From: an uncultured Actinomycetes bacterium
GTDB lineage: Bacteria > Actinomycetota > Acidimicrobiia > Acidimicrobiales > Microtrichaceae
Assembly: GCA_903925745.1 (NCBI GenBank)
Contig: CAIYGQ010000135.1
Location: 1-62,286 of the forward strand
Direction of reading: 5' to 3'
DNA length: 62,286 bases
Of this stretch, positions 1 through 62,286 are shown in pieces. The translations under genes and the position numbers were made by a program. Numbering within the stretch: the first letter of the stretch is position 1; the number at the start of each line of letters is the position of its first letter. The notes beneath the pieces are model-generated. The model ran no database searches and was not told where the DNA came from. It was given only the letters and a program-made list of their open reading frames with translations.

Positions 1-43
1 CCGGGGAGGGAGGGGAGGACCCGGTACCGGAGTTCCACGAGGC

Positions 44-310
44 TCAGCCGGAGGATGCCTGCTGCTGCTGGGCCACGTTGGTCGCCACGTGCTTGGCGGC
101 GGTGTCGAGCTCGGCCGAGATCCGGGCGAGCTGGCTCTTGTGGACGCCATCCCAGTCGCTGCGGAAGCGGGTGGCGTCGGGCCCCTCCCACCAGGCGGCC
201 TTGAGCAGGCCGTCGAGCTTGGCGGTCAGCGACTTGATCGTGTCCGCATCCGCCTTGAACTGGCGCTGGAGCGCCGAGAGCGCCTCGGGGTCGAGGCCGA
301 GCTTGGGCAC
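44..310 (-). CDS. WXG100-family (ESAT-6-like) small protein
   Basis: An 88-residue protein that looks like a WXG100 family member, small helical-hairpin proteins usually exported by type VII secretion. The central turn reads WWEGPDATRFRSDW, a W-x-G followed by the usual hydrophobic/charged second helix, and the C-terminus ends in a Gln/Ala-rich stretch. I chose the GTG at 308-310 because an AGGAGG ribosome-binding site lies 5 bases upstream (about 316-321). A longer in-frame ORF reaches back to 451, but that part is Pro/Ala-rich and is encoded by a tandem DNA repeat, so it is probably not translated. No ESX core component is visible here, but the gene sits at the window edge. The family call is fairly firm; the partner and the secretion route are unknown. 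Confidence 0.72.
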   Translation of the reverse strand: MPKLGLDPEALSALQRQFKADADTIKSLTAKLDGLLKAAWWEGPDATRFRSDWDGVHKSQLARISAELDTAAKHVATNVAQQQQASSG

Positions 311-361
311 GGGCCACCTCCTGGTGGGACCGATCGGAGGGGTGGGCCGATCGGGTCGGGT

Positions 362-452
362 GGGGCCGGCTGGAGCCGGCGAGCGACTGGGGCCGGCCGG
401 AGCCGGCGAGCGGGTGGGTCCGGCGGGAGCCGGTGAACCGGTGGCCACCACC
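362..452. repeat. 27-bp tandem repeat, three copies, upstream of the WXG100 gene
   Basis: Three copies of a 27-bp unit starting GGAGCCGGCGAGCG lie at 372-398, 399-425 and 426-452, preceded by the tail of another copy at 362-371. Copies one and two differ at only a few positions; the third is more diverged. Each contains a self-complementary GCCGGC-type core. The repeat lies in the 5' region of the minus-strand WXG100 gene. In that gene's frame it would encode a Pro-Ala-Gly repeat, but the better start codon lies downstream of it. The rest of 311-548 shows no gene. Confidence 0.75.
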
Positions 453-548
453 GTGTGGCGACCCGTGCATCCAAGCGCACCCGACCGTCGCTGTCACCGG
501 GGCGGGGTGCCCGGTCCCAGCCGGACGGGCTGCCCGGGCTGCCCGGTC

Positions 549-1256
549 TCAGCGGCGCGGTGTGCGTCGACTCCCGCGTTCGTCGAGCCGCGACGGGTGC
601 AGTCCCGGTCCACGCCGCGGGGCGGGACCCCGGCCCAGTGCGTCCAGGGCGTCGCGGTAGTCCCGGGGTCCGCCGAACCCGATCCCGTTGCGCCGCCGGT
701 AGCCGGGACCTGGGCCGCCGGAGAAGCCGCCGCCCACCTCGTAGCGGCGCATCACGCTGGCGACCACCAGGGCGACTCCGGCCAGCACCGCGACATCGCC
801 GAGTGAGATGACCTGACCCCATGGCAGGGGGATCGCCCCGCCCAGGAAGACGGCGAACCCGCCGAGCCGACGCCCGCCCGTCAGCACGATCCCCTCGATC
901 GAGGCGTCGTCGACCGCGCCCGAGGCCTCCAGTGCCCAGGCGGCGACCGGCATGCCCCAGTTGACGACGGTGAGCAGCAGGTTGAGCGCCAGGCCGGCGG
1001 CGACCAGGACCATGCCGCCGACGCGGATGTTCACCACGGCGAAGGCCAGGAGCGATCCGGTCGCGATGATCGCCAGGAACGAGACGAACCAGCCCGACCA
1101 GGGCACCACGAACAACAACAGGGTGAGGACCACGCCGACCAGCAGCGCCTCCCACACGGGCGGGCGCCACTCCAACAGGTTCGCGGGTCGGCCACCCCAC
1201 TTGAGTCCGAGACCCAGTCCGACCCCGATCGCGAGCAGGGTGGGTACCAGTGCCAC
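549..1256 (-). CDS. DUF5317-like integral membrane protein
   Basis: A 235-residue membrane protein. The first two thirds hold about six hydrophobic segments: an N-terminal one, a Trp-containing LLLFVVPWSGWF region, an IATGSLLAFAVVN helix, and a segment preceding VVNWGMPVAAWA. The N-terminal LKWGGR and the central NWGMP resemble the DUF5317 family of actinobacterial and Firmicutes membrane proteins as I remember it. The last 60 residues are polar, rich in Arg, Gly and Pro, and probably cytoplasmic. The start is a GTG at 1254-1256. It is transcribed divergently from the crotonase gene, and the two 5' ends nearly touch. Function is unknown. Confidence 0.6.
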   Translation of the reverse strand: MALVPTLLAIGVGLGLGLKWGGRPANLLEWRPPVWEALLVGVVLTLLLFVVPWSGWFVSFLAIIATGSLLAFAVVNIRVGGMVLVAAGLALNLLLTVVNWGMPVAAWALEASGAVDDASIEGIVLTGGRRLGGFAVFLGGAIPLPWGQVISLGDVAVLAGVALVVASVMRRYEVGGGFSGGPGPGYRRRNGIGFGGPRDYRDALDALGRGPAPRRGPGLHPSRLDERGSRRTPRR

Positions 1257-1270
1257 GTCCGGAAACTAGC

Positions 1271-2068
1271 GTGCGGGTCGTGTCCGACGGTGCCGACGAG
1301 GGAGTCCGCTACGAGGTGGCCGACGGTGTGGCCACCATCACGATCGACCGGCCGGAGCGCCGCAACGCCCTGAGCTGGCCAGTCGTGGCCGGTCTCCGCG
1401 GGGCGCTGGCCGAGGCCCGCACCGACGGGACGGTCCGGGTGGTCATCCTGACCGGGGCGGGCGACCGGGCGTTCTGCGCCGGAGCGGACCTGGACGGGAT
1501 GGTCGGCGCCGACACGCTCGAGCTCCACCGGAGCCGGGGTCAGCTCGCAGGGCTCTTCCAGGACCTGTGGTCGCTCGGTCTGCCGACCATCGCCAGGGTC
1601 CGCGGGTACTGCCTGGCCGGCGGCATGGGGCTGGCCCTCAGCTGCGACCTGGTCGTGGCCGCCGACGACGCCGTGTTCGGCACTCCCGAGATCGACGTCG
1701 GGTTGTGGCCCTACATGATCACGGTCCCCCTGTGCCGGTCGATGCCGCCCAAGCGGGCGCTCGAGCTCATGATGACCGGCCGTCGCATCGACGCCTCCGA
1801 GGCCGACCGCCTGGGCTGCCTCCACTCGGTCGTTCCCGTCGACGAGCTCGACGGTGCGGTCGCGTCGCTGGCGTCGACGCTCGCGGCGAAGAGCCCGGCG
1901 GCCCTGCAGCTCGGCCGTGACGCCTTCTACCAGGTCTGGGACCTGGCGGCCGCGGACGCGCTGCGGGTGCTGCACCCGGCGCTCGGGATCGCCGCGGAGC
2001 TCGAGGACGCCGCCGAGGGGGTCGCAGCGTTCCGTGAGCGGCGCCCGCCCCGCTGGACGGGTCGCTGA
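1271..2068 (+). CDS. Enoyl-CoA hydratase/isomerase family protein (crotonase fold)
   Basis: A 265-residue crotonase-superfamily enzyme acting on acyl-CoA thioesters. The CoA/oxyanion-hole motif GDRAFCAGADLDGM and the second oxyanion loop RGYCLAGGMGLALSCDL are clear. Of the two catalytic glutamates of classical enoyl-CoA hydratase, the one in GTPEIDVG is kept, while the one normally in the GG-x-E-LA position is Gly. It may therefore be an isomerase or another crotonase activity rather than a classical hydratase. GTG codons at 1250, 1271 and 1280 are possible starts; 1250 would overlap the divergent gene, so 1271 is a compromise. A second crotonase follows about 100 bp downstream on the same strand, and the two may act on the same acyl-CoA. 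Confidence 0.85.
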   Translation: MRVVSDGADEGVRYEVADGVATITIDRPERRNALSWPVVAGLRGALAEARTDGTVRVVILTGAGDRAFCAGADLDGMVGADTLELHRSRGQLAGLFQDLWSLGLPTIARVRGYCLAGGMGLALSCDLVVAADDAVFGTPEIDVGLWPYMITVPLCRSMPPKRALELMMTGRRIDASEADRLGCLHSVVPVDELDGAVASLASTLAAKSPAALQLGRDAFYQVWDLAAADALRVLHPALGIAAELEDAAEGVAAFRERRPPRWTGR

Positions 2069-2166
2069 GCCGCGGCACGCCCCGCCGTGATCCCCGGTCG
2101 CCCCGGCTCCCACCCCGGTCGCCACCCCAGTTGTCACCCAGTTGCCATCGCAGGACAGGAGCCCCG

Positions 2167-2949
2167 TTGCCGACCATCAGCCACTCCCACGACTCCGACA
2201 CCAGCACGTCGCTCATCACGATCGACCGGCCCGAGCGTCGCAACGCGCTCAACCACGCGGCACTCGAGGAACTGGACTCGGCGCTCGACGAGGTCGTGCG
2301 CGACGAGCCCCGGTCTGTGGTGGTGTGGGGCGCCGCCGACCACTTCTGCTCCGGTGCGGACCTGGGCGAACTGGAGGACATGTCGTTCACCCGGACGCTC
2401 CGCGGCGTGCTGGACCGGCTGGCGGGACTGGAGGTGCCGACCATCGCGGCGATCTCCGGGTCGTGCATGGGGCTGGGTGTCCAGCTGTCGCTCGCCTGTG
2501 ACGTCCGTCTGGCGACTCCTGACGCACGCTTCGCGGTTCCCGTCGCCAGGCTCGGGCTGATGGTCGACCACTGGACGATCGTCCGGCTCGCATCGGTGTT
2601 CGGGGCGTCGACAGCGAGGGCCCTGGTGCTCACCGCCGACGTGCTCACCGCCGAGCGGGCCCACGGGCTCGGCGCGGTCCATCGTCTGGTGGAGCCGGAT
2701 CCCGAGTACGGGCCCGGCGGCACCGTGCTGGCCGCCGCACAGCTGCTCGCCGGACAGGTGGGCGAGCTCGCACCCCTGTCGCTCGCCGGTTCGAAGCTGG
2801 GCCTGGACCTGGTGCTGGCCGACGGTCCGGAGGGCGACCCCGGTGGCCGGTACGCCGCGGCCTTCGAACGGGCGTGGGCGTCGGAGGACCTGGTGGAGGG
2901 CCGTCAGGCGTTCACCGAACGGCGTCCGGCGGTGTTCCGGGGCCGCTGA
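2167..2949 (+). CDS. Enoyl-CoA hydratase-like protein lacking both catalytic glutamates
   Basis: A 260-residue crotonase-fold protein, a divergent paralogue of the preceding gene. It keeps the substrate-binding framework: ITIDRPERRNALN near the N-terminus, the oxyanion motif DHFCSGADLGEL and the loop GSCMGLGVQLSLACDVRLA. The residue matching the first catalytic Glu is Gln (GVQLSLAC), and the residue matching the second is Val (FAVPVARLGL), so ordinary hydration is unlikely. It could be an isomerase, a hydrolase, a decarboxylase-like member or a non-catalytic partner. I chose the TTG at 2167 because AGGAG lies 5 bases upstream (2157-2161); a GTG at 2131 would lengthen it. It converges on the septum-formation lipoprotein gene with a shared inverted repeat between them. 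Confidence 0.8.
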   Translation: MPTISHSHDSDTSTSLITIDRPERRNALNHAALEELDSALDEVVRDEPRSVVVWGAADHFCSGADLGELEDMSFTRTLRGVLDRLAGLEVPTIAAISGSCMGLGVQLSLACDVRLATPDARFAVPVARLGLMVDHWTIVRLASVFGASTARALVLTADVLTAERAHGLGAVHRLVEPDPEYGPGGTVLAAAQLLAGQVGELAPLSLAGSKLGLDLVLADGPEGDPGGRYAAAFERAWASEDLVEGRQAFTERRPAVFRGR

Positions 2950-2984
2950 GGTCGACCGGTCGCGCACCGGCGCGGCTCAGCGGC
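2942..2984. terminator. Bidirectional terminator-like hairpin spanning both stop codons
   Basis: A 9-bp perfect inverted repeat, GCCGCTGAG (2942-2950) and CTCAGCGGC (2976-2984), encloses a second 5-bp stem, CCGGT/ACCGG (2956-2960 and 2966-2970). The internal loops are 5 nt on each side. The stop codon of the plus-strand crotonase (2947-2949) and that of the minus-strand lipoprotein (2977-2979) both lie in the outer stem. There is no T-tract. The symmetry and the convergent position suggest a shared terminator. Confidence 0.6.
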
Positions 2985-3558
2985 GGGTGTCCCGGTAGCT
3001 GCCGGTGGTGTAGTCGCCGGTCGGATCGAACACGGCGCAGACGACCTCCCGGTCGGCCCGGTCCCAGGACGCCGCCGAGGGCCACCACATCATGAGGTCG
3101 AGCACGGACCGGCTCCAGGGCAGGCCGACGAACGGCTCGAACCGCGCGACGCACTGCTCGTCGGCCCACTCCTGGATGAACGCGCTACCGGGGTAACGGC
3201 CCTCGTCGCCGACCGGTCCGTCGTAGACGAGGACGTCGATCACCTCGTGGCGGTGCGGCGTCCCGCAGTCGACCACCCAGACGGCGGCGTCCTCGGCCTC
3301 GGGGTCGTCACGCGGGGGCCAGAAGCACTGCCCGGCGCGCACCGATCGCAGACCCTCGGGAACGGCGTCGACGGGTGGTCCGCTCAGGGCGGTCGTCGGG
3401 GGCGCCTCCGTGACGGGGACCCCCGTCGTCGTCGGGGACGCTGCGTCGTCCGAGCACGCCGTCACCCCGACCAGCAGGAGCACGGACAGGACCAGGCCCG
3501 CCAAGCCCGTGCGGAGTCTCGCAGCGCCGACGTCGACCGCCCGGGTTCGTTGGATCAC
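2977..3558 (-). CDS. Septum-formation-family lipoprotein
   Basis: A 193-residue exported lipoprotein. The N-terminus has a hydrophobic segment ending in the lipobox VGVTAC, so Cys is probably lipidated, followed by a Thr/Pro-rich linker. The mature domain holds VRAGQCFWPP, VVDCGTPHRHEV and later Cys residues in DEQCVARF and REVVCAVF. This matches the actinobacterial septum-formation domain, in which conserved Cys pairs and a C-x-x-x-H-x-x-E motif recur. The GTG start at 3556-3558 overlaps the sortase stop codon as GTGA, so the two are translationally coupled. The upstream partner suggests a role in the cell envelope. A longer ORF to 3882 is only antisense read-through of the sortase gene. Confidence 0.75.
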   Translation of the reverse strand: MIQRTRAVDVGAARLRTGLAGLVLSVLLLVGVTACSDDAASPTTTGVPVTEAPPTTALSGPPVDAVPEGLRSVRAGQCFWPPRDDPEAEDAAVWVVDCGTPHRHEVIDVLVYDGPVGDEGRYPGSAFIQEWADEQCVARFEPFVGLPWSRSVLDLMMWWPSAASWDRADREVVCAVFDPTGDYTTGSYRDTRR

Positions 3559-4481
3559 AGCGCCGGCAGGTAGCGGTCCAGGTACGTGTAGCACATCCAC
3601 ACCATCCCGAGCGCGAGGGGGGTGAGCAGCAGGTACGACGGGACCGGACGCCACGCCCGACCGAGGGCCCACGCCGCGATCAACACCAGGAAGGCCGCGG
3701 TTCCCCACATCACGGCGGGCGCGAGCGCGTCCTGGTCGCCGCCCAGGTCGGCCTCGCTCGCCGCACCGGCCTGTTCGCCGGTCCCGGGCGGCGGGGCCAC
3801 GGCGGGCGCGGCCGCCGCCGGTGGGGTCTCGAGCACGGCGTGGACGATGATCCGCTCCTCGGCGGAGTACTTGGGGTGGCACGCGGTCAGCGTCACCCGG
3901 TTGTCACCGACGTCGTTCAGGACCGACACGTCGGACGGGTCGACGGTGTACCAGGCCTGTGTCGGTGCGCTCGGTCCGGGGATCACGCGGTACACGAAGC
4001 GACCCTGTTTGGTGGTCAGCACCACCTCGTCTCCCGGGACGAGCTCGTCGATCCGGTTGAACGGGGCGCCGTAGGTGGTCCGGTGTCCGGCGATGCCCGA
4101 GTTGCCGGGCTGACCGGGCAGCGGCGTGTCGGGGTAGTGGCCGGGCCCCTGTTTCAGTTCCGCCTTGGAGACACCCTCCACGACCACCCGCGTCAACTCG
4201 ATCGCCGGGATCTCGATGAACCCCACCGCCTGTCCGACCGGTGGCGCCGGGAGCGGCGGCGCGGTGCCCGGGTCGATGGCGGCGAGCTGGTCGACGATCG
4301 ACTCGGTGTCGGCGGTCGAGGTCGTGGCCTCGCCGGGCGGTGCCAGGTCGGCGACCAACGACTCCTGGGCGTTCGACTCCTGCAGTCCGGTCCCCCAGAG
4401 CTGGAACGCGACGAAGCCCAACAGGAACAGTCCGGCTGCGACCATGAGCCGACCGATGGCGCCGAGGATCCTGGCGATCAC
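3555..4481 (-). CDS. Class E-like sortase
   Basis: A 308-residue membrane-anchored sortase, a transpeptidase that attaches surface proteins or pilins to the envelope. An N-terminal transmembrane helix (about residues 10-30) is followed by a Ser/Thr/Pro linker, the sortase barrel, and two C-terminal hydrophobic helices. The catalytic residues are visible: His133 in GIAGHRTTYG and Cys201 in TLTACHPKY, with the partner Arg a few residues on in SAEERIIV. The GTG at 4479-4481 is the best start I can see. The downstream septum-formation lipoprotein overlaps by 4 bp. The ORF continues in frame upstream to 6257 only because stop codons are rare antisense to the ccm genes. No LPxTG-type substrate is visible nearby. 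Confidence 0.85.
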   Translation of the reverse strand: MIARILGAIGRLMVAAGLFLLGFVAFQLWGTGLQESNAQESLVADLAPPGEATTSTADTESIVDQLAAIDPGTAPPLPAPPVGQAVGFIEIPAIELTRVVVEGVSKAELKQGPGHYPDTPLPGQPGNSGIAGHRTTYGAPFNRIDELVPGDEVVLTTKQGRFVYRVIPGPSAPTQAWYTVDPSDVSVLNDVGDNRVTLTACHPKYSAEERIIVHAVLETPPAAAAPAVAPPPGTGEQAGAASEADLGGDQDALAPAVMWGTAAFLVLIAAWALGRAWRPVPSYLLLTPLALGMVWMCYTYLDRYLPAL

Positions 4482-4661
4482 GCCGCCACGGTATTCCCTG
4501 GCCGCGGGCCGATGGTCCCGCGTGGCGTTCCCGGGTCCCGGTCCGGCGGTTCCGGGCGGTGGCCGGTGCGACGCCGCGAACTGCCCCCCGGAGGGGCCAG
4601 CCGGTAGGTTGGGGGTCGCTCGGAGAGCCGCCGGCCGTCGCACCCCCCGAGCGAGCGCACC

Positions 4662-5354
4662 ATGGCCCCCGCACCCGTCGTCCACCTCCGAGGCGCCGTC
4701 GCCCTCGTGGACCGATTCCCGGCGCTCGCCGGAGTCGACCTGGACGTGGGTGCCGGTGAGGTCGTCCTGGTCCGGGGCGCGAACGGTGCCGGCAAGACGA
4801 CCCTGCTCCGGACCTGTGCCGGCCTGCTCCCCGTGACCGCCGGTGATGCCACGGTGCTGGGCGTCGACCTGGCCCGGACCCCGGCGGCGGTCCGCCGGCG
4901 GGTCGGGCTGCTGGGGCACGCCACCTTCCTGTACGCCGACCTGACCGTGTCCGAGAACGTCCGGTTCTGGGCCCGGGCGTCGGGGGCGACCCAGGAGGAC
5001 GGTCGTGCCGCCCTCGACCGACTCGGTGTCCCCTCGCGGCTGCACCACCTGGCCGTGCGATCGTTGTCGACCGGCCAGCGTCGGCGGGTGAGCTTCGCCA
5101 CGATGGTCGCCAGGCGGCCGGAACTGTGGTTGCTCGACGAACCGCACGCCGGACTCGACGCCGAGGGTCGTGACCTGGTCGACGGGTTGGTGGCCGAGGC
5201 CGCGGGGTCGGGCGCGACGGTGCTGTTCGCGTCGCACGAACTGGACCGCGCCGAGCGTGTCGCACACCGGATCGTCACGCTGGCCGGGGGCGTCGTGCAG
5301 TCCGATGAACGCGACGCGGGTGGACGCGACGCCGGGTTGCGGAGCGATTGGTGA
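4662..5354 (+). CDS. ccmA: Heme exporter ATP-binding protein CcmA
   Basis: A 230-residue ABC ATPase, first gene of a complete cytochrome c maturation (System I) operon. CcmA powers release of holo-CcmE from the CcmCDE complex. Walker A is GANGAGKTT (about residues 40-48), the signature is LSTGQRRRVS and Walker B is LWLLDEP, followed by the HEL switch in SHELDRA. The length is typical of CcmA (about 205-230). The start is an ATG at 4662; the divergent sortase gene begins about 180 bp upstream, so the promoter for the whole operon should lie in 4482-4661. The stop codon overlaps the ccmB start as GTGA. Confidence 0.9.
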   Translation: MAPAPVVHLRGAVALVDRFPALAGVDLDVGAGEVVLVRGANGAGKTTLLRTCAGLLPVTAGDATVLGVDLARTPAAVRRRVGLLGHATFLYADLTVSENVRFWARASGATQEDGRAALDRLGVPSRLHHLAVRSLSTGQRRRVSFATMVARRPELWLLDEPHAGLDAEGRDLVDGLVAEAAGSGATVLFASHELDRAERVAHRIVTLAGGVVQSDERDAGGRDAGLRSDW

Positions 5355-6019
5355 TCCGCGACGCCGCGCTCGTTGCCTCGAAGGACCTGCGCCTCGAGTG
5401 GCGCGGCCGGGTGGGCCTGGGTCAGGTGCTGCCGTTCGCGTTGCTCTGCGTGCTCCTGTTCGCATTCGCGCTCGACCCGGACCGCGGGGTCCTGCAGCGG
5501 GCGACGAGCGGCCTGTTCTGGATGATCGTGCTGTTCGCCGCCGTGCTGGTCGTGCAGCGGAGCTTCTCGGTGGAGGGGGAGGACGGCGTGCTCGACGCAC
5601 TGCGGCTGTCGGGCCTGGCGCCGGCGTCGGTCTACCTGGGCAAGGTCGCCGCCATCGTCGTCCAGTTGCTGGCGCTCGAGGCCCTGCTGCTCGTGGCGGT
5701 GGCCGTGCTCTACGACACGACGCTGCGGGGCTGGGGGCTGCTGCTCGGCACGGTGCTGCTCGCCACCCTGGGGATCGCCGGCGCGGGCGCCACCTACGGG
5801 GTGGTGGGGCTCCGACTGCAGGGCGCAGAGACCCTGCTGCCGTTGCTCCTGTTGCCCCTGCTGGCGCCCGTCCTGATCGGCGCCACCCGGGCCGGTGACG
5901 TGGCGCTCGGACGCTCGGCTGGCCCCGGCTGGCCGTGGGCAGCAATGTTGGGCATCTTTGCAGTCGTGTACGTGTCGCTCGGAGCCATCCTGTTCCGACC
6001 GTTGATGGAGGACCTGTGA
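5351..6019 (+). CDS. ccmB: Heme exporter membrane protein CcmB
   Basis: A 222-residue polytopic membrane protein, the permease-like partner of CcmA. It opens with the typical CcmB N-terminus (RDAALVASKDLRLEWRGR) and has about six hydrophobic segments, including FALLCVLLFAFALDPD and the FWMIVLFAAVLVVQRSF region. A conserved-looking SFSVEGEDGVLDALRLSGL stretch is also typical. The GTG start at 5351 overlaps the ccmA stop, and its own stop overlaps ccmC in the same way. The length matches the family (about 220). Confidence 0.9.
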   Translation: MIRDAALVASKDLRLEWRGRVGLGQVLPFALLCVLLFAFALDPDRGVLQRATSGLFWMIVLFAAVLVVQRSFSVEGEDGVLDALRLSGLAPASVYLGKVAAIVVQLLALEALLLVAVAVLYDTTLRGWGLLLGTVLLATLGIAGAGATYGVVGLRLQGAETLLPLLLLPLLAPVLIGATRAGDVALGRSAGPGWPWAAMLGIFAVVYVSLGAILFRPLMEDL

Positions 6020-6795
6020 CGATCGACGGATCAGTCAGTCCCTCGGGCGCCGTGGCTCCGGCCCGCTCGCCGGCACCGACGTCGACGTCGTCGCGGGCCA
6101 CCCGGATCCTCGGGACGGTGGCGCTGGTGGGGACTGCGGCGCTCGTCGTGTTCGGGCTCTGGATCACCCCGCCCGACGCCCAGCTCGGTGAGACGATCCG
6201 GATCCTGTACATGCACGTGCCGACCGTGTCCGCGGCGTACGTCGCGTTCATCATCACGGCCGTCGCGTCGGTGGCCTACCTGTGGAAGCGGACCGAGTTC
6301 TGGGACCTGCTGGCGGCCAGCTCCGCCGAGATCGGAGTCCTGTTCTTCGCCCTCACGATCTTCAACGGGATGCTGTGGGGTCGCATCACCTGGGGCGTGT
6401 TCTGGCGGTGGGAGCCCCGACTGACCACGACGACCGTGTTGTTCCTGACCTACCTGGGGTACCTGGCGGTCCGCAGGGTTCCGACCTCCACCCGGACCCG
6501 GGGCACCGTGAGCGCCGTGATCGGGATCCTGGCCGTGGTCAACATCCCGATCACCCACAAGGCGGTCGACTGGTGGCGCGGGTTGCACCAGGAGAAGACG
6601 ATCTTCGGAACCGTCGACCCCGAGATGCAGGGTACGCAGCTCTTCACGGCCTACCTGGGGCTCACCGTGTTCCTGGTGCTCTTCGCCTGGTTGTTGATCC
6701 ACCGGTTCCGCCTGGCCTGGCTCACTGAACGGGCCGAGGAGCAGGGGCTGGACGCGGCGATCGCCGAGCGCCGGGCCGAGGGGAGTCTGTCGTGA
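6016..6795 (+). CDS. ccmC: Heme-handling membrane protein CcmC
   Basis: A 259-residue membrane protein of the CcmC/CcsA heme-handling superfamily, which presents heme to CcmE at the outer face of the membrane. About six transmembrane helices follow a polar N-terminal tail. The Trp-rich heme-binding loop reads WGVFWRWEPRLTTTT (about residues 124-138), where most CcmC proteins have an Asp instead of Glu before the x-RLT part. The conserved histidines appear as LYMHVPTV near the start and in the NIPITHKAVDWWR region. The GTG start overlaps ccmB, and the stop overlaps the tiny ccmD. Confidence 0.88.
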   Translation: MTIDGSVSPSGAVAPARSPAPTSTSSRATRILGTVALVGTAALVVFGLWITPPDAQLGETIRILYMHVPTVSAAYVAFIITAVASVAYLWKRTEFWDLLAASSAEIGVLFFALTIFNGMLWGRITWGVFWRWEPRLTTTTVLFLTYLGYLAVRRVPTSTRTRGTVSAVIGILAVVNIPITHKAVDWWRGLHQEKTIFGTVDPEMQGTQLFTAYLGLTVFLVLFAWLLIHRFRLAWLTERAEEQGLDAAIAERRAEGSLS

Positions 6796-6926
6796 ACGAG
6801 GCCGCGTACATCGCAGCGGCCTGGATCGGTACGTTCGGGGCCGTGGCCGCCTACGCAGCGTGGATCATCCGCCGTGGTCGGCAGGCGTCCGAGCTGGTCG
6901 ACGAGCAGGACCGACGGTGGATGTGA
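6792..6926 (+). CDS. ccmD: CcmD-like 44-residue membrane peptide
   Basis: A 44-codon ORF between ccmC and ccmE, beginning VNEAAYIAAAWIGTF and ending DRRWM. It has one transmembrane helix (about residues 5-26) that ends in Arg-Arg on the cytoplasmic side, then a polar tail. This is the size, topology and position of CcmD, which stabilises CcmC-CcmE and helps release holo-CcmE. Both ends overlap their neighbours as GTGA: its GTG overlaps the ccmC stop, and its TGA overlaps the ccmE start at 6923. Sequence conservation in CcmD is low, so the call rests mainly on position and topology. Confidence 0.8.
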   Translation: MNEAAYIAAAWIGTFGAVAAYAAWIIRRGRQASELVDEQDRRWM

Positions 6927-7483
6927 CCCCGTCACGGGACACCGACGACCCCGAGTCGCCGGATGCCGACGAGCTCGTCGTCGACGCCGCTCCGCCGCTG
7001 GAACTCACCCCCCGCACCGGGCGCCACGCCGTGGATGGCGGCTCCGTCCGGTCGTCGCGGGCGGTGCTGGCGGTGGGGGCCGTGGTGCTCGTCGTGGTGG
7101 CCCTGGGGGTCGTGTTGTTCAACGGCCTCCAGTCGGCCTCGACGTTCTTCTACAACGTCGACGAGGCGTCGGCCCGCCGCGGGGACCTGGCCGGCGACCG
7201 GTTCCGGATGCAGGGCAACGTCGTGCCGGGGTCGGTGACCACGACCGAGGACGGCGTGTCCTTCGTGATCACCTACGCCGGGGTGCAGGTGCCGGTCGAC
7301 CACGTCGGCGACCCGCCCGAGCTCTTCGGACCCGAGATCCCCGTGGTGCTCGAGGGCACCTTCGTCGGTGACCGGTTCGCCAGCGACGAGATCCTGATCC
7401 GGCACGACAACACCTACGACGAGGCGAATCCGGACCGGATCCGCCAGGCCGAACAGGACGCCCAGCAGGGCGCCGCCGGGTGA
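6923..7483 (+). CDS. ccmE: Periplasmic heme chaperone CcmE
   Basis: A 186-residue membrane-anchored heme chaperone. A polar, acidic N-terminal tail (about 45 residues) is longer than in proteobacterial CcmE; then comes one transmembrane helix and an OB-fold domain. The covalent heme ligand motif H-x-x-x-Y is present as HDNTY (residues 161-165), preceded by FASDEILIR. The His type matches classical CcmE rather than the Cys variants. The GTG at 6923 overlaps the ccmD stop as GTGA; a GTG two codons upstream (6917) is the alternative. The stop overlaps ccmF. Confidence 0.9.
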   Translation: MTPSRDTDDPESPDADELVVDAAPPLELTPRTGRHAVDGGSVRSSRAVLAVGAVVLVVVALGVVLFNGLQSASTFFYNVDEASARRGDLAGDRFRMQGNVVPGSVTTTEDGVSFVITYAGVQVPVDHVGDPPELFGPEIPVVLEGTFVGDRFASDEILIRHDNTYDEANPDRIRQAEQDAQQGAAG

Positions 7484-9453
7484 ACCGGGCACTCGGCCTC
7501 GCCGGTCTGCTGGTCGGACTCGGGGGTTGTGTCATCGGCATCGGTGTGCTCGCTGAGGGCCTGCGCCGGGACCGGCCGCACCTGCTCCGGATGGGGCTCC
7601 CGTACGCGTTGGTGTCGCTCGCTGGAGCCGTCCTGAGCACCATCGCCATGCAGCGGGCGCTCATCACCCGTGACTACACCGTCGAGTTCGTCTTCGACCA
7701 CGGGTCGTCGAGCACGCCGCCGTTGTTCAACGTGGCGGCCATGTGGTCGGCGCTCGAGGGGTCGATCCTGTTGTGGGGCCTGGTGCTGGCGGGGTTCACC
7801 GTCGCGGTCGCATGGAGATTCCGGCGGCGTCTCGAGGACCCGCTGGTGGCGTGGGCCCTGATCACGATGTTCGCCGTCGGCGTCTTCTTCTTCGGGCTCA
7901 TGCTCACCGCGGCCAACCCGTTCCGCGGGGTGGTGCCGCCGGTCGGCTACGACGGGCCCGGGCCCAACCCGCTGCTCCAGAACCACATCCTGATGGCGTT
8001 CCACCCGCCGATGCTCTACCTGGGGTACGTCGGGTTCACGGTGCCGTTCGCCTTCGCGATCGCGGCCCTCGTGACCGGCCGTGTCGGTGAGGGGTGGCTG
8101 GTCGAGACGCGCCGTTGGACCCTGCTGTCCTGGGGGTTCCTGACCGCCGGGATCATCCTGGGCGCGTGGTGGAGCTACGAGGTGCTCGGCTGGGGCGGGT
8201 ACTGGAAGTGGGACCCGGTCGAGAACGCCAGCTTCCTGCCGTGGCTGACCGGAACGGCGTACCTGCACTCGGTGATGGTCCAGGAGCGCCGCGGGATGCT
8301 GCGGGTCTGGAACCTGTCGTTGCTGTGCGCGACCTTCGCCCTGACGATCCTGGGGACCTTCCTGACCCGGTCGGGGGTGGTCGAGTCCGTCCACGCGTTC
8401 TCGAGCGGGTCGGTCGGCCCCATCCTGCTCGGGTTCTTCGCGGTCATCGTCGCCGTCTCGGTCGGCCTGATCGGCTGGCGTGGCGACCAGCTGCGCTCGC
8501 CGGGCCGGATCGACTCCCCGGTGTCCCGCGAGGGGGCGTTCCTGGCGAACAACGCCCTGTTCGCGGCGTTCGCCTTCGTGGTGCTGCTCGGGACCGTGTT
8601 CCCGCTGATCGTCGAGGCGGTGAACGGCGAGCGCCTCTCGGTCGGGGTCCCGTTCTTCAGTCGGATGACGATGCCGATCGGGTTCGCGCTCCTCACGCTC
8701 ATGGCCGTCGCCCCCGTGCTGCCGTGGCGCAAGGGGACCGGTGAGGTGCTCCGCGAGCGTCTCTGGTGGCCGGCGTGGGGCGGTGTCGCCGCGACCGTGT
8801 TCGCGTTGGCGGTGGGGGCCACGGGCCCGACGGTCGTGCTCGCGTTCGGGTTGGCGGGATTCGCCGCCGGGTCGGCGATCCGCCAGCTGGTGCTCGCCAC
8901 CCGTCGGCAGGGATGGCGGGGCCTGGTCGGACGGGCCAACGGCGGGATGGTCGTGCACCTTGGCACGATCCTGGTCGCCGTCGCGTTCGCGGCCTCGACG
9001 AGCTACATCCGCCAGGCCGAGGTCACCCTGGCCCAGGGGCAGACGAGCACGGTGGCGGGCCACGAGTTCACCTACCTGGGTTCGCGCACCGTCGAGCGCG
9101 ACAACCGGGTCGAGGTCATCTCCGAGGTCCGGGTCGACGGTGGGCGCGTGTACGAGCCCCGGCTCAACCGCTACCGGATGGGCGGCATGACGATCGGGAC
9201 GCCCTCGGTGCGGGTCGGTCCGACCGAGGACGTGTACCTCTCGGTCAGCTCGACGCCGGATCCGGTCACGGGAGAGGTCACGATCCGCGTGATCGTCCAA
9301 CCGCTGGTCGTGTGGCTCTGGATCGGCGGTGGCGTGATGGTCGTGGGGACGGTCCTGTCCCTGTTCCCGGGGCGGCGCCGCGATCCGACGGCTCCGGCCT
9401 CTGCGCCGGTGGCCGAGCGCGGCGCGCGTCGCGACGCCGAGATCGTGACGTGA
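7480..9453 (+). CDS. ccmF: Cytochrome c heme lyase subunit CcmF
   Basis: A 657-residue polytopic membrane protein that joins heme to the Cys thiols of apocytochrome c together with CcmH and CcmI. The hallmark WWD domain is WWSYEVLGWGGYWKWDP (residues 230-246), followed by VENASFLPWL. A ligand-type histidine lies in FHPPMLYLGY (His175), and a large periplasmic domain precedes the last helix. The length matches typical CcmF (about 630-660). GTGA overlaps link it to ccmE and to the thioredoxin-like gene downstream. Confidence 0.94.
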   Translation: MNRALGLAGLLVGLGGCVIGIGVLAEGLRRDRPHLLRMGLPYALVSLAGAVLSTIAMQRALITRDYTVEFVFDHGSSSTPPLFNVAAMWSALEGSILLWGLVLAGFTVAVAWRFRRRLEDPLVAWALITMFAVGVFFFGLMLTAANPFRGVVPPVGYDGPGPNPLLQNHILMAFHPPMLYLGYVGFTVPFAFAIAALVTGRVGEGWLVETRRWTLLSWGFLTAGIILGAWWSYEVLGWGGYWKWDPVENASFLPWLTGTAYLHSVMVQERRGMLRVWNLSLLCATFALTILGTFLTRSGVVESVHAFSSGSVGPILLGFFAVIVAVSVGLIGWRGDQLRSPGRIDSPVSREGAFLANNALFAAFAFVVLLGTVFPLIVEAVNGERLSVGVPFFSRMTMPIGFALLTLMAVAPVLPWRKGTGEVLRERLWWPAWGGVAATVFALAVGATGPTVVLAFGLAGFAAGSAIRQLVLATRRQGWRGLVGRANGGMVVHLGTILVAVAFAASTSYIRQAEVTLAQGQTSTVAGHEFTYLGSRTVERDNRVEVISEVRVDGGRVYEPRLNRYRMGGMTIGTPSVRVGPTEDVYLSVSSTPDPVTGEVTIRVIVQPLVVWLWIGGGVMVVGTVLSLFPGRRRDPTAPASAPVAERGARRDAEIVT

Positions 9454-9974
9454 GCCGACGCACTGCGGCCCTGGTCGGCGTGGTGGCTGTCGTGGCGGCC
9501 GCGTTCGTCTGGTTGCTCGCGACCCACTCGCCGTCGGCGTCGACGCCGACCGGGAGTGCGGCGGTGGGTCGCCTGGCCCCGGCGCTGACGGGGACGACCC
9601 TGGCCGGCTCCGCCTTCGACCTCGACGACCTGCGGGGTGACTGGGTGGTCGTCAACTTCTTCGCCACGTGGTGCCCCCCGTGCGTCGCGGAGCACCCCGA
9701 ACTCGTTCGATTCGCCGACGACAACCGTGATCGGGCCCAGGTCGTCAGCGTCGCGTTCGACGACACCGACGAGCGTGTCGCCGCCTTCTTCCGTGAGAAC
9801 GGGGGTGACTGGCCGGTCCTGACCGGTGACACGGGCGCGGCGTCGCTGGACTACGGGGTGGTCAAGCTGCCCGAGTCCTACGTCGTCGATCCGAACGGGA
9901 CCGTCGTGGCCAAGCTGGACGGAGGCGTGACGGCCGATGAACTCCAGGCCGTGATCGACGGACGGACCCCGTGA
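9450..9974 (+). CDS. ccmG: Membrane-anchored thiol-disulfide oxidoreductase CcmG/DsbE
   Basis: A 174-residue thioredoxin-fold protein with an N-terminal membrane anchor (about residues 6-25). It keeps apocytochrome or CcmH cysteines reduced outside the membrane. The active site is ATWCPPCVAE (Cys75 and Cys78), and the cis-Pro loop is seen in VVKLPESYVVD. Its place between ccmF and ccmH, with GTGA overlaps on both sides, supports the CcmG role over a general TlpA. Confidence 0.9.
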   Translation: MSRRTAALVGVVAVVAAAFVWLLATHSPSASTPTGSAAVGRLAPALTGTTLAGSAFDLDDLRGDWVVVNFFATWCPPCVAEHPELVRFADDNRDRAQVVSVAFDDTDERVAAFFRENGGDWPVLTGDTGAASLDYGVVKLPESYVVDPNGTVVAKLDGGVTADELQAVIDGRTP

Positions 9975-10531
9975 ACGGTGACGACCCTGCGTCGCGGCAG
10001 GGGAACGGGCGGCGGCAGCGGCACGCGCTGCGGCAGCACTGGTGGGCATGGGCGGCGATGGCCCTGGTGGTCGGGGTCGTGCTGGTCGCCTCCATCGACA
10101 CGAGCCCGAGTCGAGGAGTCAGCGAGCAGCGTCGGTATGCGCTGTCGGTCCAACTGAAGTGCCTGCAGTGCGTGGGAGAGTCCGTGGCTGCCTCCCAGGC
10201 GCCGCTCGCCGTGCAGTTCCGCGAGGAGATCGACTCCCAGATGCGCCAGGGTCGAACCGACGACGAGATCCTCGCCTTCTTCGCCCAGCGCTACGGCCAG
10301 GAGGTGCTGTTGACCCCGCCGTCGTCCGGTCTCGGCGCCCTGGTGTGGGTGGTCCCCGTCGTCGTCGTCGCCGCCGGGGTCCTCGGGCTCGCCGGCGTCT
10401 TCGCTCGCTGGCGGCGTGAGGCGGGAGCCCGGGCGAGCGAGGAGGACCGGACACTCGTGGCCGGGGAACTCGCCCGTCGGCACCAGGATCGGGATCCGGA
10501 GCCTGCGGGTCCCCGGGACCCCGATGGCTGA
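9971..10531 (+). CDS. ccmH: Cytochrome c maturation thiol protein CcmH
   Basis: A 186-residue protein of the CcmH family. An N-terminal transmembrane helix (about residues 22-40) precedes the redox motif LKCLQCVGES (Cys64 and Cys67) in the external helical domain. This corresponds to the L-R-C-x-x-C pattern of the family. The motif DSQMRQGRTDDEILAFFAQR and the FAQRYGQEVLLTPP stretch are also typical. A second transmembrane helix follows, then a short cytoplasmic tail. The start overlaps ccmG as GTGA; the downstream gene starts 8 bp before this stop. Confidence 0.9.
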   Translation: MNGDDPASRQGNGRRQRHALRQHWWAWAAMALVVGVVLVASIDTSPSRGVSEQRRYALSVQLKCLQCVGESVAASQAPLAVQFREEIDSQMRQGRTDDEILAFFAQRYGQEVLLTPPSSGLGALVWVVPVVVVAAGVLGLAGVFARWRREAGARASEEDRTLVAGELARRHQDRDPEPAGPRDPDG

Positions 10532-11873
10532 TCCCTCGCCCGGCACGTCGGGCCGATCGGATCCCGACGCAGGTGGGACCGCCGCCCGTCGGGCGGCGCT
10601 CGAGGACGAGCGGGACCACCTCCTGGCGTCACTCGAGGACCTGGAACGGGAGCACGCGGCCGGGGACCTGGACGACGACGACCACCGCACGCTGCTCGAC
10701 GACTACACCGCGCGGACCGCCGCGGTGCTCCGGGCGCTCGAGGCGCTGGACGGTGACGGCGCCGCGACCGCGCCCCCCGACGCCCGGCCCCCGGACGTGG
10801 TCGGGGCGCCCGATGGCAGCCGGTGGCGGGCCGCCGTGGTCGCAGTCGTCGTCCTGGGTCTGGCTGTCGTGGCCGGCGTGCTGGTGGCCCAGGCGTCGGG
10901 CCAGCGTGGCGGCGGCACGTTGACCGGGAACGACGACACGGTCCGGGCCCGGCTCGCGAACTGCCAGCCGCTCGCGTTCTCCGACCCCGAGGCCGGGGTG
11001 GAGTGCTACCAGGACCTGCTGGTCGAGTCGCCCGACAACGTCGAGGCACTCACGTACCAGGGGTGGGCGCTGGTCCGGGCCGGCCGCGTGGCGGAGGGCG
11101 GGGAGCGCTTCGACCGCGTGGTCGAACTCGACCCGGAGTTCCCGGACGTCCACGTGTTCCGTGCGATCGTCGCCGTCCGCGCGGGTGACGCCGCCCGTCA
11201 GCGTGGCGACCGGACGGCCGCGCGGGCGGCCTACACCGAGGCCGCCGACGAACTTGGGGCCTTCTTCCGCAACGATCCGCCCGTGGTCGCCGAGCAGGTG
11301 CTGGCGAAGGAGCTCCTCGACGTCAAGGTCTTCCTGGGGCTCCTGGAGGAGCCGACGGCGGGGTGCTGGGTGGCGGCGCTCTCCGAGCGCGGCGACGAGG
11401 TGGTGTTCGACCAGGCCTTCTACGACGACCTGGCCACGTGCCTGGACGCCGCGTCCGCCTCGGGGCCGGCCGCGGCCGACGCACTCGTGTCGAGGGGGAT
11501 CGCCGAGCTGGGCCCCGAGCGGCCCGACCCCGCTGCGGCCGCGGTGTTCGCCGATCAGGCCGCGGCCGCGGATCCGGCGGACGCGAACGCCCGGCTCCTG
11601 CAGGCAGCCGTCGCCGTGGCCGAGCAGCGATTCGACCGGGCCCGCGAGCTGCTCGCCACCCTGGGGTCGGGCCCGTGGCCGACCGCGGCGTTCCTGCTGG
11701 GGACGCCGGACCAGCTGCGGCGGGTGCTCGACGCGGCGGACACGCCGGTCACCACCACGTCGATCGGCTCCCCGACCGACGGCCCGACCAGCGGCGCGGG
11801 CGGTGCGGGTTCGGGGGCGTCGGTGTCGACCGTTCCGGGCGCCCCACCCATCCCCAACGCCGGTGGCGGGTAG
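10524..11873 (+). CDS. ccmI: CcmI-like TPR protein of cytochrome c maturation
   Basis: A 449-residue protein with an acidic, coiled-coil-prone N-terminal region (EDERDHLLASLEDLERE), a transmembrane helix around residues 95-117, and an external region rich in TPR-like helices (VEALTYQGWALVRAGRVAEGGERFDR). It ends in a Ser/Thr/Gly/Pro tail. The design matches CcmI, which holds apocytochrome c for CcmFH. The N-terminal part LEDLERE-x-AAGDLDDDD resembles the usual CcmI start (ELE-x-D-x-x-G-x-L). The ATG at 10524 overlaps the ccmH stop by 8 bp. It is the last gene of the operon. TPR sequence alone is not specific; the call depends on context. Confidence 0.78.
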   Translation: MADPSPGTSGRSDPDAGGTAARRAALEDERDHLLASLEDLEREHAAGDLDDDDHRTLLDDYTARTAAVLRALEALDGDGAATAPPDARPPDVVGAPDGSRWRAAVVAVVVLGLAVVAGVLVAQASGQRGGGTLTGNDDTVRARLANCQPLAFSDPEAGVECYQDLLVESPDNVEALTYQGWALVRAGRVAEGGERFDRVVELDPEFPDVHVFRAIVAVRAGDAARQRGDRTAARAAYTEAADELGAFFRNDPPVVAEQVLAKELLDVKVFLGLLEEPTAGCWVAALSERGDEVVFDQAFYDDLATCLDAASASGPAAADALVSRGIAELGPERPDPAAAAVFADQAAAADPADANARLLQAAVAVAEQRFDRARELLATLGSGPWPTAAFLLGTPDQLRRVLDAADTPVTTTSIGSPTDGPTSGAGGAGSGASVSTVPGAPPIPNAGGG

Positions 11874-11884
11874 GTTGTCCCGCC

Positions 11885-13111
11885 ATGCGGATCCTCATGG
11901 TCGGTGCGGGTGGAGTGGGCGATGCGTTCGCCGCGATCGCGTCGCGGCGACCGTTCGTCGAGTCGATCACGGTGGCCGACATCGACCCCGGCCGGGCGGC
12001 CCGGGTCGCAGCACGTGACGATCGCTACTCGGCCCTGACACTCGATGCCTCGGACGCCGGTGCCGTGGCCGCCGCGGTCACGGGCGCGTCGGCCGACCTC
12101 GTCATGAACGCTGCGGATCCGCGGTTCGTCATGCCGATCTTCGAGGGGGCGCTCGCCGCCGGGGCGCACTACATGGACATGGCCATGTCGATCTCCACCC
12201 CGCACCCCACCAACCCGCACGGTGAGTGCGGCGTGAAGCTCGGCGACCTGCAGTTCGAGCGAGCCGCCGAGTGGGAGGAGCGGGGCCTGCTCGCGCTCTG
12301 CGGCATGGGGGTCGAGCCCGGCATCGCCGACGTGTTCGCCCGCTACGCCGCCGACGAGTTGTTCTCCTCGATCCGTGAGGTCGGGATCCGGGACGGGGCC
12401 GACATGGCCGTCCGCGGGTACGACTTCGCGCCGACCTTCTCCATCTGGACCGTGATCGAGGAGTGCCTGAATCCTCCGGTGATCTGGGAGCGCGACCGCG
12501 GCTGGTTCACGACCCCACCGTTCTCGGAACCCGAGGTGTTCCACTTCCCGGGTGGCATCGGCGACGTCGAGTGCGTCAACGTCGAGCACGAGGAGGTCCT
12601 CCTGGTGCCTCGCTGGATCGACTGCGAGCGGGTCACCTTCAAGTACGGACTGGGCGACGAGTTCATCAACGTCCTGCAGGTACTCCACCAGTTGGGCCTG
12701 GACTCGACCGAACCGGTTTCCGTCCGGGACGCCCGCGTCTCGCCCCGGGACGTCGTCGCGGCCTGCCTGCCCGATCCGGCCACCCTCGGGGACCGGATCG
12801 AGGGGCGCACGTGCGCCGGGACCTGGGTCACCGGCATCGGGGCCGACGAGCGGGGACAGGCGACCGGCGAGCGAGAGGTCTACCTGTACCACCTGGTCGA
12901 CAACGCCGAGACGATGGGCCGGGACGGCGCCCAGGCCGTGGTGTGGCAGACCGCCGTCGGCCCGGTCGTGGCGTGCGAGCTCATCGACGCCGGCGTCTGG
13001 AGCGGAGCCGGCGTCCTGGGGCCCGAGGCCCTGCCGCCCCGCCCGTTCCTGGACCTCCTGGCCGGCGAGTACGACTCGCCCTGGGGGATCGAGGAGCGGA
13101 CCCCCGGCTGA
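11885..13111 (+). CDS. Saccharopine dehydrogenase-family oxidoreductase
   Basis: A 408-residue NAD(P)-dependent enzyme with a Rossmann start (MRILMVGAGGVGDAFA) and an acidic residue at the end of beta-2 (VADIDPGR). The middle MNAADPRFVMPIFEGAL and the downstream GMGVEPGIADVFARYAAD are typical of the saccharopine dehydrogenase / L-lysine dehydrogenase family. The reaction may be reductive formation or oxidative cleavage of an amino acid-carbonyl adduct, but the substrate cannot be told from sequence. The ATG at 11885 is 11 bp after the ccmI stop, so it may be co-transcribed with the ccm operon, though no link in function is obvious. A hairpin follows the stop codon. Confidence 0.82.
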   Translation: MRILMVGAGGVGDAFAAIASRRPFVESITVADIDPGRAARVAARDDRYSALTLDASDAGAVAAAVTGASADLVMNAADPRFVMPIFEGALAAGAHYMDMAMSISTPHPTNPHGECGVKLGDLQFERAAEWEERGLLALCGMGVEPGIADVFARYAADELFSSIREVGIRDGADMAVRGYDFAPTFSIWTVIEECLNPPVIWERDRGWFTTPPFSEPEVFHFPGGIGDVECVNVEHEEVLLVPRWIDCERVTFKYGLGDEFINVLQVLHQLGLDSTEPVSVRDARVSPRDVVAACLPDPATLGDRIEGRTCAGTWVTGIGADERGQATGEREVYLYHLVDNAETMGRDGAQAVVWQTAVGPVVACELIDAGVWSGAGVLGPEALPPRPFLDLLAGEYDSPWGIEERTPG

Positions 13112-13120
13112 CGGGTCCCC

Positions 13121-13139
13121 GGCTGGCGCACCGCCAGCT
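13121..13139. terminator. Terminator-like hairpin between convergent genes
   Basis: GCTGGCG (13122-13128), a 3-nt loop and CGCCAGC (13132-13138) form a perfect 7-bp stem with a G-T extension. It lies just after the stop of the saccharopine-dehydrogenase-like gene and before the end of the convergent lipoprotein gene. No T-tract follows. Confidence 0.45.
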
Positions 13140-13154
13140 GATGGGAGCCGACCC

Positions 13155-14048
13155 TCAGCCGGGGATGATGCTCGAGCGGTACACGTAGGAGGTACCCGGG
13201 ATGCCGAGGGGCAGGTCCACCTGCTCGGGGGTGAGGGCGCCCACTCGGATCTTCAGGCCGGACCCCAGGTCGTCCAGGGGCAGCACGCCGAGCGCCAGGT
13301 CCGCATCGAACAGGCCGGCGATCTGGAACGCGGTCTGCAGCAGGCCGGTGAACGCTCCGGCGGTCGGCAGGTGGATCTGGGCGGCGATCCCGATCACGTC
13401 GTCGGGGTTGCCGAGACCCTCCAGCACGGCGGCGATCAGGCCACCGATCGCCCCGAGCAGCGATCCGATGTTGTCGGTGATCAGGGCGATGAGCTGCTCC
13501 TGGGTGGGCGGGATCGGCTGCGAGGCGATCAGCAGCTCGAGCGCGTCGCCCAGCACCGGAGTGAGCGACCCCTGGAGCAGGTCGGTGATGGCGCAGGACG
13601 CGAAGATGCCGGCCCGCTCGACGACGAAGCCGAGCGTGCCGATGACCTCGAGGGGCGCGAAGTTCAGCGCCAGGTCGCCCACGTCCAGGTTGGTCACGTC
13701 GTCGAAGCGGATGTCGGCGCTCCCCGGCGGCACGGGCACCGTGTCGCCGACGCCACCGGCGTCGGTGGCCGGCAGCGCGCCCGAACGGCACTGCGAGGCC
13801 ACGCTCACCTGCGTCGAGTCGGCCACGCCGAGCTTCGAGCGGAACCCGACCTGGATGACGTAGGGCTCGTCGCCGGCGTCGACGTCCTCCTGGTCCAACA
13901 CCGTGATCGAGACCGGCCGCACGACCCAGTCACGCGGCGGCGGTCCAGCGGGCGGGGTGCAGGCGGCGGCCACGACGGCCAGGCCGAGCAGGACGGCCAC
14001 GGCCCCAGCGGCCCGTCGGGTGCCGATCGAGCGATGGTTGTCGGACAT
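13155..14048 (-). CDS. Secreted lipoprotein of unknown function
   Basis: A 297-residue exported protein. The signal peptide (about residues 10-30) ends in the lipobox VVAAAC, so Cys should be lipidated. The mature protein is rich in Leu, Ile and Gly with few charges in its second half (ITDNIGSLLGAIGGLIAAVLEGLG), which suggests amphipathic helices or membrane contact. Two Cys residues (SQCRSG and FASCAIT) could form a disulfide. The ATG at 14046-14048 has a purine-rich AGGGGG sequence about 6 bases upstream. I recognise no domain. It stands alone, convergent to the dehydrogenase gene and followed upstream by 196 bp without a gene (14049-14244). Confidence 0.75.
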   Translation of the reverse strand: MSDNHRSIGTRRAAGAVAVLLGLAVVAAACTPPAGPPPRDWVVRPVSITVLDQEDVDAGDEPYVIQVGFRSKLGVADSTQVSVASQCRSGALPATDAGGVGDTVPVPPGSADIRFDDVTNLDVGDLALNFAPLEVIGTLGFVVERAGIFASCAITDLLQGSLTPVLGDALELLIASQPIPPTQEQLIALITDNIGSLLGAIGGLIAAVLEGLGNPDDVIGIAAQIHLPTAGAFTGLLQTAFQIAGLFDADLALGVLPLDDLGSGLKIRVGALTPEQVDLPLGIPGTSYVYRSSIIPG

Positions 14049-14244
14049 GGGATCCCCCTTGGTTGCGCCGCCGGGCTGCGATGTGTTCGTGGGCTCGCAA
14101 CGCTGCGGCCCGGCTGCCGACCACCCCGGGATGCCCGGATGCGGCCAGCGATCGTGTGGGGAGGCTAGCGCGCGCCGTCACTCGGGGTCGGCGGGAACGA
14201 CCGGCCGGGTCACCGGCCGGACCGGTGACCCGACGGGACGGAAC

Positions 14245-14715
14245 TCAGACCCGGACGGGCGTGTACAGCCCCGTGGCGAAGCATTCCCCGTCCCAGTGCT
14301 GGAGCACCCACGCGGAGCCCTTGGCGCATCCGCTCTTGCCGGGGATCTGCATTCCCCGGGTCTGGAGCCGTCGCACCAGGTCGGGGATCACGTCGCCGTG
14401 GCTGCACAGGACCGTGTCACCGTCGGCCGACGCGATCGACTCCAGCAGGCCCCAGCTCGAGGTGATGTCCGACCCCTCGGCGAGCCGGTCGTCGGTGGTG
14501 ACGTCCACGCCCAGGTGCTTGGCGAGTGGTTCGACGGTCTGGACGCAGCGGCGCAGCGGACTGGCCAGCACCCGGCGGACGTCCTCGTGGCGCAGCCACT
14601 CGGCGAGGCGCTCGGCCTGCAGGTGGCCGGTGGCGTCCAGGATCCGGCCGCCGTCGTCGGGGTCGCTGTCGTCCCTCCTCCCGGCCGAGGCGTGGCGCAC
14701 CAGGTACACGGTCAT
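14245..14715 (-). CDS. SixA-like histidine phosphatase
   Basis: A 156-residue member of the histidine phosphatase (phosphoglycerate mutase-like) superfamily. The catalytic motif is YLVRHASAG (His8 as phospho-acceptor, with RHA in place of the commoner RHG), and the second His lies in VLCSHGDVI. The motif VLASPLRRCVQTVEPLA is typical. The small size and the RHA motif favour a SixA-type phosphohistidine or small-molecule phosphatase over a glycolytic mutase. It lies about 60 bp upstream of the dehydrogenase-like gene on the same strand. The substrate is unknown. Confidence 0.82.
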   Translation of the reverse strand: MTVYLVRHASAGRRDDSDPDDGGRILDATGHLQAERLAEWLRHEDVRRVLASPLRRCVQTVEPLAKHLGVDVTTDDRLAEGSDITSSWGLLESIASADGDTVLCSHGDVIPDLVRRLQTRGMQIPGKSGCAKGSAWVLQHWDGECFATGLYTPVRV

Positions 14716-14776
14716 GCGGGACGAACGCTACCCAGCGTCGGGCGGCGGGTTCCACCGCAGGACGGTCCGAGCTCGT

Positions 14777-15796
14777 TCAGCCGGCGCTCGGCACCCTCAG
14801 GGCCCGGCGGACGGCGGCCAGCCGATCGGGTCCCAGCTCCAGCCCGTTCGCCACCGAGTACCACAGGCCCTGGTCCTCGACGAAGGACGGGAGCCGGTCG
14901 AGCGCAGCGGCGACCTCGTCCCAGGAGACGCCCAGCTGGTCCAGGTCGGTCCTGGCGCCGGCGGTGTCCGCGATGCGTCGGGGTCGTTCGGGGTCGTTGT
15001 CCTGCAGCGTCGACATCGTGAGCACGCCGAGGGTGACGAGTTCGCCGTGCATGATCGTCCGCCCGGTGACGTGCTCGAACGCGTACGCCCAGAAGTGCTC
15101 GGAGCCCTCTTCGAAGCGGGCGTGACCCAGGTCGTGGCACAGCCAACCGATGTCCCGGTGGCACTCCATGAGCATCCGCACCCCCTGGTCGTCACCGGCG
15201 GCGAGCAGTGGTGCGAGCTGCTCCAGGTCGTCCAAGTACTCACGGGCCCGCGCCGCCGCCGTCTCGTCCCACGGGGCGTCGCGTCCGGCCGCCGCCCCCA
15301 GCGCCCAGTCGTGCAGTCCGGTGTGGCAGGACAGGACGTCACCGATGCCTCCGGCCACCAGCGCCCGGGGGGCCGACCAGATCAGGTCGAAGTCGACCAG
15401 GACCACATCGGGCACCGAGTCGCCCTCGTAGCGCACGCCACCGCCGTCGCGGAGCGCGGTCATGCGGGTGAAGCACGCGTCGACCGACGGCAGCGATGGC
15501 ACCTGCACCAATCGGGCTCCGGTGCGGTGGTGCAACCACTTCGCCGTGTCCATCGCCGATCCGCCCCCGATCCCGACGACGGCTGCGCCGGCCGGCAGCT
15601 CGGCGGCCAGCCGGTCGAGGTGGCGGGGTCGGAGGTCGCCCGCCCAGACCACCCGGTCGGGTTCGGCCGGGAGCCCGGGGGCGAGGAGCGCCCAGGGCTC
15701 GGGTTGGGTGACGGCGACCCAGGACCCCAGGTCGTCGAGCATCCGGGCCAGCTGGCCCCGGCCGTAGTCGACGTCGAAGCCGCGGGCGACGATCAC
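14777..15796 (-). CDS. Iron-containing alcohol dehydrogenase, glycerol-1-phosphate dehydrogenase-like
   Basis: A 339-residue protein of the dehydroquinate synthase / glycerol dehydrogenase superfamily. The dinucleotide motif is GIGGGSAMDTAKW. The sequence continues QVPSLPSVDACFTRM and GGIGDVLSCHTGLHDW, in the places where AraM/EgsA-type sn-glycerol-1-phosphate dehydrogenases have VPTAPSxDG and a GD-x-x-x-K-x-x-x-x-DW motif. Metal-ligand histidines are likely in GSEHFWAYAFEH and IMHGELV. The GTG at 15794-15796 is one start option; the ORF can extend to a GTG at 15907, which would run into the divergent promoter region. Whether the substrate is glycerol-1-phosphate or another polyol phosphate is open. 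Confidence 0.68.
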   Translation of the reverse strand: MIVARGFDVDYGRGQLARMLDDLGSWVAVTQPEPWALLAPGLPAEPDRVVWAGDLRPRHLDRLAAELPAGAAVVGIGGGSAMDTAKWLHHRTGARLVQVPSLPSVDACFTRMTALRDGGGVRYEGDSVPDVVLVDFDLIWSAPRALVAGGIGDVLSCHTGLHDWALGAAAGRDAPWDETAAARAREYLDDLEQLAPLLAAGDDQGVRMLMECHRDIGWLCHDLGHARFEEGSEHFWAYAFEHVTGRTIMHGELVTLGVLTMSTLQDNDPERPRRIADTAGARTDLDQLGVSWDEVAAALDRLPSFVEDQGLWYSVANGLELGPDRLAAVRRALRVPSAG

Positions 15797-15833
15797 GCCC
15801 GAACCATCGGGCGGAGGTGGGTCGACGTGATCG

Positions 15834-15862
15834 TTGTCACGGTTCGTCAGGCTACCTAACCT
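15834..15862 (+). promoter_or_regulatory. Candidate sigma-70-type promoter for the secreted protein gene
   Basis: TTGTCA (15834-15839), a 17-bp spacer and TAACCT (15857-15862) lie about 75 bp upstream of the ATG at 15937. This is one of the few less GC-rich spots in the divergent intergenic region. It is a motif match only. Confidence 0.35.
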
Positions 15863-15936
15863 GTTGGCCGGGCCGATCCGTGTGATCACAGTGGCCCGGA
15901 CGACCACGGGGGCGTCCGGGCCGGCAGAGGGGGACC

Positions 15937-18030
15937 ATGCCGGAGCCAGGGCGTCGTCGAGGGCCGTGGTCGTCGCGGTCGGGCAGGTTCATCGGCGTGG
16001 CGGTCGCGATCGCGATCGTGGCTGCGACGGTCGCCTGTGCCCCTCCGGTGCGACCACCGACGGGTTCGACGAACCAGCCGACCGTCGAGGGCCTGACCTT
16101 CGTGCCGGCCACCTGGGACGAGCGCTACGTGGAGGAGTCTCCGTACAACGACGACGGCGGCCTGTTGCTCGTGCGGATCGACAACCCGAACGCGACCCCG
16201 GACCGGGTCGAGCGAGTGTTCGTGAACGGGACGCCGGTCGAGTCGCTCCCGGGACTTCGGTGGTGGCGCGTCTGGCCTCCGGAACTCGGACCCGCCGGTT
16301 CGCCCACGGCGTCGGCGGTGGTGACGATCAAGGGGATCAGTGCTCCGTTGCGCGGCGGTGAGCGGGTGACGGTGGCGGTGCAGACCGAGCGCGGCGTCGG
16401 CGTGACACGGACGGCGACGCTGCGAGGCGCCACGCTGAAGGTCGGATCGGTGGTGGCGAGCGTGGACCGGACCGAGCTGGTCGTGTTCCTGCGGAACCGT
16501 TCCGGTGTTCCCCTCACCGTCGACCACCTGGCGGTGAACGACGACGTGCGGACCCCGGTGACCGACTCCTCGGTGTCGACGCCCGACGGCGACTGGACGG
16601 TCGAACCGGGGCGTGTGCTGATCGCCCGGATCCGCCTCGATGCGCCCGCGCCGGCCATGGCGCCCGTGGCCGTCCAGGTCGGAGCGACGGACCCGACCGG
16701 GCGCCGAGAGTGGGTACTCGGGGCGCTGCGGCTCATCGAGCCCGAGTTCGACCTGGGCACCTGGCACAGCGAGCTGCCCAGCCGCGATGCCGACGCCCGG
16801 AGGGCCACCAAGCAGGTTCCCGTCGACCAGATCGTCGGGGGCGCCGAGCCCAGGTACCGCGAGCTGTGGGACCGCTGGCGGATCCAGACCAACGCCCAGC
16901 GCTTCGCGAGCGCGTCGACGGTGGCCGCCCAGCAGGGACAGCCCGGGATCCGCTCGTGGTTGCTGAGCGACGAACCCGACCTGGGCAACGAACCCGAGGA
17001 CACCTCGGCGGCGGTCGCCGCCCGCGTCGACGAGTTCCGCCGGCTCGATCCCACCCATCCGATGTGGGTGAACCTCGCCATGCAGCGGAAGTTCAACGAG
17101 TACGGGCAGGTCCCCGACATCACTGGGCACGACCACTACGTCGTGTGTGCTCCCAACGCGATCCTGGGGTCGAACTGGTCCAGGGTCGCCGAGATGCGGG
17201 AGGCGCTCGACTACACCGACGTGCTCAAGGACAACACCGAACCGCTGCCGATGTGGATCTGGCCCCAGCTCGCGGCCAGCTCGGCGTGGAACTGCCAGCC
17301 CGACGCGTGGGCGGTCAGCACGCAGTTCTGGCTGTCGGTGATGGGCGGTGCGGACGGCATCAACTGGTTCGTCTGGAACAGCGACTACCTGGGGGACCCG
17401 AAGTACGCCGCCGCCATGGCCCAGGCACCCCGCGACGTGCAGGTCCTCAGGCAGGTGCGCGACGTGCTCACCTACGGCGAGGTGGAGTCGTCCTCGTCGG
17501 CGTCCTCGCCCTACATCGAGACCCGCACGGTCGTCGGCGAGCAGCGACAGGTGGTGGTCGCCTGCAACCTCCGCTACACCGCGGATGGACCGCCGTGGTC
17601 TCCGACCTACCGGAACTACCCGGTGTCGGGAACGGTCACGGTGGACGTGCCGGACTGGGTCCCGACGGCCACGGTGCTGCGGGTCACGCCGACCGGGGCC
17701 GAGCCGGTCGCCGCCGGTGTCGCGGGCCGGACCGTGACCGTGCCGGTCTCACTCGACGAGGAGTGCGCGGTGTTCACGATCGGGGCCGCCGACACGGTGG
17801 CGCCGTCGGCACCGGTGGGCCTGACCCGCGCCGAGTCCGACACGCTCGCCTGGGTCGAGGGTCGCGACGATGTCGGTGTCGCCGGCTACCGGCTGTACCG
17901 CGACGGCGTCGAGGTGGCCACGGCGCCGACCGCCGTGCACCGCTCGCCCGCCGTCGCCGCGGGCCTCTGGACCGTCGCCGCGGTCGACTCGGCCGGCAAC
18001 GTCGGTCCGCAGAGCGCCCCGGCGGATTGA
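15937..18030 (+). CDS. Secreted lipoprotein with glycosidase-like barrel and C-terminal fibronectin-like domain
   Basis: A 697-residue exported protein. The signal peptide ends in VAATVAC (lipobox, Cys about residue 34). An N-terminal beta-sandwich-like region (about 50-260) is followed by a region that reads like a (beta/alpha)8 barrel: RSWLLSDEPDLGNEPED, MWVNLAMQRKFNE, ITGHDHYVVCAPN, PMWIWPQLAASSAW and DGINWFVWNSDYLG. The DEPDLGNEPE stretch is placed as an acid/base motif would be, but no GH family can be assigned. The last 90 residues look like a fibronectin type III domain (APVGLTRAESD ... VAGYRLYRDGVEV). The ATG has AGAGGGGG upstream. It is monocistronic and convergent to the secreted hydrolase gene. 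A role in extracellular glycan processing is plausible, not shown. Confidence 0.6.
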   Translation: MPEPGRRRGPWSSRSGRFIGVAVAIAIVAATVACAPPVRPPTGSTNQPTVEGLTFVPATWDERYVEESPYNDDGGLLLVRIDNPNATPDRVERVFVNGTPVESLPGLRWWRVWPPELGPAGSPTASAVVTIKGISAPLRGGERVTVAVQTERGVGVTRTATLRGATLKVGSVVASVDRTELVVFLRNRSGVPLTVDHLAVNDDVRTPVTDSSVSTPDGDWTVEPGRVLIARIRLDAPAPAMAPVAVQVGATDPTGRREWVLGALRLIEPEFDLGTWHSELPSRDADARRATKQVPVDQIVGGAEPRYRELWDRWRIQTNAQRFASASTVAAQQGQPGIRSWLLSDEPDLGNEPEDTSAAVAARVDEFRRLDPTHPMWVNLAMQRKFNEYGQVPDITGHDHYVVCAPNAILGSNWSRVAEMREALDYTDVLKDNTEPLPMWIWPQLAASSAWNCQPDAWAVSTQFWLSVMGGADGINWFVWNSDYLGDPKYAAAMAQAPRDVQVLRQVRDVLTYGEVESSSSASSPYIETRTVVGEQRQVVVACNLRYTADGPPWSPTYRNYPVSGTVTVDVPDWVPTATVLRVTPTGAEPVAAGVAGRTVTVPVSLDEECAVFTIGAADTVAPSAPVGLTRAESDTLAWVEGRDDVGVAGYRLYRDGVEVATAPTAVHRSPAVAAGLWTVAAVDSAGNVGPQSAPAD

Positions 18031-18063
18031 GGCGACCCGGGGTGGCCGGAGCGGGTGGCCGGC

Positions 18064-20247
18064 TCAGAACCCGTACGTGAATGCCTTGGCGGCGCGGCAC
18101 GGTTCGGTGCCACAGGTGTCCTCGATACGGCCGTCCGGTCGGAGGAACGACAGCTTCTGGCGCATCGACTCGGGGGAGCGACGTGGATCCTCGTGGCTGT
18201 CGCCGCACACCGGATCGTCGTCGCGGACGTCCTCGGGGATCGACCGGCACGGGCCGTAGGCGTCGGAGTCGGTCGTCGTGATGTTTCCGTCGGGTGGTGG
18301 GATCGTCCCGGAGTCCCAGTAGACGAGGACCGAGTCGGCTGTCGGGAACGGTCCCGCCGGGGAGAGGCCGAAGAACGGAACGGCATCGGGGTGGCGACCC
18401 GGCGCGAGCGCTGGTGTGCGGAGACCGGCCCCGTAGGCGCGGGCCTGGATCTCGGCCGAGACCGGTGCGACCTGGAAGTCGCCGAAGGCGACGTGCAACA
18501 GCACCTGCTTGGGTGGCGTGCCGGGGTAGGGGTCGGTCGTCGTGTGCTGCGCGTACCCGTTGGCCTCGGCCCGGTCCCAGAGGACCTGGAGCACCCCGAA
18601 GATCACCTGCTGGTCGATCGGGTCCGGGTAGGCCTCGCGGAGGAACGAGAAGTACAGGTCGAAGTCGGTGCTGCGGTTCAACAGCAGCGAGTAGTTCATG
18701 CCCGGGACGCCGAGGACCGCCCTGGTCCAGTCCTGGGCCACGGCGGTCGCAGCGCCACCGATGATCCCGCCCTGGCTGTTGCCGTCGTAGAACACCTCGC
18801 CGGTTCGGAAGACCGGCTCGTCGGATGCCGTGCGGAACGCGGGGTCGGCGGCGAACCCGTCGGGCCGAACCAGCAGCCGTCCCAGGAACAGCGTGTTCAG
18901 GATGCCCTGCTGGACCCGGTCGGCCAGCTGCGGGAAGTTCGAGATGTTCCGGAGGATCCCGATGGCGGTGGGGAAGTCCTCCTGGCTCATGCCGATCCAA
19001 TCGGTGGCGCAGTACATCGCGTTGTTGGTCGCCGAGATCCTGCCGACCCACGAGCCGTTGGCCTCGTCGATCGACCCGAGTAGTCCGTGGCCGTAGACCA
19101 CCGGCATCGCGGGGTCACCGGGCAGCAGCGCCTGGTCGGGCACCTGGCAGGTGAAGCGGGCGGGGTAGGTGGTGCCCGTCGTGGTCGGCAGTCCATCGGG
19201 ACCGAGCGCGAAGGTGTTCCCCGACGAGCCGTCGCCGGTCAAGTACAGGGGGACGTCGTAGGTGCCCCGGATGCGACGTCCGATCCCGGGAGGCAGGAGC
19301 GACTCCGAGACCGACTCGATCCGGAACTGGGGAGACCGGTCGCCGAGCCGACCGAACGCGTCGTCCCGGATGTGCAGCATCCGCCCGGCCAGCGACTCGG
19401 CGCTCGCGACGGGGAAGCTCCACGCCTGCTGCAGGCCGCTGCGCTCGACTCCGGCGATCGTCAGCGCGGCGAACAGGGCCTCCATCTCGTCGCGGCGTTC
19501 CTCGACGGCGGCCGAGGTGGTGCTCAGTGCGTCGCGCTGGGCCCGGAAGGCCACTCCCGGCGTGACCGGCCGTCCTGTCGTGTCGACCAGGTTGCGGACG
19601 GCCACCCCGATCCGGTGGCCCTCGGGCAGCGGTGCGGCCGACCGGAGGATCAACAGCCGCTGTCCGGCGGGGGCCCGGGAGTCGAGTTCGGCCCAGTGGG
19701 CCAGCCGCTCGCCCGAGGTGAGGTCCAGGAGCACGGTCGGGGAGTCGGGCTGCACCGAGCGGGCGATGTCGCCGATGGGGGCCGCGCCGCTGGCCGCCAG
19801 GTCGACGTCACCGAGCAGGGTGAGCATCGGCGTGCCGGGGCTGAACCCGTCCGCCGACCGCCACGGGTCCACGTCGATCGGCGTGCCCCCGACGTTGCGG
19901 AGCTGCCCCTCGGGCAGCTCGACCCGGACGCCGGTGGGGGTCGCAGGATCGGGCGTGGTGAACCGGAAGCTCGGGAACGGGAGCAGGCACCGGGCCCCAT
20001 CGAGTTCGTCGCAGCCCGGTCCGCCGGAAGCGGCGAGCACGGCGTCGAGGGCGAGCTGGTCCGGCTCGGAGATGGGGGTGGCGACCGGCGGGGCCGGGAT
20101 GGTGGTGGCCGCCTGCGGGGCGCCGTCGCTGCCGCCGCTGCACGCTGCGGCCAGCGAGGCGATCGCCAACAGCGCGGTGAGCACCGGCGTCATCGCCGGT
20201 CGCCGCCGGTCGTCCCCGCCGTGCCGGCCTCGATCAGATCCGTTCAC
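18064..20247 (-). CDS. Large secreted alpha/beta-hydrolase lipoprotein
   Basis: A 727-residue exported protein with a signal peptide ending in the lipobox SLAAAC. The alpha/beta-hydrolase core appears in the second half: VVYGHGLLGSIDEAN (oxyanion region), FYDGNSQGGIIGGAA with the nucleophile Ser in G-N-S-Q-G, and later Asp/His candidates in LHVAFGDFQV and CGDSHEDPRR. Four Cys near the C-terminus (GPCRSI, PVCGDS, DTCGTE, EPCRAA) suggest disulfides. The GTG at 20245-20247 has GGAGGT about 6 bases upstream and overlaps the end of the deacetylase gene by 14 bp, so the two are probably co-expressed. An esterase or lipase role is likely; the substrate is unknown. Confidence 0.7.
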   Translation of the reverse strand: MNGSDRGRHGGDDRRRPAMTPVLTALLAIASLAAACSGGSDGAPQAATTIPAPPVATPISEPDQLALDAVLAASGGPGCDELDGARCLLPFPSFRFTTPDPATPTGVRVELPEGQLRNVGGTPIDVDPWRSADGFSPGTPMLTLLGDVDLAASGAAPIGDIARSVQPDSPTVLLDLTSGERLAHWAELDSRAPAGQRLLILRSAAPLPEGHRIGVAVRNLVDTTGRPVTPGVAFRAQRDALSTTSAAVEERRDEMEALFAALTIAGVERSGLQQAWSFPVASAESLAGRMLHIRDDAFGRLGDRSPQFRIESVSESLLPPGIGRRIRGTYDVPLYLTGDGSSGNTFALGPDGLPTTTGTTYPARFTCQVPDQALLPGDPAMPVVYGHGLLGSIDEANGSWVGRISATNNAMYCATDWIGMSQEDFPTAIGILRNISNFPQLADRVQQGILNTLFLGRLLVRPDGFAADPAFRTASDEPVFRTGEVFYDGNSQGGIIGGAATAVAQDWTRAVLGVPGMNYSLLLNRSTDFDLYFSFLREAYPDPIDQQVIFGVLQVLWDRAEANGYAQHTTTDPYPGTPPKQVLLHVAFGDFQVAPVSAEIQARAYGAGLRTPALAPGRHPDAVPFFGLSPAGPFPTADSVLVYWDSGTIPPPDGNITTTDSDAYGPCRSIPEDVRDDDPVCGDSHEDPRRSPESMRQKLSFLRPDGRIEDTCGTEPCRAAKAFTYGF

Positions 20248-21088
20248 CGAGAACCTCCAGCAACGACTCCATACCGCCGAAGCGGACCACCCTGAACTCC
20301 TCGCCCGCCGCCAGCCCGTGGTCGGCGCCGACCGCGGCGGCCCGGGCGCGGAGCAGGGAGTCGAGCAGGTCCCCCACGTCGGCGTCCGGATCCTCGGCCA
20401 CCGCGTCGAGCGCCGGGATCCGCCAGCCCCCGGTCCGGGCCTGCAGCCGCCACTGCTGCACCAGGTTCAGCAGCGGCGTGCGGTGCGCTGCGGCGGCGGC
20501 CACCATCCGGTCCAGGGTCGCGGCGGTGTCGACGACGTGGGTCACCTCGCCGGGGGGCCGTCCGAAGTACCACTGCTCGAACACCCCGTGCACGTCGAGC
20601 CCCTCGGCGAGGTGCTCCGGATGGTGCAGGTCGAACTGCGCGCACCACACCGACTCGGCGACCGCTGCGCCGACGACCAGGTGGTCCAGGTTGTCCTCGC
20701 CCGTCCCCGAGTGCGGGTCGTGGGTCACGATCGTGTGCGGACGGTGGGTGCGAACCAGTCGGATCACCTGCTCGCGCAGCGCGACCTCGCTCGCGTCCCC
20801 GAGCGTGTCGGTCGGCCACCCCAGGTCGATGACCTCGGCGACGCCGAGTTCGGCCGCGGCCTGGCGGAGCTCGTGGGCCGAGCGCTCGATGGTCGTCCCC
20901 TCGTCGAGTCCGACCGAGTCCCACCGGTCGTCAGTGACCCGGGCCAGCACCACACACCAGTCGGCCGCGCTCCACGCGGCGACCGTGCCGCCGATGAACA
21001 GCGCCGCATCGTCGGCGTGCGCCGTGACGACGAGCACGACGCGGGAGTTCCCGGGTTCCATCCCGTCGACGACGACGGGGGCGCTCAC
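20234..21088 (-). CDS. PIG-L/LmbE-family N-deacetylase
   Basis: A 284-residue zinc-dependent deacetylase-like protein. The family motif AHPDD is present as TAHADDAALFIGGT (Pro replaced by Ala), and the second metal motif is seen as NLDHLVVGAAV. The central THDPHSGTGEDNLDH matches the usual T-H-x-P-x-G-E-x-x-x-D-H pattern. Members remove N-acetyl groups from amino sugars or their conjugates (GlcNAc-inositol, bacillithiol precursor, chitobiose). There is no signal peptide, so it acts in the cytoplasm. The GTG at 21088 overlaps the stop of the ceramidase-like gene as GTGA. Its position, divergent from the amino-sugar operon, supports a role in removing N-acyl groups from an imported amino glycan. 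Confidence 0.8.
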   Translation of the reverse strand: MSAPVVVDGMEPGNSRVVLVVTAHADDAALFIGGTVAAWSAADWCVVLARVTDDRWDSVGLDEGTTIERSAHELRQAAAELGVAEVIDLGWPTDTLGDASEVALREQVIRLVRTHRPHTIVTHDPHSGTGEDNLDHLVVGAAVAESVWCAQFDLHHPEHLAEGLDVHGVFEQWYFGRPPGEVTHVVDTAATLDRMVAAAAAHRTPLLNLVQQWRLQARTGGWRIPALDAVAEDPDADVGDLLDSLLRARAAAVGADHGLAAGEEFRVVRFGGMESLLEVLGERI

Positions 21089-22326
21089 GTGGCGGCGATG
21101 AGCCGGTCGAGCGCCTCGATGACCCGGGGTGCGGCCTGCGGCCCGGCCGAGAACGACTCCTCGTAGCTGGATCCGGGGTCCAGGTAGTCCTCTGGTGCCA
21201 CGAAGTCCGCCTCCGGGATGAGGTACCCGATCTCGTCGTCGGCGAGGCCGACCACGATCGGAACCCGGACGCCCGAGTCCCGCATGGACCGCTTGAGCCC
21301 AAGTCCCAGCTCGGGGAACAACTCGCCCGGGACACACGCGATCCCGGCCGGTCCGATCCGGGCGTAGGAGACCTCGGTGACGACCTCGTCGCCGCGGCGT
21401 TCGGCGGCCGGGACCAGTCCCAGCTCCATGCCGAGCTCGTAGAGCGGGTTCTGCAGCATGAACGCGACCTGCTCTCGGGCGAAGGCGACCCGGGGCCCGT
21501 CGGTTCCGACCGCAGCCTCCCCAGCCACAGCGTCCCCTTCGGCGGCGGCATCGGCGGCGGTGCCCGCGGTGACGGCACGCTCCACGGCGTCGGCGAGGAC
21601 CTCGCCGAAGCGCTCCGCCTCGGCGTGGGTCCGGACCTCGGTCCGTGGCGACTGCATCCCACCGAGTGCGCCCACCGCGAACACGGCGACGCCACCGACG
21701 GCCGCCTCGATCCGGCGGCAGAGGTGGCCGGGGAAGTCGGCGGTGACGGCGGTGCCCTCGGCCTCGACGACCTCGGGGTGGCACGCGTAGTCGACGAATG
21801 TGGCGATCGCGGAGCCGTCGGGGCGCACCAGGCGGACCACCGAGAGCTCGTCGTCCAGGATGTCGGGGTTGCGGTGGTTCTGCACCAGTTCGGGAACGGG
21901 GACGGAGCCCGCAACCACCCCGGCGGGTTCCAGGGCGGCGACGGCGGCGGCCTGGGAGTCGGCGATCGTGGCCCGAACCCGGTCCAGGTAGCCGGCGTCG
22001 ATCCCGCTGACCCCCTCGAAGGGCTGGCCCCAGAAACCCAGTCCGTCGGGTCCGTGGTGGGTGTGGGTGCACGCGACGACACGCGACCCCGTGTCGTCGT
22101 GGGTGCGGGTGAGCCCGACCAGGTCACACACCGAGAACACGATCGGTGCATCGTCGCCGGCGGCGACCGCGAAGGTCCGGACCATCAGGTCGTCGTGCAC
22201 GGACTCCGCCGGTCGGTTCGGTTCGAACCCGGCCAGGTAGACCGTGTCGGTCGACAGGTCGGGTGTGATCGGGCGGGCGTCGCCGCCGGCCCTCAGGGAC
22301 GCTGCCGTCGTGGCCGCTCCGGTCAT
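21085..22326 (-). CDS. Neutral/alkaline ceramidase N-domain-like hydrolase (cytoplasmic)
   Basis: A 413-residue protein resembling the N-terminal catalytic domain of neutral/alkaline non-lysosomal ceramidases. The zinc motif region reads VVACTHTHHGPDGLGF, and further candidates are DYACHPEVVEAE, TADFPGHLCRRIE and FAVGALGGMQSP. It is much shorter than true ceramidases (about 650-750 residues), lacks their C-terminal immunoglobulin-like domain and has no signal peptide. It is therefore probably an intracellular amidase or esterase of unknown substrate. The ATG at 22324-22326 has GGAG/AGGAG just upstream; a longer ORF reaches 22395. It is coupled by GTGA to the PIG-L gene and divergent from the ROK repressor. 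Confidence 0.65.
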   Translation of the reverse strand: MTGAATTAASLRAGGDARPITPDLSTDTVYLAGFEPNRPAESVHDDLMVRTFAVAAGDDAPIVFSVCDLVGLTRTHDDTGSRVVACTHTHHGPDGLGFWGQPFEGVSGIDAGYLDRVRATIADSQAAAVAALEPAGVVAGSVPVPELVQNHRNPDILDDELSVVRLVRPDGSAIATFVDYACHPEVVEAEGTAVTADFPGHLCRRIEAAVGGVAVFAVGALGGMQSPRTEVRTHAEAERFGEVLADAVERAVTAGTAADAAAEGDAVAGEAAVGTDGPRVAFAREQVAFMLQNPLYELGMELGLVPAAERRGDEVVTEVSYARIGPAGIACVPGELFPELGLGLKRSMRDSGVRVPIVVGLADDEIGYLIPEADFVAPEDYLDPGSSYEESFSAGPQAAPRVIEALDRLIAAT

Positions 22327-22390
22327 CTGCTCCTGCTCCCCCCCGGTCGTCGCGCCGGCCGGTGAGTCCGGCCCACGCCCGTGCATCGTT

Positions 22391-22403
22391 AGCAAGGTTT
22401 ACT
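22391..22403. promoter_or_regulatory. Candidate ROK operator in the divergent intergenic region
   Basis: AGCAAGGTTTACT is an imperfect palindrome (four of six half-site positions pair around a central G). It lies in the only AT-rich patch between the divergent ceramidase-like and ROK genes. TACTCT or TAGGCT just downstream could serve as a -10 box, giving a nearly leaderless transcript for the GTG at 22418. It resembles the AT-rich operators of NagC/Mlc-type regulators as I remember them. Confidence 0.35.
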
Positions 22404-22417
22404 CTAGGCTCCCGCCG

Positions 22418-23731
22418 GTGGGCGACCCGGGGGACATCCAGGAACCTGCGCAGCCCGCGCTCCTGCGCGAGTTGAACGAACGGACCGTCCTCGACGTGGT
22501 CCGGCATCTCCGCAGCGTGAGCCGGGCCGAGGTCGCCCGGCGGACCGGACTGTCGAAACCGACGGTGTCACTGGCATTGAGAACGCTCGAGGCCAGCGGG
22601 CTCGTCCGGCCCGTCGGGCACGAGACCGGCCGCCCGGGCCGGGCCGGGGTGCTCTACGAGCCGATCGCCGACGCCGCGATCGCCGCCGGCGTCGAGGTCA
22701 CGGTCGGCGGCGTCCGTGCCGTCGCAGTGGACCTCGACGGCACGGTGCTCGTCGAGGCCGCCGAGCGACACGACGGGTCGACTGCGACGGCCGAGGCCAT
22801 CTTCGACTCGGTGGCCTCGTGCATCCGCTCCATGGAGCGCTGGGTCGGACGGTCGTTCTCCAGCATCGTGCTGGGTACCCCCGGTGTGGTCGACCCCGTC
22901 ACCGGCGTCCTCACCCACGTCGGCACGATCGACGCTCTCGAGGGCACGGCCCCCGCAGCCGCCATCCTGCAGCGAACCGGGCGCCCGGTCTCGGTGCTCA
23001 ACGACGTCGACCTGGTGGCGCTCGGCGAGCAGGCCGAGGGCCACGGTCGTGACGTGGACGACTTCGCCGTGCTGTGGATCGGTTCCGGCCTCGGGTCGGC
23101 CCTCGTGCTGGGCGGCCGACTCCACGTCGGTCATCACGGGATCGCCGGCGAGATCGCCGAGGTGCCCTTCGCCCGGGCGGTCCGGTCGCTGTCGGTCGGC
23201 GCCTCCGTCGACGGTCCTGAGGACGGTGCGCACGAGTTCGTCGAGCATGGTGTGGACGCGCACGGTGTGGCCGCGCTCGCCGAGCGGCTCGGTCGGCGAG
23301 CGCCTCGCGACGCCGACCACCTGGAGCTGGCGACCGGCGTACTGGACGACGCCCTGCTCCAGGGTGCGGTCGGCGCCGCCGTGCTCGCGGAACTGGCCCG
23401 GTGGACCTCGTGGTACGTGACCACCCTCGCAGCCCTGCTCGACCCCGAACTCGTCGTGCTCGCCGGGCCCATCGGATCCCACGACGCACTGCGACCCGCC
23501 GTCGAGGGTCACGTCGCCGAACAGCTCGCCGTCCCGCCCCGCCTGGAGTCGTCCAAGCTCGGCCACCGGTCGGTGCTCGCCGGCGCCGGCGCCGTCGCCC
23601 GCCGTGACGCCGCCGAGTCCGCGTTCGCAGGTCGGGTGCTCGACCGGGAGGCACAGGGTCGTGTCACCGGCCAGCCTCGGGAACCGGTCCGGCACGGGGA
23701 CCACGAGCCGCAGCGGAGGACCGGCCCATGA
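22418..23731 (+). CDS. ROK-family transcriptional regulator
   Basis: A 437-residue NagC/XylR-type regulator. The N-terminal winged helix is clear: LRELNERTVLDVVRHLRSVSRAEVARRTGLSKPTV read in pieces, ending in VSLALRTLEASGLV. The ROK sugar-binding/kinase-like domain follows with VAVDLDGTVL, VLGTPGVVDP and LNDVDLVALGE. Its ROK signature region is degenerate: the usual CxCGxxGCxE zinc motif is missing. It should sense a sugar or sugar phosphate and control the divergent arms. The GTG at 22418 is chosen because the ORF upstream would run across the promoter. Its stop overlaps the aminotransferase ATG, so repressor and pathway genes are co-translated. Confidence 0.85.
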   Translation: MGDPGDIQEPAQPALLRELNERTVLDVVRHLRSVSRAEVARRTGLSKPTVSLALRTLEASGLVRPVGHETGRPGRAGVLYEPIADAAIAAGVEVTVGGVRAVAVDLDGTVLVEAAERHDGSTATAEAIFDSVASCIRSMERWVGRSFSSIVLGTPGVVDPVTGVLTHVGTIDALEGTAPAAAILQRTGRPVSVLNDVDLVALGEQAEGHGRDVDDFAVLWIGSGLGSALVLGGRLHVGHHGIAGEIAEVPFARAVRSLSVGASVDGPEDGAHEFVEHGVDAHGVAALAERLGRRAPRDADHLELATGVLDDALLQGAVGAAVLAELARWTSWYVTTLAALLDPELVVLAGPIGSHDALRPAVEGHVAEQLAVPPRLESSKLGHRSVLAGAGAVARRDAAESAFAGRVLDREAQGRVTGQPREPVRHGDHEPQRRTGP

Positions 23732-24984
23732 GCGCCACCGTCCACGACCAACCGGCGATCCTGGGCGGGCGACCGCTCCGGTCGGACCCGTACCCGTCCT
23801 GGCCCGTCTGGGACGATCGGGAGCGGGCGCTGCTCAGCCAGGTGCTGGAGGCGGGCGGCTGGTGGGAGGGTGACGGTGACGTGGCCCGCGACTTCGCCCA
23901 GGCCTTCGCCGAGTTCCAGTCCGCCCGGTACGGCCTGGCGCTCACGAACGGGACCCACACCCTGGAGGCGGCGCTGGCCGCCTGCGACATCGGCGAGGGC
24001 GACCAGGTCATCGTGCCCGGCATCACCTTCGTCGCATCCGCGACCGCCGTCCTGGCGGTGAACGCCACCCCCGTGCTCGTCGACGTCGACCCCGAGTCGC
24101 TGTGCATCGACCCGGCGGAGGTCGAGGCCGCGATCACCCCCGCCACCCGCGCCGTCGTGGCGGTCCACGTCGCGGGCGCCGCCGCCGACCTGGACCTGCT
24201 CGTGGGGTTGTGCGAGCGGCACGGCCTGCGGCTCATCGAGGACTGTGCCCACGCGCACGGCACGACGTGGCGCGGCCGAGGTGCCGGGTCGTGGGGTGAC
24301 TTCGGCAGCTTCTCGATGCAGCGGTCCAAGCTGATGACCGCCGGCGAGGGCGGGGTGCTGGTCTGCAACGACGAGGACCTGCGCGATCGGGCCTGGTCGT
24401 ACGCCAACTGCGGTCGGGTCGCGGGCGAGTGGTTCTACCACCACCCCGGCTACGGCTCGAACCTGCGGATGACCGAGTGGCAGGGCGCCGTGCTGGCCGC
24501 CCAGCTCGAGCGCTTCCCCGAGCAGAACGCCCGCCGCAACCGGTCGGCGGTGGCGCTCGGCGAGGCCCTGTCCGGGATCGACGGACTCCGGCCGCAGCGC
24601 CGCGACGACCGGATGGGCACGCAGGGCAACTACTGCTACGTCTTCCACTACGACGCCGAGGCCTTCGCCGGGATGCCACTCCGACTCTTCGAGGCGTCGC
24701 TCGCCGCCGAGGGGATCCCGATGGGGGTCTCGTATCCGAGTCTGAGTGATCTGGCCCTGTTCCGCGAACGGAACTTCGGACCCCGCCTCCGATCGTCGGC
24801 CCCGACGATCGACTACGCGGCGGTGCGGCTCCCGGTGGCGGAGCGGGCCGCAGCCACGACGGTCTGGCTGGAGCACCGGCTGCTCCTCGCCGACGTCGAC
24901 GACGTCCTCGACGTCGCCCGCGCGGCGTCGAGGATCCAGCAGGGTGCACCAGCGATCGTCGCACAACGAGGAGGGGACCAGTGA
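23728..24984 (+). CDS. DegT/DnrJ/EryC1/StrS-family aminotransferase
   Basis: A 418-residue PLP enzyme of the sugar aminotransferase family. The Schiff-base lysine is Lys201 in SMQRSKLMTAGEGG. LTNGTHTLEAAL forms the phosphate-binding region, and LIEDCAHAHGT carries the PLP-contacting Asp. Relatives aminate or deaminate keto sugars and inososes with Glu or Gln. It is the second gene of a catabolic operon with sugar import and glycosidases, so it may run toward deamination of an amino sugar. The ATG overlaps the regulator stop as ATGA, and its stop overlaps the binding-protein GTG as GTGA. The exact sugar is unknown. Confidence 0.88.
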   Translation: MSATVHDQPAILGGRPLRSDPYPSWPVWDDRERALLSQVLEAGGWWEGDGDVARDFAQAFAEFQSARYGLALTNGTHTLEAALAACDIGEGDQVIVPGITFVASATAVLAVNATPVLVDVDPESLCIDPAEVEAAITPATRAVVAVHVAGAAADLDLLVGLCERHGLRLIEDCAHAHGTTWRGRGAGSWGDFGSFSMQRSKLMTAGEGGVLVCNDEDLRDRAWSYANCGRVAGEWFYHHPGYGSNLRMTEWQGAVLAAQLERFPEQNARRNRSAVALGEALSGIDGLRPQRRDDRMGTQGNYCYVFHYDAEAFAGMPLRLFEASLAAEGIPMGVSYPSLSDLALFRERNFGPRLRSSAPTIDYAAVRLPVAERAAATTVWLEHRLLLADVDDVLDVARAASRIQQGAPAIVAQRGGDQ

Positions 24985-26390
24985 CTCCGACCATCCGCAC
25001 GAACCCGACCCGGCGGGGGGTGCGCCGGTTGGCCGCCATGGCCGTCGCCGCCGTCGCGCTCGCCACCGCGTGCAGCGGTGGTGAATCGGCACAGGACACC
25101 TCGACGACGGTGGCGCCCACCACGGTCCCTCCGGAACAGCGCGCCCCGGTGACCCTGCAGTTCTGGTCGAGCTTCACCGACCAGGTGTCCGTCGACGCGT
25201 TCAGGCCGATCATCGAGCGCTGCCAGCAGGACAACCCCTGGCTGACGATCGAGTACGTCGCCAAGGACGACATGGCGAACGCCGTGACGGCGGCGGCTGA
25301 GGCCAACACGCTGCCCGACGTGATCCAGGCCGATTTCGCCGGCGGGTTGGCCAAGCTGCAGGCGTCGGGCGCCGTGCTCGCGCTCGACGAGTTCGCGAAC
25401 CGCGACGGCTTCGACTGGAACCAGTTCACCCCCGGCGCCCAGCGCCTCGTCACCTTCGACGACCAGAAGTGGGGGCTGCCGTTGTCACTCGACACCGCTG
25501 CGCTGTTCTACAACGGCGACGTGCTCGCCGAGGCCGGCGTGCCCGTGCCGGAGACCTTCGCCGACATCGAGGCCGCAGCCGACGAGCTCATCCAGCGCGG
25601 TCCCGACGGGTCGCTCCAGCGCATCGGCTGGGTACCCGACGTGGGCGACGGATCCTCGGTGATCCCCCTCGGCCTGCTGTCCGGGGGAAAGCTCTTCAGC
25701 GAGGACGGCAAGGAGGTCCTGATCGGCGACGACACCACCTGGGCCGAATCGTTCCGGCTCCAGAAGCGGTTCTTCGAGCGGCTCGGGCCACCCGAGGACG
25801 CGGCCAGGTTCCGGGGTTCGCTCGGCGCCTACGACTCCTCGCAGAACTTCTTCATCACCGGCCAGGTGCCGCTCTACACCGAGCTGTCGTACTTCACGAC
25901 CTGGCCGAGCCGGTTCGGCGAGGGGAAGCCGGCCGACTGGGGCGTCGTCCCGATGCCCTCACCAGCGGGCACCGCCGGCGAGGTCGCGCTCATCGCGTCG
26001 GGCAACAGTTTCTTCCTGCCCGCCCGCCCGGCCGCGGGTGACCCGGAGGCGTCCTGGATCGCCGCCCGCTGCATGGCGACCGCCGCCCAGCAGATCGCCG
26101 ACTTCGAGGTCGTCCAGGGCAACATCCCGGCCAACGTGGAGGCGCTGGGGATCTTCGAGGAGATCGAGGCCACGCGTGTGCCCGAGTACCAGACGTTCAT
26201 CGACCTGGCGCGCTCGCCCGACGCGACCGTGCCCGGCAACTCCGTCGTGATCGAGGCGGCGACCGACGAGCTGGTCGCACTGGCGCTGCGCTACCGCGCC
26301 GGACAGATCCCTGACGACCAGCTGCAGGCAGAGATCGAGACGCTCGACGCCCGGCTCCAGGACGAGCTGGACCTCGAGACCGGGGGCTGA
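24981..26390 (+). CDS. ABC sugar transporter substrate-binding lipoprotein
   Basis: A 469-residue extracellular solute-binding protein (family 1). The signal peptide ends in VALATAC (lipidated Cys about residue 32), followed by a Ser/Thr linker and the start of the binding fold, VTLQFWSSFTDQ. Aromatic-rich stretches such as FDWNQFTPGAQR and FFITGQVPLYTELSYF suit carbohydrate binding. It delivers an oligosaccharide to the two permeases encoded immediately downstream. GTGA overlap with the aminotransferase; the stop is directly adjacent to the next GTG. Confidence 0.9.
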   Translation: MTPTIRTNPTRRGVRRLAAMAVAAVALATACSGGESAQDTSTTVAPTTVPPEQRAPVTLQFWSSFTDQVSVDAFRPIIERCQQDNPWLTIEYVAKDDMANAVTAAAEANTLPDVIQADFAGGLAKLQASGAVLALDEFANRDGFDWNQFTPGAQRLVTFDDQKWGLPLSLDTAALFYNGDVLAEAGVPVPETFADIEAAADELIQRGPDGSLQRIGWVPDVGDGSSVIPLGLLSGGKLFSEDGKEVLIGDDTTWAESFRLQKRFFERLGPPEDAARFRGSLGAYDSSQNFFITGQVPLYTELSYFTTWPSRFGEGKPADWGVVPMPSPAGTAGEVALIASGNSFFLPARPAAGDPEASWIAARCMATAAQQIADFEVVQGNIPANVEALGIFEEIEATRVPEYQTFIDLARSPDATVPGNSVVIEAATDELVALALRYRAGQIPDDQLQAEIETLDARLQDELDLETGG

Positions 26391-27398
26391 GTGGTCCAGG
26401 CGGCCCCACCCGCCCCGGTGCCGAGTTCCGCACCGGGAGCCGACCGCGTCCGCACCGACCGGACGGAACCACCGGAACGACTCCGGGAGAAGCGGCGCGC
26501 CGACCGGCGGCGTCGCCTGACGGTCCTGGCCTTCCTCTCGCCGTGGATCATCGGCTTCCTGGTCTTCACCCTGTATCCGATCGTGAACTCCCTCTACTGG
26601 TCGTTCACCGTGAAGCGCTACGGGACTCCAGCCCGCTGGGTGGGGCTCGCGAACTACGAGTTGTTGTTCACCAACGACGACCTGCTCACATCGCTCGGCA
26701 ACACCGCCTACCTGGCCATCTTCGGGATGCCCGTCCGGATCGGGATCGCCCTGCTGGCCGCGTCCCTGCTCGTCCGACCCCGCCGCGGCAACGGCGTGTA
26801 CCGCGTCATGTTCTACGTTCCCTCGATCGTTCCGGCCGTCGCCAGCGGCGCGCTCTTCTTCTTCCTCCTCAAGGAGGGCGGTCCGCTGTCCGGACTGTTC
26901 AACCTGTTCGGGGCCGAGGCGCCGCTGTGGTTCCAGGATCCCCGTTGGGCCAAGCCTGCGCTCATCATGGTTGGCACCTGGGCGCTCGGCGACCTGATGC
27001 TGATCCTGCTCGCCGGCCTGGTCGACATCCCCACCAGCCTCTACGAGGCGGCTGAGCTCGACGGGGCCGGACGCTGGGCCCGCTTCCGGCACGTCACGCT
27101 GCCGATGATCAGCCCCGTCATCTTCTTCGTCGTCCTCACCGGGCTCATCGGCGTCCTGCAGAGCTTCGACCAGGCCTACGTGTTCAGCCAGGGCGCACGT
27201 GAGGGTCGGCTCACGGGAGAGCCGGGTGGATCGTTGCTCACCTACGCCATGCTGCAGCTCCGGCTCTTCCAGGATGGCCGGATCGGGTTCGCCTCGGCCA
27301 TGGCGTGGGTCATGTTCCTCATCACGTTCGTGATCACGATGATCATGCTGGCGACGCGTCGCCGGTGGGTCCACACCGCCAACGAGGAGTGGGCGTGA
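26391..27398 (+). CDS. ABC sugar transporter permease (MalF type)
   Basis: A 335-residue inner-membrane permease with about six helices after a polar, Arg-rich N-terminal tail. The EAA loop that contacts the ATPase is YEAAELDGAGRWARFRHVTLP. The length fits the shorter MalF-like permeases of sugar importers. The GTG at 26391 follows the TGA of the binding protein without a gap, and its own stop overlaps the second permease as GTGA. Confidence 0.9.
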   Translation: MVQAAPPAPVPSSAPGADRVRTDRTEPPERLREKRRADRRRRLTVLAFLSPWIIGFLVFTLYPIVNSLYWSFTVKRYGTPARWVGLANYELLFTNDDLLTSLGNTAYLAIFGMPVRIGIALLAASLLVRPRRGNGVYRVMFYVPSIVPAVASGALFFFLLKEGGPLSGLFNLFGAEAPLWFQDPRWAKPALIMVGTWALGDLMLILLAGLVDIPTSLYEAAELDGAGRWARFRHVTLPMISPVIFFVVLTGLIGVLQSFDQAYVFSQGAREGRLTGEPGGSLLTYAMLQLRLFQDGRIGFASAMAWVMFLITFVITMIMLATRRRWVHTANEEWA

Positions 27399-28228
27399 GC
27401 CGGTCCCGCCGCCTGCTCGGCGTCGTGGGGCGCCACTCGGTCCTGATCGGGCTGGCCGTCATCTTCGCCCTGCCGTTCTTCTTCATGCTGCTGCAGTCCG
27501 TCACGCCGATCGCGGAGGCGAAGACGTCCGTGCTGTGGCCGTCGTCGTTCGACCTGGGCAACTACGCGGAGGTCTTCGACCGGGTCCCGCTGGCGCGCTA
27601 CATCCGGAACACCCTCCTGGTGTGCGCCCTCGTCGTCACGGGAACGATCGTGAGCTGCGTCCCCGTCGCCTACGCGTTCAGCCACCTCCGGTGGCGCGGG
27701 CGCGGCGTCGTGTTCGTGCTGGTGCTCTCCACGATGATGCTGCCCTTCCAGGTCCTGTTCGTCAGCCAGTACGAGATCTTCTCGAACCTCGGCTGGCTGA
27801 ACACGATCCTTCCGCTCGTCGTGCCGTCCTTCTTCGCCGACGCGTTCAGCATCTTCCTGCTCCGCCAGTTCTTCCTGACCCTGCCCGCCGAGACACTGGA
27901 CGCCGCCCGCGCCGACGGTGCGAGCGAGTTCCAGGTGCTCACGCGCATCGTCGTCCCGATGGCCAAGCCGGGGATCATGGCGGTCGCGATCTTCCAGTTC
28001 CTGTTCGCCTGGAGCGACTTCTTCGGGCCGAACATCTACCTGTCCGACGAGGAGAACCTGACGCTGGCGGTCGGCCTGGTGCGACTCAACACCGCGGCGG
28101 CGCGACTGGGTGAGTCCAACCTGACGATGGCCGCCTCGGTCATCTTCGTCATGCCGCTGATCGTGGTCTTCTTCTTCGCCCAGAAGGTCTTCATCGAGGG
28201 CGTGACCCTGACGGGCACGAAGGGCTAG
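27395..28228 (+). CDS. ABC sugar transporter permease (MalG type)
   Basis: A 277-residue permease with six predicted helices. The EAA loop is LDAARADGASEFQVLTRI, followed by VVPMAKPGIMAV. It forms the channel with the preceding permease. The GTG at 27395 overlaps that gene's stop. The matching ATPase is not next to it but probably the MsmK/UgpC-like protein at the end of the same gene run (37832). A 5-bp gap separates it from the first glycosidase gene. Confidence 0.9.
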   Translation: MSRSRRLLGVVGRHSVLIGLAVIFALPFFFMLLQSVTPIAEAKTSVLWPSSFDLGNYAEVFDRVPLARYIRNTLLVCALVVTGTIVSCVPVAYAFSHLRWRGRGVVFVLVLSTMMLPFQVLFVSQYEIFSNLGWLNTILPLVVPSFFADAFSIFLLRQFFLTLPAETLDAARADGASEFQVLTRIVVPMAKPGIMAVAIFQFLFAWSDFFGPNIYLSDEENLTLAVGLVRLNTAAARLGESNLTMAASVIFVMPLIVVFFFAQKVFIEGVTLTGTKG

Positions 28229-28233
28229 GACGC

Positions 28234-30693
28234 ATGGCCCCCCCGGCATTTCCGGCCCACCCGGCCCTCCCGGCTGACACGATTCGGGCGGTCGAGGTCC
28301 AGTACTACCGGATCCCCCGGGAGCGCTGGGAGCTCATGCTGCTCCGCGCCGTGCAGTCCGGCGCCAACGCCGTGTCCACCTACATCCCCTGGATCCACCA
28401 TGCGCCTGCGCCCGACGTGGTGGACCTCACCGGCGTCACGGCCCCTGAACGGGACCTGGTCGGCTTCGTGGAGCGCTGCGAGGCGATCGGGCTCGGGTTC
28501 ATCGCCAAGCCGGGACCCTTCTGCGACTCCGAGATGATCGGCGGCGGTGTGCCCACCTGGCTGATCGAGTCCCACCCCGACTGGTGGGCCGTCCGCCACG
28601 ACGGTCGCCCCCACCGGCACGGCGACTCCGACGACCCCCGCCTGGGCTACGACCACCCTGGCGCCGTTGCGGCGTCGTGTGACTGGATCCGGTCGGTGGG
28701 CACGGCGCTGGAGCCGTTCGCCGGCACCGGCGGCCGGCCCGGAACCCTGTGGGCGGTGCAGGTCGACAACGAGGCGCCCGGCGACGGCATGTGGATCCAC
28801 GAGGACGGTGCCGCCCCGTCGCCGATCCGCGCCGACCTGGCCGACGTCGACCGGTGGCGCTCGTTCCTGTTCGGGCGCCACGGCGACGTCGACACGCTCA
28901 ACCGGGCATGGGGCACCGGTTACTCGAGCCTCGACGAGGTGGCGTTCCCGGGGCCGTGGGAGCCGCCCGGATCGGTGGAGGCCCTGCGGCCGTGGATCGA
29001 CCTGGACCGCTTCGCCGACCACCAGGTCGCCGTCGGGCTCGGGGCGTACGCCGCTGCCGTGCGGGACGTCCTCGGCGACCGGGTGCCGCTGTTCCACGAC
29101 CTCCTCTGCATGCCGTGGCCGCTCGCAGGGATGCTGATCGACCCGACGGTGCTCGCCGACACCTGCGGATGGGTCGGCCAGAACGTCTACGCCGAGGGCG
29201 TCGATCCGGAGCGCATGATCGCCGGCACCGCCTGGTACCGGATGGACGAGGACGAGTACGTCCACCACGCGTGGTGGAGGACCCGGCTCTGCCACACGCT
29301 GTCGCCCGCCGGCCTCCCGCACCTGGTTCCCGAGATCTCGGCCCGACAGGCGTTCTACCTGCAGTGCTCGCTCGTCGGCGGCATGGACGCGCCGTGCATC
29401 TACGTGTTGCACTCCTCCGAACCCGAGCCCGTCGGCATCGGCGCGTTCCAGCGCTGGGCCGAGGAGGCGCCGGTGCTGGGGGACGGCAACGTGTTCGAGT
29501 GGTGGTGGAACCTGCGTTGCCTGTTCCTCTGCCTCACCGCTGGCGGCGCCGACCTGGCGGCCAGCCCGCTCGAGGCGCCGGTGGCGATCGTGACCGACCA
29601 CGCCGGTGAGCGCGTCGCACGGTGGTCGGGTTCCATCCCCGGGGCCGGCTGGCCGACGGCGTCGCCGCTCGCCGAGGTGGCCTCGGCCTCGAACACCTCC
29701 GCAGCGGGACTCCGCGTGGCGCGTCGGCTCGTCGACGCCGGCGTCCCCTTCGACGTCGTCACCGCCGACCGGGATGACCTGGATGGCTACGAGGTCGTGA
29801 TCGTCCCCGACACGCGCGTGCTCAGCCGGGCTGCGCACGCACGGCTCGCAGCGCTGGCCGCCGCCCACCCCGGCCGGGTCGTGCTGGACGGAGTGGCGCC
29901 CGAACTGGACGAGGACCTCCGTCCGCTCGGCCCGCTCGACGCGCCGGGGGGCCTGCAGGTCGACCGGCTCCCGGGCCGCCGGGACACCCCGGACGGGGTC
30001 GACGTCGGCATCCGGACGGGACCGTCGGGCCGTCGCTACGTCACGGTCGTGAACCGGACCGGCGACCGCGTGGAGCTGCGGGCCGACGGCGTGGAGGTGG
30101 CCGCCGGGGCGGCGTCGGTGACCTGGTTCGCGCACGACGCCGGTGCGGTCGTCGCAGCGCTGCTCCACGGCGAGGACGCCGCGGTCGGACCCGTCAGTTC
30201 GTCCCAGGGGCAGGTCGCCGTCGCGCTCCTCGGATCCGGGCCGGACGGATCGGGGGACCCCGTCTGGCACGTGATGGCCGACGAGCGGACCCGGGTTGCC
30301 CTGCCGGATGTGGCCGGGTCGCAGGCCGCCCGCGTCACCCTGGCCGGGGCGGTGTCCGACTCCGAACCGCTCGGAGCGGACGGACGGGTGCGGATCGTGA
30401 CGCTGGACGACGCAGGCCGCACCGACCGGTACCTGGTCGGCCCGGCCGGGGCCGTGCGGTCCGTGGCCGACGAGCTCGCCGGCGTGGTGACGGCGTACAT
30501 CCTCGACGCACTCGAGCGCGTCGAGGCCGAGGCCGCCGCGCTCGGACTGGCCGGCGCCGAGGTCGTCGACCGGATCCGCCGGATCCGCAGCGCCCGGGTG
30601 GCGGGCACCGCGACCGCAGAGGACCTCCGGCTGCTCGACCGGCTCACCCCGATCGCCGTGCGCGCCAACGACATCCGCCTGGGGGTGTCGTGA
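28234..30693 (+). CDS. Beta-galactosidase-like glycoside hydrolase (GH35/GH42 type)
   Basis: An 819-residue cytoplasmic glycosidase. The N-terminal barrel opens with VEVQYYRIPRERWEL and ANAVSTYIPWIHHAP, typical of GH35 (compare the usual Y-F-R-x-P-x-x-W and N-x-x-x-T-Y-x-x-W). The likely acid/base is Glu180 in AVQVDNEAPG and the likely nucleophile is Glu367 in LVPEISARQA. A later Rossmann-like region (DLDGYEVVIVPDTRVLSRAA, about 510-560) resembles the trimerisation domain of GH42, so it mixes features of both families. There is no signal peptide, consistent with intracellular hydrolysis of an imported oligosaccharide. It overlaps the GH2 gene as GTGA. Confidence 0.8.
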   Translation: MAPPAFPAHPALPADTIRAVEVQYYRIPRERWELMLLRAVQSGANAVSTYIPWIHHAPAPDVVDLTGVTAPERDLVGFVERCEAIGLGFIAKPGPFCDSEMIGGGVPTWLIESHPDWWAVRHDGRPHRHGDSDDPRLGYDHPGAVAASCDWIRSVGTALEPFAGTGGRPGTLWAVQVDNEAPGDGMWIHEDGAAPSPIRADLADVDRWRSFLFGRHGDVDTLNRAWGTGYSSLDEVAFPGPWEPPGSVEALRPWIDLDRFADHQVAVGLGAYAAAVRDVLGDRVPLFHDLLCMPWPLAGMLIDPTVLADTCGWVGQNVYAEGVDPERMIAGTAWYRMDEDEYVHHAWWRTRLCHTLSPAGLPHLVPEISARQAFYLQCSLVGGMDAPCIYVLHSSEPEPVGIGAFQRWAEEAPVLGDGNVFEWWWNLRCLFLCLTAGGADLAASPLEAPVAIVTDHAGERVARWSGSIPGAGWPTASPLAEVASASNTSAAGLRVARRLVDAGVPFDVVTADRDDLDGYEVVIVPDTRVLSRAAHARLAALAAAHPGRVVLDGVAPELDEDLRPLGPLDAPGGLQVDRLPGRRDTPDGVDVGIRTGPSGRRYVTVVNRTGDRVELRADGVEVAAGAASVTWFAHDAGAVVAALLHGEDAAVGPVSSSQGQVAVALLGSGPDGSGDPVWHVMADERTRVALPDVAGSQAARVTLAGAVSDSEPLGADGRVRIVTLDDAGRTDRYLVGPAGAVRSVADELAGVVTAYILDALERVEAEAAALGLAGAEVVDRIRRIRSARVAGTATAEDLRLLDRLTPIAVRANDIRLGVS

Positions 30694-32852
30694 CCGAGCC
30701 GCTCGTGCCCGACGACTGGGAACTGTCGGAGGCGCCCGACGGTCCGTGGCGGCCGGCCTCGGTCCCGGGCAACTGGTACCTGGACGGTGTCGACGGCCCC
30801 GAGGTCGTCTGGTACCGCACGCAGGTCGACGTCCCGCAGGTGTGGGCGGACCGACCCGTCGAGGTGCGGGTGGGCGCTGCGGACTACCGGGTGACGGTGC
30901 TCTGGGACGGAGCGGAGCTCGGCTCCCACACCGGCGGATTCGCGCCCTTCCACGTCCTCGCACCACCGGGGGCCGGACGGCACACCCTCGTCGTCCGGGT
31001 CGAGTGCCCCACCGACGAGTTCGGCACCGTCTGGCCGCACTCGAAGACGACCCTGCGCGGGGTGATGGGCCACCACGACGCACGACCCGGCAACTGGTCC
31101 GAGCGCGGCCAGGAGCGTTCCACCGGCGGCATCTGGGGTGGCGTCAGGTTGGCACCCCGTTCCGAGTGGACGATCAGGGGCGTCCGCACCGACACCACCC
31201 AGCGCGGCGCCGACGCCGACCTGGCCCACCACGTCGAGGTCGAACACGACGGGACGGGTCCGGCGTGGGTCCGCGTGGCGGTGAGCCTGGCCGAGGACGG
31301 CGGCGCCGGCGACGTCGTCCACCGCTCCTGGGTCGACACCTTCCTGGAGCCGGGGTGCACCCGGGTCACCGTCCGGGGTCCGCTGTCGACGCCGCGTTGG
31401 TGGTGGACCTGGGACCAGGGTGAACCGCACCGCTACCTGGCCCGGACCGAGGTGGTGCTCCTCGACGGGCCCCGTGCCGATCCGGTCGACGGCACCGTCG
31501 TCGCCCACGACGACCGCCTGGTCGGCGTCCGCACCGTCCGGGTCGGTGAGGACTGGATCTGGCACCTGAACGGACGACCCGTGTTCATCCGGGGGATGAA
31601 CTACATCGGCGAGCAGTGGCTCTCGGCGCTGACGCCGGAGCGGTGCTCGGCCGACGTGGAGCTCGCGGTCGATGCGCACCTGAACCTGCTCCGGATCCAC
31701 GCCCACGTGTGCCCACCCGCCTTCTACGACGCGTGCGACGCCGCTGGGGTGCTCGTCTGGCAGGACCTCCCCATGCAGTGGGGTTACGCGGACGTGGCCG
31801 AGACGTACCGCGTCGCCCGCCAGATGGTGCACGAACTCGTCGACCTGCACGGCTGGCGTCCGTCGGTGGCGTACTGGTGCGCCCACAACGAGTCGCCCTG
31901 GAACGAGCCGTGGATGGCCGACGAGGCCGGTGCGTTCGTGCCCGACCAGAACCAGCGGCTCGACCACGAGCTCGCCGCGTTGTTCCGGGAGCTGGATCCG
32001 ACCCGCCCGGTGATCGCCAACTCCGGAGCCGGCGACGGCCACACCTACCCGGGCTGGTACTGGGGGACGTGGCGGATGGCCTCGGAGATCCCGGGCGGGG
32101 CGTTCGTCAGCGAGTACGGCGCCCAAGCCGTGCCGGACCTGGCGACGCTGCGCACCTTCCTGCCCGAGGGCGCGACCGCGGACGACTGGTCGTACCACGG
32201 CTTCCAACCCCACGAGACCAACCGGCACGTCGGTGTGAACCTGTTCACCCACAGCGCCGAGGAGATCGTCGAGGCGACCCAGCGCCATCAGGCCCGACTG
32301 CTGCAGTTCGCGACCGAGCACTACCGGCGGCGCAAGCGGGAACGGGTCCAGGGGCTGGTGCCGTTCATGCTGGTCGACCCGTGGCCCTGCATCAGCTGGT
32401 CCGTGGTCGACCACCTGCGCCGACCGAAGCCCGGGTACCACGCGCTGGCGCGTTCGATGCAACCGCTGCTGTGCAGCATCGAGGCCGCCGGCGACACCTA
32501 CCCGGGCGACGATCCCTTCGAGCCGGAGCCGGTCGTGTTCGGCGTCTGGTTCGTCAACGACGGTCACCGGAGCCACCCGGGGTCACGGATCCACTGGCGG
32601 CTGGTGGAGGCCGATGGCGCCGAGGTCGAGTCCGCGTCGGGGCCCGTCGACGTCCTGGCCGACGCCGCCAGGCGCGTGCTGCAGGCCGGGCCCTTCGACC
32701 TCCCACCCGGCCGGTACGCCGTCGAGGGGTGGATCGACACCCCGGAGCTGGGACGGGTCGGCGACAACCGATGGGACTTCGAGGTAACGCCGCCCCCCGT
32801 CCTGCCGTCGACGAGCGGCGGCGCCGACCCTGGGGCGGAGGAGGCGTCGTGA
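30690..32852 (+). CDS. Glycoside hydrolase family 2 protein
   Basis: A 720-residue GH2 enzyme (beta-galactosidase, beta-mannosidase or beta-glucuronidase type). The sugar-binding jelly-roll domain (about residues 1-170) contains VPGNWYLDG and GGFAPFHV. An immunoglobulin-like domain precedes the barrel, which starts at LNGRPVFIRGMNYIGEQW. The acid/base is Glu401 in WCAHNESPW, and the nucleophile is probably Glu475 in FVSEYGAQA. No signal peptide is present. It is about 100-300 residues shorter than LacZ. GTGA overlaps join it to GH35/42 upstream and Gfo/Idh/MocA downstream. Substrate specificity cannot be read from sequence alone. Confidence 0.88.
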   Translation: MTEPLVPDDWELSEAPDGPWRPASVPGNWYLDGVDGPEVVWYRTQVDVPQVWADRPVEVRVGAADYRVTVLWDGAELGSHTGGFAPFHVLAPPGAGRHTLVVRVECPTDEFGTVWPHSKTTLRGVMGHHDARPGNWSERGQERSTGGIWGGVRLAPRSEWTIRGVRTDTTQRGADADLAHHVEVEHDGTGPAWVRVAVSLAEDGGAGDVVHRSWVDTFLEPGCTRVTVRGPLSTPRWWWTWDQGEPHRYLARTEVVLLDGPRADPVDGTVVAHDDRLVGVRTVRVGEDWIWHLNGRPVFIRGMNYIGEQWLSALTPERCSADVELAVDAHLNLLRIHAHVCPPAFYDACDAAGVLVWQDLPMQWGYADVAETYRVARQMVHELVDLHGWRPSVAYWCAHNESPWNEPWMADEAGAFVPDQNQRLDHELAALFRELDPTRPVIANSGAGDGHTYPGWYWGTWRMASEIPGGAFVSEYGAQAVPDLATLRTFLPEGATADDWSYHGFQPHETNRHVGVNLFTHSAEEIVEATQRHQARLLQFATEHYRRRKRERVQGLVPFMLVDPWPCISWSVVDHLRRPKPGYHALARSMQPLLCSIEAAGDTYPGDDPFEPEPVVFGVWFVNDGHRSHPGSRIHWRLVEADGAEVESASGPVDVLADAARRVLQAGPFDLPPGRYAVEGWIDTPELGRVGDNRWDFEVTPPPVLPSTSGGADPGAEEAS

Positions 32853-33874
32853 GCCTGCGCATCGCCGTCCTCGGCTACGGGTTCATCGCTGACCTGCACA
32901 CGCGGGCCGCGCGGGCCGCCGGTGCGACCGTCATCTCGGTGACCGGTCACCGGCCCGAGCGGGCGCTGGACTTCGCCCGGCGCCACGGCATCGGCCGGGC
33001 CGGCGACGACTGGGAGTCGGCCGTCGCTGCATCCGACGTCGACGCGGTCGTGGTCGGCACGCCCAACTCCCTGCACCACCCGCAGGCGCTCGCCGCGATC
33101 GCCGCCGGCAAGCACGTGCTGGTCGACAAGCCGATGGCGCTCGACACCCGACAGGCCGTGGAGATGTGCGATGCCGCCCGGGCTGCCGGTGTGACGATGT
33201 GTGTCGGTCACATGTGGCGCTACCGCGACGAGGTCGTGGCGTTGCGGGACCGGATCGCGGCCGGTGGGCTGGGCCGGGTGGTGCGCACCCGCGGCTACGG
33301 CGTGCACGCCGGCTGGGGTCCCTCGGGCTGGTTCCGGGATTACGACCTGTCCGGAGGCGGGGCGTTGATCGACATGGGCATCCACGCCATCGACACCGCC
33401 CGGTTCCTGCTCGGCGACCCGACCGCCGACCGGGTCGTGGCGTCGGTGGGGACGGGATTCGACGACCCCGCCGCCTCTCCGTCGGGTGACCCGCGCATCG
33501 ACACCGATGCGGTCGTGCTCGTCGACTGGTCCGACGGGGTGCGCAGCGTGGTCGAGTCGGGGTGGTGGCAGCCGGTCCTCGACGGTGTCGAGGCCGAGAC
33601 CGAGGTGTACGCGACGGGCGGTCACGCCCGGATCTGGCCGGCGTTCACCGCGGCGACACCGCCGCCGGCGGACTACGACCACTGTGCGCTCGACATGTAC
33701 GCGGCGCAGATGGCCGACTTCGTGGCGTGTTGCGCCACCGGCCGCACCCCGGTGGCCTCCGCCGAGGTCGGCCTGGAGGCGGTCCGGATCGTCGAGGCGG
33801 CCTACTCCTCGGCTGCTGCGTACCCGGCCCGACCGCAGGGTCCTGCGCCGAGTGGGGAGGGAACGGCATCGTGA
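32849..33874 (+). CDS. Gfo/Idh/MocA-family oxidoreductase
   Basis: A 341-residue NAD(P)-dependent sugar or inositol dehydrogenase. The Rossmann start is IAVLGYGFIADLHTRAAR, and the family motif E-K-P is seen as VDKPMALDT (Asp instead of Glu). The catalytic region contains GGGALIDMGIHAID, with the usual D-x-G-x-H. It probably oxidises or epimerises a sugar through a keto intermediate. In the same operon as a DegT-type aminotransferase it could supply or use a 3-keto sugar. GTGA overlaps on both sides. Confidence 0.88.
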   Translation: MSLRIAVLGYGFIADLHTRAARAAGATVISVTGHRPERALDFARRHGIGRAGDDWESAVAASDVDAVVVGTPNSLHHPQALAAIAAGKHVLVDKPMALDTRQAVEMCDAARAAGVTMCVGHMWRYRDEVVALRDRIAAGGLGRVVRTRGYGVHAGWGPSGWFRDYDLSGGGALIDMGIHAIDTARFLLGDPTADRVVASVGTGFDDPAASPSGDPRIDTDAVVLVDWSDGVRSVVESGWWQPVLDGVEAETEVYATGGHARIWPAFTAATPPPADYDHCALDMYAAQMADFVACCATGRTPVASAEVGLEAVRIVEAAYSSAAAYPARPQGPAPSGEGTAS

Positions 33875-35151
33875 AGGTCTCGGTGGTCGGCGGAGGTTCG
33901 ACCTACACACCCGAGCTCGTCGACGGGCTCCTGCGGCGCCGTGCCGAGCTCGACCTGGACGAGGTCGCCCTCGTCGACGTCGATGGGGACCGGCTCGCCG
34001 TCCTGGGGCCGCTCGCCACCCGCATGGCCGAGCGCGCCGCCCCCGGGGTGCGCGTCACCTGGGGGACCGACCTGGCGGCGGGCGTGCGCGATGCCGGATA
34101 CGTGGTCAGCCAGATCCGCGTCGGGGGCATGGCCGCCCGGGAACGTGACGAGCAGCTCGGCCGGGAGTTCGGCCTCGTCGGCCAGGAGACCGTCGGCGTG
34201 GGCGGGTTCGCAAACGCCCTGCGCACCATTCCCGTCGCCCTGCGGATCTCGGAGGTGGTCGACGACGAGGCGCCGGACGCGACCCTGTTCAACTTCACCA
34301 ACCCCGCCGGCCTGGTGACCGAGGCGCTGTGTCGTCACGGGCACGTGCCGACCGTCGGGCTGTGCAACGTGCCGTGGTCCACACAGGCCGAGATCGCGAA
34401 GGCCTTCGGTGTGACGCCCCAGGAGGTGGACCTGGACACGGTCGGGCTCAACCACCTCACCTGGACCCGACGAGTGGAGGTCGCAGGCGAGGACCGGACC
34501 GCCGAGGTGCTCACGGCGCTGCGCGGCCTGGTCGGCAAGCAGCTCTCCTCGGATGGTGAGCCCGAGTGGACCCGCGACACGATCGGGTTGATCGGTGCGA
34601 TCCCGAACTACTACCTCCTCTACTACTACGAGACCGATGCGTGGATCCGGCACCAGGCGACGCACCCGACGCGGGCCGCCGAGGTGGCCGCCATCGAGGC
34701 GGAACTGCTCGTGAAGTATGCGGACCCCGAGCTGGCCGAGAAACCGGCCGAGCTGGACCAACGCGGCGGTGCGTACTACTCCGAGGCGGCGGCCGCACTC
34801 ATGGCCGACATGGCGACCGATGCCGGCACCGTCCACGTGGTCAACGCGGAGAACCGGGGCGCGATCCCCGGGCTGCCGGACGACGTCGTCGTCGAGACCG
34901 CGGCGGTGGTGACCCGGCACGGTCCGGTGCCGCGTCCGACCGCACCGCTGCGGCCCGACGTCGAGGCGCTGGTGCGGACCATGAAGGCGGTCGAGCTGCT
35001 CACCGTGCAGGCGGCCGTCGACGGTGACGAGGAGGCGGCCCGTCTGGCGCTCCTGACCCACCCGCTCGGTCCACCCGCCCACCGGGTGGACGCGGTGTGG
35101 GAGCGGCTGCGCGAGGTCAACGCCGGGCTGTTGGGGTCACTCGATGGCTGA
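33871..35151 (+). CDS. Glycoside hydrolase family 4 (NAD- and metal-dependent, 6-phospho-beta-glucosidase-like)
   Basis: A 426-residue GH4 enzyme, which cleaves glycosides by an oxidation-elimination mechanism using NAD+ and a divalent metal. The dinucleotide start is VSVVGGGSTYTPEL. The signature NFTNPAGLVTEAL and the metal ligands Cys165 (VGLCNVPWS) and His195 (GLNHLTW) are intact. IGAIPNYYLLYYY is typical of the 6-phospho-beta-glucosidase branch. No PTS genes are visible, so if it needs phosphorylated substrate the downstream BadF-type kinase may provide it. GTGA overlap with the upstream gene; an 8-bp overlap with the kinase gene. Confidence 0.9.
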   Translation: MKVSVVGGGSTYTPELVDGLLRRRAELDLDEVALVDVDGDRLAVLGPLATRMAERAAPGVRVTWGTDLAAGVRDAGYVVSQIRVGGMAARERDEQLGREFGLVGQETVGVGGFANALRTIPVALRISEVVDDEAPDATLFNFTNPAGLVTEALCRHGHVPTVGLCNVPWSTQAEIAKAFGVTPQEVDLDTVGLNHLTWTRRVEVAGEDRTAEVLTALRGLVGKQLSSDGEPEWTRDTIGLIGAIPNYYLLYYYETDAWIRHQATHPTRAAEVAAIEAELLVKYADPELAEKPAELDQRGGAYYSEAAAALMADMATDAGTVHVVNAENRGAIPGLPDDVVVETAAVVTRHGPVPRPTAPLRPDVEALVRTMKAVELLTVQAAVDGDEEAARLALLTHPLGPPAHRVDAVWERLREVNAGLLGSLDG

Positions 35152-36127
35152 CGCGCCCGACGACGGGGTCGTGGTCGGGATCGACGGCGGTGGGACCAAG
35201 ACCGACGTGCTCGTCCTCGGCGTCGACGCCACGGTCCTGGGTCGGGCGGCCGGCGGCGGTGCCAACTGGGAGGGCATCGGCGTCGAGGCGGTCGGGGCGG
35301 TGCTCGACGAGCTGCTCGGCCACGCGCTCGACCGGGCGGGTGCCGGTCGGGACGACGTGCTCGCCTGGGCGTGCTGCCTGGCCGGTGTGGACTGGCCGTC
35401 GGATCCGGCGCGGCTCGACCCGGTGCTCGACGCCCTGGGTGTGGGCGGGGCGCGTCTCCTGTCGAACGACGCGTTCGCCGCCCTCCGGGCCGGCACGTCC
35501 GGGGGCGTCGGGTGCGTGTCGATCGCCGGGACGGGCGGGGTGTGCGCCGGGCGTGACCGATCCGGCCGCACGGCGCGCACCATGGGCGTCGGCATGGGGG
35601 AGGGGTCGGGTGCATGGAGCCTGGTCGGACGGGCGCTCGACGCCGTGGCCGCCGCCCACCACCACTCCGGTCCACCGACCGAGCTCAGCGACCGGTTCAC
35701 CGCAGCGGCGGGGGTCGGCGACGTGCCCGCCCTGTTCGAGGGGGTGACCCGGGGCTCGGTCCACGTGGGCGCCGACCTGGCCGGCGCCGTGCTCGCCGCT
35801 GCGGCCGACGGCGACCCGGTCGCGGTCCAGGTGGCCACCGCGGTCGGCGACCAGCACGGCCGTGACCTGGCGGGACTGGCGGACCGCCTCGGACTCACCG
35901 ACGAGCCGCTCGAGGTCGTGACGGCCGGCGGCGTCCACGTCCACGGCGACGGGGCGTTCCGTGACGCGTTCCGCGCCGCGGTCCTGGATCGGGTGCCCGC
36001 CGCGGGATTCCACCCGTTGGAGGCCCCGCCCGTCGTCGGTGCCGCGCTCCTGGCCCTGGAGGCGGCCGGGCTCCCGGGCGAGCCGGTCCGGGCGGATCTC
36101 CTGCGCGTCGTCGGGAGCGGATCGTGA
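35144..36127 (+). CDS. BadF/BadG/BcrA-type sugar kinase (N-acetylglucosamine kinase-like)
   Basis: A 327-residue ASKHA-fold ATPase. Phosphate motif 1 is GIDGGGTKTDVLV, phosphate motif 2 is SIAGTGGVCAG, and GEGSGAWSLVGRAL matches the sugar-kinase variant of the family, in which GlcNAc kinase is the best-known member. VVTAGGVHVHGDGAF forms the adenosine region. It should phosphorylate the amino sugar or hexose released by the neighbouring hydrolases. The ATG at 35144 lies 8 bp before the GH4 stop. The downstream gene overlaps as GTGA. Confidence 0.82.
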   Translation: MADAPDDGVVVGIDGGGTKTDVLVLGVDATVLGRAAGGGANWEGIGVEAVGAVLDELLGHALDRAGAGRDDVLAWACCLAGVDWPSDPARLDPVLDALGVGGARLLSNDAFAALRAGTSGGVGCVSIAGTGGVCAGRDRSGRTARTMGVGMGEGSGAWSLVGRALDAVAAAHHHSGPPTELSDRFTAAAGVGDVPALFEGVTRGSVHVGADLAGAVLAAAADGDPVAVQVATAVGDQHGRDLAGLADRLGLTDEPLEVVTAGGVHVHGDGAFRDAFRAAVLDRVPAAGFHPLEAPPVVGAALLALEAAGLPGEPVRADLLRVVGSGS

Positions 36128-37830
36128 CGTCACTGTGCCCGGCGCCGCGGTGGGCGAGCTGGTCCGACGACGGACCCGAGCCGGAACCCCCCCCGCATCC
36201 CGAGGCGTACCGCCTCGCGGTCCGCGGCGGCGCCGCCGCCATCACCGCATCGAGTGAGCTCGGCGGGTTCCGGGCGGCGACCACGCTCGAGCAGCTCCGC
36301 CGGTCCGGGCCGGTCGACGACCTGACGATCGTCGACTGGCCCGAGTTCGACCGTCGCGCGGTCCTGTTGGACGTCGCACGGGGACGGGTGCCGACCATCG
36401 ACGAACTCGCCACCGCCTTCGGTCGCTTCGCCGAGCTGAAGTACACCCACGTGCTGATGAACCTGGAGGCGAGCTTCGACCACCCGGGTCTCGAGCAGGT
36501 CTGTCGCCCGCACGACCCCTACACCGTCGACGACGTCCGCCGGCTCGTCGAGCTGGCCCGTGGGTGCCACCTGGAGCTCGTGCCGGTGCAGGCCTCGCTC
36601 GGACACCTGGAGCACTTCCTGGCGCACCCCGACCTGGCCCACCTGGCGGCGCTGCCCGGCGGCTACCGGACCCCTGACGGTTCGGGGCACGAACCGCCCG
36701 CCTGCCTGGACCCGGACCAGCGCCAGTCCTTCGAGCTCGCCGCTGAGCTGGTGGCCAACGTGGCCCGGGCGTTCGATCCCTCTGTGGTGCACGTCGGCAT
36801 GGACGAGCCGATCGACCTCAACCCTGCCGTGTGGGACGCGATCTTCGACGTGCCCGGGGCGCCGGTCCCATGGGCCGAGGTCGACGGCGGCGGGTTCTGC
36901 ACGCCACTGCCGGCGGACCGGGTGGGCGACTACGCGGGGTGGATCACCCGGCTGTGCTCCCTGCCCGAGCTCACCGACCGGGAGGTCATGATGTGGGGTG
37001 ACGTCGTGGCGCCGCATCCCGACCTGCTCGACGCGATCCCACCCCGGGTCACCCTGGTCGAGTGGGGCTACGAGGCCGGGCACCCCTTCGACGCCCGGCT
37101 CAGCCGAATCACCGAGGCCGGCCGCCGCTGCTGGGTGGCGGCCGGCACCTCCGGCTGGTCGTCGATCTCGGGTCGGACCACCAACATGTCGGCCAACGTG
37201 CGGGAGGCCGTGGCGGCGGCGCAACGGCACGGGGCCGAGGGAGTCGCGGTCACCAGCTGGGAGGTGCTGCCGTCCGTCTCCGACTGGCCCGGGTTCGTGT
37301 GGGCCGCGTCCCTGGCCTGGAATCCCGACCGGCCCGTCGATCCGGCCGCCGCGCTCGACCTGGTCGTCGCCCGAGGATCGGGACTGGGTGAGGTCTGGAT
37401 GCTCCTCGGCGGCGTCCACGACCACGTGGTGCCGGGCACCCCCGAGACGGGGGCCGTCTCCGAGATGTTCCGCACCGGCGGATGGGCGGCGGTGGGCCTG
37501 GCGCTCCGTGGGCTCCGGCGAGAGTCGCTGGACCGGGTCACCGAGGACCTGGACGCGGCCGGTCGCCGGCTGGACGGGGCGACCACGGGGGCGGTCGACG
37601 GTCCGATCCTGCGCGACGAGCTCCGCTGGGTCCGCGACGCGCTCCGGTGGGGCGTCGCAGCGGCTCGGTTCCGTCTGGAGTGGCCCGATCCGTTGGCCAG
37701 CCCGGGCTGGTTGATGCCCGAGCACGAACGACTCGTGGCCGAGCACGCCCGCCTCTGGCGGCTCCGGAACCGCCACGGGGGTTACGACCGGGTCGCCGCC
37801 GGCCTGGTCGCCACACGAGGAGGTCTCTGA
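36124..37830 (+). CDS. GH20-like beta-N-acetylhexosaminidase (cytoplasmic)
   Basis: A 568-residue protein with a GH20-like barrel. The conserved Asp-Glu pair appears as VVHVGMDEP (Asp227 and Glu228), matching the H-x-G-x-D-E motif. Upstream, FDRRAVLLDVARGRVPTI and ELKYTHVLMNLEASF match the G-x-x-L-D-x-x-R and K-x-N-x-L motifs. EWGYEAGHPF and VAAGTSGWSS hold likely substrate contacts. The N-terminal domain found in many GH20 enzymes is short, and there is no signal peptide. A catalytic pair plus operon context supports exo-hydrolysis of terminal HexNAc inside the cell. It ends 1 bp before the ATPase gene. Confidence 0.78.
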   Translation: MTSLCPAPRWASWSDDGPEPEPPPHPEAYRLAVRGGAAAITASSELGGFRAATTLEQLRRSGPVDDLTIVDWPEFDRRAVLLDVARGRVPTIDELATAFGRFAELKYTHVLMNLEASFDHPGLEQVCRPHDPYTVDDVRRLVELARGCHLELVPVQASLGHLEHFLAHPDLAHLAALPGGYRTPDGSGHEPPACLDPDQRQSFELAAELVANVARAFDPSVVHVGMDEPIDLNPAVWDAIFDVPGAPVPWAEVDGGGFCTPLPADRVGDYAGWITRLCSLPELTDREVMMWGDVVAPHPDLLDAIPPRVTLVEWGYEAGHPFDARLSRITEAGRRCWVAAGTSGWSSISGRTTNMSANVREAVAAAQRHGAEGVAVTSWEVLPSVSDWPGFVWAASLAWNPDRPVDPAAALDLVVARGSGLGEVWMLLGGVHDHVVPGTPETGAVSEMFRTGGWAAVGLALRGLRRESLDRVTEDLDAAGRRLDGATTGAVDGPILRDELRWVRDALRWGVAAARFRLEWPDPLASPGWLMPEHERLVAEHARLWRLRNRHGGYDRVAAGLVATRGGL

Positions 37831-37831
37831 G

Positions 37832-38998
37832 GTGGCATCCATCACGCTGGACCACGTGTCCAAGGTGTTCGACCAGGATGGCCGGGGCCGCGGACAGCGA
37901 ACGCTCGCCGTCGACGACGTGCACCTCGAGATCGCGGACGGCGAGTTCCTGGTCCTGGTCGGGCCGTCCGGGTGCGGCAAGTCGACGCTCCTGCGGATCA
38001 TCGCCGGCCTGGAGCGGGCGACCGAGGGCGGGGTGTACCTGGGCGACCGGGACATCACCTACGTGCCGCCGCGGGATCGGAACCTGGCCATGGTGTTCCA
38101 GAACTACGCGCTCTACCCGCACATGACCGTGCGACGGAACCTGGCGTTCAGCCTGCGACTCCGCAAGGCGCCGAAGGCCCAGATCGACGCGACGGTGGAC
38201 CGGGTCGCCTCGATGCTCGGCCTCGAGGAACTGCTCGACCGGAAGCCGGGGCAGCTGTCGGGCGGCCAACGCCAACGAGTCGCCATGGGTCGCGCGCTGG
38301 TGCGAGAGCCCGCCGCGTTCCTGATGGACGAGCCGCTGTCGAACCTGGACGCCAAGCTCCGCGTCACGATGCGGGCGGAGCTCGCCGACCTGCACCAGCG
38401 GACCGGGACCACCACGGTCTACGTCACCCACGACCAGATCGAGGCGATGACGCTCGGGCACCGGGTGGCGGTGCTGCGCAACGGTGTGCTCCAGCAGTGC
38501 GACTCGCCCCCGGTCCTGTTCCACCGTCCGGCCAACCTCTTCTGCGCCACCTTCATCGGATCGCCCGAGATGAACCTGGTGGGCGCGTCGCTGCGCAGCG
38601 GCGTGGCCGAGTTCGCCGGGGTCCGACTCCCCATCGGGTCCGCTGCGCCCGCCGGTCCCGACCGCGACTGGGTGCTCGGTGTCCGCCCGACGGACCTGGT
38701 GCTGCCGGTGGGTGCTCCCGGTGCCCCGACGATCCCGGCGCGCATCGACCTGGTCGAGCACCTGGGTGCGCAGGTGCACGTCACGTTCTCCCTGGACGCC
38801 CCGCCGGTCCACCCGGACGTGACCAGCGAGGACGAGGAACTCGAGGTGGCGGCGACGCGCAGCGACCGCGCGGTCTGGACCGCGGAACTGCCCGACGGCA
38901 CGGGCGTCGCCGTGGGCGATGAACTGGACCTGGCGATCGTCGTGGAGCGCCTGCACTGGTTCGATCCGGTGACCGGCGAGCGCGCCGCCGGGGTGTGA
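37832..38998 (+). CDS. Sugar ABC transporter ATPase (MsmK/UgpC/MalK type)
   Basis: A 388-residue ABC ATPase with the MalK-type C-terminal regulatory domain. Walker A is GPSGCGKST, the Q-loop is VFQNYALYPHMT, the signature is LSGGQRQRVAMGRAL, Walker B is AAFLMDEPLSNLD and the switch His is VTHDQIEAM. The C-terminal OB-like domain begins near LFCATFIGSPEMN. It probably energises the two permeases encoded in the same gene run, so the importer is complete within one gene set. GTG at 37832 with AGGAGG upstream at about 37818-37823. Its 3' end is included in a short tandem repeat. Confidence 0.9.
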   Translation: MASITLDHVSKVFDQDGRGRGQRTLAVDDVHLEIADGEFLVLVGPSGCGKSTLLRIIAGLERATEGGVYLGDRDITYVPPRDRNLAMVFQNYALYPHMTVRRNLAFSLRLRKAPKAQIDATVDRVASMLGLEELLDRKPGQLSGGQRQRVAMGRALVREPAAFLMDEPLSNLDAKLRVTMRAELADLHQRTGTTTVYVTHDQIEAMTLGHRVAVLRNGVLQQCDSPPVLFHRPANLFCATFIGSPEMNLVGASLRSGVAEFAGVRLPIGSAAPAGPDRDWVLGVRPTDLVLPVGAPGAPTIPARIDLVEHLGAQVHVTFSLDAPPVHPDVTSEDEELEVAATRSDRAVWTAELPDGTGVAVGDELDLAIVVERLHWFDPVTGERAAGV

Positions 38999-39042
38999 CG
39001 GCGAGCGCGCCGCCGGGGTGTGACGGCGAGCGCGCCGTCAGC
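38975..39042. repeat. 25-bp tandem repeat spanning a stop codon
   Basis: A 25-bp unit beginning GGCGAGCGCGCC occurs at 38975-38999 and 39000-39024 without differences, and its first 12 bases recur at 39025. The first copy holds the last codons and stop of the ATPase gene; the third runs into the end of the convergent protease gene. It looks like a recent slippage duplication. Confidence 0.85.
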
Positions 39043-42000
39043 CGGTGCCGGTGTTGCGGTCGTCGCCGCCGAAGCGCACCCAGTCGCCGATCGCGTCGGA
39101 CGATGTGGGGAGGTCCCAGACGATCAGGCGCCCGTCACGGCGGACGACGCTGACCTCGGCGGTTCCGTCGCCGTCCCAGTCGCCGAATCCGGGTGTCCCG
39201 ACCACCCAGCCGCCCGTCAGCTTCGGCCATCCGGCCGGCTGCGGACCCTTGGAGCCGAAGGCGTCGATGGTCTGGATGCCGTTGCCGGCCACCACCTCGT
39301 TGCGGCCGTCTCCGTCGACGTCGGCGATCGCCGGCGTCACGAAGAACGCCAGGTCGGCGGTCACCCTGGGGAAGCCGGGAACGATCCCGCCATCCCGGCC
39401 GCGCCACACCGTCATCTGCGGATCGGCGTCGGCCTGGCGGTTGGGGGCCAGGGCGTCGATGGCCCGTCGGAGGCCGCTGGTCGGACCGGCGATGTCGAGC
39501 CCGGTCCTGGACACGATCCGTCCGAGGGCCGGCCCGCCGAAGGCGCCGAGGATGGCCTCGGTGTCGGTGGAGTTCGTGCCCGGGGGAGCGGCGTCGAACC
39601 AGTTCAGGCCGAACGCGATGTTGGTCGGCCCGCCGTAGGCGGAGGAGCCGTCGCGTTCGAAGACCCGGTACTGGCCGGCGGCGGACACGGCCACGACCTC
39701 GGGTTGCCCGTCGCCGTCGACGTCACCCACGGCCGCCTGGATGGCCACGCCCTGGCCGATCGCCGGGAGGATCTGCAGGATCGCCATGGGCACTGCGACG
39801 GGCCAGCCCGGCACGTAGGCGCGGTCGTCGGGGTGGACCGGCGACCGGTCCCGGCCGGTCGGGTTCTCGGTCCCGTAGGACGAGACCGCGTACAGCCGGG
39901 AGTTGCCGGCCCCGATCCCCGGGAAGATGTTGATCGGCTCGTTGTACTGCTCCTGGGCGCCGATCACGATCTCGGGCCGTCCGTCGCCGGTCAGGTCGGC
40001 GAGCGCCGGGGTGGCGGTCAGCTCGCCTCCCTGTCCCGTGTACGTCGGGCTGCGGAAGGTGATCCGCTCGGAGACAGGGTCGACCGCGGTGATCCGATTC
40101 GGGTCGACGAGCAGTACCGGGAACCCGGACACACCCGAGCCGTCATGGTGGAAGGCGTAGACGTGCCGGTCCTGGGCCGCGACCACGATTTCCAGGTCGC
40201 CGTCGTCGTCGAGGTCGCCGAGCGAGGCGCCGCCGAGGATGCCGGGCTTCATCCGGTTCCGCAGGTCGGTGTCCGCTTCCCGGCTGAAGGTCGGGTCGGT
40301 CTGGGCCCGGGCCTCGACGGTCCCGTCCGCACCGATGATGCTCACGCCGCCGTCGAGGTCGGTCACGACCACCTCGGAGGAGCCGTCCCCGTCGACGTCG
40401 GCGACCGCCGGGGCGCCGACGGAGATGGCGCGTCCGGGGGTCGGGATGCCGTCGGCGAGCACGGTCGGGGACTCCTCGTTCCAGTACGGGGCCGGGAGCG
40501 TGCGGGCGGGCCAGCCGGGCAGCTGCGAACCGTCGGCCCGGATCGCCCGTACGACGCCGTCGTCGGAGGAGAGCACGACCTCGTCGGCCCCGTTGCGGTC
40601 GAGGTCGGCGAACACGGGTGAGGACGTGCCGGTCCCGGCGATGCGCGTGTAGGCCTCACGGTCCGGGTCCTCGTGAACCTGCACCACCCGGTGCATGGTG
40701 CCGACCTGGCCGCGGTCGTCGGTGACGACCACCCGGATCCGCACGGTGAAGCGGTCGGGGAGCGGCCTCCCCGTGGCGTCGGACGGTGTGCCCCGACCGC
40801 CTTCGGGGAGGGCGGCGGCGACCTGGGCCAGGTCGATGGTGCCGAGCACGCCATCGACCGGTGCGGTCAGGCCCGCCCGCTGCTCGACCACCCGCCACTC
40901 GTCCACCGCCGGGAACGGGCCGGTCTGCAGGCCGGTGGTCCACTCGACCCGGTACGAGTAGGACGACGCCCGCACGGCGGCCACGCGGCCCCGGACGTCG
41001 ACGGTTCCGGTGACGGGCAGCGTCTCGAAGAACTCCGGGCCGACGATGTCGGCCTCGGGCGGGATCCGCCCGTCGACCACGGCGGCGACCGACTCGTACA
41101 GGTTGATCTGGCCGTAGCCGTGCGTGGCGTCCCACCCCTTTGCGGTCGGGAACCGCGGTTGGCCGAACTGGTCGGTGAACTCGTTCGCCGGATCCACGCT
41201 GTTGGGCGTGGCGAAGTCGATGTCGTCGGCCCCGGCCCGCACCAGCTGGGCGGTCTCGTTGGCGGACAACACGTTGTGGCCCGGCCCGACGACCCCGCGG
41301 GCGACCAGGTCGGGGTGTGGTGCCACGCCGGCGTTGCGGGCGGCGGCGTTGATCAGGCCGAGCATCCCGGCGCCGTTGCCCGTGGCCTCGGAGGAGCAGC
41401 CGGTCGAGGGAACCGACACCCACGCGATGCCGCCGAAGTTGGTGCATCCGTTGACCAACTGCGCCTCCCGCCGGCCGCCCACGAACTTCGAGATGGTCGA
41501 CAGGTCGGGGAGCTCGGTGATCGAGTTCATGGGGATGGTGTGGTTCATGGCAGCCGGCAGGTTCGGGTGCTGTGACTGCTCGTCGGCCATGGACGCGGCG
41601 ATCGGCACGCCGCGGTGGTACGCCGCATCGACCGCCGCCTGCGCCTGCGGCGGGTTCGAGATGGCGCCGAGTGCCTCGAGGATCACGTCGGCCCCGGCGT
41701 CGAGGCCGAAGATCACGCCGGCGGCGAACCGGCCTCCCTCTGCGATGAACGAGTCGGCGACCCGGACGTGGAGGAGTAGGCACTCGGGGCAGGTGCCGTA
41801 CTCGTTCGCTCCGTCGTGCGCCCCGGCGGCGTCCCGGGCCTCGCCCGACCCGTGCCCGTACTCGACGTCGTCGTTCGGGTTGTTGTCGTCGTTCTGCAGG
41901 TCCCAGCCGGAGATGTCGTCGACGTAGGAGTTGCCGTCGGCATCGGTCCCGTCGCTGAAGGTGAGGATCAGGTCCTCGGGGTCCAGGAACCCCGAGGCGT

Positions 42001-42589
42001 TGAGGTCCGTGACCCTGGGGTCGTCCTCGAAGTCGGTGATCGTGAACCGGCCGTCACCGTTGGCGTCGTCGGGGTCGGCCCCGGATCCGGCCGGGATGGG
42101 CGTCGGCAGTTCGCCGGGGTTGATGTAGGTCTTGTCGACCAGGTCAGGCATCTTCTCCTCGGAGCGCCACTGGACGCCGGAGTCGAGCACGGCGATGACC
42201 ACGTCGGCCCGGCCGCGGTCCAGGGTCCACGCCAGGTCGGCGGCGGCACCGACCTGGCCGCACAGCCGGTGTGGTGAGTCGGCGGTGGTCTCGTCCCGGA
42301 ACGAACCGAATCGATACTCGTCGTCCTTCCACTCCGCCGGCCGGGTCGGGGTGAGTCCGTCGTAGCGCCACCGCAGGCAGTCCAGGTGGGCCGGCAGGAG
42401 GGGCGTGCCGGGTGCGGGCACCGGGGTGTCGGGTCGGGGCGGTCGGGGTGTCGGGGTGCAGGCGGCCGCAACCGCGAGGGCGACGAGTGCCACGATGGCG
42501 GTGGACCACCACCGTCGGTTCGGATGGCGGCGGGATCGGCCGCGTCGTCCCGGTCGCTCGTCCGCTCGGTGCATCGCCCGCTTCGCCAC
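39038..42589 (-). CDS. Secreted S8 subtilisin-like protease with FG-GAP repeats
   Basis: An 1183-residue exported protease. An Arg-rich start and a transmembrane segment end in VAVAAAC (lipobox). The catalytic triad is Asp136 (VLDSGVQW), His246 (YGHGSGEA) and Ser399 or Ser400 (TGCSSEATG, in the place of the usual GTS-x-A). Asp-His spacing is unusually long because of an acidic insert with EF-hand-like segments (DANGDGRFTITDF, DADGNSYVDD). After a linker, about seven FG-GAP-type repeats occur (ADLDRNGADEVV, ADVDGDGSSEVV, GDLDDDGDLEIV and four more), which would fold as a seven-bladed propeller. The GTG at 42589 has GGGGAG 6-7 bases upstream; the ORF extends to 42703. Confidence 0.82.
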   Translation of the reverse strand: MAKRAMHRADERPGRRGRSRRHPNRRWWSTAIVALVALAVAAACTPTPRPPRPDTPVPAPGTPLLPAHLDCLRWRYDGLTPTRPAEWKDDEYRFGSFRDETTADSPHRLCGQVGAAADLAWTLDRGRADVVIAVLDSGVQWRSEEKMPDLVDKTYINPGELPTPIPAGSGADPDDANGDGRFTITDFEDDPRVTDLNASGFLDPEDLILTFSDGTDADGNSYVDDISGWDLQNDDNNPNDDVEYGHGSGEARDAAGAHDGANEYGTCPECLLLHVRVADSFIAEGGRFAAGVIFGLDAGADVILEALGAISNPPQAQAAVDAAYHRGVPIAASMADEQSQHPNLPAAMNHTIPMNSITELPDLSTISKFVGGRREAQLVNGCTNFGGIAWVSVPSTGCSSEATGNGAGMLGLINAAARNAGVAPHPDLVARGVVGPGHNVLSANETAQLVRAGADDIDFATPNSVDPANEFTDQFGQPRFPTAKGWDATHGYGQINLYESVAAVVDGRIPPEADIVGPEFFETLPVTGTVDVRGRVAAVRASSYSYRVEWTTGLQTGPFPAVDEWRVVEQRAGLTAPVDGVLGTIDLAQVAAALPEGGRGTPSDATGRPLPDRFTVRIRVVVTDDRGQVGTMHRVVQVHEDPDREAYTRIAGTGTSSPVFADLDRNGADEVVLSSDDGVVRAIRADGSQLPGWPARTLPAPYWNEESPTVLADGIPTPGRAISVGAPAVADVDGDGSSEVVVTDLDGGVSIIGADGTVEARAQTDPTFSREADTDLRNRMKPGILGGASLGDLDDDGDLEIVVAAQDRHVYAFHHDGSGVSGFPVLLVDPNRITAVDPVSERITFRSPTYTGQGGELTATPALADLTGDGRPEIVIGAQEQYNEPINIFPGIGAGNSRLYAVSSYGTENPTGRDRSPVHPDDRAYVPGWPVAVPMAILQILPAIGQGVAIQAAVGDVDGDGQPEVVAVSAAGQYRVFERDGSSAYGGPTNIAFGLNWFDAAPPGTNSTDTEAILGAFGGPALGRIVSRTGLDIAGPTSGLRRAIDALAPNRQADADPQMTVWRGRDGGIVPGFPRVTADLAFFVTPAIADVDGDGRNEVVAGNGIQTIDAFGSKGPQPAGWPKLTGGWVVGTPGFGDWDGDGTAEVSVVRRDGRLIVWDLPTSSDAIGDWVRFGGDDRNTGTG

Positions 42590-42674
42590 CTGACTCCCCC
42601 CGGCCGGTTCGCCCCGGCCCGGCCGGTGCGCCACCGGCCCTGTCGATCCCGGGCGGCGTACCGCCCAGAGGCTC

Positions 42675-42703
42675 AGGGTAAAGGTTCCTGACAGTCCTGT
42701 CAC
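42675..42703 (-). promoter_or_regulatory. Promoter with overlapping palindromic operator upstream of the protease gene
   Basis: On the minus strand, GTGACA (42698-42703) and TACCCT (42675-42680) are 17 bp apart, as in a sigma-70-type promoter. A perfect palindrome TGACAG-TC-CTGTCA (42689-42702) covers the -35 box and part of the spacer, which would allow repression. The protease start codon is about 80 bases downstream of the expected transcription start. Confidence 0.5.
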
Positions 42704-42716
42704 GGCTGTCGCCCGC

Positions 42717-43397
42717 TCAGACCGGCACCCCCCAGCGGGCCAGGACCTCGGCGGTGCCGTCCACGTCGGTGTGCTGGTGTGCCGCCAGCCCGGCGGTGCG
42801 GGCTCCCTCGACGTTCTCGACCAGGTCGTCGATGAACAGCGTGCGCGATGGTGGTGAGCCCAGCCGGTCGCAGACCAGCGTGAAGACCGCCGGGTCGGGC
42901 TTGGCGATCCCGATCTCGGCGGTGTTGAACACCACGTCGAACTCGTCGAGCAGGTCCAGCACGTGCAGGTCGCGGCGCAATCTGGTGGTGCCGTTGGACA
43001 ACAGCGCGACCGTGGTCACGGCGCGCACCCGGCGGAGCACCGAGAGCATCTCGACGTCGACCCGTCCGACGTTGGCCTCCCACTCGTCGAGCGCCGGCTC
43101 GGCCCTCGGGCCGTGGACCGCGACCACGCGGCGTCGGATCTCGTCCATCCACTCCCGGTAGGTGAGCTGCCCCGTCGTCGCCGCCCGGCCCAGGTCGGGC
43201 CCGAACGCGACGTCCAGGATCGAACGGGCGGGGAGCCCGTGGGCCACCTCGACCTCGTCGAGCTCATCGTCGTTCCAGTGCCGGATCACGCCGTCCAGGT
43301 CGAACACGACGGTGCCGACACCGGTGGTCCAACCGGGGTCGGCACCGTCGCCCCCGGACCCGCGATCGGCGGTCGCTCCGGTTCCCGGTTCCGACAC
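42717..43397 (-). CDS. HAD-superfamily hydrolase
   Basis: A 226-residue haloacid dehalogenase-like phosphatase. Motif I is VVFDLDGVIR (nucleophile Asp and general acid Asp), motif II is LLSNGTT, motif III Lys is in GIAKPDPAVF, and motif IV is LFIDDLVENV. The cap inserted after motif I (about residues 45-115) is of the C1 type. It could dephosphorylate a small metabolite released by the neighbouring dioxygenase/HD pair; it does not look like a phosphonoacetaldehyde hydrolase. The GTG at 43397 is 6 bp after the HD gene stop, so the genes probably form one transcript. Confidence 0.82.
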   Translation of the reverse strand: MSEPGTGATADRGSGGDGADPGWTTGVGTVVFDLDGVIRHWNDDELDEVEVAHGLPARSILDVAFGPDLGRAATTGQLTYREWMDEIRRRVVAVHGPRAEPALDEWEANVGRVDVEMLSVLRRVRAVTTVALLSNGTTRLRRDLHVLDLLDEFDVVFNTAEIGIAKPDPAVFTLVCDRLGSPPSRTLFIDDLVENVEGARTAGLAAHQHTDVDGTAEVLARWGVPV

Positions 43398-43403
43398 GTC
43401 CGA

Positions 43404-43988
43404 TCAGCCCGTGGCGAGCGACCGCAGCAGCGCCGCGTGCTCGTCCAGCGTCGGCACGTCCAGGCCCTCGACCTTGCCGGCGTCGTCCCAGCGCCGGAGC
43501 CGGACCGCGCGGTCGTGCTCCGGTTCGGCGACGAAGGCCGCGACCTCGTCGGGATCCATCGCCCCACCCTGTCGGGCCAGGCTCGCGGTGGATCCGGCCG
43601 ACAACCCCTCGAGCACCCCCGGTTCGACGGCGACCAGGTAGCGCTTGGCGCGCACGTGCCCGGCGATCGGTTCCGTCACGCCGGGCCCGAACAGCGAGGC
43701 GAGCCATGCCGACCCGCGCGCCTCGTGGTGCAGGTCCGCGGCGGCGGGACCGTCGGCGCCGTCGCGCAGGTGGAGCAGGTGGCCGACGTCGTGGAGGAGC
43801 GCGGCGGCGACCAGCTCGTCATCGGCCCCGTCGCGCCGGGCCAGCGCCGCGCACTGCAGGGCGTGGTCCAGCTGGGTGACGACCTCGTCGTAGCGGTGGG
43901 TGCCGAGCGTCCGGTACAACCCGAGGACCTCGTCGAGCGAGGCCGCCGGCGGCTCCGACATCTCGTTGCCCGTGGGCCGCTCGGTCAC
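43404..43988 (-). CDS. PhnZ-type HD-domain oxygenase (phosphonate-cleaving family)
   Basis: A 194-residue HD-domain protein resembling PhnZ/TmpB, mixed-valent diiron oxygenases that cleave the C-P bond of alpha-hydroxyphosphonates. Candidate metal ligands are His42 (VTQLDHALQCA), His66-Asp67 (LLHDVGH), His87/His88, His111 (IAGHVRAKRYL) and Asp168 or Asp169 (RRWDDAGK). The family-typical Lys115 and the QGGAM loop (140-144) are present. In PhnZ an iron-coordinating Tyr and Glu are separated by two residues upstream of the QLEHAL motif; here Tyr33 and Glu35 are separated by one. GTGA overlap with the dioxygenase gene; an ATG nine codons in (43961) is an alternative start. Family is fairly clear, substrate not. 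Confidence 0.78.
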   Translation of the reverse strand: MTERPTGNEMSEPPAASLDEVLGLYRTLGTHRYDEVVTQLDHALQCAALARRDGADDELVAAALLHDVGHLLHLRDGADGPAAADLHHEARGSAWLASLFGPGVTEPIAGHVRAKRYLVAVEPGVLEGLSAGSTASLARQGGAMDPDEVAAFVAEPEHDRAVRLRRWDDAGKVEGLDVPTLDEHAALLRSLATG

Positions 43989-44800
43989 GGCGTGTCCTCC
44001 GGCACCGCCACGCCGCGGAAGTCGTTGATGAGTGACACGCGCACCATGCCGTCGGAACGTCCCCCGCTCCGGAACGCTGCGATCTTCTCGGCGTAGTACT
44101 CCTCCCGCAGGTCGCCCTCGGCCGCTGCGTTGTAGGTGGGGTACAGCGCCCGGCGGGGCGTGTCGGTCGTGTTGGGTCCGCTGCGGTGCGGTGTCCGGGA
44201 GTGGAACCAGAGGGTCTGGCCGGCGCGGACGGGCACGGTGGTCCACGTCATCGACTCGACCAGTTCGTCGACGATCACCCCGTCGTCCATCTCGTAGAGC
44301 TCGTGGTGGGCGCCCGAGACGACCTCGAGGCAGCCGTTCTCGGCGGTCGCATCGTCGACGGCGACCATGCAGCTGACGTGTGACTCGATGAACGGGTAGG
44401 CGGGGGCGTCCTGGTGTGGCGCGTAGCCGGCGCCGCCCGGGAGCTTGTAGTTGATCTTCTCCTTGTAGAGCACCGCGGGCTGGCCGAGCAGGTTGGACGC
44501 GATCCCGACCATGGCGCCGGTGCGCAGCAGGTCGTGGAGGCCCTGATGGAACGGGGTGAAGTTCTCGGTGCGGCACAGGGCCGGGCCGTGCTCGGTCAGC
44601 TCCCGGTGGTGCAGCCAGTCACCGCCGTCGAGTGGCCACTCGGCGACCTCCTCGACCCAGGTGCGGACCCACCCGGCGCCGTCGGGGCCCAGCGTGTCGG
44701 TCAGTACCCACCCGTGCTCGGCGAAGTGGTCGGCCGAGGCGCGGTCGGTGCCGGCGAGCACCGTGGGTCCCGAGGTGGTGGACGCATCCGGATCCTGCAC
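43985..44800 (-). CDS. PhyH-family Fe(II)/2-oxoglutarate dioxygenase (PhnY-like)
   Basis: A 271-residue phytanoyl-CoA dioxygenase-like enzyme. The facial triad is His129 and Asp131 (YAPHQDAPAY) and His205 (RTPHRSGPN), with the 2-oxoglutarate Arg probably in TPRRALYPTY. Preceding LYKEKINYKLPGG is typical of the PhnY/TmpA type, which hydroxylates organophosphonates before PhnZ-type cleavage. Overlap with the HD gene and the right gene order support that pairing. Other PhyH members hydroxylate ectoine or other small molecules, so substrate is inferred only from the partner. GTG at 44800, about 55 bp downstream of the desulfurase stop. Confidence 0.78.
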   Translation of the reverse strand: MQDPDASTTSGPTVLAGTDRASADHFAEHGWVLTDTLGPDGAGWVRTWVEEVAEWPLDGGDWLHHRELTEHGPALCRTENFTPFHQGLHDLLRTGAMVGIASNLLGQPAVLYKEKINYKLPGGAGYAPHQDAPAYPFIESHVSCMVAVDDATAENGCLEVVSGAHHELYEMDDGVIVDELVESMTWTTVPVRAGQTLWFHSRTPHRSGPNTTDTPRRALYPTYNAAAEGDLREEYYAEKIAAFRSGGRSDGMVRVSLINDFRGVAVPEDTP

Positions 44801-44855
44801 GCCGCCAGTGTCGCAGGTCCGACGTGCCCCGTCACCGCCGGGCCGCGCCGGGCCG

Positions 44856-45992
44856 TCAGGAGCCCAGGGCGCGTAGTCCGGCGAGCACCGAACCGGTGCC
44901 GTCGACGAAGCGGTCGACGTCGTCGTCCGTGGTCGACCACCCGACCGAGGCCCGCAGTGACCGGTCGGCGTCGACCCCCATCGCGGCCAGCACCGGAGAC
45001 GGTTCCAGGGCCTCGGACGAGCAGGACGAACCCGAGTGGACCGACACGCCGAGAGCGTCGAGCCCGAGCAGCACGGGTTGGGGTTCGACGCCGCTGAGTC
45101 CGAGGCACACCAGGTGCGACAGCGACCCGTCGGGGCCGGCCCCGAGCACCTCGACGCCGTCGGCCGTCTCCGCCCACGACCGGATCCGGTCCGTCTGTCG
45201 CCGGGCCTGGGCCGTCCACGACGCAGCCGTCTCTGCCAGTTCGGCGGCCGCCGCACCCAGCCCGATGATGCCGAGGACGTCCTCGAGTCCGGCCCGACGG
45301 GCCCGCTCCTGGTCGCCACCGACGAGCAGTGGGGGGATCCGCAGCCCCCGCCGGACGATGAGTGCACCCGTTCCCGGGGGCGCACCGAACTTGTGCCCGG
45401 AGACCGAGACCAGGTCTGCCCCCAGGTCGCCGAGGTGGAGCGGCACGCGCCCGGCCGCCTGGGCGGCGTCGACGTGGACGAGCACCCCCCGTTCGCGGCA
45501 GGCCTCCACGACCCGGTGGACCGGCTGCAGCGTCCCCACCTCGTGGTTGCCCCACTGCAGGTGGACCAGGGCCGTGTCCGGCCGCACCGCGGCCAGGAGC
45601 GCGTCGGGGTCGACCCGCCCGGTCCGGTCCACGCCGATGACGGTGTGCGGACCGCGCTCGGCCCACTGGCGGACCGCCGAGTGCTCGACCGCCGCGAGCA
45701 CCACGTGGGTGCGCTCCGGGTCCCGGGCCCGGGCCCCGTGACTGGCGGCGGCGATGGACTCCGTGGCGCCCGAGGTGAACACGACCTCCCGCGGCCGGCA
45801 ACCGAGCCAGGCGGCGACCTGCTCGCGGGCGTCCTCCAGCGCCACGCGGGTCCGCATGCCGTCGTGGTGGATCCGGCCCGGGTCGCCGGCCACGCCCGGT
45901 GCGTCCAGCCACTCCATCAGCGCCGTCCGGGCGGCGGGCAGCAGCGGTGAGGTCGACGCGTGGTCCAGGTAGGCGCGTCGTGGTTCGTCCAC
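44856..45992 (-). CDS. Cysteine desulfurase (class V aminotransferase fold)
   Basis: A 378-residue PLP enzyme of the NifS/IscS family, which takes sulfur from cysteine for Fe-S clusters or thiolation. The opening AYLDHASTSPLLPAAR, the PLP-binding FTSGATESI, the lysine in VSGHKFGAPPG and the active-site Cys loop GSSCSSEA are all present. The motif usually written N-N-E-x-G-T appears as WGNHEVGTLQP. It lies between a SufR-like regulator and the dioxygenase gene on the same strand. The tRNA-thiolation gene (mnmA) that often follows such genes in actinobacteria is absent here. Confidence 0.88.
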   Translation of the reverse strand: MDEPRRAYLDHASTSPLLPAARTALMEWLDAPGVAGDPGRIHHDGMRTRVALEDAREQVAAWLGCRPREVVFTSGATESIAAASHGARARDPERTHVVLAAVEHSAVRQWAERGPHTVIGVDRTGRVDPDALLAAVRPDTALVHLQWGNHEVGTLQPVHRVVEACRERGVLVHVDAAQAAGRVPLHLGDLGADLVSVSGHKFGAPPGTGALIVRRGLRIPPLLVGGDQERARRAGLEDVLGIIGLGAAAAELAETAASWTAQARRQTDRIRSWAETADGVEVLGAGPDGSLSHLVCLGLSGVEPQPVLLGLDALGVSVHSGSSCSSEALEPSPVLAAMGVDADRSLRASVGWSTTDDDVDRFVDGTGSVLAGLRALGS

Positions 45993-46002
45993 CCGGGTCG
46001 TC

Positions 46003-46707
46003 TCAGTCGTCGACGGCGGTCACGCAGTGGTCGTCGCCGCTCGGGAGCGACGACGTCAGGTCGACGCTCGTCTCCCCGTAGAGGGTCTCGAGCATCCCCT
46101 TGACCATGCCCCGGTCGACCGCGCAGATGACGGGGTGCTCGACCGCCGCCTCACCGAACGGGCAGTGCTCGGTGACGATGCGCAGCTCGGCACCGTCCTT
46201 CTCGGCGTGGGCGGCGAACCCGTGGGCGGTCAGGGCGTCGGCCACCGTGTGCAGGGCCGCCCGGAAGGACCGGGTCCCCGTCTGGCCGGCGGTCGCAGCC
46301 ATGGAGCGCCCGTACTCCTCGCCGACCTCCTCGGCGAGCGCGGTCGCCCGTTCGGGTCCCAACGCGGCGAGCGCCCGACCGAGCAGTTCCAGGAGCACCT
46401 CGTCGTGGCGGACGGGCACGTCCAGGCTCACCTCGTCGCTCCCGGTCCGGTAGCGCTTCGACGGCCGGCCGGCTCCACCGGCCGGCCGTTCGGTCGACAC
46501 CTCCAGGTACCCTCCCGCGGCCAGCTTGTCGAGGTGGTGGCGGGCGACGTTGGCGTGCAGGTCGAAGTGCTGGGCGACCTCGGACGCGGTGACCCCCTCT
46601 GCGGCGCCGTGGGCGAACAGGTAGATCTCCCGTCGCGTCGGATCCCCGAACGCAGAAGTGATCGCCGTCACCGCGGAGGAGAAGTCGGTCGGGCTCAACG
46701 ACGTCAC
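46003..46707 (-). CDS. sufR: SufR-like Fe-S-sensing transcriptional regulator
   Basis: A 234-residue winged-helix regulator. The HTH is EVAQHFDLHANVARHHLDKL (residues about 43-62), followed by a wing with GGAGRPSKRYR. The C-terminal half has three cysteines: Cys181 (TEHCPFGE), Cys194 (HPVICAVD) and Cys228 (DDHCVTAV). The C-x12-C spacing is that of SufR-type [4Fe-4S] sensors, which repress Fe-S assembly genes. Context fits: cysteine desulfurase downstream (10-bp gap) and Mrp/ApbC divergent. GTG start at 46705-46707. It might instead be a related regulator that uses the cysteines for another metal. Confidence 0.7.
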   Translation of the reverse strand: MTSLSPTDFSSAVTAITSAFGDPTRREIYLFAHGAAEGVTASEVAQHFDLHANVARHHLDKLAAGGYLEVSTERPAGGAGRPSKRYRTGSDEVSLDVPVRHDEVLLELLGRALAALGPERATALAEEVGEEYGRSMAATAGQTGTRSFRAALHTVADALTAHGFAAHAEKDGAELRIVTEHCPFGEAAVEHPVICAVDRGMVKGMLETLYGETSVDLTSSLPSGDDHCVTAVDD

Positions 46708-46778
46708 CCGCCCAGCGTACCGCCGGGTCGCCGGCCCGGCCGGGGCGGGTGGCTTGCCGAGCGGCGCCGTGTGGGGCG

Positions 46779-47933
46779 ATGCTCCGGAGCGTGACCACCA
46801 CCCGTGACGACGTGATCGAGGCCCTCCGTCCCATCGAGGACCCCGAGCTCCACCGCTCGATCGTCGAGCTCGAGATGGTCCGTGACGTCGTCGTGGACCT
46901 CCCGCTCGTCCGGGTGCAGGTGGCCCTCACCATCCCCGGGTGCCCGCTCAAGGCCGAGATCCAGACCCGCGTGACCGACGCCGTCGAACAGCTCCACGGT
47001 GTCGACGCCGTGGAGGTCGACTTCACCTCCATGACCGATGACGAGCGGGCGGCGCTCCGCGAGCGACTCCATGGGGATCCGGCCTCCACCGCCGGGTCCC
47101 AGCAGTCCCACGGTCACGCCGAGGGCCGGGCCATCCCGTTCGCGGACCCCGGGTCGCGGACCCGGGTCCTGCTCGTCGCGTCGGGCAAGGGTGGGGTGGG
47201 GAAGTCGTCGGTGACGACGAACCTGGCCGTGGCGCTCGCCCAGCGCGGCTCCTCGGTCGCGGTCGTCGACGCCGACGTCTGGGGGTTCTCGATCCCGGCC
47301 ATGCTCGGCGTCGACCGGGCCCCGGTGCTGATCGACAAGATGATCGTGCCCCCGGAGGCCCACGGCGTCCGCTGCATCTCCATGGGCTTCTTCGTCGAGG
47401 AGGACCAGCCGGTCATCTGGCGTGGCCCGATGCTCCACAAGGCCCTCGAGCAGTTCCTGACCGACGTCTACTGGGATGAGCCCGACTTCCTGCTCGTCGA
47501 CCTGCCCCCCGGGACCGGTGACATCTCGATCTCGCTGTCGCAGTTCCTGCCCCGGGCCCAGGCGGTGGTGGTGACCACACCCCAGCCGGCGGCCCAGCGC
47601 GTGGCCCAGCGGGCCGGCACCATGGCCGAGAAGGTGCACCTCGACGTGGTCGGCGTGATCGAGAACATGTCGTGGTTCACCGGCGACGACGGCGTCCGCT
47701 ACGAACTGTTCGGCGCCGGCGGTGGGGCCGAGCTCGCCGCCCGGCTGGAGGTGCCGCTCCTGGGTCAGGTGCCCCTCGTCCCGGAACTGCGGGAGGGCGG
47801 GGACTCGGGCCGGCCGATCGTGGCCGTCGACCCCGACGCCGAGGCCTCCGGGGCCTTCCGGTCGATCGCCGAGCGGCTGGCCGTCGAGCTCGCCCCGACC
47901 CGCCGGACCAACCCAGAGCTCCGGATCCTCTAG
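46779..47933 (+). CDS. apbC: Mrp/ApbC Fe-S cluster carrier ATPase
   Basis: A 384-residue P-loop NTPase. An N-terminal MIP18/DUF59 domain (about residues 5-95, VIEALRPIEDPELHRSI) precedes the deviant Walker A motif SGKGGVGKSSVTTN and switch regions DADVWGFSIP and LLVDLPPGTGD. These are hallmarks of Mrp/ApbC, which carries Fe-S clusters to target proteins. The C-x-x-C that often follows the VIENMS motif is missing (VIENMSWFTGDDG). The ATG at 46779 is preferred over the GTG at 46791, whose ribosome site would be too close. It is divergent from the SufR-like gene. Confidence 0.86.
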   Translation: MLRSVTTTRDDVIEALRPIEDPELHRSIVELEMVRDVVVDLPLVRVQVALTIPGCPLKAEIQTRVTDAVEQLHGVDAVEVDFTSMTDDERAALRERLHGDPASTAGSQQSHGHAEGRAIPFADPGSRTRVLLVASGKGGVGKSSVTTNLAVALAQRGSSVAVVDADVWGFSIPAMLGVDRAPVLIDKMIVPPEAHGVRCISMGFFVEEDQPVIWRGPMLHKALEQFLTDVYWDEPDFLLVDLPPGTGDISISLSQFLPRAQAVVVTTPQPAAQRVAQRAGTMAEKVHLDVVGVIENMSWFTGDDGVRYELFGAGGGAELAARLEVPLLGQVPLVPELREGGDSGRPIVAVDPDAEASGAFRSIAERLAVELAPTRRTNPELRIL

Positions 47934-47969
47934 CCCCGGGGATCCCGGAGCGGAGATTCCACCGGCGGT

Positions 47970-47998
47970 CCAAACCTGCACGGCCGTTGCGTCGTGTC
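47970..47998 (+). promoter_or_regulatory. Candidate ECF promoter of the sigma gene (autoregulation)
   Basis: CCAAACCT (47970-47977) and CGTGTC (47993-47998) are 15 bp apart. The AAC/CGT pairing and spacing resemble ECF promoters. The same two motifs with the same spacing occur at 49396-49424. The expected transcription start falls at about 48004-48006, so the sigma mRNA would be leaderless, starting at the ATG at 48008 or 48014. Confidence 0.55.
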
Positions 47999-48001
47999 AC
48001 C

Positions 48002-48592
48002 ATGGCGATGGCCATGACCGAGCACGATCCGGGGGTGCCCCCGATCGCCCCCGTGCCCGTTCCCGGACGGGGTGCGTCCTTCGACCAGGTGTTCCTGGAG
48101 TCCTACCCGCGCCTGGTCCGCAGCCTCACCCTGGTCTGTCGTGGTGACGCCGAGGCCGCGGCCGACTGCGTGGCCGACGCCTTCGAGCGGGCGTTCGTGC
48201 GCTGGCGGCGGGTGTCGCGTCTGGACGACCCGGTCGGCTGGATCCGGCGGGTGGCCATCAACCGGGCCACCGACGGCGGCCGCCGCCTCCGGAGGCGTGA
48301 CCGGGCGATCGAGCGGCTGGCCTCGACGACCCCGACGAGCGTCGATCCGGTCGAACCGGCGGACCGGTCCCTGGCCGACGCCGTGGCGGCCCTGAGTCCG
48401 CAGCAGCGGGCCGTCGTCGCCCTGTTCTACGTGGACGACCTGTCGGTCGCCGACGTCGCGGCCACCATGGAGCTGAGCGAGGGCGCGGTGAAGTACCACC
48501 TGCACCAGGCCCGCGAGCGGCTCCGCACCTCCTGGACGCCGAACGGTTCGGCGTCCGAATCAACGAACCGTCACGACGGAGCGAGACCATGA
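48002..48592 (+). CDS. ECF (sigma-70 family) RNA polymerase sigma factor
   Basis: A 196-residue ECF sigma factor. Region 2 is seen in FDQVFLESYPRLVRSL, ADCVADAFERAFVRW and VGWIRRVAINRATD. Region 4 runs from LADAVAALSPQQRAVV through MELSEGAVKYHLHQARERLR (about 160-180) and holds the DNA-binding helix. Three in-frame ATGs (48002, 48008, 48014) are possible starts, and the predicted promoter would favour the later ones. Its stop overlaps the next ATG as ATGA, the usual layout for a sigma factor with its regulator. It probably controls its own gene and the membrane protein gene at 49513 by a shared promoter motif. Confidence 0.88.
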   Translation: MAMAMTEHDPGVPPIAPVPVPGRGASFDQVFLESYPRLVRSLTLVCRGDAEAAADCVADAFERAFVRWRRVSRLDDPVGWIRRVAINRATDGGRRLRRRDRAIERLASTTPTSVDPVEPADRSLADAVAALSPQQRAVVALFYVDDLSVADVAATMELSEGAVKYHLHQARERLRTSWTPNGSASESTNRHDGARP

Positions 48593-49317
48593 GCGACGAC
48601 GACACCTTCGATGACATCCTCCGAACCCACCTGGGCGCTCCGGGGGTCGACCCGATCGGCGTCGGCGCGGCGACCGAGCTCGAGTCCCTCATGGGCCGCT
48701 TCGAGGCGGCTCGCCGTCGTCGCCGGGCCGCGGTCGGAGCGACGACCACGATCGCCGCCCTGATCGTGCTCGCAGCGGGCGCCTTCGCGCTCGGTGGCCC
48801 GGGCCAGCAGGTCGACGTCGGTCCGGCCGATGGCGACCCGCCCGTCACGGCTCAGGCGCCGACCACGGTGCCGAGCACCGTGCCGACCACGCTGCCGGCA
48901 CCGGTCCCGGCACCCCTCCCGCCACCCCTCCCGCCGCCGGTCCCGACCCCGGGCGCCGTGTCGCCGCCGGCGGTGCCCGGCGACGACGGGGGAGCCTCGG
49001 GTGGGGTGGACGACTCCGGCGGCTCGTCCGGCGGTACGTCGGGCGGGTTCGGCTCCGGTGGTTCCACCTCCGGCTCGAGTGGTGGTTCCGGCGGCGGCTC
49101 GGGTGGCGGCAGCGGCTCGGGCGGCGGTTCTGACGACTCGTCCGGTTCGGGCGGTGGTGGATCCGACGATTCGGGGGCCGATGACTCCTCCGGCTCCGGC
49201 GGTGGCGGCTCCGATGACTCCGCCGACGACTCGGGGGGTTCGGGCGGCGGCTCGGACGACTCGGTCATGGATGACTCGGGCCGGGGTCGGGGACGCGGCC
49301 GCGGCGGCGACGACTGA
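48589..49317 (+). CDS. Membrane protein with Ser/Gly/Asp-rich disordered tail, candidate anti-sigma partner
   Basis: A 242-residue single-pass membrane protein. About 45 cytoplasmic residues (DDTFDDILRTHLG ... RRRRR) precede a transmembrane helix (about 50-70). A Pro-rich linker then leads into a low-complexity tail of repeated SGGGS and SDDSG units ending in RGRGRGRGGDD. No HxxxCxxC zinc anti-sigma motif is present. Its position, overlapping the sigma gene by ATGA, is that of an anti-sigma factor, with the short N-terminal part as the only possible sigma-binding domain. The tail matches the style of the protein at 49513. Confidence 0.68.
   Translation: MSDDDTFDDILRTHLGAPGVDPIGVGAATELESLMGRFEAARRRRRAAVGATTTIAALIVLAAGAFALGGPGQQVDVGPADGDPPVTAQAPTTVPSTVPTTLPAPVPAPLPPPLPPPVPTPGAVSPPAVPGDDGGASGGVDDSGGSSGGTSGGFGSGGSTSGSSGGSGGGSGGGSGSGGGSDDSSGSGGGGSDDSGADDSSGSGGGGSDDSADDSGGSGGGSDDSVMDDSGRGRGRGRGGDD
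48996..49316 (+). repeat. Low-complexity Gly/Ser/Asp coding repeat
   Basis: Degenerate short repeats such as GGCGGTGG and GACGACTCC encode a tail of GGS, SGSGGG and DDSG units. It is in frame throughout and carries no stop codon. Phasing is irregular, unlike a CRISPR array. Confidence 0.8.
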
Positions 49318-49395
49318 ACGGCGGTCGCTCCCGGCCGTCCGGCACGGCCGTGGCCACCGGCCGGTGGGTTCGCGGTCAGGAAATCCGCAGCGGGG

Positions 49396-49424
49396 CCAAA
49401 CCTCCGGGGACGCTGTGGCGTGTC
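49396..49424 (+). promoter_or_regulatory. Second copy of the ECF promoter motif
   Basis: CCAAACCT (49396-49403), a 15-bp spacer and CGTGTC (49419-49424) match the pair in front of the sigma gene exactly in sequence and spacing; the spacers differ. The predicted transcript starts at about 49431, leaving an untranslated leader of about 82 bases before the GTG at 49513, with a purine-rich GGGGGAAGTGGG near the start. The rest of 49318-49512 holds no gene. Confidence 0.55.
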
Positions 49425-49512
49425 CCCCCCGTTCGCACCGGGGCCTTCCCGGTGCGGAGCCGGGAGGTTCCCGGTTGGGATCCGGGCGGGGCCCGGGGGA
49501 AGTGGGTGCCAC

Positions 49513-50436
49513 GTGAACGAGCCAGTGCACGACGACGAGCAGTCCGGCGCCGCCGGGTCCGACGAGGTGGCGGGTACGCCACGGCGCCTCCTGCAACGAG
49601 CGGGGACCGGGGCGGTGGCCACGGTCGTCCTGGCCGGAGTCCTGCTCGGCGGGCTGACCGCCGCCGGCGCCGTGGGCGGCCTGCCGGGGGTGCTCGACGA
49701 CTCACCCGAGTCCACCACGACGTCGAGCACCTCGACGGTGCCTGAGACCACGACCACGACCGAGACGACGGTGGCGCCTCCCACCGTTCCTGCGCCTCCG
49801 ACCCGGGTCATCGACGTACCGGGCGTCGGTCAGGTGGTGATCCTGGACGGCCCGGTCCCGACCGTCATCTCGGTCACGCCGCTTCCCGGATACACCTTCC
49901 AGCCGGACGACGACCCGGGAGAGCCCGGTGAGCTGCACCTGAGGTTCTTCGACGCCTTCGGCGGCCGGATCGACGTCCAGGCCGAGTACGAGGACGGCCA
50001 GCTCCGGGTCCGGATCCGTGACCGTCGGATCGAGGACGCCGATCGCCGCGACGAGGACGGCGACCGACGAGGTGACGACGGCACCGGCCGGGACGACTCC
50101 GACGACGACTCGACCGGCACCGATGACTCCGGACGGGGTCGCGGTCGTGGCGGGGACGACCGGTCGGGTGGTTCCTCGGGCGGCGGCTCGGGGTCGGCCG
50201 GTTGGGGTGCACCGGGTTCCTCGGGCGGCGGCTCCGGTTCGGCTGGTTCGGGTTCGGGCTCGTCGAGCTCCGATGACTCGGGTGGCCGGGGCCGAGGTGG
50301 TGACGACTCGGGTTCCGACGACTCCGGTGGTGGCTCCGGTGGCCGGGGCCGGGGTGGTGACGACTCCGGTGGCGGACACTCGGGTTCCGATGACTCCCGT
50401 GGCCGCGGTGGTGACGACTCCGGCGACGAGGACTGA
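49513..50436 (+). CDS. Membrane-anchored protein with acidic Arg/Gly/Asp repeat tail (putative ECF target)
   Basis: A 307-residue single-pass membrane protein with a transmembrane helix at about residues 28-50. A Thr/Ser-rich linker follows, then a small folded domain (VIDVPGVGQVVILDG ... RFFDAFGGRIDVQAEYEDG). The long C-terminal tail is built from DD, DSDDDS, SGGGSGSAG and GRGRGGDDSG units. The repeated acidic DDSG-type segments could bind divalent cations. The GTG at 49513 has a purine-rich Shine-Dalgarno upstream, and the ORF reaches back to 49420 without a better start. It probably belongs to the regulon of the upstream ECF sigma factor. Function unknown. Confidence 0.68.
   Translation: MNEPVHDDEQSGAAGSDEVAGTPRRLLQRAGTGAVATVVLAGVLLGGLTAAGAVGGLPGVLDDSPESTTTSSTSTVPETTTTTETTVAPPTVPAPPTRVIDVPGVGQVVILDGPVPTVISVTPLPGYTFQPDDDPGEPGELHLRFFDAFGGRIDVQAEYEDGQLRVRIRDRRIEDADRRDEDGDRRGDDGTGRDDSDDDSTGTDDSGRGRGRGGDDRSGGSSGGGSGSAGWGAPGSSGGGSGSAGSGSGSSSSDDSGGRGRGGDDSGSDDSGGGSGGRGRGGDDSGGGHSGSDDSRGRGGDDSGDED
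50092..50430 (+). repeat. In-frame acidic/Gly coding repeats
   Basis: Repeated GGTGACGACTC and GGCGGCTC-type units encode at least four GRGGDDSG-like blocks separated by SGGGSG segments. The same type of tail closes the gene at 48589, so the two may share origin or have exchanged sequence. Confidence 0.78.
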
Positions 50437-50463
50437 TCGATCCCGGGGCGGCAGACTCTCCCG

Positions 50464-51474
50464 GTGCGCAGACGCCGGGGACCGGACCAGACGGGTCGGA
50501 TGATCATCCTGCAGGTGGCGGTCACCCTCGTGGTGGCCGCCACCGTCGCGTGCGGGAGTGACGGCCCGGCAGCCACCCCGACCGGAGCGGGCCCAGGTGC
50601 TCGGCCCGAGGTCGTGGTCGACGGTCTCGATCGCCCGACGCAGTTCGTCCCGCTCGAGGACGGCCGATTCGTGGTCGCCCAGCTCGCCGGGGACGAGGAC
50701 GCCGGACGCGGGCAGGTCGTGCTCACCGGAGCCGGCAGCCCACCACAGGTCCTCCTCGACGGCCTGGACGTCCCCACCGGCGTGGCGCTGGCCGACGGGC
50801 GGCTGTGGGTGATGGAGGCGACCGCCATCTCGGTGGCCGACTGGGCCGGTCCGGGCTCGATGCCCGGTCCATTGCGCCCGGTCCGTCCGGGACTCCAGGG
50901 CAACGGTCGGAGTCAGGGGTCGCTCACGGCCCTGGAGGACGGCCGGATCCTGTACGCGACGACCGGCACGACACGCGGTTCCGGGGGTGCCGCCCCCGGC
51001 ACGGGCACGCTGTGGTCCCTGGACCCGGCGACGGACCGGTCGGAGCCGGTTGCGGTCGGCGCCAAGAACGCGTACGCGACCGCTGTCGACGCCGACACGC
51101 TCGGCGTGACCGAGATCGGCGACGCCGCGGTCCCGCCACCCGATCTGCTCGTCGAGATCCCCGTTCCGGCGCCGGGTTCGACCGCCGTCGACCTGGGCTG
51201 GCCGTCGTGCCGGCCCGTCGTCGACTGTCCCGGCGTCGTGACCCCGGCCGCATCGTTCCCGCCCGGCGCCACGCCCACCGGTATCGCGGCCGACGATGGC
51301 GACTGGCTGGTGGCCCTGTTCAGCGAGGGGCGGATCGTCCGGGTTCCGCGCGGCGGGGGTGCGCCCGTCGACGTCACCGACGGCCTGGACGGGCCCCACA
51401 GCGTCGTGCGCTCACCCGAGGGCCGAACGCTCGTCAGCGAGCACGGCGCCGGTCGGATCGTCGCGCTCCCCTAG
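50464..51474 (+). CDS. Beta-propeller-like secreted lipoprotein (ScyD/ScyE-like)
   Basis: A 336-residue exported lipoprotein. A hydrophobic N-terminal segment ends in the lipobox VVAATVAC. The mature part reads like a six-bladed beta-propeller of the sugar dehydrogenase/SMP-30/NHL type, with strand-like repeats VVVDGLDRPTQFVPL, VLLDGLDVPTGVAL and VDVTDGLDGPHSVV at blade starts. The protein resembles the ScyD/ScyE family of secreted propellers (established only by motif style). GTG at 50464, 27 bp after the repeat-protein gene, so probably co-transcribed. No catalytic residues can be assigned. Confidence 0.65.
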   Translation: MRRRRGPDQTGRMIILQVAVTLVVAATVACGSDGPAATPTGAGPGARPEVVVDGLDRPTQFVPLEDGRFVVAQLAGDEDAGRGQVVLTGAGSPPQVLLDGLDVPTGVALADGRLWVMEATAISVADWAGPGSMPGPLRPVRPGLQGNGRSQGSLTALEDGRILYATTGTTRGSGGAAPGTGTLWSLDPATDRSEPVAVGAKNAYATAVDADTLGVTEIGDAAVPPPDLLVEIPVPAPGSTAVDLGWPSCRPVVDCPGVVTPAASFPPGATPTGIAADDGDWLVALFSEGRIVRVPRGGGAPVDVTDGLDGPHSVVRSPEGRTLVSEHGAGRIVALP

Positions 51475-51482
51475 GTGTCGTG

Positions 51483-51503
51483 CCCCGGGGTCGCGCCCCG
51501 GGG
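51483..51503. terminator. GC-rich hairpin between convergent genes
   Basis: Two copies of CCCCGGGG (51483-51490 and 51496-51503) can pair as an 8-bp stem with a 5-nt loop. It sits between the convergent ends of the propeller lipoprotein gene and the desulfhydrase-like gene and has no T-tract. Confidence 0.5.
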
Positions 51504-51508
51504 GTGGC

Positions 51509-52663
51509 TCAGTCGTGGCCGGGTCCGCCGGTGTCGGGGTCGAACACATCGGGGTAGGCGAAGAGTGCCGGGGTGCCGCCGGTGAGGACGACCACGACGG
51601 GCTCGCTCCGGCCGTCCCGGTCACCGATCGCGCCGCGTCGCGTCAGGTCGACCACCGCGTGCAACGCCTTGCCCGAGTAGACCGGGTCGGCGGCGATGCC
51701 CTCGGTCCGGGCGAGCAACTCGACCGCGGCGCGCATCCCGTCGGTCGGCAGGCCGTACCCGTCGCCCATGAACTCGTCGGTCAGCTCGGGTGCCCGAACG
51801 CCCGGGTCGGCACCGGTCGGGTCGGCACCGGTCGGGTCGAGGCCGGTCGGATGGCCGGCATCCGCGTCGCGGCCGAGCAGGCGCTGCGTGTCGCGCAACA
51901 GCTCGCCGACCACGCTGGCGGTCCGTTCGGCGGGCCGGTAGACGCAGACTCCCAGCACCCGGTCTCCCCGGCCGGATCGCGCCAGGCCCAGGGTCAGGCC
52001 GGCCACTGTCCCGCCGGTCGAGACGGCCACCACGACCGCACACGGGGGCAGGCCGGCGTCGTCGAGCCGCGAGGCCAGTTCCTCTCCACCCCGCACCCAC
52101 CCGAGTGTCCCGGTGGCGTCCGAGCCGCCGGGTGGGATCCAGGCGGCGTGCCGTCCGGCGTCGTCGAGGCGTCGACGCAGGTCCTTCACGGCCCGGTCGA
52201 GTCGGTCGTCGTCGTGGTCGACGATCGTGAGTCGCGCGCCGAAGAGGGAGTCGAGCAGGACGTTGCCACTCCGCTCGAACGACTCCCCGTCGCGCGGCAC
52301 CGCCCTGGTCAGGACGAGCTCGCAGCGGAGGCCCAGTCGGGCGCACGCCGCTGCGGTCTGGCGGGCGTGGTTCGACTGGAGGGCGCCGAAGGTGACGACG
52401 GTGTCGCAGCCCCGATCCAGGGCGTCGCCGAGCAGGAACTCGAGCTTCCGCAACTTGTTGCCGCCGCCGCCCAGCGGGGCCACGTCGTCACGCTGGAGCC
52501 AGACGGGGACACCCAGGGTCGCGCCGAGACGCTCGGCGGGCTGCAGGGGAGTGCCGGTGGCGCCCAGGTCGACCCGCGGGCGGTGGTCGGTCGGGCTGCT
52601 CGACGGGCCCGACCCGGCGGAGCCGGTGGTGCCACCCGCGGCGGCCTGCATCGACGGATCCAC
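51509..52663 (-). CDS. D-cysteine desulfhydrase / ACC deaminase-like PLP enzyme
   Basis: A 384-residue PLP enzyme of the tryptophan synthase beta fold. The lysine motif is GGGGNKLRKLEFLL, followed by FGALQSNHARQTAAACA, typical of D-cysteine desulfhydrase and 1-aminocyclopropane-1-carboxylate deaminase. VAVSTGGTVAGLTLGL forms the phosphate-binding loop. A short repeat (PTGLD PTGAD PTGAD) inserted at about residue 278 is encoded by a 15-bp tandem DNA repeat, probably a surface loop. The reaction on D-cysteine would give pyruvate, ammonia and sulfide. The start is a GTG at 52661-52663. It is a single gene, divergent from DUF3107. Confidence 0.85.
   Translation of the reverse strand: MDPSMQAAAGGTTGSAGSGPSSSPTDHRPRVDLGATGTPLQPAERLGATLGVPVWLQRDDVAPLGGGGNKLRKLEFLLGDALDRGCDTVVTFGALQSNHARQTAAACARLGLRCELVLTRAVPRDGESFERSGNVLLDSLFGARLTIVDHDDDRLDRAVKDLRRRLDDAGRHAAWIPPGGSDATGTLGWVRGGEELASRLDDAGLPPCAVVVAVSTGGTVAGLTLGLARSGRGDRVLGVCVYRPAERTASVVGELLRDTQRLLGRDADAGHPTGLDPTGADPTGADPGVRAPELTDEFMGDGYGLPTDGMRAAVELLARTEGIAADPVYSGKALHAVVDLTRRGAIGDRDGRSEPVVVVLTGGTPALFAYPDVFDPDTGGPGHD
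51806..51850. repeat. 15-bp tandem repeat in the desulfhydrase-like gene
   Basis: Two identical 15-bp copies starting GTCGGCACCGGTCGG (51806-51820, 51821-51835) and a third with three changes (51836-51850). On the minus strand they encode a five-residue PTG(A/L)D repeat without breaking the frame. Confidence 0.85.
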
Positions 52664-52736
52664 ACCCGATCACTAGCATGCGGATCCCCGTGCCCTCCTG
52701 TCGTGGCCCGGGTGGACCGACTCAGGAGTCAGCAAC

Positions 52737-52970
52737 GTGGACGTTCGCATCGGGGTGACCTACTCGGTGAAGGAGCTCGAGGTGCAACTCGCCGACGACG
52801 CCGACCGTGACGAGGTGCGGTCCCGGGTGGAGACGGCGGTCTCCTCGGGTGACGGCGTGCTGTGGCTGACCGACCGGAAGGGACGTGAGGTGGGCGTGCC
52901 CGCCGACAAGATCGCCTACGTCGAGATCGGCGCGGGCGAGGAGAGCCGCGCGTTCGGGTTCTCGGCCTGA
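52737..52970 (+). CDS. DUF3107 small protein
   Basis: A 77-residue protein of the actinobacterial DUF3107 family. It starts VDVRIGVTYSVKELEVQL and ends with KIAYVEIGAGEESRAFGF, both typical of the family. It has no membrane segment and no known activity. The GTG start at 52737 is clear. The two ArsA-like ATPases follow on the same strand, a linkage also seen in other actinobacteria as I recall, so it may act with them. Confidence 0.85.
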   Translation: MDVRIGVTYSVKELEVQLADDADRDEVRSRVETAVSSGDGVLWLTDRKGREVGVPADKIAYVEIGAGEESRAFGFSA

Positions 52971-53010
52971 CTCCGGGGCCGGTCGCCACGGAGCCGCGGA
53001 TGGTGCGCTG

Positions 53011-53970
53011 GTGAGCCGGTCCACGCTCGGTCTCCTGGACCGTCGCCTCCTGTTCGTCACCGGCAAGGGCGGGGTCGGCAAGACGTCGGTGGCCTCCGCG
53101 ATCGGGTGGTTGGCCGCAGCCCGCGGTCGGAGCACGCTCGTCTGCGAGGTCGACGCCAAGGGGAACCTCGCGGACTTCTTCGGGATCGGACCCCTGCGGT
53201 TCGCCCCCACCGAGGTCCGGCCGAACCTCTCGGCGATGGCGATGGACACCGAGGAGTCGCTCCGGGAGTACATGCGGCTCAACCTGCGGTTGCCGCTGGT
53301 GGCCCGGCTCGGCCCGCTCGCCCGGACGTTCGACTTCGTTGCGAGCGCTGCCCCGGGGGTCAAGGAGATCCTGACCGTCGGCAAGCTCGCCTACGAGGTG
53401 CGCGAGCGGCACTACGACCTGGTGGTGGTCGACGCCTCGGCGACGGGTCACGTGGTCGGACAGCTGGCCTCGCCGGTCGCGATCAACGACCTGGTGAAGG
53501 TCGGGCTGGTGCGCTCCCAGACCGACTGGATGATCCAGCTGCTGACCGACGCCGACACCACCGGGGTGGTGGTCGTGACGGTGCCCGAGGAGATGCCGAC
53601 CACCGAGACGCTCGAGCTGATCGGGCGGCTCCGGGCCGAGACCGAGATCGACGTCGCGTCGGTGGTGGTCAACCGGGTCCTGCCGGAGCTGTTCTCCAAG
53701 GGCGAGGAGTCGGTCTTCGAGCGGTTGCGGAGCCCCACGGGCTCGGCCGCCCTCGAGCGGCACGTGGGCGCTCCGGTCGACGACGTGCTCGCCGGTGCCG
53801 ACCTGGCGGTCCGGCTGCGGCGCAGTCGGGTGCCCCACCTGACCCGGCTCCGGGAGGGACTCGCGGACGACGTCGACCTGCTGTACCTCCCGTACCTGTT
53901 CCACCGTGCTCACGGCGTGCGCGCCACCGCCGTGCTGGCCGACGCGATCAGTGATGAGCTGGGGTACTGA
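53011..53970 (+). CDS. ArsA/GET3-like ATPase, first paralogue
   Basis: A 319-residue P-loop ATPase of the ArsA/GET3 (SIMIBI) class. The deviant Walker A is TGKGGVGKTSVAS (near residue 18), the switch region VCEVDAKGNLADFFG follows, and DLVVVDASATGH is the later acidic motif. It resembles the actinobacterial paired anion-transporting ATPases (Rv3679/Rv3680 type). The cysteines that bind arsenite in ArsA are absent, so arsenite transport is unlikely. It is followed by the second ATPase with overlapping ends, and they may form a heterodimer. Confidence 0.8.
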   Translation: MSRSTLGLLDRRLLFVTGKGGVGKTSVASAIGWLAAARGRSTLVCEVDAKGNLADFFGIGPLRFAPTEVRPNLSAMAMDTEESLREYMRLNLRLPLVARLGPLARTFDFVASAAPGVKEILTVGKLAYEVRERHYDLVVVDASATGHVVGQLASPVAINDLVKVGLVRSQTDWMIQLLTDADTTGVVVVTVPEEMPTTETLELIGRLRAETEIDVASVVVNRVLPELFSKGEESVFERLRSPTGSAALERHVGAPVDDVLAGADLAVRLRRSRVPHLTRLREGLADDVDLLYLPYLFHRAHGVRATAVLADAISDELGY

Positions 53971-55174
53971 GGTGGCCGAGGGGCTGGAACGGCTCTGCTC
54001 GGCCAAGGAGGTCGTGGTCTCGACCGGTTCCGGGGGCGTCGGCAAGACGACGACGGCGGCGGCCCTGGCGGCGACGGCGGCGACGCACCTCGACGCCAAG
54101 GTCCTGGTGCTGACCGTCGACCCCGCCAGGCGACTGGCGAGCGCGCTGGGCATGGCCGAGTTCGGCAACGTCGAGACCCGCGTCGAACCCGAGGCATTCA
54201 CCGACGCCGGTGTGCGTCCCGAGGGACAGTTGTGGGCCGCCATGTTGGACACGAAGCAGTCGTGGGACGACCTGGTCCACCAGCACGCCCCGGACGAGGC
54301 CACCCGCGACGCGATCCTGGCGAATCCGCTCTACCAGAACATCACCGGCAAGTTCGTCCAGAGTCACGACTACGTGGCGATGGAGCGGCTCTACGAGATC
54401 CACGCGTCCGGTCGCTACGACCTCGTGGTGGTCGACACGCCACCGACGCGCAACGCGGTGGACTTCCTGGACGCGCCCGACCGCATGGCGGACTTCTTCT
54501 CCTCGCCGCTGCTGCGCTGGCTCATCACTCCGTACCGGTCGCGGCTGGTGAGTCTGGCATCGAAGCCCTTCTACACGGTGGCCGACCGGATCCTCGGCAC
54601 CCAGTTCCTCGAGGACATCGCCGAGTTCTTCATGCTGTTCCAGACGATGTACGACGGCTTCGTGGAGCGGGCCAGGGCGGTGACGACGCTGCTGGGCAGT
54701 CCGCAGACGACCTTCCTGGTCGTCTCGACCCTGGAGGTCGCGCCGGCCCGCGAGGCGGCGTTCTTCCTGGACCTGCTGGAGCGCCGTGGCTACCACGTCG
54801 GGGCGCTCGTGTTGAACAAGGTGCTGCCCGAGTTGTTGCTGGACCGGTCGTCCACCGACGTCGCCCGGACCCTCACGCACGACGCCGGTCGACTGGCCGG
54901 ACCGGTCGCGGCCGACCTGTCGAACGACGGTGGCTCCCGGGCTGACGGACCGGCCGTCGGGCCGGCGGACGAGGTGTCGGTCGAGCGGATGGTGCACGTG
55001 CTCGCCCAGGTCGGCCAGAGCTTCCTCGACTACCAGGTCGTCGCCCGCCGGGAGGCCGAGCAGCGTTCGGAGCTGTCCTCGGTGCCGGACCTCTGCCTGA
55101 CCATCCCGGTGTTCGACACCGACATCCACTCACTCGGCGGACTCATCGGACTGGGGGAGCGACTGTGGACGTGA
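53954..55174 (+). CDS. ArsA/GET3-like ATPase, second paralogue
   Basis: A 406-residue paralogue of the preceding ATPase. Walker A is STGSGGVGKTTTAAAL, and LVLTVDPARRLASALG and VVVDTPPTRNAVDFLD are the switch motifs. It is longer at the C-terminus, with HDAGRLAG and LDYQVVARREAEQR segments. The ATG at 53954 gives a 17-bp overlap with the upstream gene; a GTG at 53972, 1 bp after that gene's stop, is the alternative. It has no arsenite-binding cysteine pattern. The downstream kinase overlaps as GTGA. Pairing with WhiB and DUF3107 suggests a role in redox or envelope homeostasis (inference). Confidence 0.8.
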   Translation: MSWGTEVAEGLERLCSAKEVVVSTGSGGVGKTTTAAALAATAATHLDAKVLVLTVDPARRLASALGMAEFGNVETRVEPEAFTDAGVRPEGQLWAAMLDTKQSWDDLVHQHAPDEATRDAILANPLYQNITGKFVQSHDYVAMERLYEIHASGRYDLVVVDTPPTRNAVDFLDAPDRMADFFSSPLLRWLITPYRSRLVSLASKPFYTVADRILGTQFLEDIAEFFMLFQTMYDGFVERARAVTTLLGSPQTTFLVVSTLEVAPAREAAFFLDLLERRGYHVGALVLNKVLPELLLDRSSTDVARTLTHDAGRLAGPVAADLSNDGGSRADGPAVGPADEVSVERMVHVLAQVGQSFLDYQVVARREAEQRSELSSVPDLCLTIPVFDTDIHSLGGLIGLGERLWT

Positions 55175-56790
55175 ACGACGAGCCCCGCTTCCCGGGGCCG
55201 GGACCCCGCGGCGACCTGGCGGCGGCCCGGGACGAGCCGCTCGACGACGACCGGGACTTCACCGCCGAGCACGTGGCGATCGTCGTCCCGCCGGTCGATG
55301 CCGAGGCGTCCCGCCACCTGCGTCGACTGGTCGCCGCCTGGGACCTGCTCGCCGACTTCGCGTTCTCGGACCTGCTGCTCTACGTGCCGCTCGCGCCGGG
55401 CGGTGGCGCTGGTGACCGGCTGCTGGTCGCCAACCACGTCCGGCCGAACACCGCCCAGACGCTGCTCGCCGAGGACGTCGTCGGCCGGACGGTCGACGCC
55501 GCGCAGCGTCCGATCGTGGCCGAGGCCCTGGCTGGTGGCCGCATCGTCTCGGGAGAGGTGGCCTCGAACCTGGCGGGCGAGGACGTGCGGATCACGGCCG
55601 TCCCGGTCCGTCACGGTGACCGGGTGGTTGCGGTCATGGCCCGCGAGGCGTCGCTGGAACTCGACGCGGGAGCGAGCGACCTGGCCGCCCGCTACCAGCA
55701 GGTGTTCGACCAGCTGGCCCGGATGGTCGCCGACGGGACCTTCCCGTACGCCGACGAGGAGGTGGTCTCCACCGGTGGCCCCCGGGTGGGTGACGGCGTC
55801 TTCGTGCTCGACGGCGACGGTCGGATCTCGTTCGCGTCGCCGAACGCCGTCTCGGCGCTTCGCCGCCTGGGGATCACCCAGCGCATCCAGGGTGAGCACC
55901 TGGCGGGTCTGGGCGCCGAGACGAGTGCGACCTACCGGGCGTTCTTCAACTCCCGGCCCACCGTCGAGGAGGTCGAGCGCAACGGTGCGACGATCGTGCT
56001 GCGGTGCCTCCCGCTGCTCGAGGCCGACGGGGTCGTGGGTGCCGTCGTCCTGGTCCGCGACGTCACCGAGGTCCGGCTCCGTGACCGGGAGCTGGTGTCG
56101 AAGGACGCGACGATCAAGGAGATCCACCACCGCGTCAAGAACAACCTCCAGACGATCTCGTCGCTGCTGCGGCTCCAGGGTCGGCGTCTGAGCGAGCCGA
56201 CGGCGAAGGCGGCGATCGACGAGTCGGTGCGCCGGATCCGGTCGATCGCACTCGTCCACGAGACGCTGTCGCGGAGCTCCGGTGACGACGTCGACTTCGG
56301 TGAGGTGGTGCGACCGCTCGTGCGAACCGTGGAGGAGGGGCTGACCTCACCCGAATCCGGGGTCGACTTCGTCCTGGTCGGCGACGGTGGCCGGCTCCCG
56401 TCGCCCGAGGCCACGTCGCTCGCGGTCGTCACCAACGAGTTGCTCCAGAACGCGATGGACCACGCCTACCCGCCCGGCACGCTCACCGGATCCGAGCGCG
56501 GCCGGGTGGAGGTGCGGCTGCGACGCCATCCCGGCGAACTCGAACTGGTCGTGGCCGACGACGGAGTGGGTCCGGATCCGGACCGTGATCCGGTGGCCTC
56601 GGACTCGCTCGGACTGACGATCGTGCGGGGCCTGATCGACGAGCTGCACGGCAGCATCACCTTCGGGCCGGCCGGCGGATCGCCCGGGAGGCCCGGGACG
56701 GCGGTCACCGTCGTGGTGCCGGTGGCGTCCTCGCCGGAGAGCGAGGACGAGCGACGGTCGGTGCCGCCGGGGCGCTCGGTCGGACTCTGA
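55171..56790 (+). CDS. pdtaS: PdtaS-like GAF/PAS sensor histidine kinase
   Basis: A 539-residue cytosolic histidine kinase. An N-terminal GAF-like domain (about 20-180) is followed by a PAS domain (VFVLDGDGRISFASPNA). The HisKA_2 dimer region contains the phospho-His motif IKEIHHRVKNNLQTISSLLR, and the HATPase part shows TNELLQNAMDHAYP (N box), VADDGVGPD (G1) and SLGLTIVRGL. This layout is that of PdtaS, which phosphorylates the antiterminator PdtaR. No response regulator is nearby. The GTG at 55171 overlaps the ATPase stop as GTGA; a GTG two codons upstream is possible. Confidence 0.85.
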   Translation: MNDEPRFPGPGPRGDLAAARDEPLDDDRDFTAEHVAIVVPPVDAEASRHLRRLVAAWDLLADFAFSDLLLYVPLAPGGGAGDRLLVANHVRPNTAQTLLAEDVVGRTVDAAQRPIVAEALAGGRIVSGEVASNLAGEDVRITAVPVRHGDRVVAVMAREASLELDAGASDLAARYQQVFDQLARMVADGTFPYADEEVVSTGGPRVGDGVFVLDGDGRISFASPNAVSALRRLGITQRIQGEHLAGLGAETSATYRAFFNSRPTVEEVERNGATIVLRCLPLLEADGVVGAVVLVRDVTEVRLRDRELVSKDATIKEIHHRVKNNLQTISSLLRLQGRRLSEPTAKAAIDESVRRIRSIALVHETLSRSSGDDVDFGEVVRPLVRTVEEGLTSPESGVDFVLVGDGGRLPSPEATSLAVVTNELLQNAMDHAYPPGTLTGSERGRVEVRLRRHPGELELVVADDGVGPDPDRDPVASDSLGLTIVRGLIDELHGSITFGPAGGSPGRPGTAVTVVVPVASSPESEDERRSVPPGRSVGL

Positions 56791-56801
56791 TCCCGGCGGG
56801 G

Positions 56802-56817
56802 CCGGGTTCCGACCCGG
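56802..56817. terminator. Hairpin between convergent kinase and WhiB genes
   Basis: CCGGGT (56802-56807), a 4-nt loop and ACCCGG (56812-56817) form a 6-bp stem in the 37-bp convergent gap. No T-tract is visible. Confidence 0.42.
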
Positions 56818-56827
56818 AGCGGGTTGC

Positions 56828-57139
56828 TCAGCCCGCTGCGGCGGCCGCAGCGGCGGCCTCGCGCTGGCGGGCCACCCAGGCCCGCCGCAGCTTCCGGCGC
56901 TCCTCCTCGGAGGTGCCGCCCCACACGCCCGAGTCCTGGTTGGTGCTCAGCGCGAACTCGAGGCAGGGCTCCTTGGCGGCACAGGTGTCGCACACGGCCT
57001 TGGCCGAGGCGATCTGGTCGAGGGCCGCGCCGGTGGTGCCGACGGGGAAGAACAGCGTCGGATCGGTGTCCCGGCAGGCGGACTGGTCGCGCCAGTTGTC
57101 GCTGGCGAGGTCGAGGCTGCGTGTCGAGGTGAGTGCCAC
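56828..57139 (-). CDS. whiB1: WhiB1-like Fe-S transcription regulator
   Basis: A 103-residue WhiB protein. The four cluster cysteines are in SACRDTDP, AVCDTCAA and EPCLEFAL (C-x-n-C-x-x-C-x5-C). The turn GVWGGTSEEERRKLRR is the conserved DNA-binding part, followed by an Ala-rich tail. NWRDQSACRDTDPTLFFPVG closely resembles WhiB1. WhiB1 binds NO through its [4Fe-4S] cluster and contacts sigma-A (known for the family). GTG at 57139; the ORF extends to 57214. The convergent pdtaS gene mirrors the mycobacterial whiB1-pdtaS pair. Confidence 0.88.
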   Translation of the reverse strand: MALTSTRSLDLASDNWRDQSACRDTDPTLFFPVGTTGAALDQIASAKAVCDTCAAKEPCLEFALSTNQDSGVWGGTSEEERRKLRRAWVARQREAAAAAAAAG

Positions 57140-57271
57140 TGTGATCGTCGTCTCCGTCGGTGGTGGACGCAGGCGGCCCGGCGCTGCGTCTGTGGTGCAT
57201 GATCTCGGAACCACGGGTTTCCCGCTGCCGGATCCGGCGGGCTGGGAACTTGTGAATCCTTGAACAAGCGC

Positions 57272-57300
57272 AAGCTACCGTCGACCACTCACCGTGTAAA
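57272..57300 (-). promoter_or_regulatory. Candidate promoter of the whiB1-like gene
   Basis: On the minus strand, TTTACA (57295-57300) and TAGCTT (57272-57277) are 17 bp apart. Transcription from here would leave a leader of about 125 bases before the GTG at 57139. A TGTGA half-site at 57251-57255 lies near the expected start; with GAACA six bases on it only partly matches a CRP site. Confidence 0.45.
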
Positions 57301-57301
57301 G

Positions 57302-57312
57302 GGAAAGTTTCC
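57302..57312. promoter_or_regulatory. Palindrome upstream of the glycerophosphodiesterase gene
   Basis: GGAAAGTTTCC is a perfect 11-bp palindrome ending 5 bases before the GTG at 57318. It could be an operator for this gene or for the divergent whiB gene, whose -35 box begins 2 bp away. Confidence 0.35.
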
Positions 57313-57317
57313 GCAGA

Positions 57318-58043
57318 GTGACGAACAACACCCTCCCGACCATCTACGCCCACCGTGGGGCGTCGGCCGACTTCCCCGAGAACACGGTGGCCGCCTTCCT
57401 GGGGGCGGTGGAGCAGGCGGCCGACGGGGTGGAGCTCGACGTCCGACTGAACGCATCGGGTGAGCTGATCGTCCACCACGATGCGTGGTATCGGGATGGG
57501 CGAACGGTCTGGGACGTGCGGCTCGCAGCGGCGCCCGAGGGCACCTGCGACCTGTCTGCGGCGCTGGAGGCCTGTGTCGGGATCCGGGTCAACGTCGAGA
57601 TCAAGAACGACCCGTCCGACCTGGGGGGGGACCACGTCACCTGGTCGGTCGACCCGGCCGACGCTGTGGTCGACCTGCTCCGCCGACGGGCGGCGGACGG
57701 CCGCACCGACGACGTGATCATCTCGAGTTTCGACGCTGCGACCATCGACCGGGTGCTGGTCATCGCACCCGAGCTACCCACGGGCGCGCTGCTCGGCGAC
57801 CTGCGGAGCGACCCGGAGGCGGTCGAACGGGCCGCAGCCGCGGGCCACGGCGCCGTCCACCCGTGGGAGCAGTTCGTCGACGATGGATTCCTGGAGCGAT
57901 GCGTCGCGTTGGGACTGGCGGTGAACACGTGGACGGTCGACGACCCGGTGCGCGTGGTCGAGCTCGCCGCACTCGGCGTCGACGGGATCATCACGAATCG
58001 GCCGGCCGCCACGCTGGCGGCCCTGCGGCAGGCCGGCGCGTGA
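57318..58043 (+). CDS. Glycerophosphodiester phosphodiesterase
   Basis: A 241-residue GDPD-family enzyme that releases glycerol-3-phosphate from deacylated phospholipids. The catalytic motif HRGASADFPENT and the metal-binding VELDVRLNASGELIVHHD are intact, as is the later VEIKND (Glu, Lys). AVNTWTVDDP and GIITNRPA close the barrel. No signal peptide, so cytoplasmic. The GTG at 57318 is chosen from the ORF start. Its stop overlaps the next gene as GTGA. Confidence 0.9.
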   Translation: MTNNTLPTIYAHRGASADFPENTVAAFLGAVEQAADGVELDVRLNASGELIVHHDAWYRDGRTVWDVRLAAAPEGTCDLSAALEACVGIRVNVEIKNDPSDLGGDHVTWSVDPADAVVDLLRRRAADGRTDDVIISSFDAATIDRVLVIAPELPTGALLGDLRSDPEAVERAAAAGHGAVHPWEQFVDDGFLERCVALGLAVNTWTVDDPVRVVELAALGVDGIITNRPAATLAALRQAGA

Positions 58044-60883
58044 GCGGTGGGACCGGCGGAGCCGGCGGTGGGATCGGCGGAGCCGGCGCTGGGATCGGCG
58101 GAGCCGGCGATGGGACTCCCGGCGCCGTGCGGCCTCCCCCGTACCCGGGGCCGGAGGCGACCGACGTCCCCGCCGGTTTCCCTGCAGACATCCCTGCCGA
58201 CCTGCCCGACCGGCTGGCACAGCGGCTCGGTTCGGCGGCGGGTCTGGTCCGTTTCCTGGACACCACCAGCGACGGGGGTGTGTTCATCTGGGACCTGAGG
58301 CGCCGGGACGAGGTCTGGTCCAGCGAGCACTTCCGGGATCTGCTCGGCTACGACGCCACGATCGAGTCGGTCTGGCTCCTGTGGGATCGGATCGATCCTG
58401 TCCATGCCGACGTCGCCCGCAGGGCGTTCGAGGCGCACCTGCGGGACCCGGGCCAGCCCTACGAGGTGCAGGTCCGCTACCGCCACCGGGACGGTCAGTG
58501 GGTGTGGTTCCGCTCCCGGGGTCTCGTGCTCCGTGACGGCGACGTCCCCGACCTGTTCGTGTGCTTCAACACGGTGGTCACCGACCTGGTCGAGGCCACC
58601 GAGCGCTCCGAGACCTCGTTGCGGGCGCTGTCGGAGTTCACCCGGTCGGTCCAGCTGCTGGACCAGCTGACCTCGGGTCTCCAGTCGGTGCCGACCGCCG
58701 ACGGGGTCGTCGACTCGATGCTCCGGTCCCTGACCGACCGTGCGGGCGGCGTCGGGGGCGTTGCCGAGTTCTGCATGTTGACCGAGCCGGCCGAGGACGG
58801 CTCGGTCGAGTTGATCGCAGCGGTCGACGTCGGTGGCGCGCCGCTCGACTGGCTGCGTGACTCCCTGCGGGCGGTGAGCGAGGACCACGACTCCGTCCCG
58901 CTCCTGCGGGCCACGATGGACGCCGGTCATCCGGTGCTGATCCCAGAGGTGACCGTCGGCGACTTCTTCGCATCGGTCGGACTCACGACACCTGCCGACG
59001 TGGACGAGGCCCGGGCGCTGTCGTTCCTGCTGGTTCCCTGGGCCCGGGGCTCCGAGCGGCGTGGCGCCGTGGTGGTGGCCCGGAGGATCGGCGAGTTCGA
59101 ACCGTTCGACGAGCGCGACCGCCCGCTCGTCCAGCAGATCGTCGACCGGCACGCCGACGCGTACCATGCCCGACTCGCCCAGCTCGAACTGGCCAACACC
59201 CAGCGGCTCCGTCAGCTGGCCTCCGGGGCCCCCTTCGGGTTGCTCCAGTTCGACACCGATGGCCGGTGCTCGTACGTGAACGAGACGTGGACCACGCTCA
59301 CCGGACTGGGGCGCGAGGAGTCGCTCGGTGACGGCTGGGCGTCGACGATGGGGGAGACGACCCGCAGCCGTCTGGTCGACGGTTGGTCGGCGGTCCGACC
59401 GGGGGAGCCCCCGGTCACCGAGGGTGTCTGGGTCCCGACGCGGTCGGGGTCGCGCCGCTGGCTGTCGCTGACCGCATCGGCCGTGCCGGCCGAGGACGGC
59501 GACACGGCGGGCATCATCGTCATGGCCGGCGACGACACGGCACGTCGGGCCGCCGAGGCCCGCCTCGAGCGGCTCGCCCACCAGGATCCGCTCACCGGCC
59601 TGGCCAACCGGCGCCGGCTGTTCGAGGCGCTCGACCAGTCGCTCCGGACGCTCGGGGACGGCTCCTGCCTGGCGGTGGTGTTCGTGGACCTGGACTACTT
59701 CAAGGAGGTCAACGACGCGCTCGGCCACGACGCCGGTGACCGCCTGCTCGTGGAGCTGGCCCGGAGGCTCCGCCTGGTCGCCCGACCCGGGGAGCTCGTC
59801 GCCCGGGTGGGCGGCGACGAGTTCGTCCTGGTGCTGGCCGTCGACGGACACGAGGACGCGTCGGCCCGTGTCGAGTCGCTCATGCGAGCCCTCGACGACC
59901 GGGTCGAGAGCGGTGGACTGCGCCTGGCCGTCAACGTCAGCGTCGGGCTCGCCACACTCGGACCCGAGGACGCCGGGATCACCGCCGACGAGGCGGTCCA
60001 GCGCGCCGATTCCGCCATGTACCTGGCGAAGACCTCGGGCCGGAACCGGTGGGCGGCCTACGACGACGACCTGCGGGGTCGGGACCGCCTGCGCAGCGAG
60101 GTCTGGCAGCTCCTCGACGACTCCCTCCGCGAGGGGCGGGTGGCGGTCGTCTTCCAACCGATCGTCGACCTGGAGTCCGGCAGGATCGTCGGTGCCGAGG
60201 CGCTCGCCCGGATCCGTGACCCGCTGCCGACCCTGTTGTCCCCCGAGGTGTTCCTGGACGTGGCCGAGGAGACCGGTCTGATCGTCCCGCTCGGTGAGGC
60301 GGTGGTGGCCGAGGCCTGCGCCCGGCTCGGAGAGTGGACCCGGATCGATCCCGACTTCGTCGTCACCGTCAACCTGTCCGGACGGCAGCTCGCCCACCCG
60401 GGCGCGGGGCGGATGATCCTCCGGGCGCTGGACGCGGTCGGCGTCGCCCCCGACCGGCTGTGCGTCGAGATCACCGAGTCAGTGCTCATCGAGGTGGTCG
60501 GCGACCTCGCCGACTCGGTGCAGGACCTGCGGCGGGCGGGCGTCCGGCTCGCCCTCGACGACTTCGGGACCGGCTACTCGAGCCTGGGTCGGATCCGGGA
60601 CTTCCCGATCGACGTCGTGAAGATCGACCGCAGCTTCGTGTCCCGGGCCGCCGACGATCCGATCGACGCGGCGATCGTCGCCTCGGTCGTCCAGCTGGCG
60701 GCGTCGCTGGACCTGCTCGTGGTCGCCGAGGGGGTCGAGGACGAGCGCCAGCTGGAGGCCGTCCGCCAGCTCGGCTGCGAGCAGGGTCAGGGCTACCTGT
60801 TCGGTGCCCCGGTGGACGCCGGCGCCCTCCGGGTGCTGGTCGGGACTGCGTTTGTTGCCGATCGGCGACCCGCGGCAGACTGA
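58040..60883 (+). CDS. PAS-GAF-PAS-GGDEF-EAL cyclic-di-GMP signalling protein
   Basis: A 947-residue cytoplasmic protein. A Gly-rich head (about residues 1-30) is followed by a PAS domain (VFIWDLRRRDEVWSSEHF), a GAF domain (about 190-380), a second PAS domain (APFGLLQFDTDGRCSYVNE), a GGDEF domain with VGGDEFVLVL, and an EAL domain with GAEALARI and LDDFGTGYSSL. The GGDEF and EAL motifs both look complete, so it may make and break cyclic-di-GMP. There is no transmembrane helix. The GTG at 58040 overlaps the GDPD stop. The head is encoded by a 21-bp DNA repeat. Confidence 0.9.
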   Translation: MSGGTGGAGGGIGGAGAGIGGAGDGTPGAVRPPPYPGPEATDVPAGFPADIPADLPDRLAQRLGSAAGLVRFLDTTSDGGVFIWDLRRRDEVWSSEHFRDLLGYDATIESVWLLWDRIDPVHADVARRAFEAHLRDPGQPYEVQVRYRHRDGQWVWFRSRGLVLRDGDVPDLFVCFNTVVTDLVEATERSETSLRALSEFTRSVQLLDQLTSGLQSVPTADGVVDSMLRSLTDRAGGVGGVAEFCMLTEPAEDGSVELIAAVDVGGAPLDWLRDSLRAVSEDHDSVPLLRATMDAGHPVLIPEVTVGDFFASVGLTTPADVDEARALSFLLVPWARGSERRGAVVVARRIGEFEPFDERDRPLVQQIVDRHADAYHARLAQLELANTQRLRQLASGAPFGLLQFDTDGRCSYVNETWTTLTGLGREESLGDGWASTMGETTRSRLVDGWSAVRPGEPPVTEGVWVPTRSGSRRWLSLTASAVPAEDGDTAGIIVMAGDDTARRAAEARLERLAHQDPLTGLANRRRLFEALDQSLRTLGDGSCLAVVFVDLDYFKEVNDALGHDAGDRLLVELARRLRLVARPGELVARVGGDEFVLVLAVDGHEDASARVESLMRALDDRVESGGLRLAVNVSVGLATLGPEDAGITADEAVQRADSAMYLAKTSGRNRWAAYDDDLRGRDRLRSEVWQLLDDSLREGRVAVVFQPIVDLESGRIVGAEALARIRDPLPTLLSPEVFLDVAEETGLIVPLGEAVVAEACARLGEWTRIDPDFVVTVNLSGRQLAHPGAGRMILRALDAVGVAPDRLCVEITESVLIEVVGDLADSVQDLRRAGVRLALDDFGTGYSSLGRIRDFPIDVVKIDRSFVSRAADDPIDAAIVASVVQLAASLDLLVVAEGVEDERQLEAVRQLGCEQGQGYLFGAPVDAGALRVLVGTAFVADRRPAAD
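58049..58111 (+). repeat. 21-bp tandem repeat, three copies
   Basis: Copies at 58049-58069, 58070-58090 and 58091-58111 share the core GGCGGAGCCGGCG and differ at one to three positions. They encode a seven-residue GIGGAGx repeat at the very start of the GGDEF/EAL protein. Confidence 0.85.
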
Positions 60884-60888
60884 CCGCC

Positions 60889-61671
60889 ATGAACGTTGTC
60901 GTGTGTGTGAAGCAGATCCCCGACCCCGCCGACCCCGGAGCGCTCGATCCCGGGACCAAGACCCTGGTCCGCAGCGGGAAACTGATCCTGGACGAGTCCG
61001 ACAGCTACGGCGTCGAGATGGCGCTCCAACTGGTGGACGCCGCCGGCGGCGGTGAGGTGACGCTCGTGTCGATGGCGCCGAACGGTGAGCAGGGTGGCCT
61101 GCGCACGGCGCTGGCGATGGGAGCGGCGAAGGCCGTGCTCGTCTCGGACGACGCGCTGCAGGGCAGCGACGCCCTGACCACGGCGAAGGTGCTCACCAAG
61201 GCCATCGAGCGGGCCGGTCAGGCGGACCTGGTCCTGACCGCGACCGAGTCCTCGGACGGCTACACCGGGACGGTTCCCGAGCAGATCGCCGAGCTCATGG
61301 GGCTCCCGTCGGTGACGTTCGCCAAGTCCATCGCCGTCGACGGCTCGTCGGTGAAGGTGCAGCGCCAGACCGAGGCCGGCTACGACGACGTCGAGTGCCC
61401 GCTGCCCGCCGTGGTCTCGGTGACCGCCGGTGTGGTCGAGCCCAGGTACCCGTCGTTCAAGGGGATCATGGCCGCGAAGTCCAAGCCCCTCGACCAGGTG
61501 ACGGTGTCGGACCTGGGCCTGGATGCCGGGCAGGTCGGCTGGGCCGGCGCCGGCCAGGAGATCGTCGAGGTCGCCGAGGCCGAGGCCCGGGAGGCAGGCA
61601 CGATCGTCGAGGACGACGGCGAGGGCTTCCAGAAGGTCGTGGACTACCTGGCCGAGTTGAAGGTCATCTGA
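60889..61671 (+). CDS. etfB: Electron transfer flavoprotein beta subunit
   Basis: A 260-residue ETF beta subunit, which with EtfA carries electrons from acyl-CoA and other dehydrogenases to the respiratory chain. It opens MNVVVCVKQIPDP and holds LILDESDSYGVEMAL, the AMP-binding LTATESSDGYTG and the ETF loop TEAGYDDVECPLPAVVSV (Leu/Pro region). The ATG at 60889 is 5 bp after the GGDEF/EAL stop. The alpha subunit follows 29 bp downstream. The crotonase genes near the other end of the window suggest active fatty acid oxidation in this organism. Confidence 0.93.
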   Translation: MNVVVCVKQIPDPADPGALDPGTKTLVRSGKLILDESDSYGVEMALQLVDAAGGGEVTLVSMAPNGEQGGLRTALAMGAAKAVLVSDDALQGSDALTTAKVLTKAIERAGQADLVLTATESSDGYTGTVPEQIAELMGLPSVTFAKSIAVDGSSVKVQRQTEAGYDDVECPLPAVVSVTAGVVEPRYPSFKGIMAAKSKPLDQVTVSDLGLDAGQVGWAGAGQEIVEVAEAEAREAGTIVEDDGEGFQKVVDYLAELKVI

Positions 61672-61700
61672 GGCCGGATCCGAGAGAAGAGGACTGAGAC

Positions 61701-62286
61701 ATGACGGTTTCCAAGATCTGGGTGTTCGCCGAGGCGTCGGACGGCAAGGTGTCCAACACCACCCTGGAGATGCTGACGAAGGCCCGTGAGTTGGCCGACA
61801 CGGTCGAGTGCGTGAGTGTGGCCGCCAACGACGTCGCTGCAGCGGTCGGCGCCCACGGTGCCGGTGCGGTCCACCAGGTGGACGGCACCGACGGCAAGCT
61901 GCTGGGTCCGGCGGTGGCCTCGGCGATCGCCGCGGCGGTCGCAGCGGGCAACGGCCCCGACGCCGTGTTCCTGGCGACCAGCTACGACGGTCGCGACGTC
62001 GCCGGTCGCCTCTCGGTGAAGCTCGATGCGCCGGTCATCACCAACGTCGTCGACATCGTGGACGCCGGCGGTTCGCTCGGCGGCGTCGAGCCGATCTTCG
62101 GTGGTTCCACCAACGTCGTCACGCGGTTCACCGGCGACTCGCCCGACATCTTCCTGATTCGTCCGAAGTCCTTCGCCGCCGAGGAGAGCGGCGGTGCCGC
62201 GGCGTCCGTGGCCTCGCTGGACGCCGGCGACCTGGGTGCGACCGGTGCCGCCGTCGTGACCAACCGTTTCGTCGAGGAGCAGACCG
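61701..62286 (+). CDS. etfA: Electron transfer flavoprotein alpha subunit, 3'-truncated by the window
   Basis: The first 195 codons of EtfA run off the right edge. The N-terminus TVSKIWVFAEASDGKVS and VFLATSYDGRDVAGRL are typical of the family, as is GGSTNVVTRF. The FAD-binding C-terminal domain is not in the window. The ATG at 61701 has a purine-rich GAGAAGAGG region about 10 bases upstream. It follows etfB and should form the heterodimer with it. Confidence 0.92.
   Translation, partial: MTVSKIWVFAEASDGKVSNTTLEMLTKARELADTVECVSVAANDVAAAVGAHGAGAVHQVDGTDGKLLGPAVASAIAAAVAAGNGPDAVFLATSYDGRDVAGRLSVKLDAPVITNVVDIVDAGGSLGGVEPIFGGSTNVVTRFTGDSPDIFLIRPKSFAAEESGGAAASVASLDAGDLGATGAAVVTNRFVEEQT

Follow-up and report, generated by a model that had tools for sequence, protein, structure and literature searches.

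A conserved divergent gene cluster for predicted amino-sugar oligosaccharide catabolism in an uncultured Microtrichaceae bacterium, with a DegT aminotransferase and a Gfo/Idh oxidoreductase beside a csn-type core

We analyzed a 62,286 nt stretch of contig CAIYGQ010000135.1 (GCA_903925745.1) from an uncultured Actinomycetes bacterium of the Microtrichaceae, referred to here as the window; positions are 1-based and on the forward strand. Twelve plus-strand genes occupy positions 22418–38998 with overlaps of 4–8 bp or spacings of no more than 5 bp (in order: -4, -4, 0, -4, +5, -4, -4, -4, -8, -4, and +1), and GC content at the third codon position is 0.88–0.97 in every one of them, matching the expectation for true frames in GC-rich DNA. 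The recomputed spacings confirm the tight coupling reported in a first-pass annotation of this DNA, and its proposal of a single operon for amino-sugar or glycan catabolism is also supported. The twelve genes are not the full extent, however, as a divergent arm (18064–22326) was missed that is conserved alongside the operon. Gene families were assigned by Pfam; GH2 and GH20 are borderline at the Pfam cut-offs and are backed by further searches.

The first gene of the operon encodes a ROK-family regulator of the CsnR/NagC type (22418–23731, +; PF00480 at 95 bits, with HTH matches), and a palindromic, ROK-type operator-like site with the consensus GTWAGYAWNNYTTAC followed by TCTAGRCTC lies between the arms (22388–22402, no strand). 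The site is kept in all six clusters possessing both the ROK gene and the divergent arm, and a search for the 24-base pattern gives a single site per genome, located between the arms, in 6/7 genomes searched; it is absent from G031, where the search for the GH35L glycosidase likewise came up empty. Family searches recover the full ABC importer with its own ATPase that had been claimed: a sugar-binding lipoprotein (SBP; 24981–26390, +; PF01547/PF13416, nearest solved structure 4r9f MBP1), two permeases (26391–27398 and 27395–28228, both + and PF00528), and a MalK/UgpC-type ATPase (37832–38998, +; PF00005 and OB_MalK, with PRK11650 at 419 bits, short of its 432-bit cut-off). By a simple hydrophobicity scan and inspection of N-termini, a lipoprotein-type signal is confined to the SBP among the twelve genes and none of the operon's enzymes looks secreted, in support of the suggestion that digestion is cytoplasmic.

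Across the palindromic site, the divergent arm begins with a neutral-ceramidase-like amidase (21085–22326, -; start set at the ATG at 22326, with a longer frame opening at 22395). It matches no Pfam family at E <= 0.01 and its profile matches neutral ceramidase 2zws along roughly 150 residues (E 5.8e-8); the HTHHGPDG, CHPE, GE, and Y positions, which are presumably the zinc ligands of that family, are invariant in seven aligned rows. A PIG-L/LmbE-type N-deacetylase follows (20234–21088, -; PF02585 at 67 bits; nearest solved structures LnmX, diacetylchitobiose deacetylase, and MshB), and the arm ends with a lipoprotein (18064–20247, -) lacking any Pfam or NCBIfam match. This putative pathway component is present in seven of the eight clusters with the left arm on the contig, once as a mere fragment at the stretch edge. 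A secreted lipoprotein with a lipobox-like N-terminus and a weak GH42-like domain (15937–18030, +; PF02449 at E 0.0018, below cut-off) is a further putative link and a possible outside enzyme, and is present in 6/10 window-type clusters compared, its position falling off the stretch in several others. PIG-L/ceramidase-like genes are present in 8/8 window-type clusters having the left arm and NagB in 6/8. The divergent arm lacks NagB in the window and in G029, and the sole PF01182 protein found in each of these genomes resembles 6-phosphogluconolactonase by eye; the missing NagB counts against the reading we prefer below.

The GH35/GH42-like exo-glycosidase (GH35L; 28234–30693, +; PF01301, PF02449) aligns with archaeal GlmA and beta-galactosidases mainly over its N-terminal third. 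Its Asn179-Glu180 and Glu367 are invariant (9 rows), and Asn179-Glu180 aligns at the Asp178-Glu179 position of the GlmA exo-glucosaminidase, in which Asp178 precedes the acid/base Glu179 and D178N is inactive (PMC6566704, excerpt). Such an Asn-Glu pair fits a sugar bearing a hydroxyl at C2 rather than GlcN, a further point against our preferred reading. The adjacent GH2 protein (30690–32852, +) scores 19.9 bits against a Pfam cut-off of 21, with supportive NCBIfam and PDB matches; beta-mannosidases are its best solved relatives, and both its Asn-Glu and its SEYGAQ stretch align with 2vjx. A CsxA-type exo-glucosaminidase was considered for this protein and rejected, as it lacks the Asp acid/base (Asp469 in CsxA, as quoted in PMC6566704, excerpt). 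The lack of the GlmA Asp in GH35L and the beta-mannosidase kinship of GH2 together indicate that the oligosaccharide probably holds neutral hexoses too, which amends the imported amino-sugar oligosaccharide proposed earlier, the amino-sugar part being supported. GH4 (33871–35151, +; PF02056/PF11975), of an NAD-dependent family, has 6-phospho-beta-glucosidases as its PDB matches (best E 8e-86) and invariant Cys165-Asn166 and His195 (12 rows), and we take the Cys-Asn motif as a sign of the 6-phospho-beta type. It is followed by a BadF-family sugar kinase (35144–36127, +; PF01869; nearest solved structure MurNAc/GlcNAc kinase, E 1.9e-32) and a predicted GcnA/GH20C-like GH20 exo-beta-N-acetylhexosaminidase (36124–37830, +), for which Pfam domain 2 is slightly above cut-off and the catalytic domain slightly below. 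The GH20 Asp227-Glu228, which we take to be the catalytic pair, is invariant (5 rows), and a structural model (pLDDT 76.8) has a GH20 fold, its best fold-search matches being GcnA and GH20C (GcnA: VIA Z 29.9, rmsd 3.1, 465 aligned).

As far as contigs reach, the operon order recurs in four of five other species of the genus, in a second genus of the family, and, minus GH2, in a second family of the class; three additional MAG contigs show it as well, of which one is partial and another carries numerous frame breaks. Such recurrence among relatives argues that the arrangement is more than chance, and the operon claim, for which gene order in relatives had been named as a test, stands. The four glycosidase families listed previously are all present but do not behave as one set: GH4 belongs to the core, GH2 and GH20 are in window-type clusters only and absent from the distant clusters compared, and GH35L is in window-type clusters and one distant cluster. 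Distant actinobacterial clusters combine a csn-type core with DegT and Gfo/Idh, without GH2 and GH20. Among 19 DegT neighborhoods outside the genus, GH4 is present in 11, Gfo/Idh in 12 (three weak), BadF in nine, a SIS deaminase in seven, and a polysaccharide deacetylase in six; the latter two appear to be functional replacements in distant clusters for the NagB and PIG-L/ceramidase-like enzymes of the window clade. Three observations count against our preferred reading: GH4 is lacking in 8/21 DegT neighborhoods, co-occurrence is imperfect at the genome level (among the 54 genomes with a GH4 reaching E <= 1e-60, DegT at E <= 1e-85 is missing from 37), and in G660 the GH4/SIS/BadF core is present with DegT not in its usual place.

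The core is of a known kind, with a precedent in csnREFGHK, the Streptomyces chitosan-oligosaccharide operon (PMC6097792, PMC5635096, excerpts), with the layout ROK-SBP-permease-permease-GH4-BadF (PMC6097792, excerpt). The window shares the leading ROK repressor, SBP, two permeases, GH4, and sugar kinase, but adds its own ATPase, DegT, Gfo/Idh, GH35L, GH2, GH20, and the PIG-L and ceramidase-like amidases. G438 carries a csn-type core and a CsnR box, and its ROK protein is 34% identical to that of the window. The exact box, AGGAAANTTTCCT, is present at two places in each of five f67 genomes with DegT, all ten sites being inside the cluster, whereas there are no exact sites in the window genome (G000) and six relatives, and allowing two mismatches gives one site in the window, at 57301, far from the operon. 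We therefore rejected the window as a csnREFGHK member and regard it only as a derived variant. Its SBP is 24–26% identical to those of G423 and G438, and with the CsnR box lacking the ligand may differ widely, contrary to what we favor; its BadF kinase is 41% identical to the G423 BadF adjoining Gfo, 34% to the G438 kinase, and 27% to the csnK-like BadF of G423. The locus could nonetheless serve ordinary chitin/chitosan-oligosaccharide catabolism, importing GlcN/GlcNAc oligomers as csnREFGHK does, with DegT and Gfo/Idh handling a minor by-product or acting at C2. We consider this rather unlikely: the core shared with csnREFGHK, the exact boxes kept in the five f67 clusters, and the finding that CsnR binding in vitro responded most strongly to (GlcN)2 (PMC6097792, excerpt) favor it, but GH35L lacks the Asp whose replacement inactivates GlmA, GH2 is beta-mannosidase-like where CsxA uses Asp, the window SBP and operator have diverged, and GH18 chitinase was found in none of the 7/7 window-clade genomes searched, one of them 66% complete.

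The DegT/DnrJ/EryC1/StrS aminotransferase (23728–24984, +; PF01041 at 297 bits) has as nearest solved structures 2-deoxy-scyllo-inosose aminotransferases, scyllo-inosose aminotransferases, and the AHBA synthase RifK, and has a KLMTAGEGG stretch in common with 1b9h. The Gfo/Idh/MocA oxidoreductase (32849–33874, +; PF01408, PF22725) is nearest to 1,5-anhydrofructose reductase and DgpA; the former reduces a C2 ketone, so C2 chemistry is possible, against our preferred reading. RifK and its partner oxidoreductase RifL work at C3, as do NtdA and NtdC, the amine being added there (PMC8788734, excerpt). Since the deaminases handle the C2 amine, DegT should serve a different one, and by analogy DegT and Gfo/Idh likely run the reverse of C3 amination, removing a second amine. 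This pair is the part of the locus without explanation, and the real novelty; the earlier annotation, which knew of no described pathway with this exact set, had not singled it out, and the core has a precedent. Added to a system resembling a known type for short amino-sugar chains, the two enzymes probably strip an extra nitrogen atom, pointing to an amino sugar with a breakdown route not so far described.

The DegT kinship to (2-deoxy-)scyllo-inosose aminotransferases raises a different prospect, that Gfo/Idh is an inositol-type dehydrogenase and DegT a scyllo-inosose-type aminotransferase, dismantling an amino-inositol linked to an amino sugar. MshB belonging to the PIG-L family, inositol 2-dehydrogenase as the best NCBIfam match of Gfo (far under cut-off), and a 68% DegT relative whose gene overlaps an aminoglycoside 3-N-acetyltransferase gene are in keeping with this. 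We nevertheless think it improbable, as no further inositol catabolism genes are among the families of the cluster, the Gfo family scores are non-discriminating, and GH4 is of the beta-phospho type whereas GlcN-Ins is alpha-linked. That the pair is aminating, with part of the cluster making an amino sugar, would agree with the biosynthetic roles of RifK/RifL and NtdA/NtdC (PMC8788734, excerpt) but is very improbable indeed in surroundings of importer, glycosidases, and deacetylases, with no glycosyltransferase or exporter among the twelve genes and divergent arm, and with NagB or SIS deaminase genes in the window-type and distant clusters as counted above.

We favor, at a probability of about 0.58, a ROK-regulated divergent cluster that imports a short amino-sugar oligosaccharide and dismantles it in the cytoplasm, with a second amine removed by DegT and Gfo/Idh. 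The conserved order, the co-localized core outside the genus, the csn-type core of G438, the CsnR boxes in f67, the functional replacement, the DegT kinship to RifK, C3 oxidation by GH4, and the GH20 fold all point this way. Gene content and families, conservation, co-localization, and the operator-like site are observed, whereas we infer the substrate, each catalytic step, and the direction of the DegT/Gfo reactions. The locus would have derived from a csnREFGHK type of operon. After uptake through the SBP/permease/ATPase importer, GH20, GH2, and GH35L would trim terminal N-acetylhexosamine and neutral beta-hexoses, the PIG-L and ceramidase-like amidases would take off N-acyl groups, and the BadF kinase would phosphorylate the amino sugar or disaccharide. 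GH4 would then cleave the phospho-beta-glycoside by its NAD-dependent mechanism, which passes through C3 oxidation (PMC7676230, excerpt), and GlcN-6-P would be converted to fructose-6-P by NagB, where present, or another deaminase. DegT may turn a second amine into a ketone by transamination, with C3 as the likeliest position, after which Gfo/Idh would reduce the ketone to an alcohol, a sequence that would be RifL/RifK or NtdC/NtdA reversed. More specifically, and only tentatively, the cluster could encode a route, so far undescribed, for degrading a 3-amino or diamino sugar (e.g. a 2,3-diamino-2,3-dideoxyhexose in a heteroglycan), the pair running antibiotic-type C3 amination backwards and feeding GH4; as GH4 also works via a C3 ketone, three enzymes would cooperate at one carbon.

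Diamino and 3-amino sugars have been described chiefly in antibiotics and in glycans of the bacterial surface. If our reading is true, environmental bacteria own a dedicated route for breaking them down, recognizable from gene neighborhood alone (DegT beside GH4, BadF, and Gfo/Idh), and the csn system would belong, as one branch, to a broader family of operons for amino-oligosaccharides.

Other known systems resemble parts of the locus. The enterobacterial chb operon (cf. PMC9402603) likewise has a GH4 enzyme and a deacetylase for an amino disaccharide, but with a PTS and a ChbG-type deacetylase where the window has a kinase, ABC importer, and PIG-L; among the twelve genes and divergent arm there is no PTS transporter, only the ABC importer. 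The archaeal GlmA/Dac chitin route (PMC6566704, excerpt) shares a GH35-type enzyme and a PIG-L (Dac-type) deacetylase, although GlmA needs Asp-Glu and GH35L has Asn-Glu, with a match mainly in the N-terminal third. Streptococcal GcnA/GH20C is the best full-length fold match for the window GH20, at just 15–17% identity in the VIA rows listed. The kanosamine pairs RifK/RifL and NtdA/NtdC (PMC8788734, excerpt) combine a PLP aminotransferase with an oxidoreductase as in the window, whose DegT is close to RifK, but they make 3-amino sugars, whereas the window pair sits in a catabolic setting.

The locus around the window's twelve-gene operon is real, conserved, larger than first described, and founded on a known system. 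The twelve plus-strand genes (22418-38998), assigned to families with Pfam and NCBIfam, are separated by gaps of -4, -4, 0, -4, +5, -4, -4, -4, -8, -4, and +1 bp, and third-position GC is 0.88-0.97 in each, bearing out the tight, single-strand packing described in the first-pass annotation. Its proposal that the enzymes are cytoplasmic also agrees with a simple hydrophobicity scan and reading of the N-termini, in which only the solute-binding protein (SBP) has a lipoprotein-type N-terminus; the enzymes thus appear cytoplasmic. The twelve-gene extent stands but the boundary at 22418 does not, as a conserved divergent arm faces the operon from the opposite strand across 91 bp. Its minus-strand genes, which overlap by 4 and 14 bp, encode a ceramidase-like amidase (21085-22326, with a chosen start), then a PIG-L deacetylase (20234-21088) and, last, a lipoprotein (18064-20247). 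All eight clusters with the left arm on the contig (the window, genomes G030, G027, G029, G028, and G002, and contigs L030 and L035) have both amidases. Six of these eight, all except the window and G029, also encode a NagB-type GlcN-6-P deaminase in the orientation of the arm; for the G030 NagB the best model gives 251 bits where its cut-off is 326. There are no Rfam matches within 15000-43000, and a simple scan found no terminator 3' of the operon. Adjoining the arm is a lipoprotein with a weak GH42-like domain (15937-18030), a candidate surface enzyme, and 39 bp from the operon on the opposite strand is a large subtilase-like protein with FG-GAP repeats (39038-42703), a gene that also adjoins the cluster in G030 and G028.

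Between the arm and the operon lies a palindrome, GTTAGCAAGGTTTAC (22388-22402), which is an operator-like site, and a palindrome of the same kind is present in all six clusters having both the ROK regulator and the arm. A 24-base pattern occurs once per genome in six of seven genomes searched, and as it was built from those six sites themselves, the informative part is that there is no second site; it has no match in G031, a relative likewise lacking a GH35L match (GH35L being the operon's GH35/GH42-like exo-glycosidase). The 15-base core has no match in L030 or L035, both without ROK on their stretch. In genome G217 (ROK 49%) there is no core upstream of ROK and one at ~3089-3103, between ROK and DegT.

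Gene order is conserved in relatives. Of the genus's five other species, four have a GH35L orthologue in the same gene setting, within the limits of the contigs, and so do one other genus of the family and one other family of the class; three more MAG contigs carry the cluster, of which one is partial and another has many broken reading frames. The cluster is rare: counting the window genome each time, GH35L matches are found in 6/33 family genomes, 6/395 class genomes (one a distant match, at 31%) and 3/396 phylum genomes. The named records carrying it are MAGs, two of them labelled Acidimicrobiales, with isolate names that suggest lake water as the habitat. GH20 is present in 6/6 clusters, and GH2 in eight clusters with its place on the contig, being absent in G217. 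A MAG titled Bifidobacterium breve (L030, CAMAQM010000012.1) carries the cluster with GH35L at 64%; this name is probably mistaken, since in the DegT tree the MAG falls with the window clade. Frame changes split many genes in L035 and DegT in contig L080, and may be assembly errors.

A DegT profile built solely from the window clade has matches (E <= 1e-85) at 21 places, spread over 20 of the 396 genomes of the phylum, and all 21 places were inspected. At the 19 places outside the window genus, the same stretch contains GH4 at 11, BadF at nine, Gfo/Idh at 12 (three weak, 32-37%), an SIS-type deaminase at seven, and a polysaccharide deacetylase at six; GH4 is absent at eight. Several stretches stop at contig ends, so these presence counts are lower bounds. 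In G504 the GH4 in the DegT stretch is a 33% paralogue and a closer GH4 lies at another contig end. The only added glycosidase among the 19 is GH35L, found once (G621, 37%); the four glycosidase families are therefore rejected as a single set, and GH4 alone belongs to the core. Three more close-GH4 neighbourhoods were examined because their genomes lack DegT at E <= 1e-85: a split DegT is in place in G640, the core is present with DegT absent from its place in G660, and the short G553 contig has no DegT. A second BadF adjoins Gfo/Idh in G423, G504, G456, G524, and G640, and on a Chloroflexota plasmid GH4 (46%) adjoins BadF (32%) with DegT (41%) 2-3 kb away. In a DegT tree of 39 rows, the GH4-associated DegTs form two well-supported clades, one including G437 and the other grouping with G607, both within a branch of moderate support (89/89) together with G432 and G599.

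DegT is present in 13 of 16 genomes above a GH4 cut of E <= 1e-180 versus 7 of 380 others (Fisher p 5e-17), a cut set after a gap was seen in the match list. Eight of the 16 had contributed rows to the GH4 model, and without them the figures are 5/8 versus 7/380 (p 6e-7); at a looser cut (E <= 1e-60), 54/396 genomes have GH4 and 17 of the 54 have DegT. The genomes are also related, so that the p values overstate independence; for these reasons the test is less strong than they imply.

Among the added enzymes, GH35L has an invariant Asn179-Glu180 and Glu367. Excerpts of PMC6566704 report that GlmA requires Asp at the position of this Asn, and that D178N is inactive. The -1 site is thus unlikely to take GlcN and more likely to hold a sugar bearing a hydroxyl at C2; GlmA-type chitosan digestion by GH35L was rejected on the same position. 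The GH35L structure model (mean pLDDT 57.9) is too poor for a fold search. A Klebsiella plasmid match to GH35L (H1) has an unrelated neighbourhood, and a match in G356 (28-31%) is a different GH35-like gene beside ORFs read as SIS- and kinase-like. The nearest solved structures are beta-mannosidases for GH2 (a CsxA-type identity was rejected), MBP1 (4r9f) for the SBP, 6-phospho-beta-glucosidases for GH4, in which the Cys-Asn motif is conserved, a MurNAc/GlcNAc kinase for BadF, LnmX, diacetylchitobiose deacetylase, and MshB for PIG-L, and neutral ceramidase 2zws for the ceramidase-like amidase. The predicted GH20 structure (AlphaFold, pLDDT 76.8) fits GcnA and GH20C over almost its full length. 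In the distant clusters the SIS proteins resemble the isomerase half of GlmS, with weaker matches to NagB-II and GlmD, and the polysaccharide deacetylases match PdaB and NodB models; both sets fall under NCBIfam cut-offs and above Pfam cut-offs. An SIS search in the window clade gave zero matches, missing GlmS itself as well, and so says nothing about SIS content. GH18 chitinase was found in none of seven genomes searched.

DegT is closest among solved structures to scyllo-inosose aminotransferases and the AHBA synthase RifK, and Gfo/Idh to 1,5-anhydrofructose reductase, which reduces a C2 ketone. Since many clusters encode a GlcN-6-P deaminase (NagB in 6/8 window-type, SIS in 7/19 distant), the simplest job for DegT would be a second amine, beyond that handled by these deaminases. 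We infer position C3 for DegT and Gfo/Idh, and likewise the direction and substrate. Excerpts of PMC8788734 describe amination of UDP-3-keto-glucose by RifK complexed with the oxidoreductase RifL, and of 3-oxo-glucose-6-phosphate by NtdA with NtdC, and GH4-type cleavage also proceeds via a C3 ketone according to part of PMC7676230. Against a second-amine role at C3 are the resemblance of Gfo/Idh to a C2-ketone reductase, the failure to find NagB in the window genome, and the occurrence of DegT elsewhere without GH4. Among papers listed by searches of open-licence literature, titles and abstract openings yielded no description of a DegT, GH4, and BadF cluster, no report of kanosamine catabolism, and no precedent for the proposed deamination module.

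Relatives of these genes also occur in other settings. Among seven haloarchaeal DegT records examined, a ceramidase-like gene is nearby in four, PIG-L in three, and Gfo/Idh in six, a suggestive resemblance to the window's set. The ceramidase-like genes on haloarchaeal plasmids L053, L056, L057, and L059 lie near DegT relatives of ~38-41% identity, and in L059 the neighbour of DegT, annotated as hypothetical, aligns to the window amidase (E 1.2e-7). Plasmids searched at E 1e-10 with the ceramidase-like protein of the window gave no match. In G607 (L061:8698-10730) a 68% identical DegT gene overlaps an aminoglycoside 3-N-acetyltransferase family gene (PF02522, 268 bits), the pair adjoins an FAD oxidoreductase, and the remainder of the cluster is absent from the stretch. 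In G623 (L076), DegT is within ~9 kb of ceramidase-like (30%) and NagB-like (38%) genes with no GH4. A GH20 relative (28%) on a Halomontanus rarus plasmid (L040:14749-18166) adjoins a ceramidase-like gene, with sulfatases and Gfo/Idh genes nearby, and another on a Thermomicrobium roseum plasmid (L041:11101-18719) is with BadF, MurQ, NagA, and anhydro-MurNAc kinase, which is a peptidoglycan-recycling setting.

The known system is the Streptomyces chitosan-oligosaccharide operon csnREFGHK, which in the available parts of PMC6097792 and PMC5635096 comprises a ROK repressor, an ABC transporter, GH4, and a putative kinase, with the CsnR-box consensus AGGAAANTTTCCT, and in vitro no other effector acts on CsnR as strongly as (GlcN)2; an excerpt of PMC3048496 also describes CsnR as a repressor. 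In the 9.2 Mb genome G438 the genes run ROK-SBP-permease-permease-GH4-BadF and the box AGGAAACTTTCCT is present; a second exact CsnR box distant from this cluster (C1:603473-603485) is perhaps at a chitosanase gene. Five DegT-bearing genomes of the distant actinobacterial group f67 (G423, G514, G473, G621, and G533) have the exact box at two places each, all ten within the cluster, and a reversed control gave no matches; these f67 clusters are therefore csn-type regulons with a DegT/Gfo extension. Neither the window genome nor any of six relatives has the exact box, and the window and csn-type SBPs are 24-26% identical, the permeases 41-53%. The window clade is thus a derived branch, differing from csn in its own operator-like site, its diverged SBP, and its extra glycosidases.

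Follow-up and report, generated by a model that had tools for sequence, protein, structure and literature searches.

The question that this locus raises is whether two copies of one bipartite motif, each standing before a gene, are the promoters of a single regulatory circuit. The window, that is, the whole 62,286-nt stretch of DNA that was analysed, has the motif before an ECF sigma factor gene and again before the gene for a repeat protein, with a further gene between the two sites. Comparative sequence analysis of the promoters, of their link to the sigma gene, of an operon-like gene overlap and of a shared domain points to an answer: the locus very probably encodes an autoregulated ECF circuit that controls an adjacent exported or membrane-anchored, Asp/Gly-rich surface protein.

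Two copies of one motif in the window

Promoter 1 (PsigX, 47970..47998) and promoter 2 (Ptarget, 49396..49424), both on the plus strand, are exact, conserved matches to CCAAACCT-N15-CGTGTC, with the -35 box CCAAACCT at 47970-47977 and 49396-49403 and the -10 box CGTGTC at 47993-47998 and 49419-49424. The preliminary description had placed two copies here, on this strand, with identical boxes and spacing and with spacers that differ, and it was right on each point: the spacers share only 53% identity, the upstream 60 nt 43% and the downstream 60 nt 32%. Nothing else in the window matches, even when up to 2 mismatches are allowed, and the 8-mer CCAAACCT has no further occurrence there. A pattern search of the organism's own genome (3.6 Mb, 86% complete) returned 2 exact matches, none with 1 mismatch and 9, scattered, with 2 mismatches; the reversed pattern, as a control, gave 4 matches at up to 2 mismatches. 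Many random occurrences would have spoken against the motif in the terms of the preliminary description, and the genome-wide scan placed both exact matches (2/2) at these very sites. For a short motif at a single locus, chance or a recent local duplication might be thought to account for the identity of the copies. However, a first-order Markov model puts the expectation for exact matches at 2.3e-4 in the window, and at 2.6e-6 if they must share a strand and lie within 1.5 kb, and both sites are kept across genera, as described below; the differences in flanks and spacers rule out a recent duplication. The comparative data have already refuted both readings, and the probability that we leave to them is close to nil.

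The gene after promoter 1 (48002..48592, plus strand; stop at 48590-48592) encodes a protein with Sigma70_r2 (residues 29-95) and Sigma70_r4_2 (119-170) as its only domains, both above the Pfam cut-off, as befits an ECF sigma factor, and the linker between the two Pfam matches, of about 23 residues, lies within the limit of fewer than 50 for the class. The nearest NCBIfam subfamily is SigE-fam_strep (TIGR02983), yet the score of 112.5 bits over residues 21-173 falls below the curated cut-off of 141.55, and the sigma factor is not assigned to it.

The motif follows the sigma gene in the window's family

Relatives at orthologous loci have conserved boxes and drifting spacers. In the window's family (f1), both copies stand at the same places in nine genomes (G001, G003, G004, G009, G013, G017, G019, G029 and G032), the sigma-side copy of G004 ending in CGTGAC; G030 and G031 have contigs that stop short of the second site. 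A scan of 33 f1 genomes with CCAAACCY-N15-CGTGTC gave 21 exact matches in 12 genomes, all of them at these loci, and 0 matches to the reversed pattern in the same 33. When sigma orthologs were identified by protein search, with E below 1e-40 as the threshold for presence in f1, the motif was found in 12 of the 13 genomes with an ortholog and in none of the 20 without one (0/20). The upstream neighbour of the sigma gene is a gene for an Mrp/ApbC-type Fe-S carrier (46749-47933); in G002, which is without the sigma factor, the only Mrp homolog found is 47% identical.

The single exception among the 13 is G005 (same genus, L045), which carries a decayed copy of the whole system and amounts to a natural loss experiment. 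Its -35 box reads CCACACCC, conserved sigma residues are altered, gene 2 is broken by a stop at codon 6 and, further on, by a frameshift, and no target gene was found in the genome, which is 96% complete. The stop and the frameshift come from a MAG assembly, and each change taken singly might still be a sequencing error; the -35 box and the sigma residues have decayed along with gene 2 and the target.

A wider set of sites in a second family

Across the order, motif matches are about as frequent as those of the control except in one other family, f7, where 150 genomes gave 45 matches against 6 for the control. Most matches outside f1 and f7 (for example, L085, L090, L092 and L093) are treated as background, because no sigma or exported gene lies downstream and because their frequency is near that of the reversed pattern. 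By a hand count from two lists, the motif occurs in 25 of 41 sigma-positive f7 genomes and in 1 of 109 sigma-negative ones. When f7 orthologs were located through the protein only, 26 of the 30 regions upstream of them carried 12-14 of the 14 motif letters, with the N15 spacer in 25 of these 26 sites; 4 of the 30 have no good motif, and shuffled upstream DNA reached 11 or more of 14 letters in 9 of 600 trials. The unbiased consensus is CCAAACC(T/G)-N15-CGTGTC, with 1.8-2.0 bits per column in the boxes and much lower values in f7 for the last -35 base and the spacer. A third family is represented by G055, which has a related site before its sigma gene and a second before a transmembrane protein on the other strand. 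Among 246 genomes taken from across the phylum, motif matches were found in this order only.

The other f7 sites lie elsewhere in the genome and mostly precede genes for exported proteins with acidic low-complexity tails; where target starts can be assigned, they are mostly about 33-110 nt downstream. One exported, acidic-tailed type recurs in f7 (L111, L112, L115, L119 and L121) and has a repeat-like domain of the form L-P-x-x-G-A-x-L / T-x-G-P-G-G; L111 is without a Pfam match. Two further f7 targets, both in G357, are an exported protein with TDATDAT repeats (L096) and a DUF11 surface protein (L098). In two f7 genomes (L104 and L123, in G470 and G515), what follows the motif at a distance of about 110-160 nt is a gene of cytochrome P450 type in its likeness, not one for an exported protein.

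Promoter geometry and the start of the sigma mRNA

In ECF promoters the transcription start point is expected about 6 nt past the -10 hexamer. Three ATG codons are candidates for the start of the sigma gene in the window, at 48002, 48008 and 48014, since the sequence beginning 3 nt past promoter 1 reads ATG GCG ATG GCC ATG; they lie 3, 9 or 15 nt past the -10 box. Overall, the distance from -10 box to start codon is 0-10 nt: it is 3-10 nt in f1, and in the motif-carrying f7 orthologs the first in-frame start lies 0-8 nt away, mostly at exactly 6. At such distances a ribosome-binding site would not fit between the point where transcription starts and the start codon. The expected start point should be the G of GTG in f7 and a position 2-3 nt before the second ATG in the window's genus, where a "leaderless" mRNA might carry some 0-4 nt of leader. 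The leaderless or near-leaderless sigma mRNA that had been predicted earlier is well supported by this spacing across genera and families. Leaderless mRNAs are common in actinobacteria, making up 33% in Corynebacterium glutamicum (PMC3890552), so that a leaderless sigma mRNA is plausible and not exotic.

The hallmarks of ECF systems include AAC at -35 with CGT at -10, a co-transcribed anti-sigma factor and autoregulation (PMC8103513). The conserved CCAAACC-N15-CGTGTC has the AAC and the CGT in the expected boxes, and the ECF promoter logic proposed in the preliminary description is borne out by conservation across genera and families. Its two predictions have also gained ground: autoregulation through the motif kept before the sigma gene across genera and families, and a local target through promoter 2, kept before the next gene across f1 genera. 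Promoter 1 is the predicted driver of the sigma gene and of the probable anti-sigma gene.

Conserved paired boxes could in principle bind other proteins, and the shared motif might then be the operator of another regulator rather than an ECF promoter. But the boxes are non-palindromic, the N15 spacing hardly varies in f7 (25/26 sites), the orientation is always toward the gene, AAC and CGT fit the published hallmarks (PMC8103513), the sigma start codon follows immediately or within a few nucleotides, and the presence of the motif goes with that of the sigma gene; an operator is therefore extremely improbable. A second possibility is that a different ECF sigma factor of the genome recognises both copies, the local sigma gene being merely another of its targets. 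At least 2 further ECF homologs are indeed encoded in the window's own genome, and f1 and f7 genomes have many. Despite these other ECFs, the motif follows the ortholog of this particular sigma factor, as the counts for sigma-negative genomes in both families make plain (0/20 and 1/109), and the joint decay in G005 argues in the same direction; we consider recognition by another ECF sigma very unlikely.

A probable anti-sigma factor between the two sites

Gene 2 (48589..49317, plus strand) begins within the sigma stop codon in an ATGA overlap, and most orthologs keep the overlap of stop and start as ATGA or GTGA. Its product has a cytoplasmic N-terminus of about 46 aa (48589-48723), a single transmembrane segment at about 48730-48795, and beyond it a Pro/Thr linker followed by a Gly/Ser/Asp low-complexity tail ending in DDSGRGRGRGRGGDD. 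Across families, the orthologs share a short N-terminal stretch FDD..L..L and an R-rich end, followed by one transmembrane segment. From these sequence features the product is probably an anti-sigma factor. It is not a zinc anti-sigma factor of class I, in which a domain of about 100 residues carries Hx3Cx2C: the cytoplasmic part has only about 46 aa and no Cys/His motif, and no HxxxCxxC occurs anywhere in the gene 2 sequence. Class II anti-sigma factors of the CnrY type are under 50 aa and wrap the sigma factor with two helices (PMC7406223); the putative anti-sigma segment of gene 2 is also shorter than 50 aa and is followed by one transmembrane segment, the likeness shown being one of length, not of sequence.

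Gene 2 might instead encode another co-regulated surface protein, with the sigma factor controlled in some other way. It has no Pfam family, an anti-sigma domain included, and its tail resembles that of the target. This reading is nonetheless improbable: with few exceptions among the orthologs, the start of gene 2 overlaps the stop codon of the sigma gene, FDD..L..L with the R-rich end before a single transmembrane segment is what would be expected of an anti-sigma segment at the inner face of the membrane, and the size of that segment (about 45 aa, with two predicted helical stretches) is like the CnrY type (PMC7406223). The preliminary description, which named the sigma gene and its local target, overlooked three things: the gene for the probable anti-sigma factor that lies between the two promoters, the domain that this factor's relatives share with targets, and the order-wide regulon.

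The target gene and its leader

The target gene (49513..50436, plus strand) is an open reading frame with a GTG start and a conserved position in relatives. GTG 49513, about 88 nt past the -10 box, is the most likely start; another GTG of the same frame, at 49420, shares bases with the -10 box of promoter 2. In the product, an N-terminal transmembrane or signal segment is followed by a linker rich in Thr, then by a beta domain at about residues 94-175, and last by a tail of Asp/Gly/Ser/Arg repeats; no Pfam or NCBIfam family was found for this protein. As had been proposed, then, promoter 2 precedes the gene for a membrane repeat protein, which by its sequence may be either membrane-anchored or secreted. 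The 5′ leader of its mRNA (49430..49512, plus strand), about 80 nt long, is predicted to be structured, folding better than shuffled sequences in the window, with z = -2.4, and likewise in G003, with z -2.3, and not in G001 (z -0.9); possible explanations are translational control or merely GC-rich DNA. The next gene downstream (50464-51474) has a weak likeness to ScyD/ScyE (42 bits, with a cut-off of 80) and comes after the target across the genus; it is present in G005 too, where the target is lost.

A beta domain common to probable anti-sigma factors and targets

In most relatives (G009, G013, G017, G019, G032, G055 and f7 genomes) the anti-sigma factor ends in a small C-terminal domain of seven beta strands, and homologous beta domains are found in promoter targets of the window and of three other lineages. 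The domain of the window's target (49792..50037, plus strand) was related to the anti-sigma ectodomain of these relatives by HMM, hhalign and AlphaFold2. An HMM built from 15 anti-sigma domains finds all six target-protein domains tested, with E-values of 1e-19 for G257, 4e-8 for G019, 7e-6 for G004, 5e-5 for G003 and 5e-4 for G001; on the window's own target domain it reaches only 0.0012, the best of 300 shuffles being 0.089. Comparison of anti-sigma and target domains by hhalign gave 89%, or 97% with the G257 target included. Both proteins of G019 contain the domain, and in the G055 target it was recognised by eye. AlphaFold2 models have seven strands both for the window's target domain (pLDDT 87), a model that is not fully independent because its alignment included anti-sigma rows, and for the anti-sigma domain of IMCC26207, modelled from anti-sigma rows only (pLDDT 87.5). 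The strand order of the two models appears comparable, as judged from strand lists and not coordinates. The domain has no Pfam family and no sequence match in the PDB, and a PDB fold search with both models returned no match at E 0.001 or better.

The window's own anti-sigma factor is without the beta domain, which in this genus occurs in the target only, and must have been lost from the anti-sigma factor or never been present there. Any sensing here would consequently have to go through the low-complexity tail or through the target. In this genus the tails of the anti-sigma factor (48970-49314) and the target (50080-50433) are alike, with stretches such as DDSGRGRGRG and GRGRGRGGDD; this likeness of low-complexity sequence is weak evidence.

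The proposed circuit and its known counterparts

In the mechanism that we infer, which covers transcription, recognition of the promoters by the sigma factor, anti-sigma activity, signal and surface-protein output, both motifs would serve one ECF sigma factor as promoters. Through promoter 1 the operon of sigma and anti-sigma genes would be positively autoregulated, with the mRNA 5′ end at the start codon or a few nucleotides before it, and promoter 2 would drive the adjacent gene, whose Asp/Gly-rich repeat product is exported or anchored in the membrane. While the cell rests, gene 2 would keep the sigma factor at the membrane by way of its single-TM product; once the outer part of that product reads a change in the envelope, the sigma factor would be released, and in its free form it would make more of itself, as amplification, and more of the surface protein.

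What the outer part reads may be suggested by analogy. In the sigmaI/RsgI systems of Clostridium thermocellum, the anti-sigma factor RsgI bears CBM3 modules that are also present in the regulated cellulosomal proteins (PMC4711584). There, too, an alternative sigma factor is autoregulated and the outer domain of a transmembrane anti-sigma factor recurs in regulated surface proteins; in contrast, sigmaI is not an ECF factor of this kind, the N-terminus of RsgI is long, and its carbohydrate-binding modules are known, whereas the outer domain here is undescribed. No such families appeared in the Pfam and NCBIfam scans, and the locus is an analog of sigmaI/RsgI and not a member. The analogy suggests that the anti-sigma factor senses either the surface layer itself or a ligand common to both proteins. 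It is possible, and we hold it tentatively, that the circuit is a homeostat in which the anti-sigma factor probes the same surface layer that its regulon builds, because the outer beta domain of the relatives' anti-sigma factors is also found in regulon proteins and the tails are similar here. A more specific form is rather doubtful: sensing would be homotypic, the outer part of the anti-sigma factor copying the regulated protein through a beta domain, a repeat tail or the two together, and a missing or damaged layer would in this way free the sigma factor; in this genus the sensor domain would have moved from anti-sigma factor to target, and sensing would occur in trans.

Set against the general ECF paradigm (PMC8103513), the locus is alike in a sigma factor of sigma2 and sigma4 only, the AAC/CGT pair, a transmembrane partner, and an own promoter with few targets. 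It differs in its extended CCAAACC...CGTGTC boxes, a very short regulon (2 sites in the genome), the predicted leaderless sigma mRNA, an anti-sigma factor without a Pfam family, and an ectodomain in common with targets. This is in all probability an ordinary kind of circuit, the autoregulated ECF, in an apparently undescribed, order-restricted variant in which regulator and target have an ectodomain in common. The literature search returned nothing relevant on CCAAAC with ECF and nothing on ECF sigma factors of Acidimicrobiia. An apparently undescribed ECF circuit of one actinobacterial order gains a defined promoter code, with a regulon that is minimal in one genus, at two promoters, and wider in another family; G005 offers a natural loss series for it, and the beta domain common to regulator and regulated surface protein suggests how such a circuit could read its own output. 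A minor observation concerns database labels: public MAGs titled Bifidobacterium breve (L081 and L083) carry this same Acidimicrobiia-like sigma factor at 55% identity, and the species label looks wrong.
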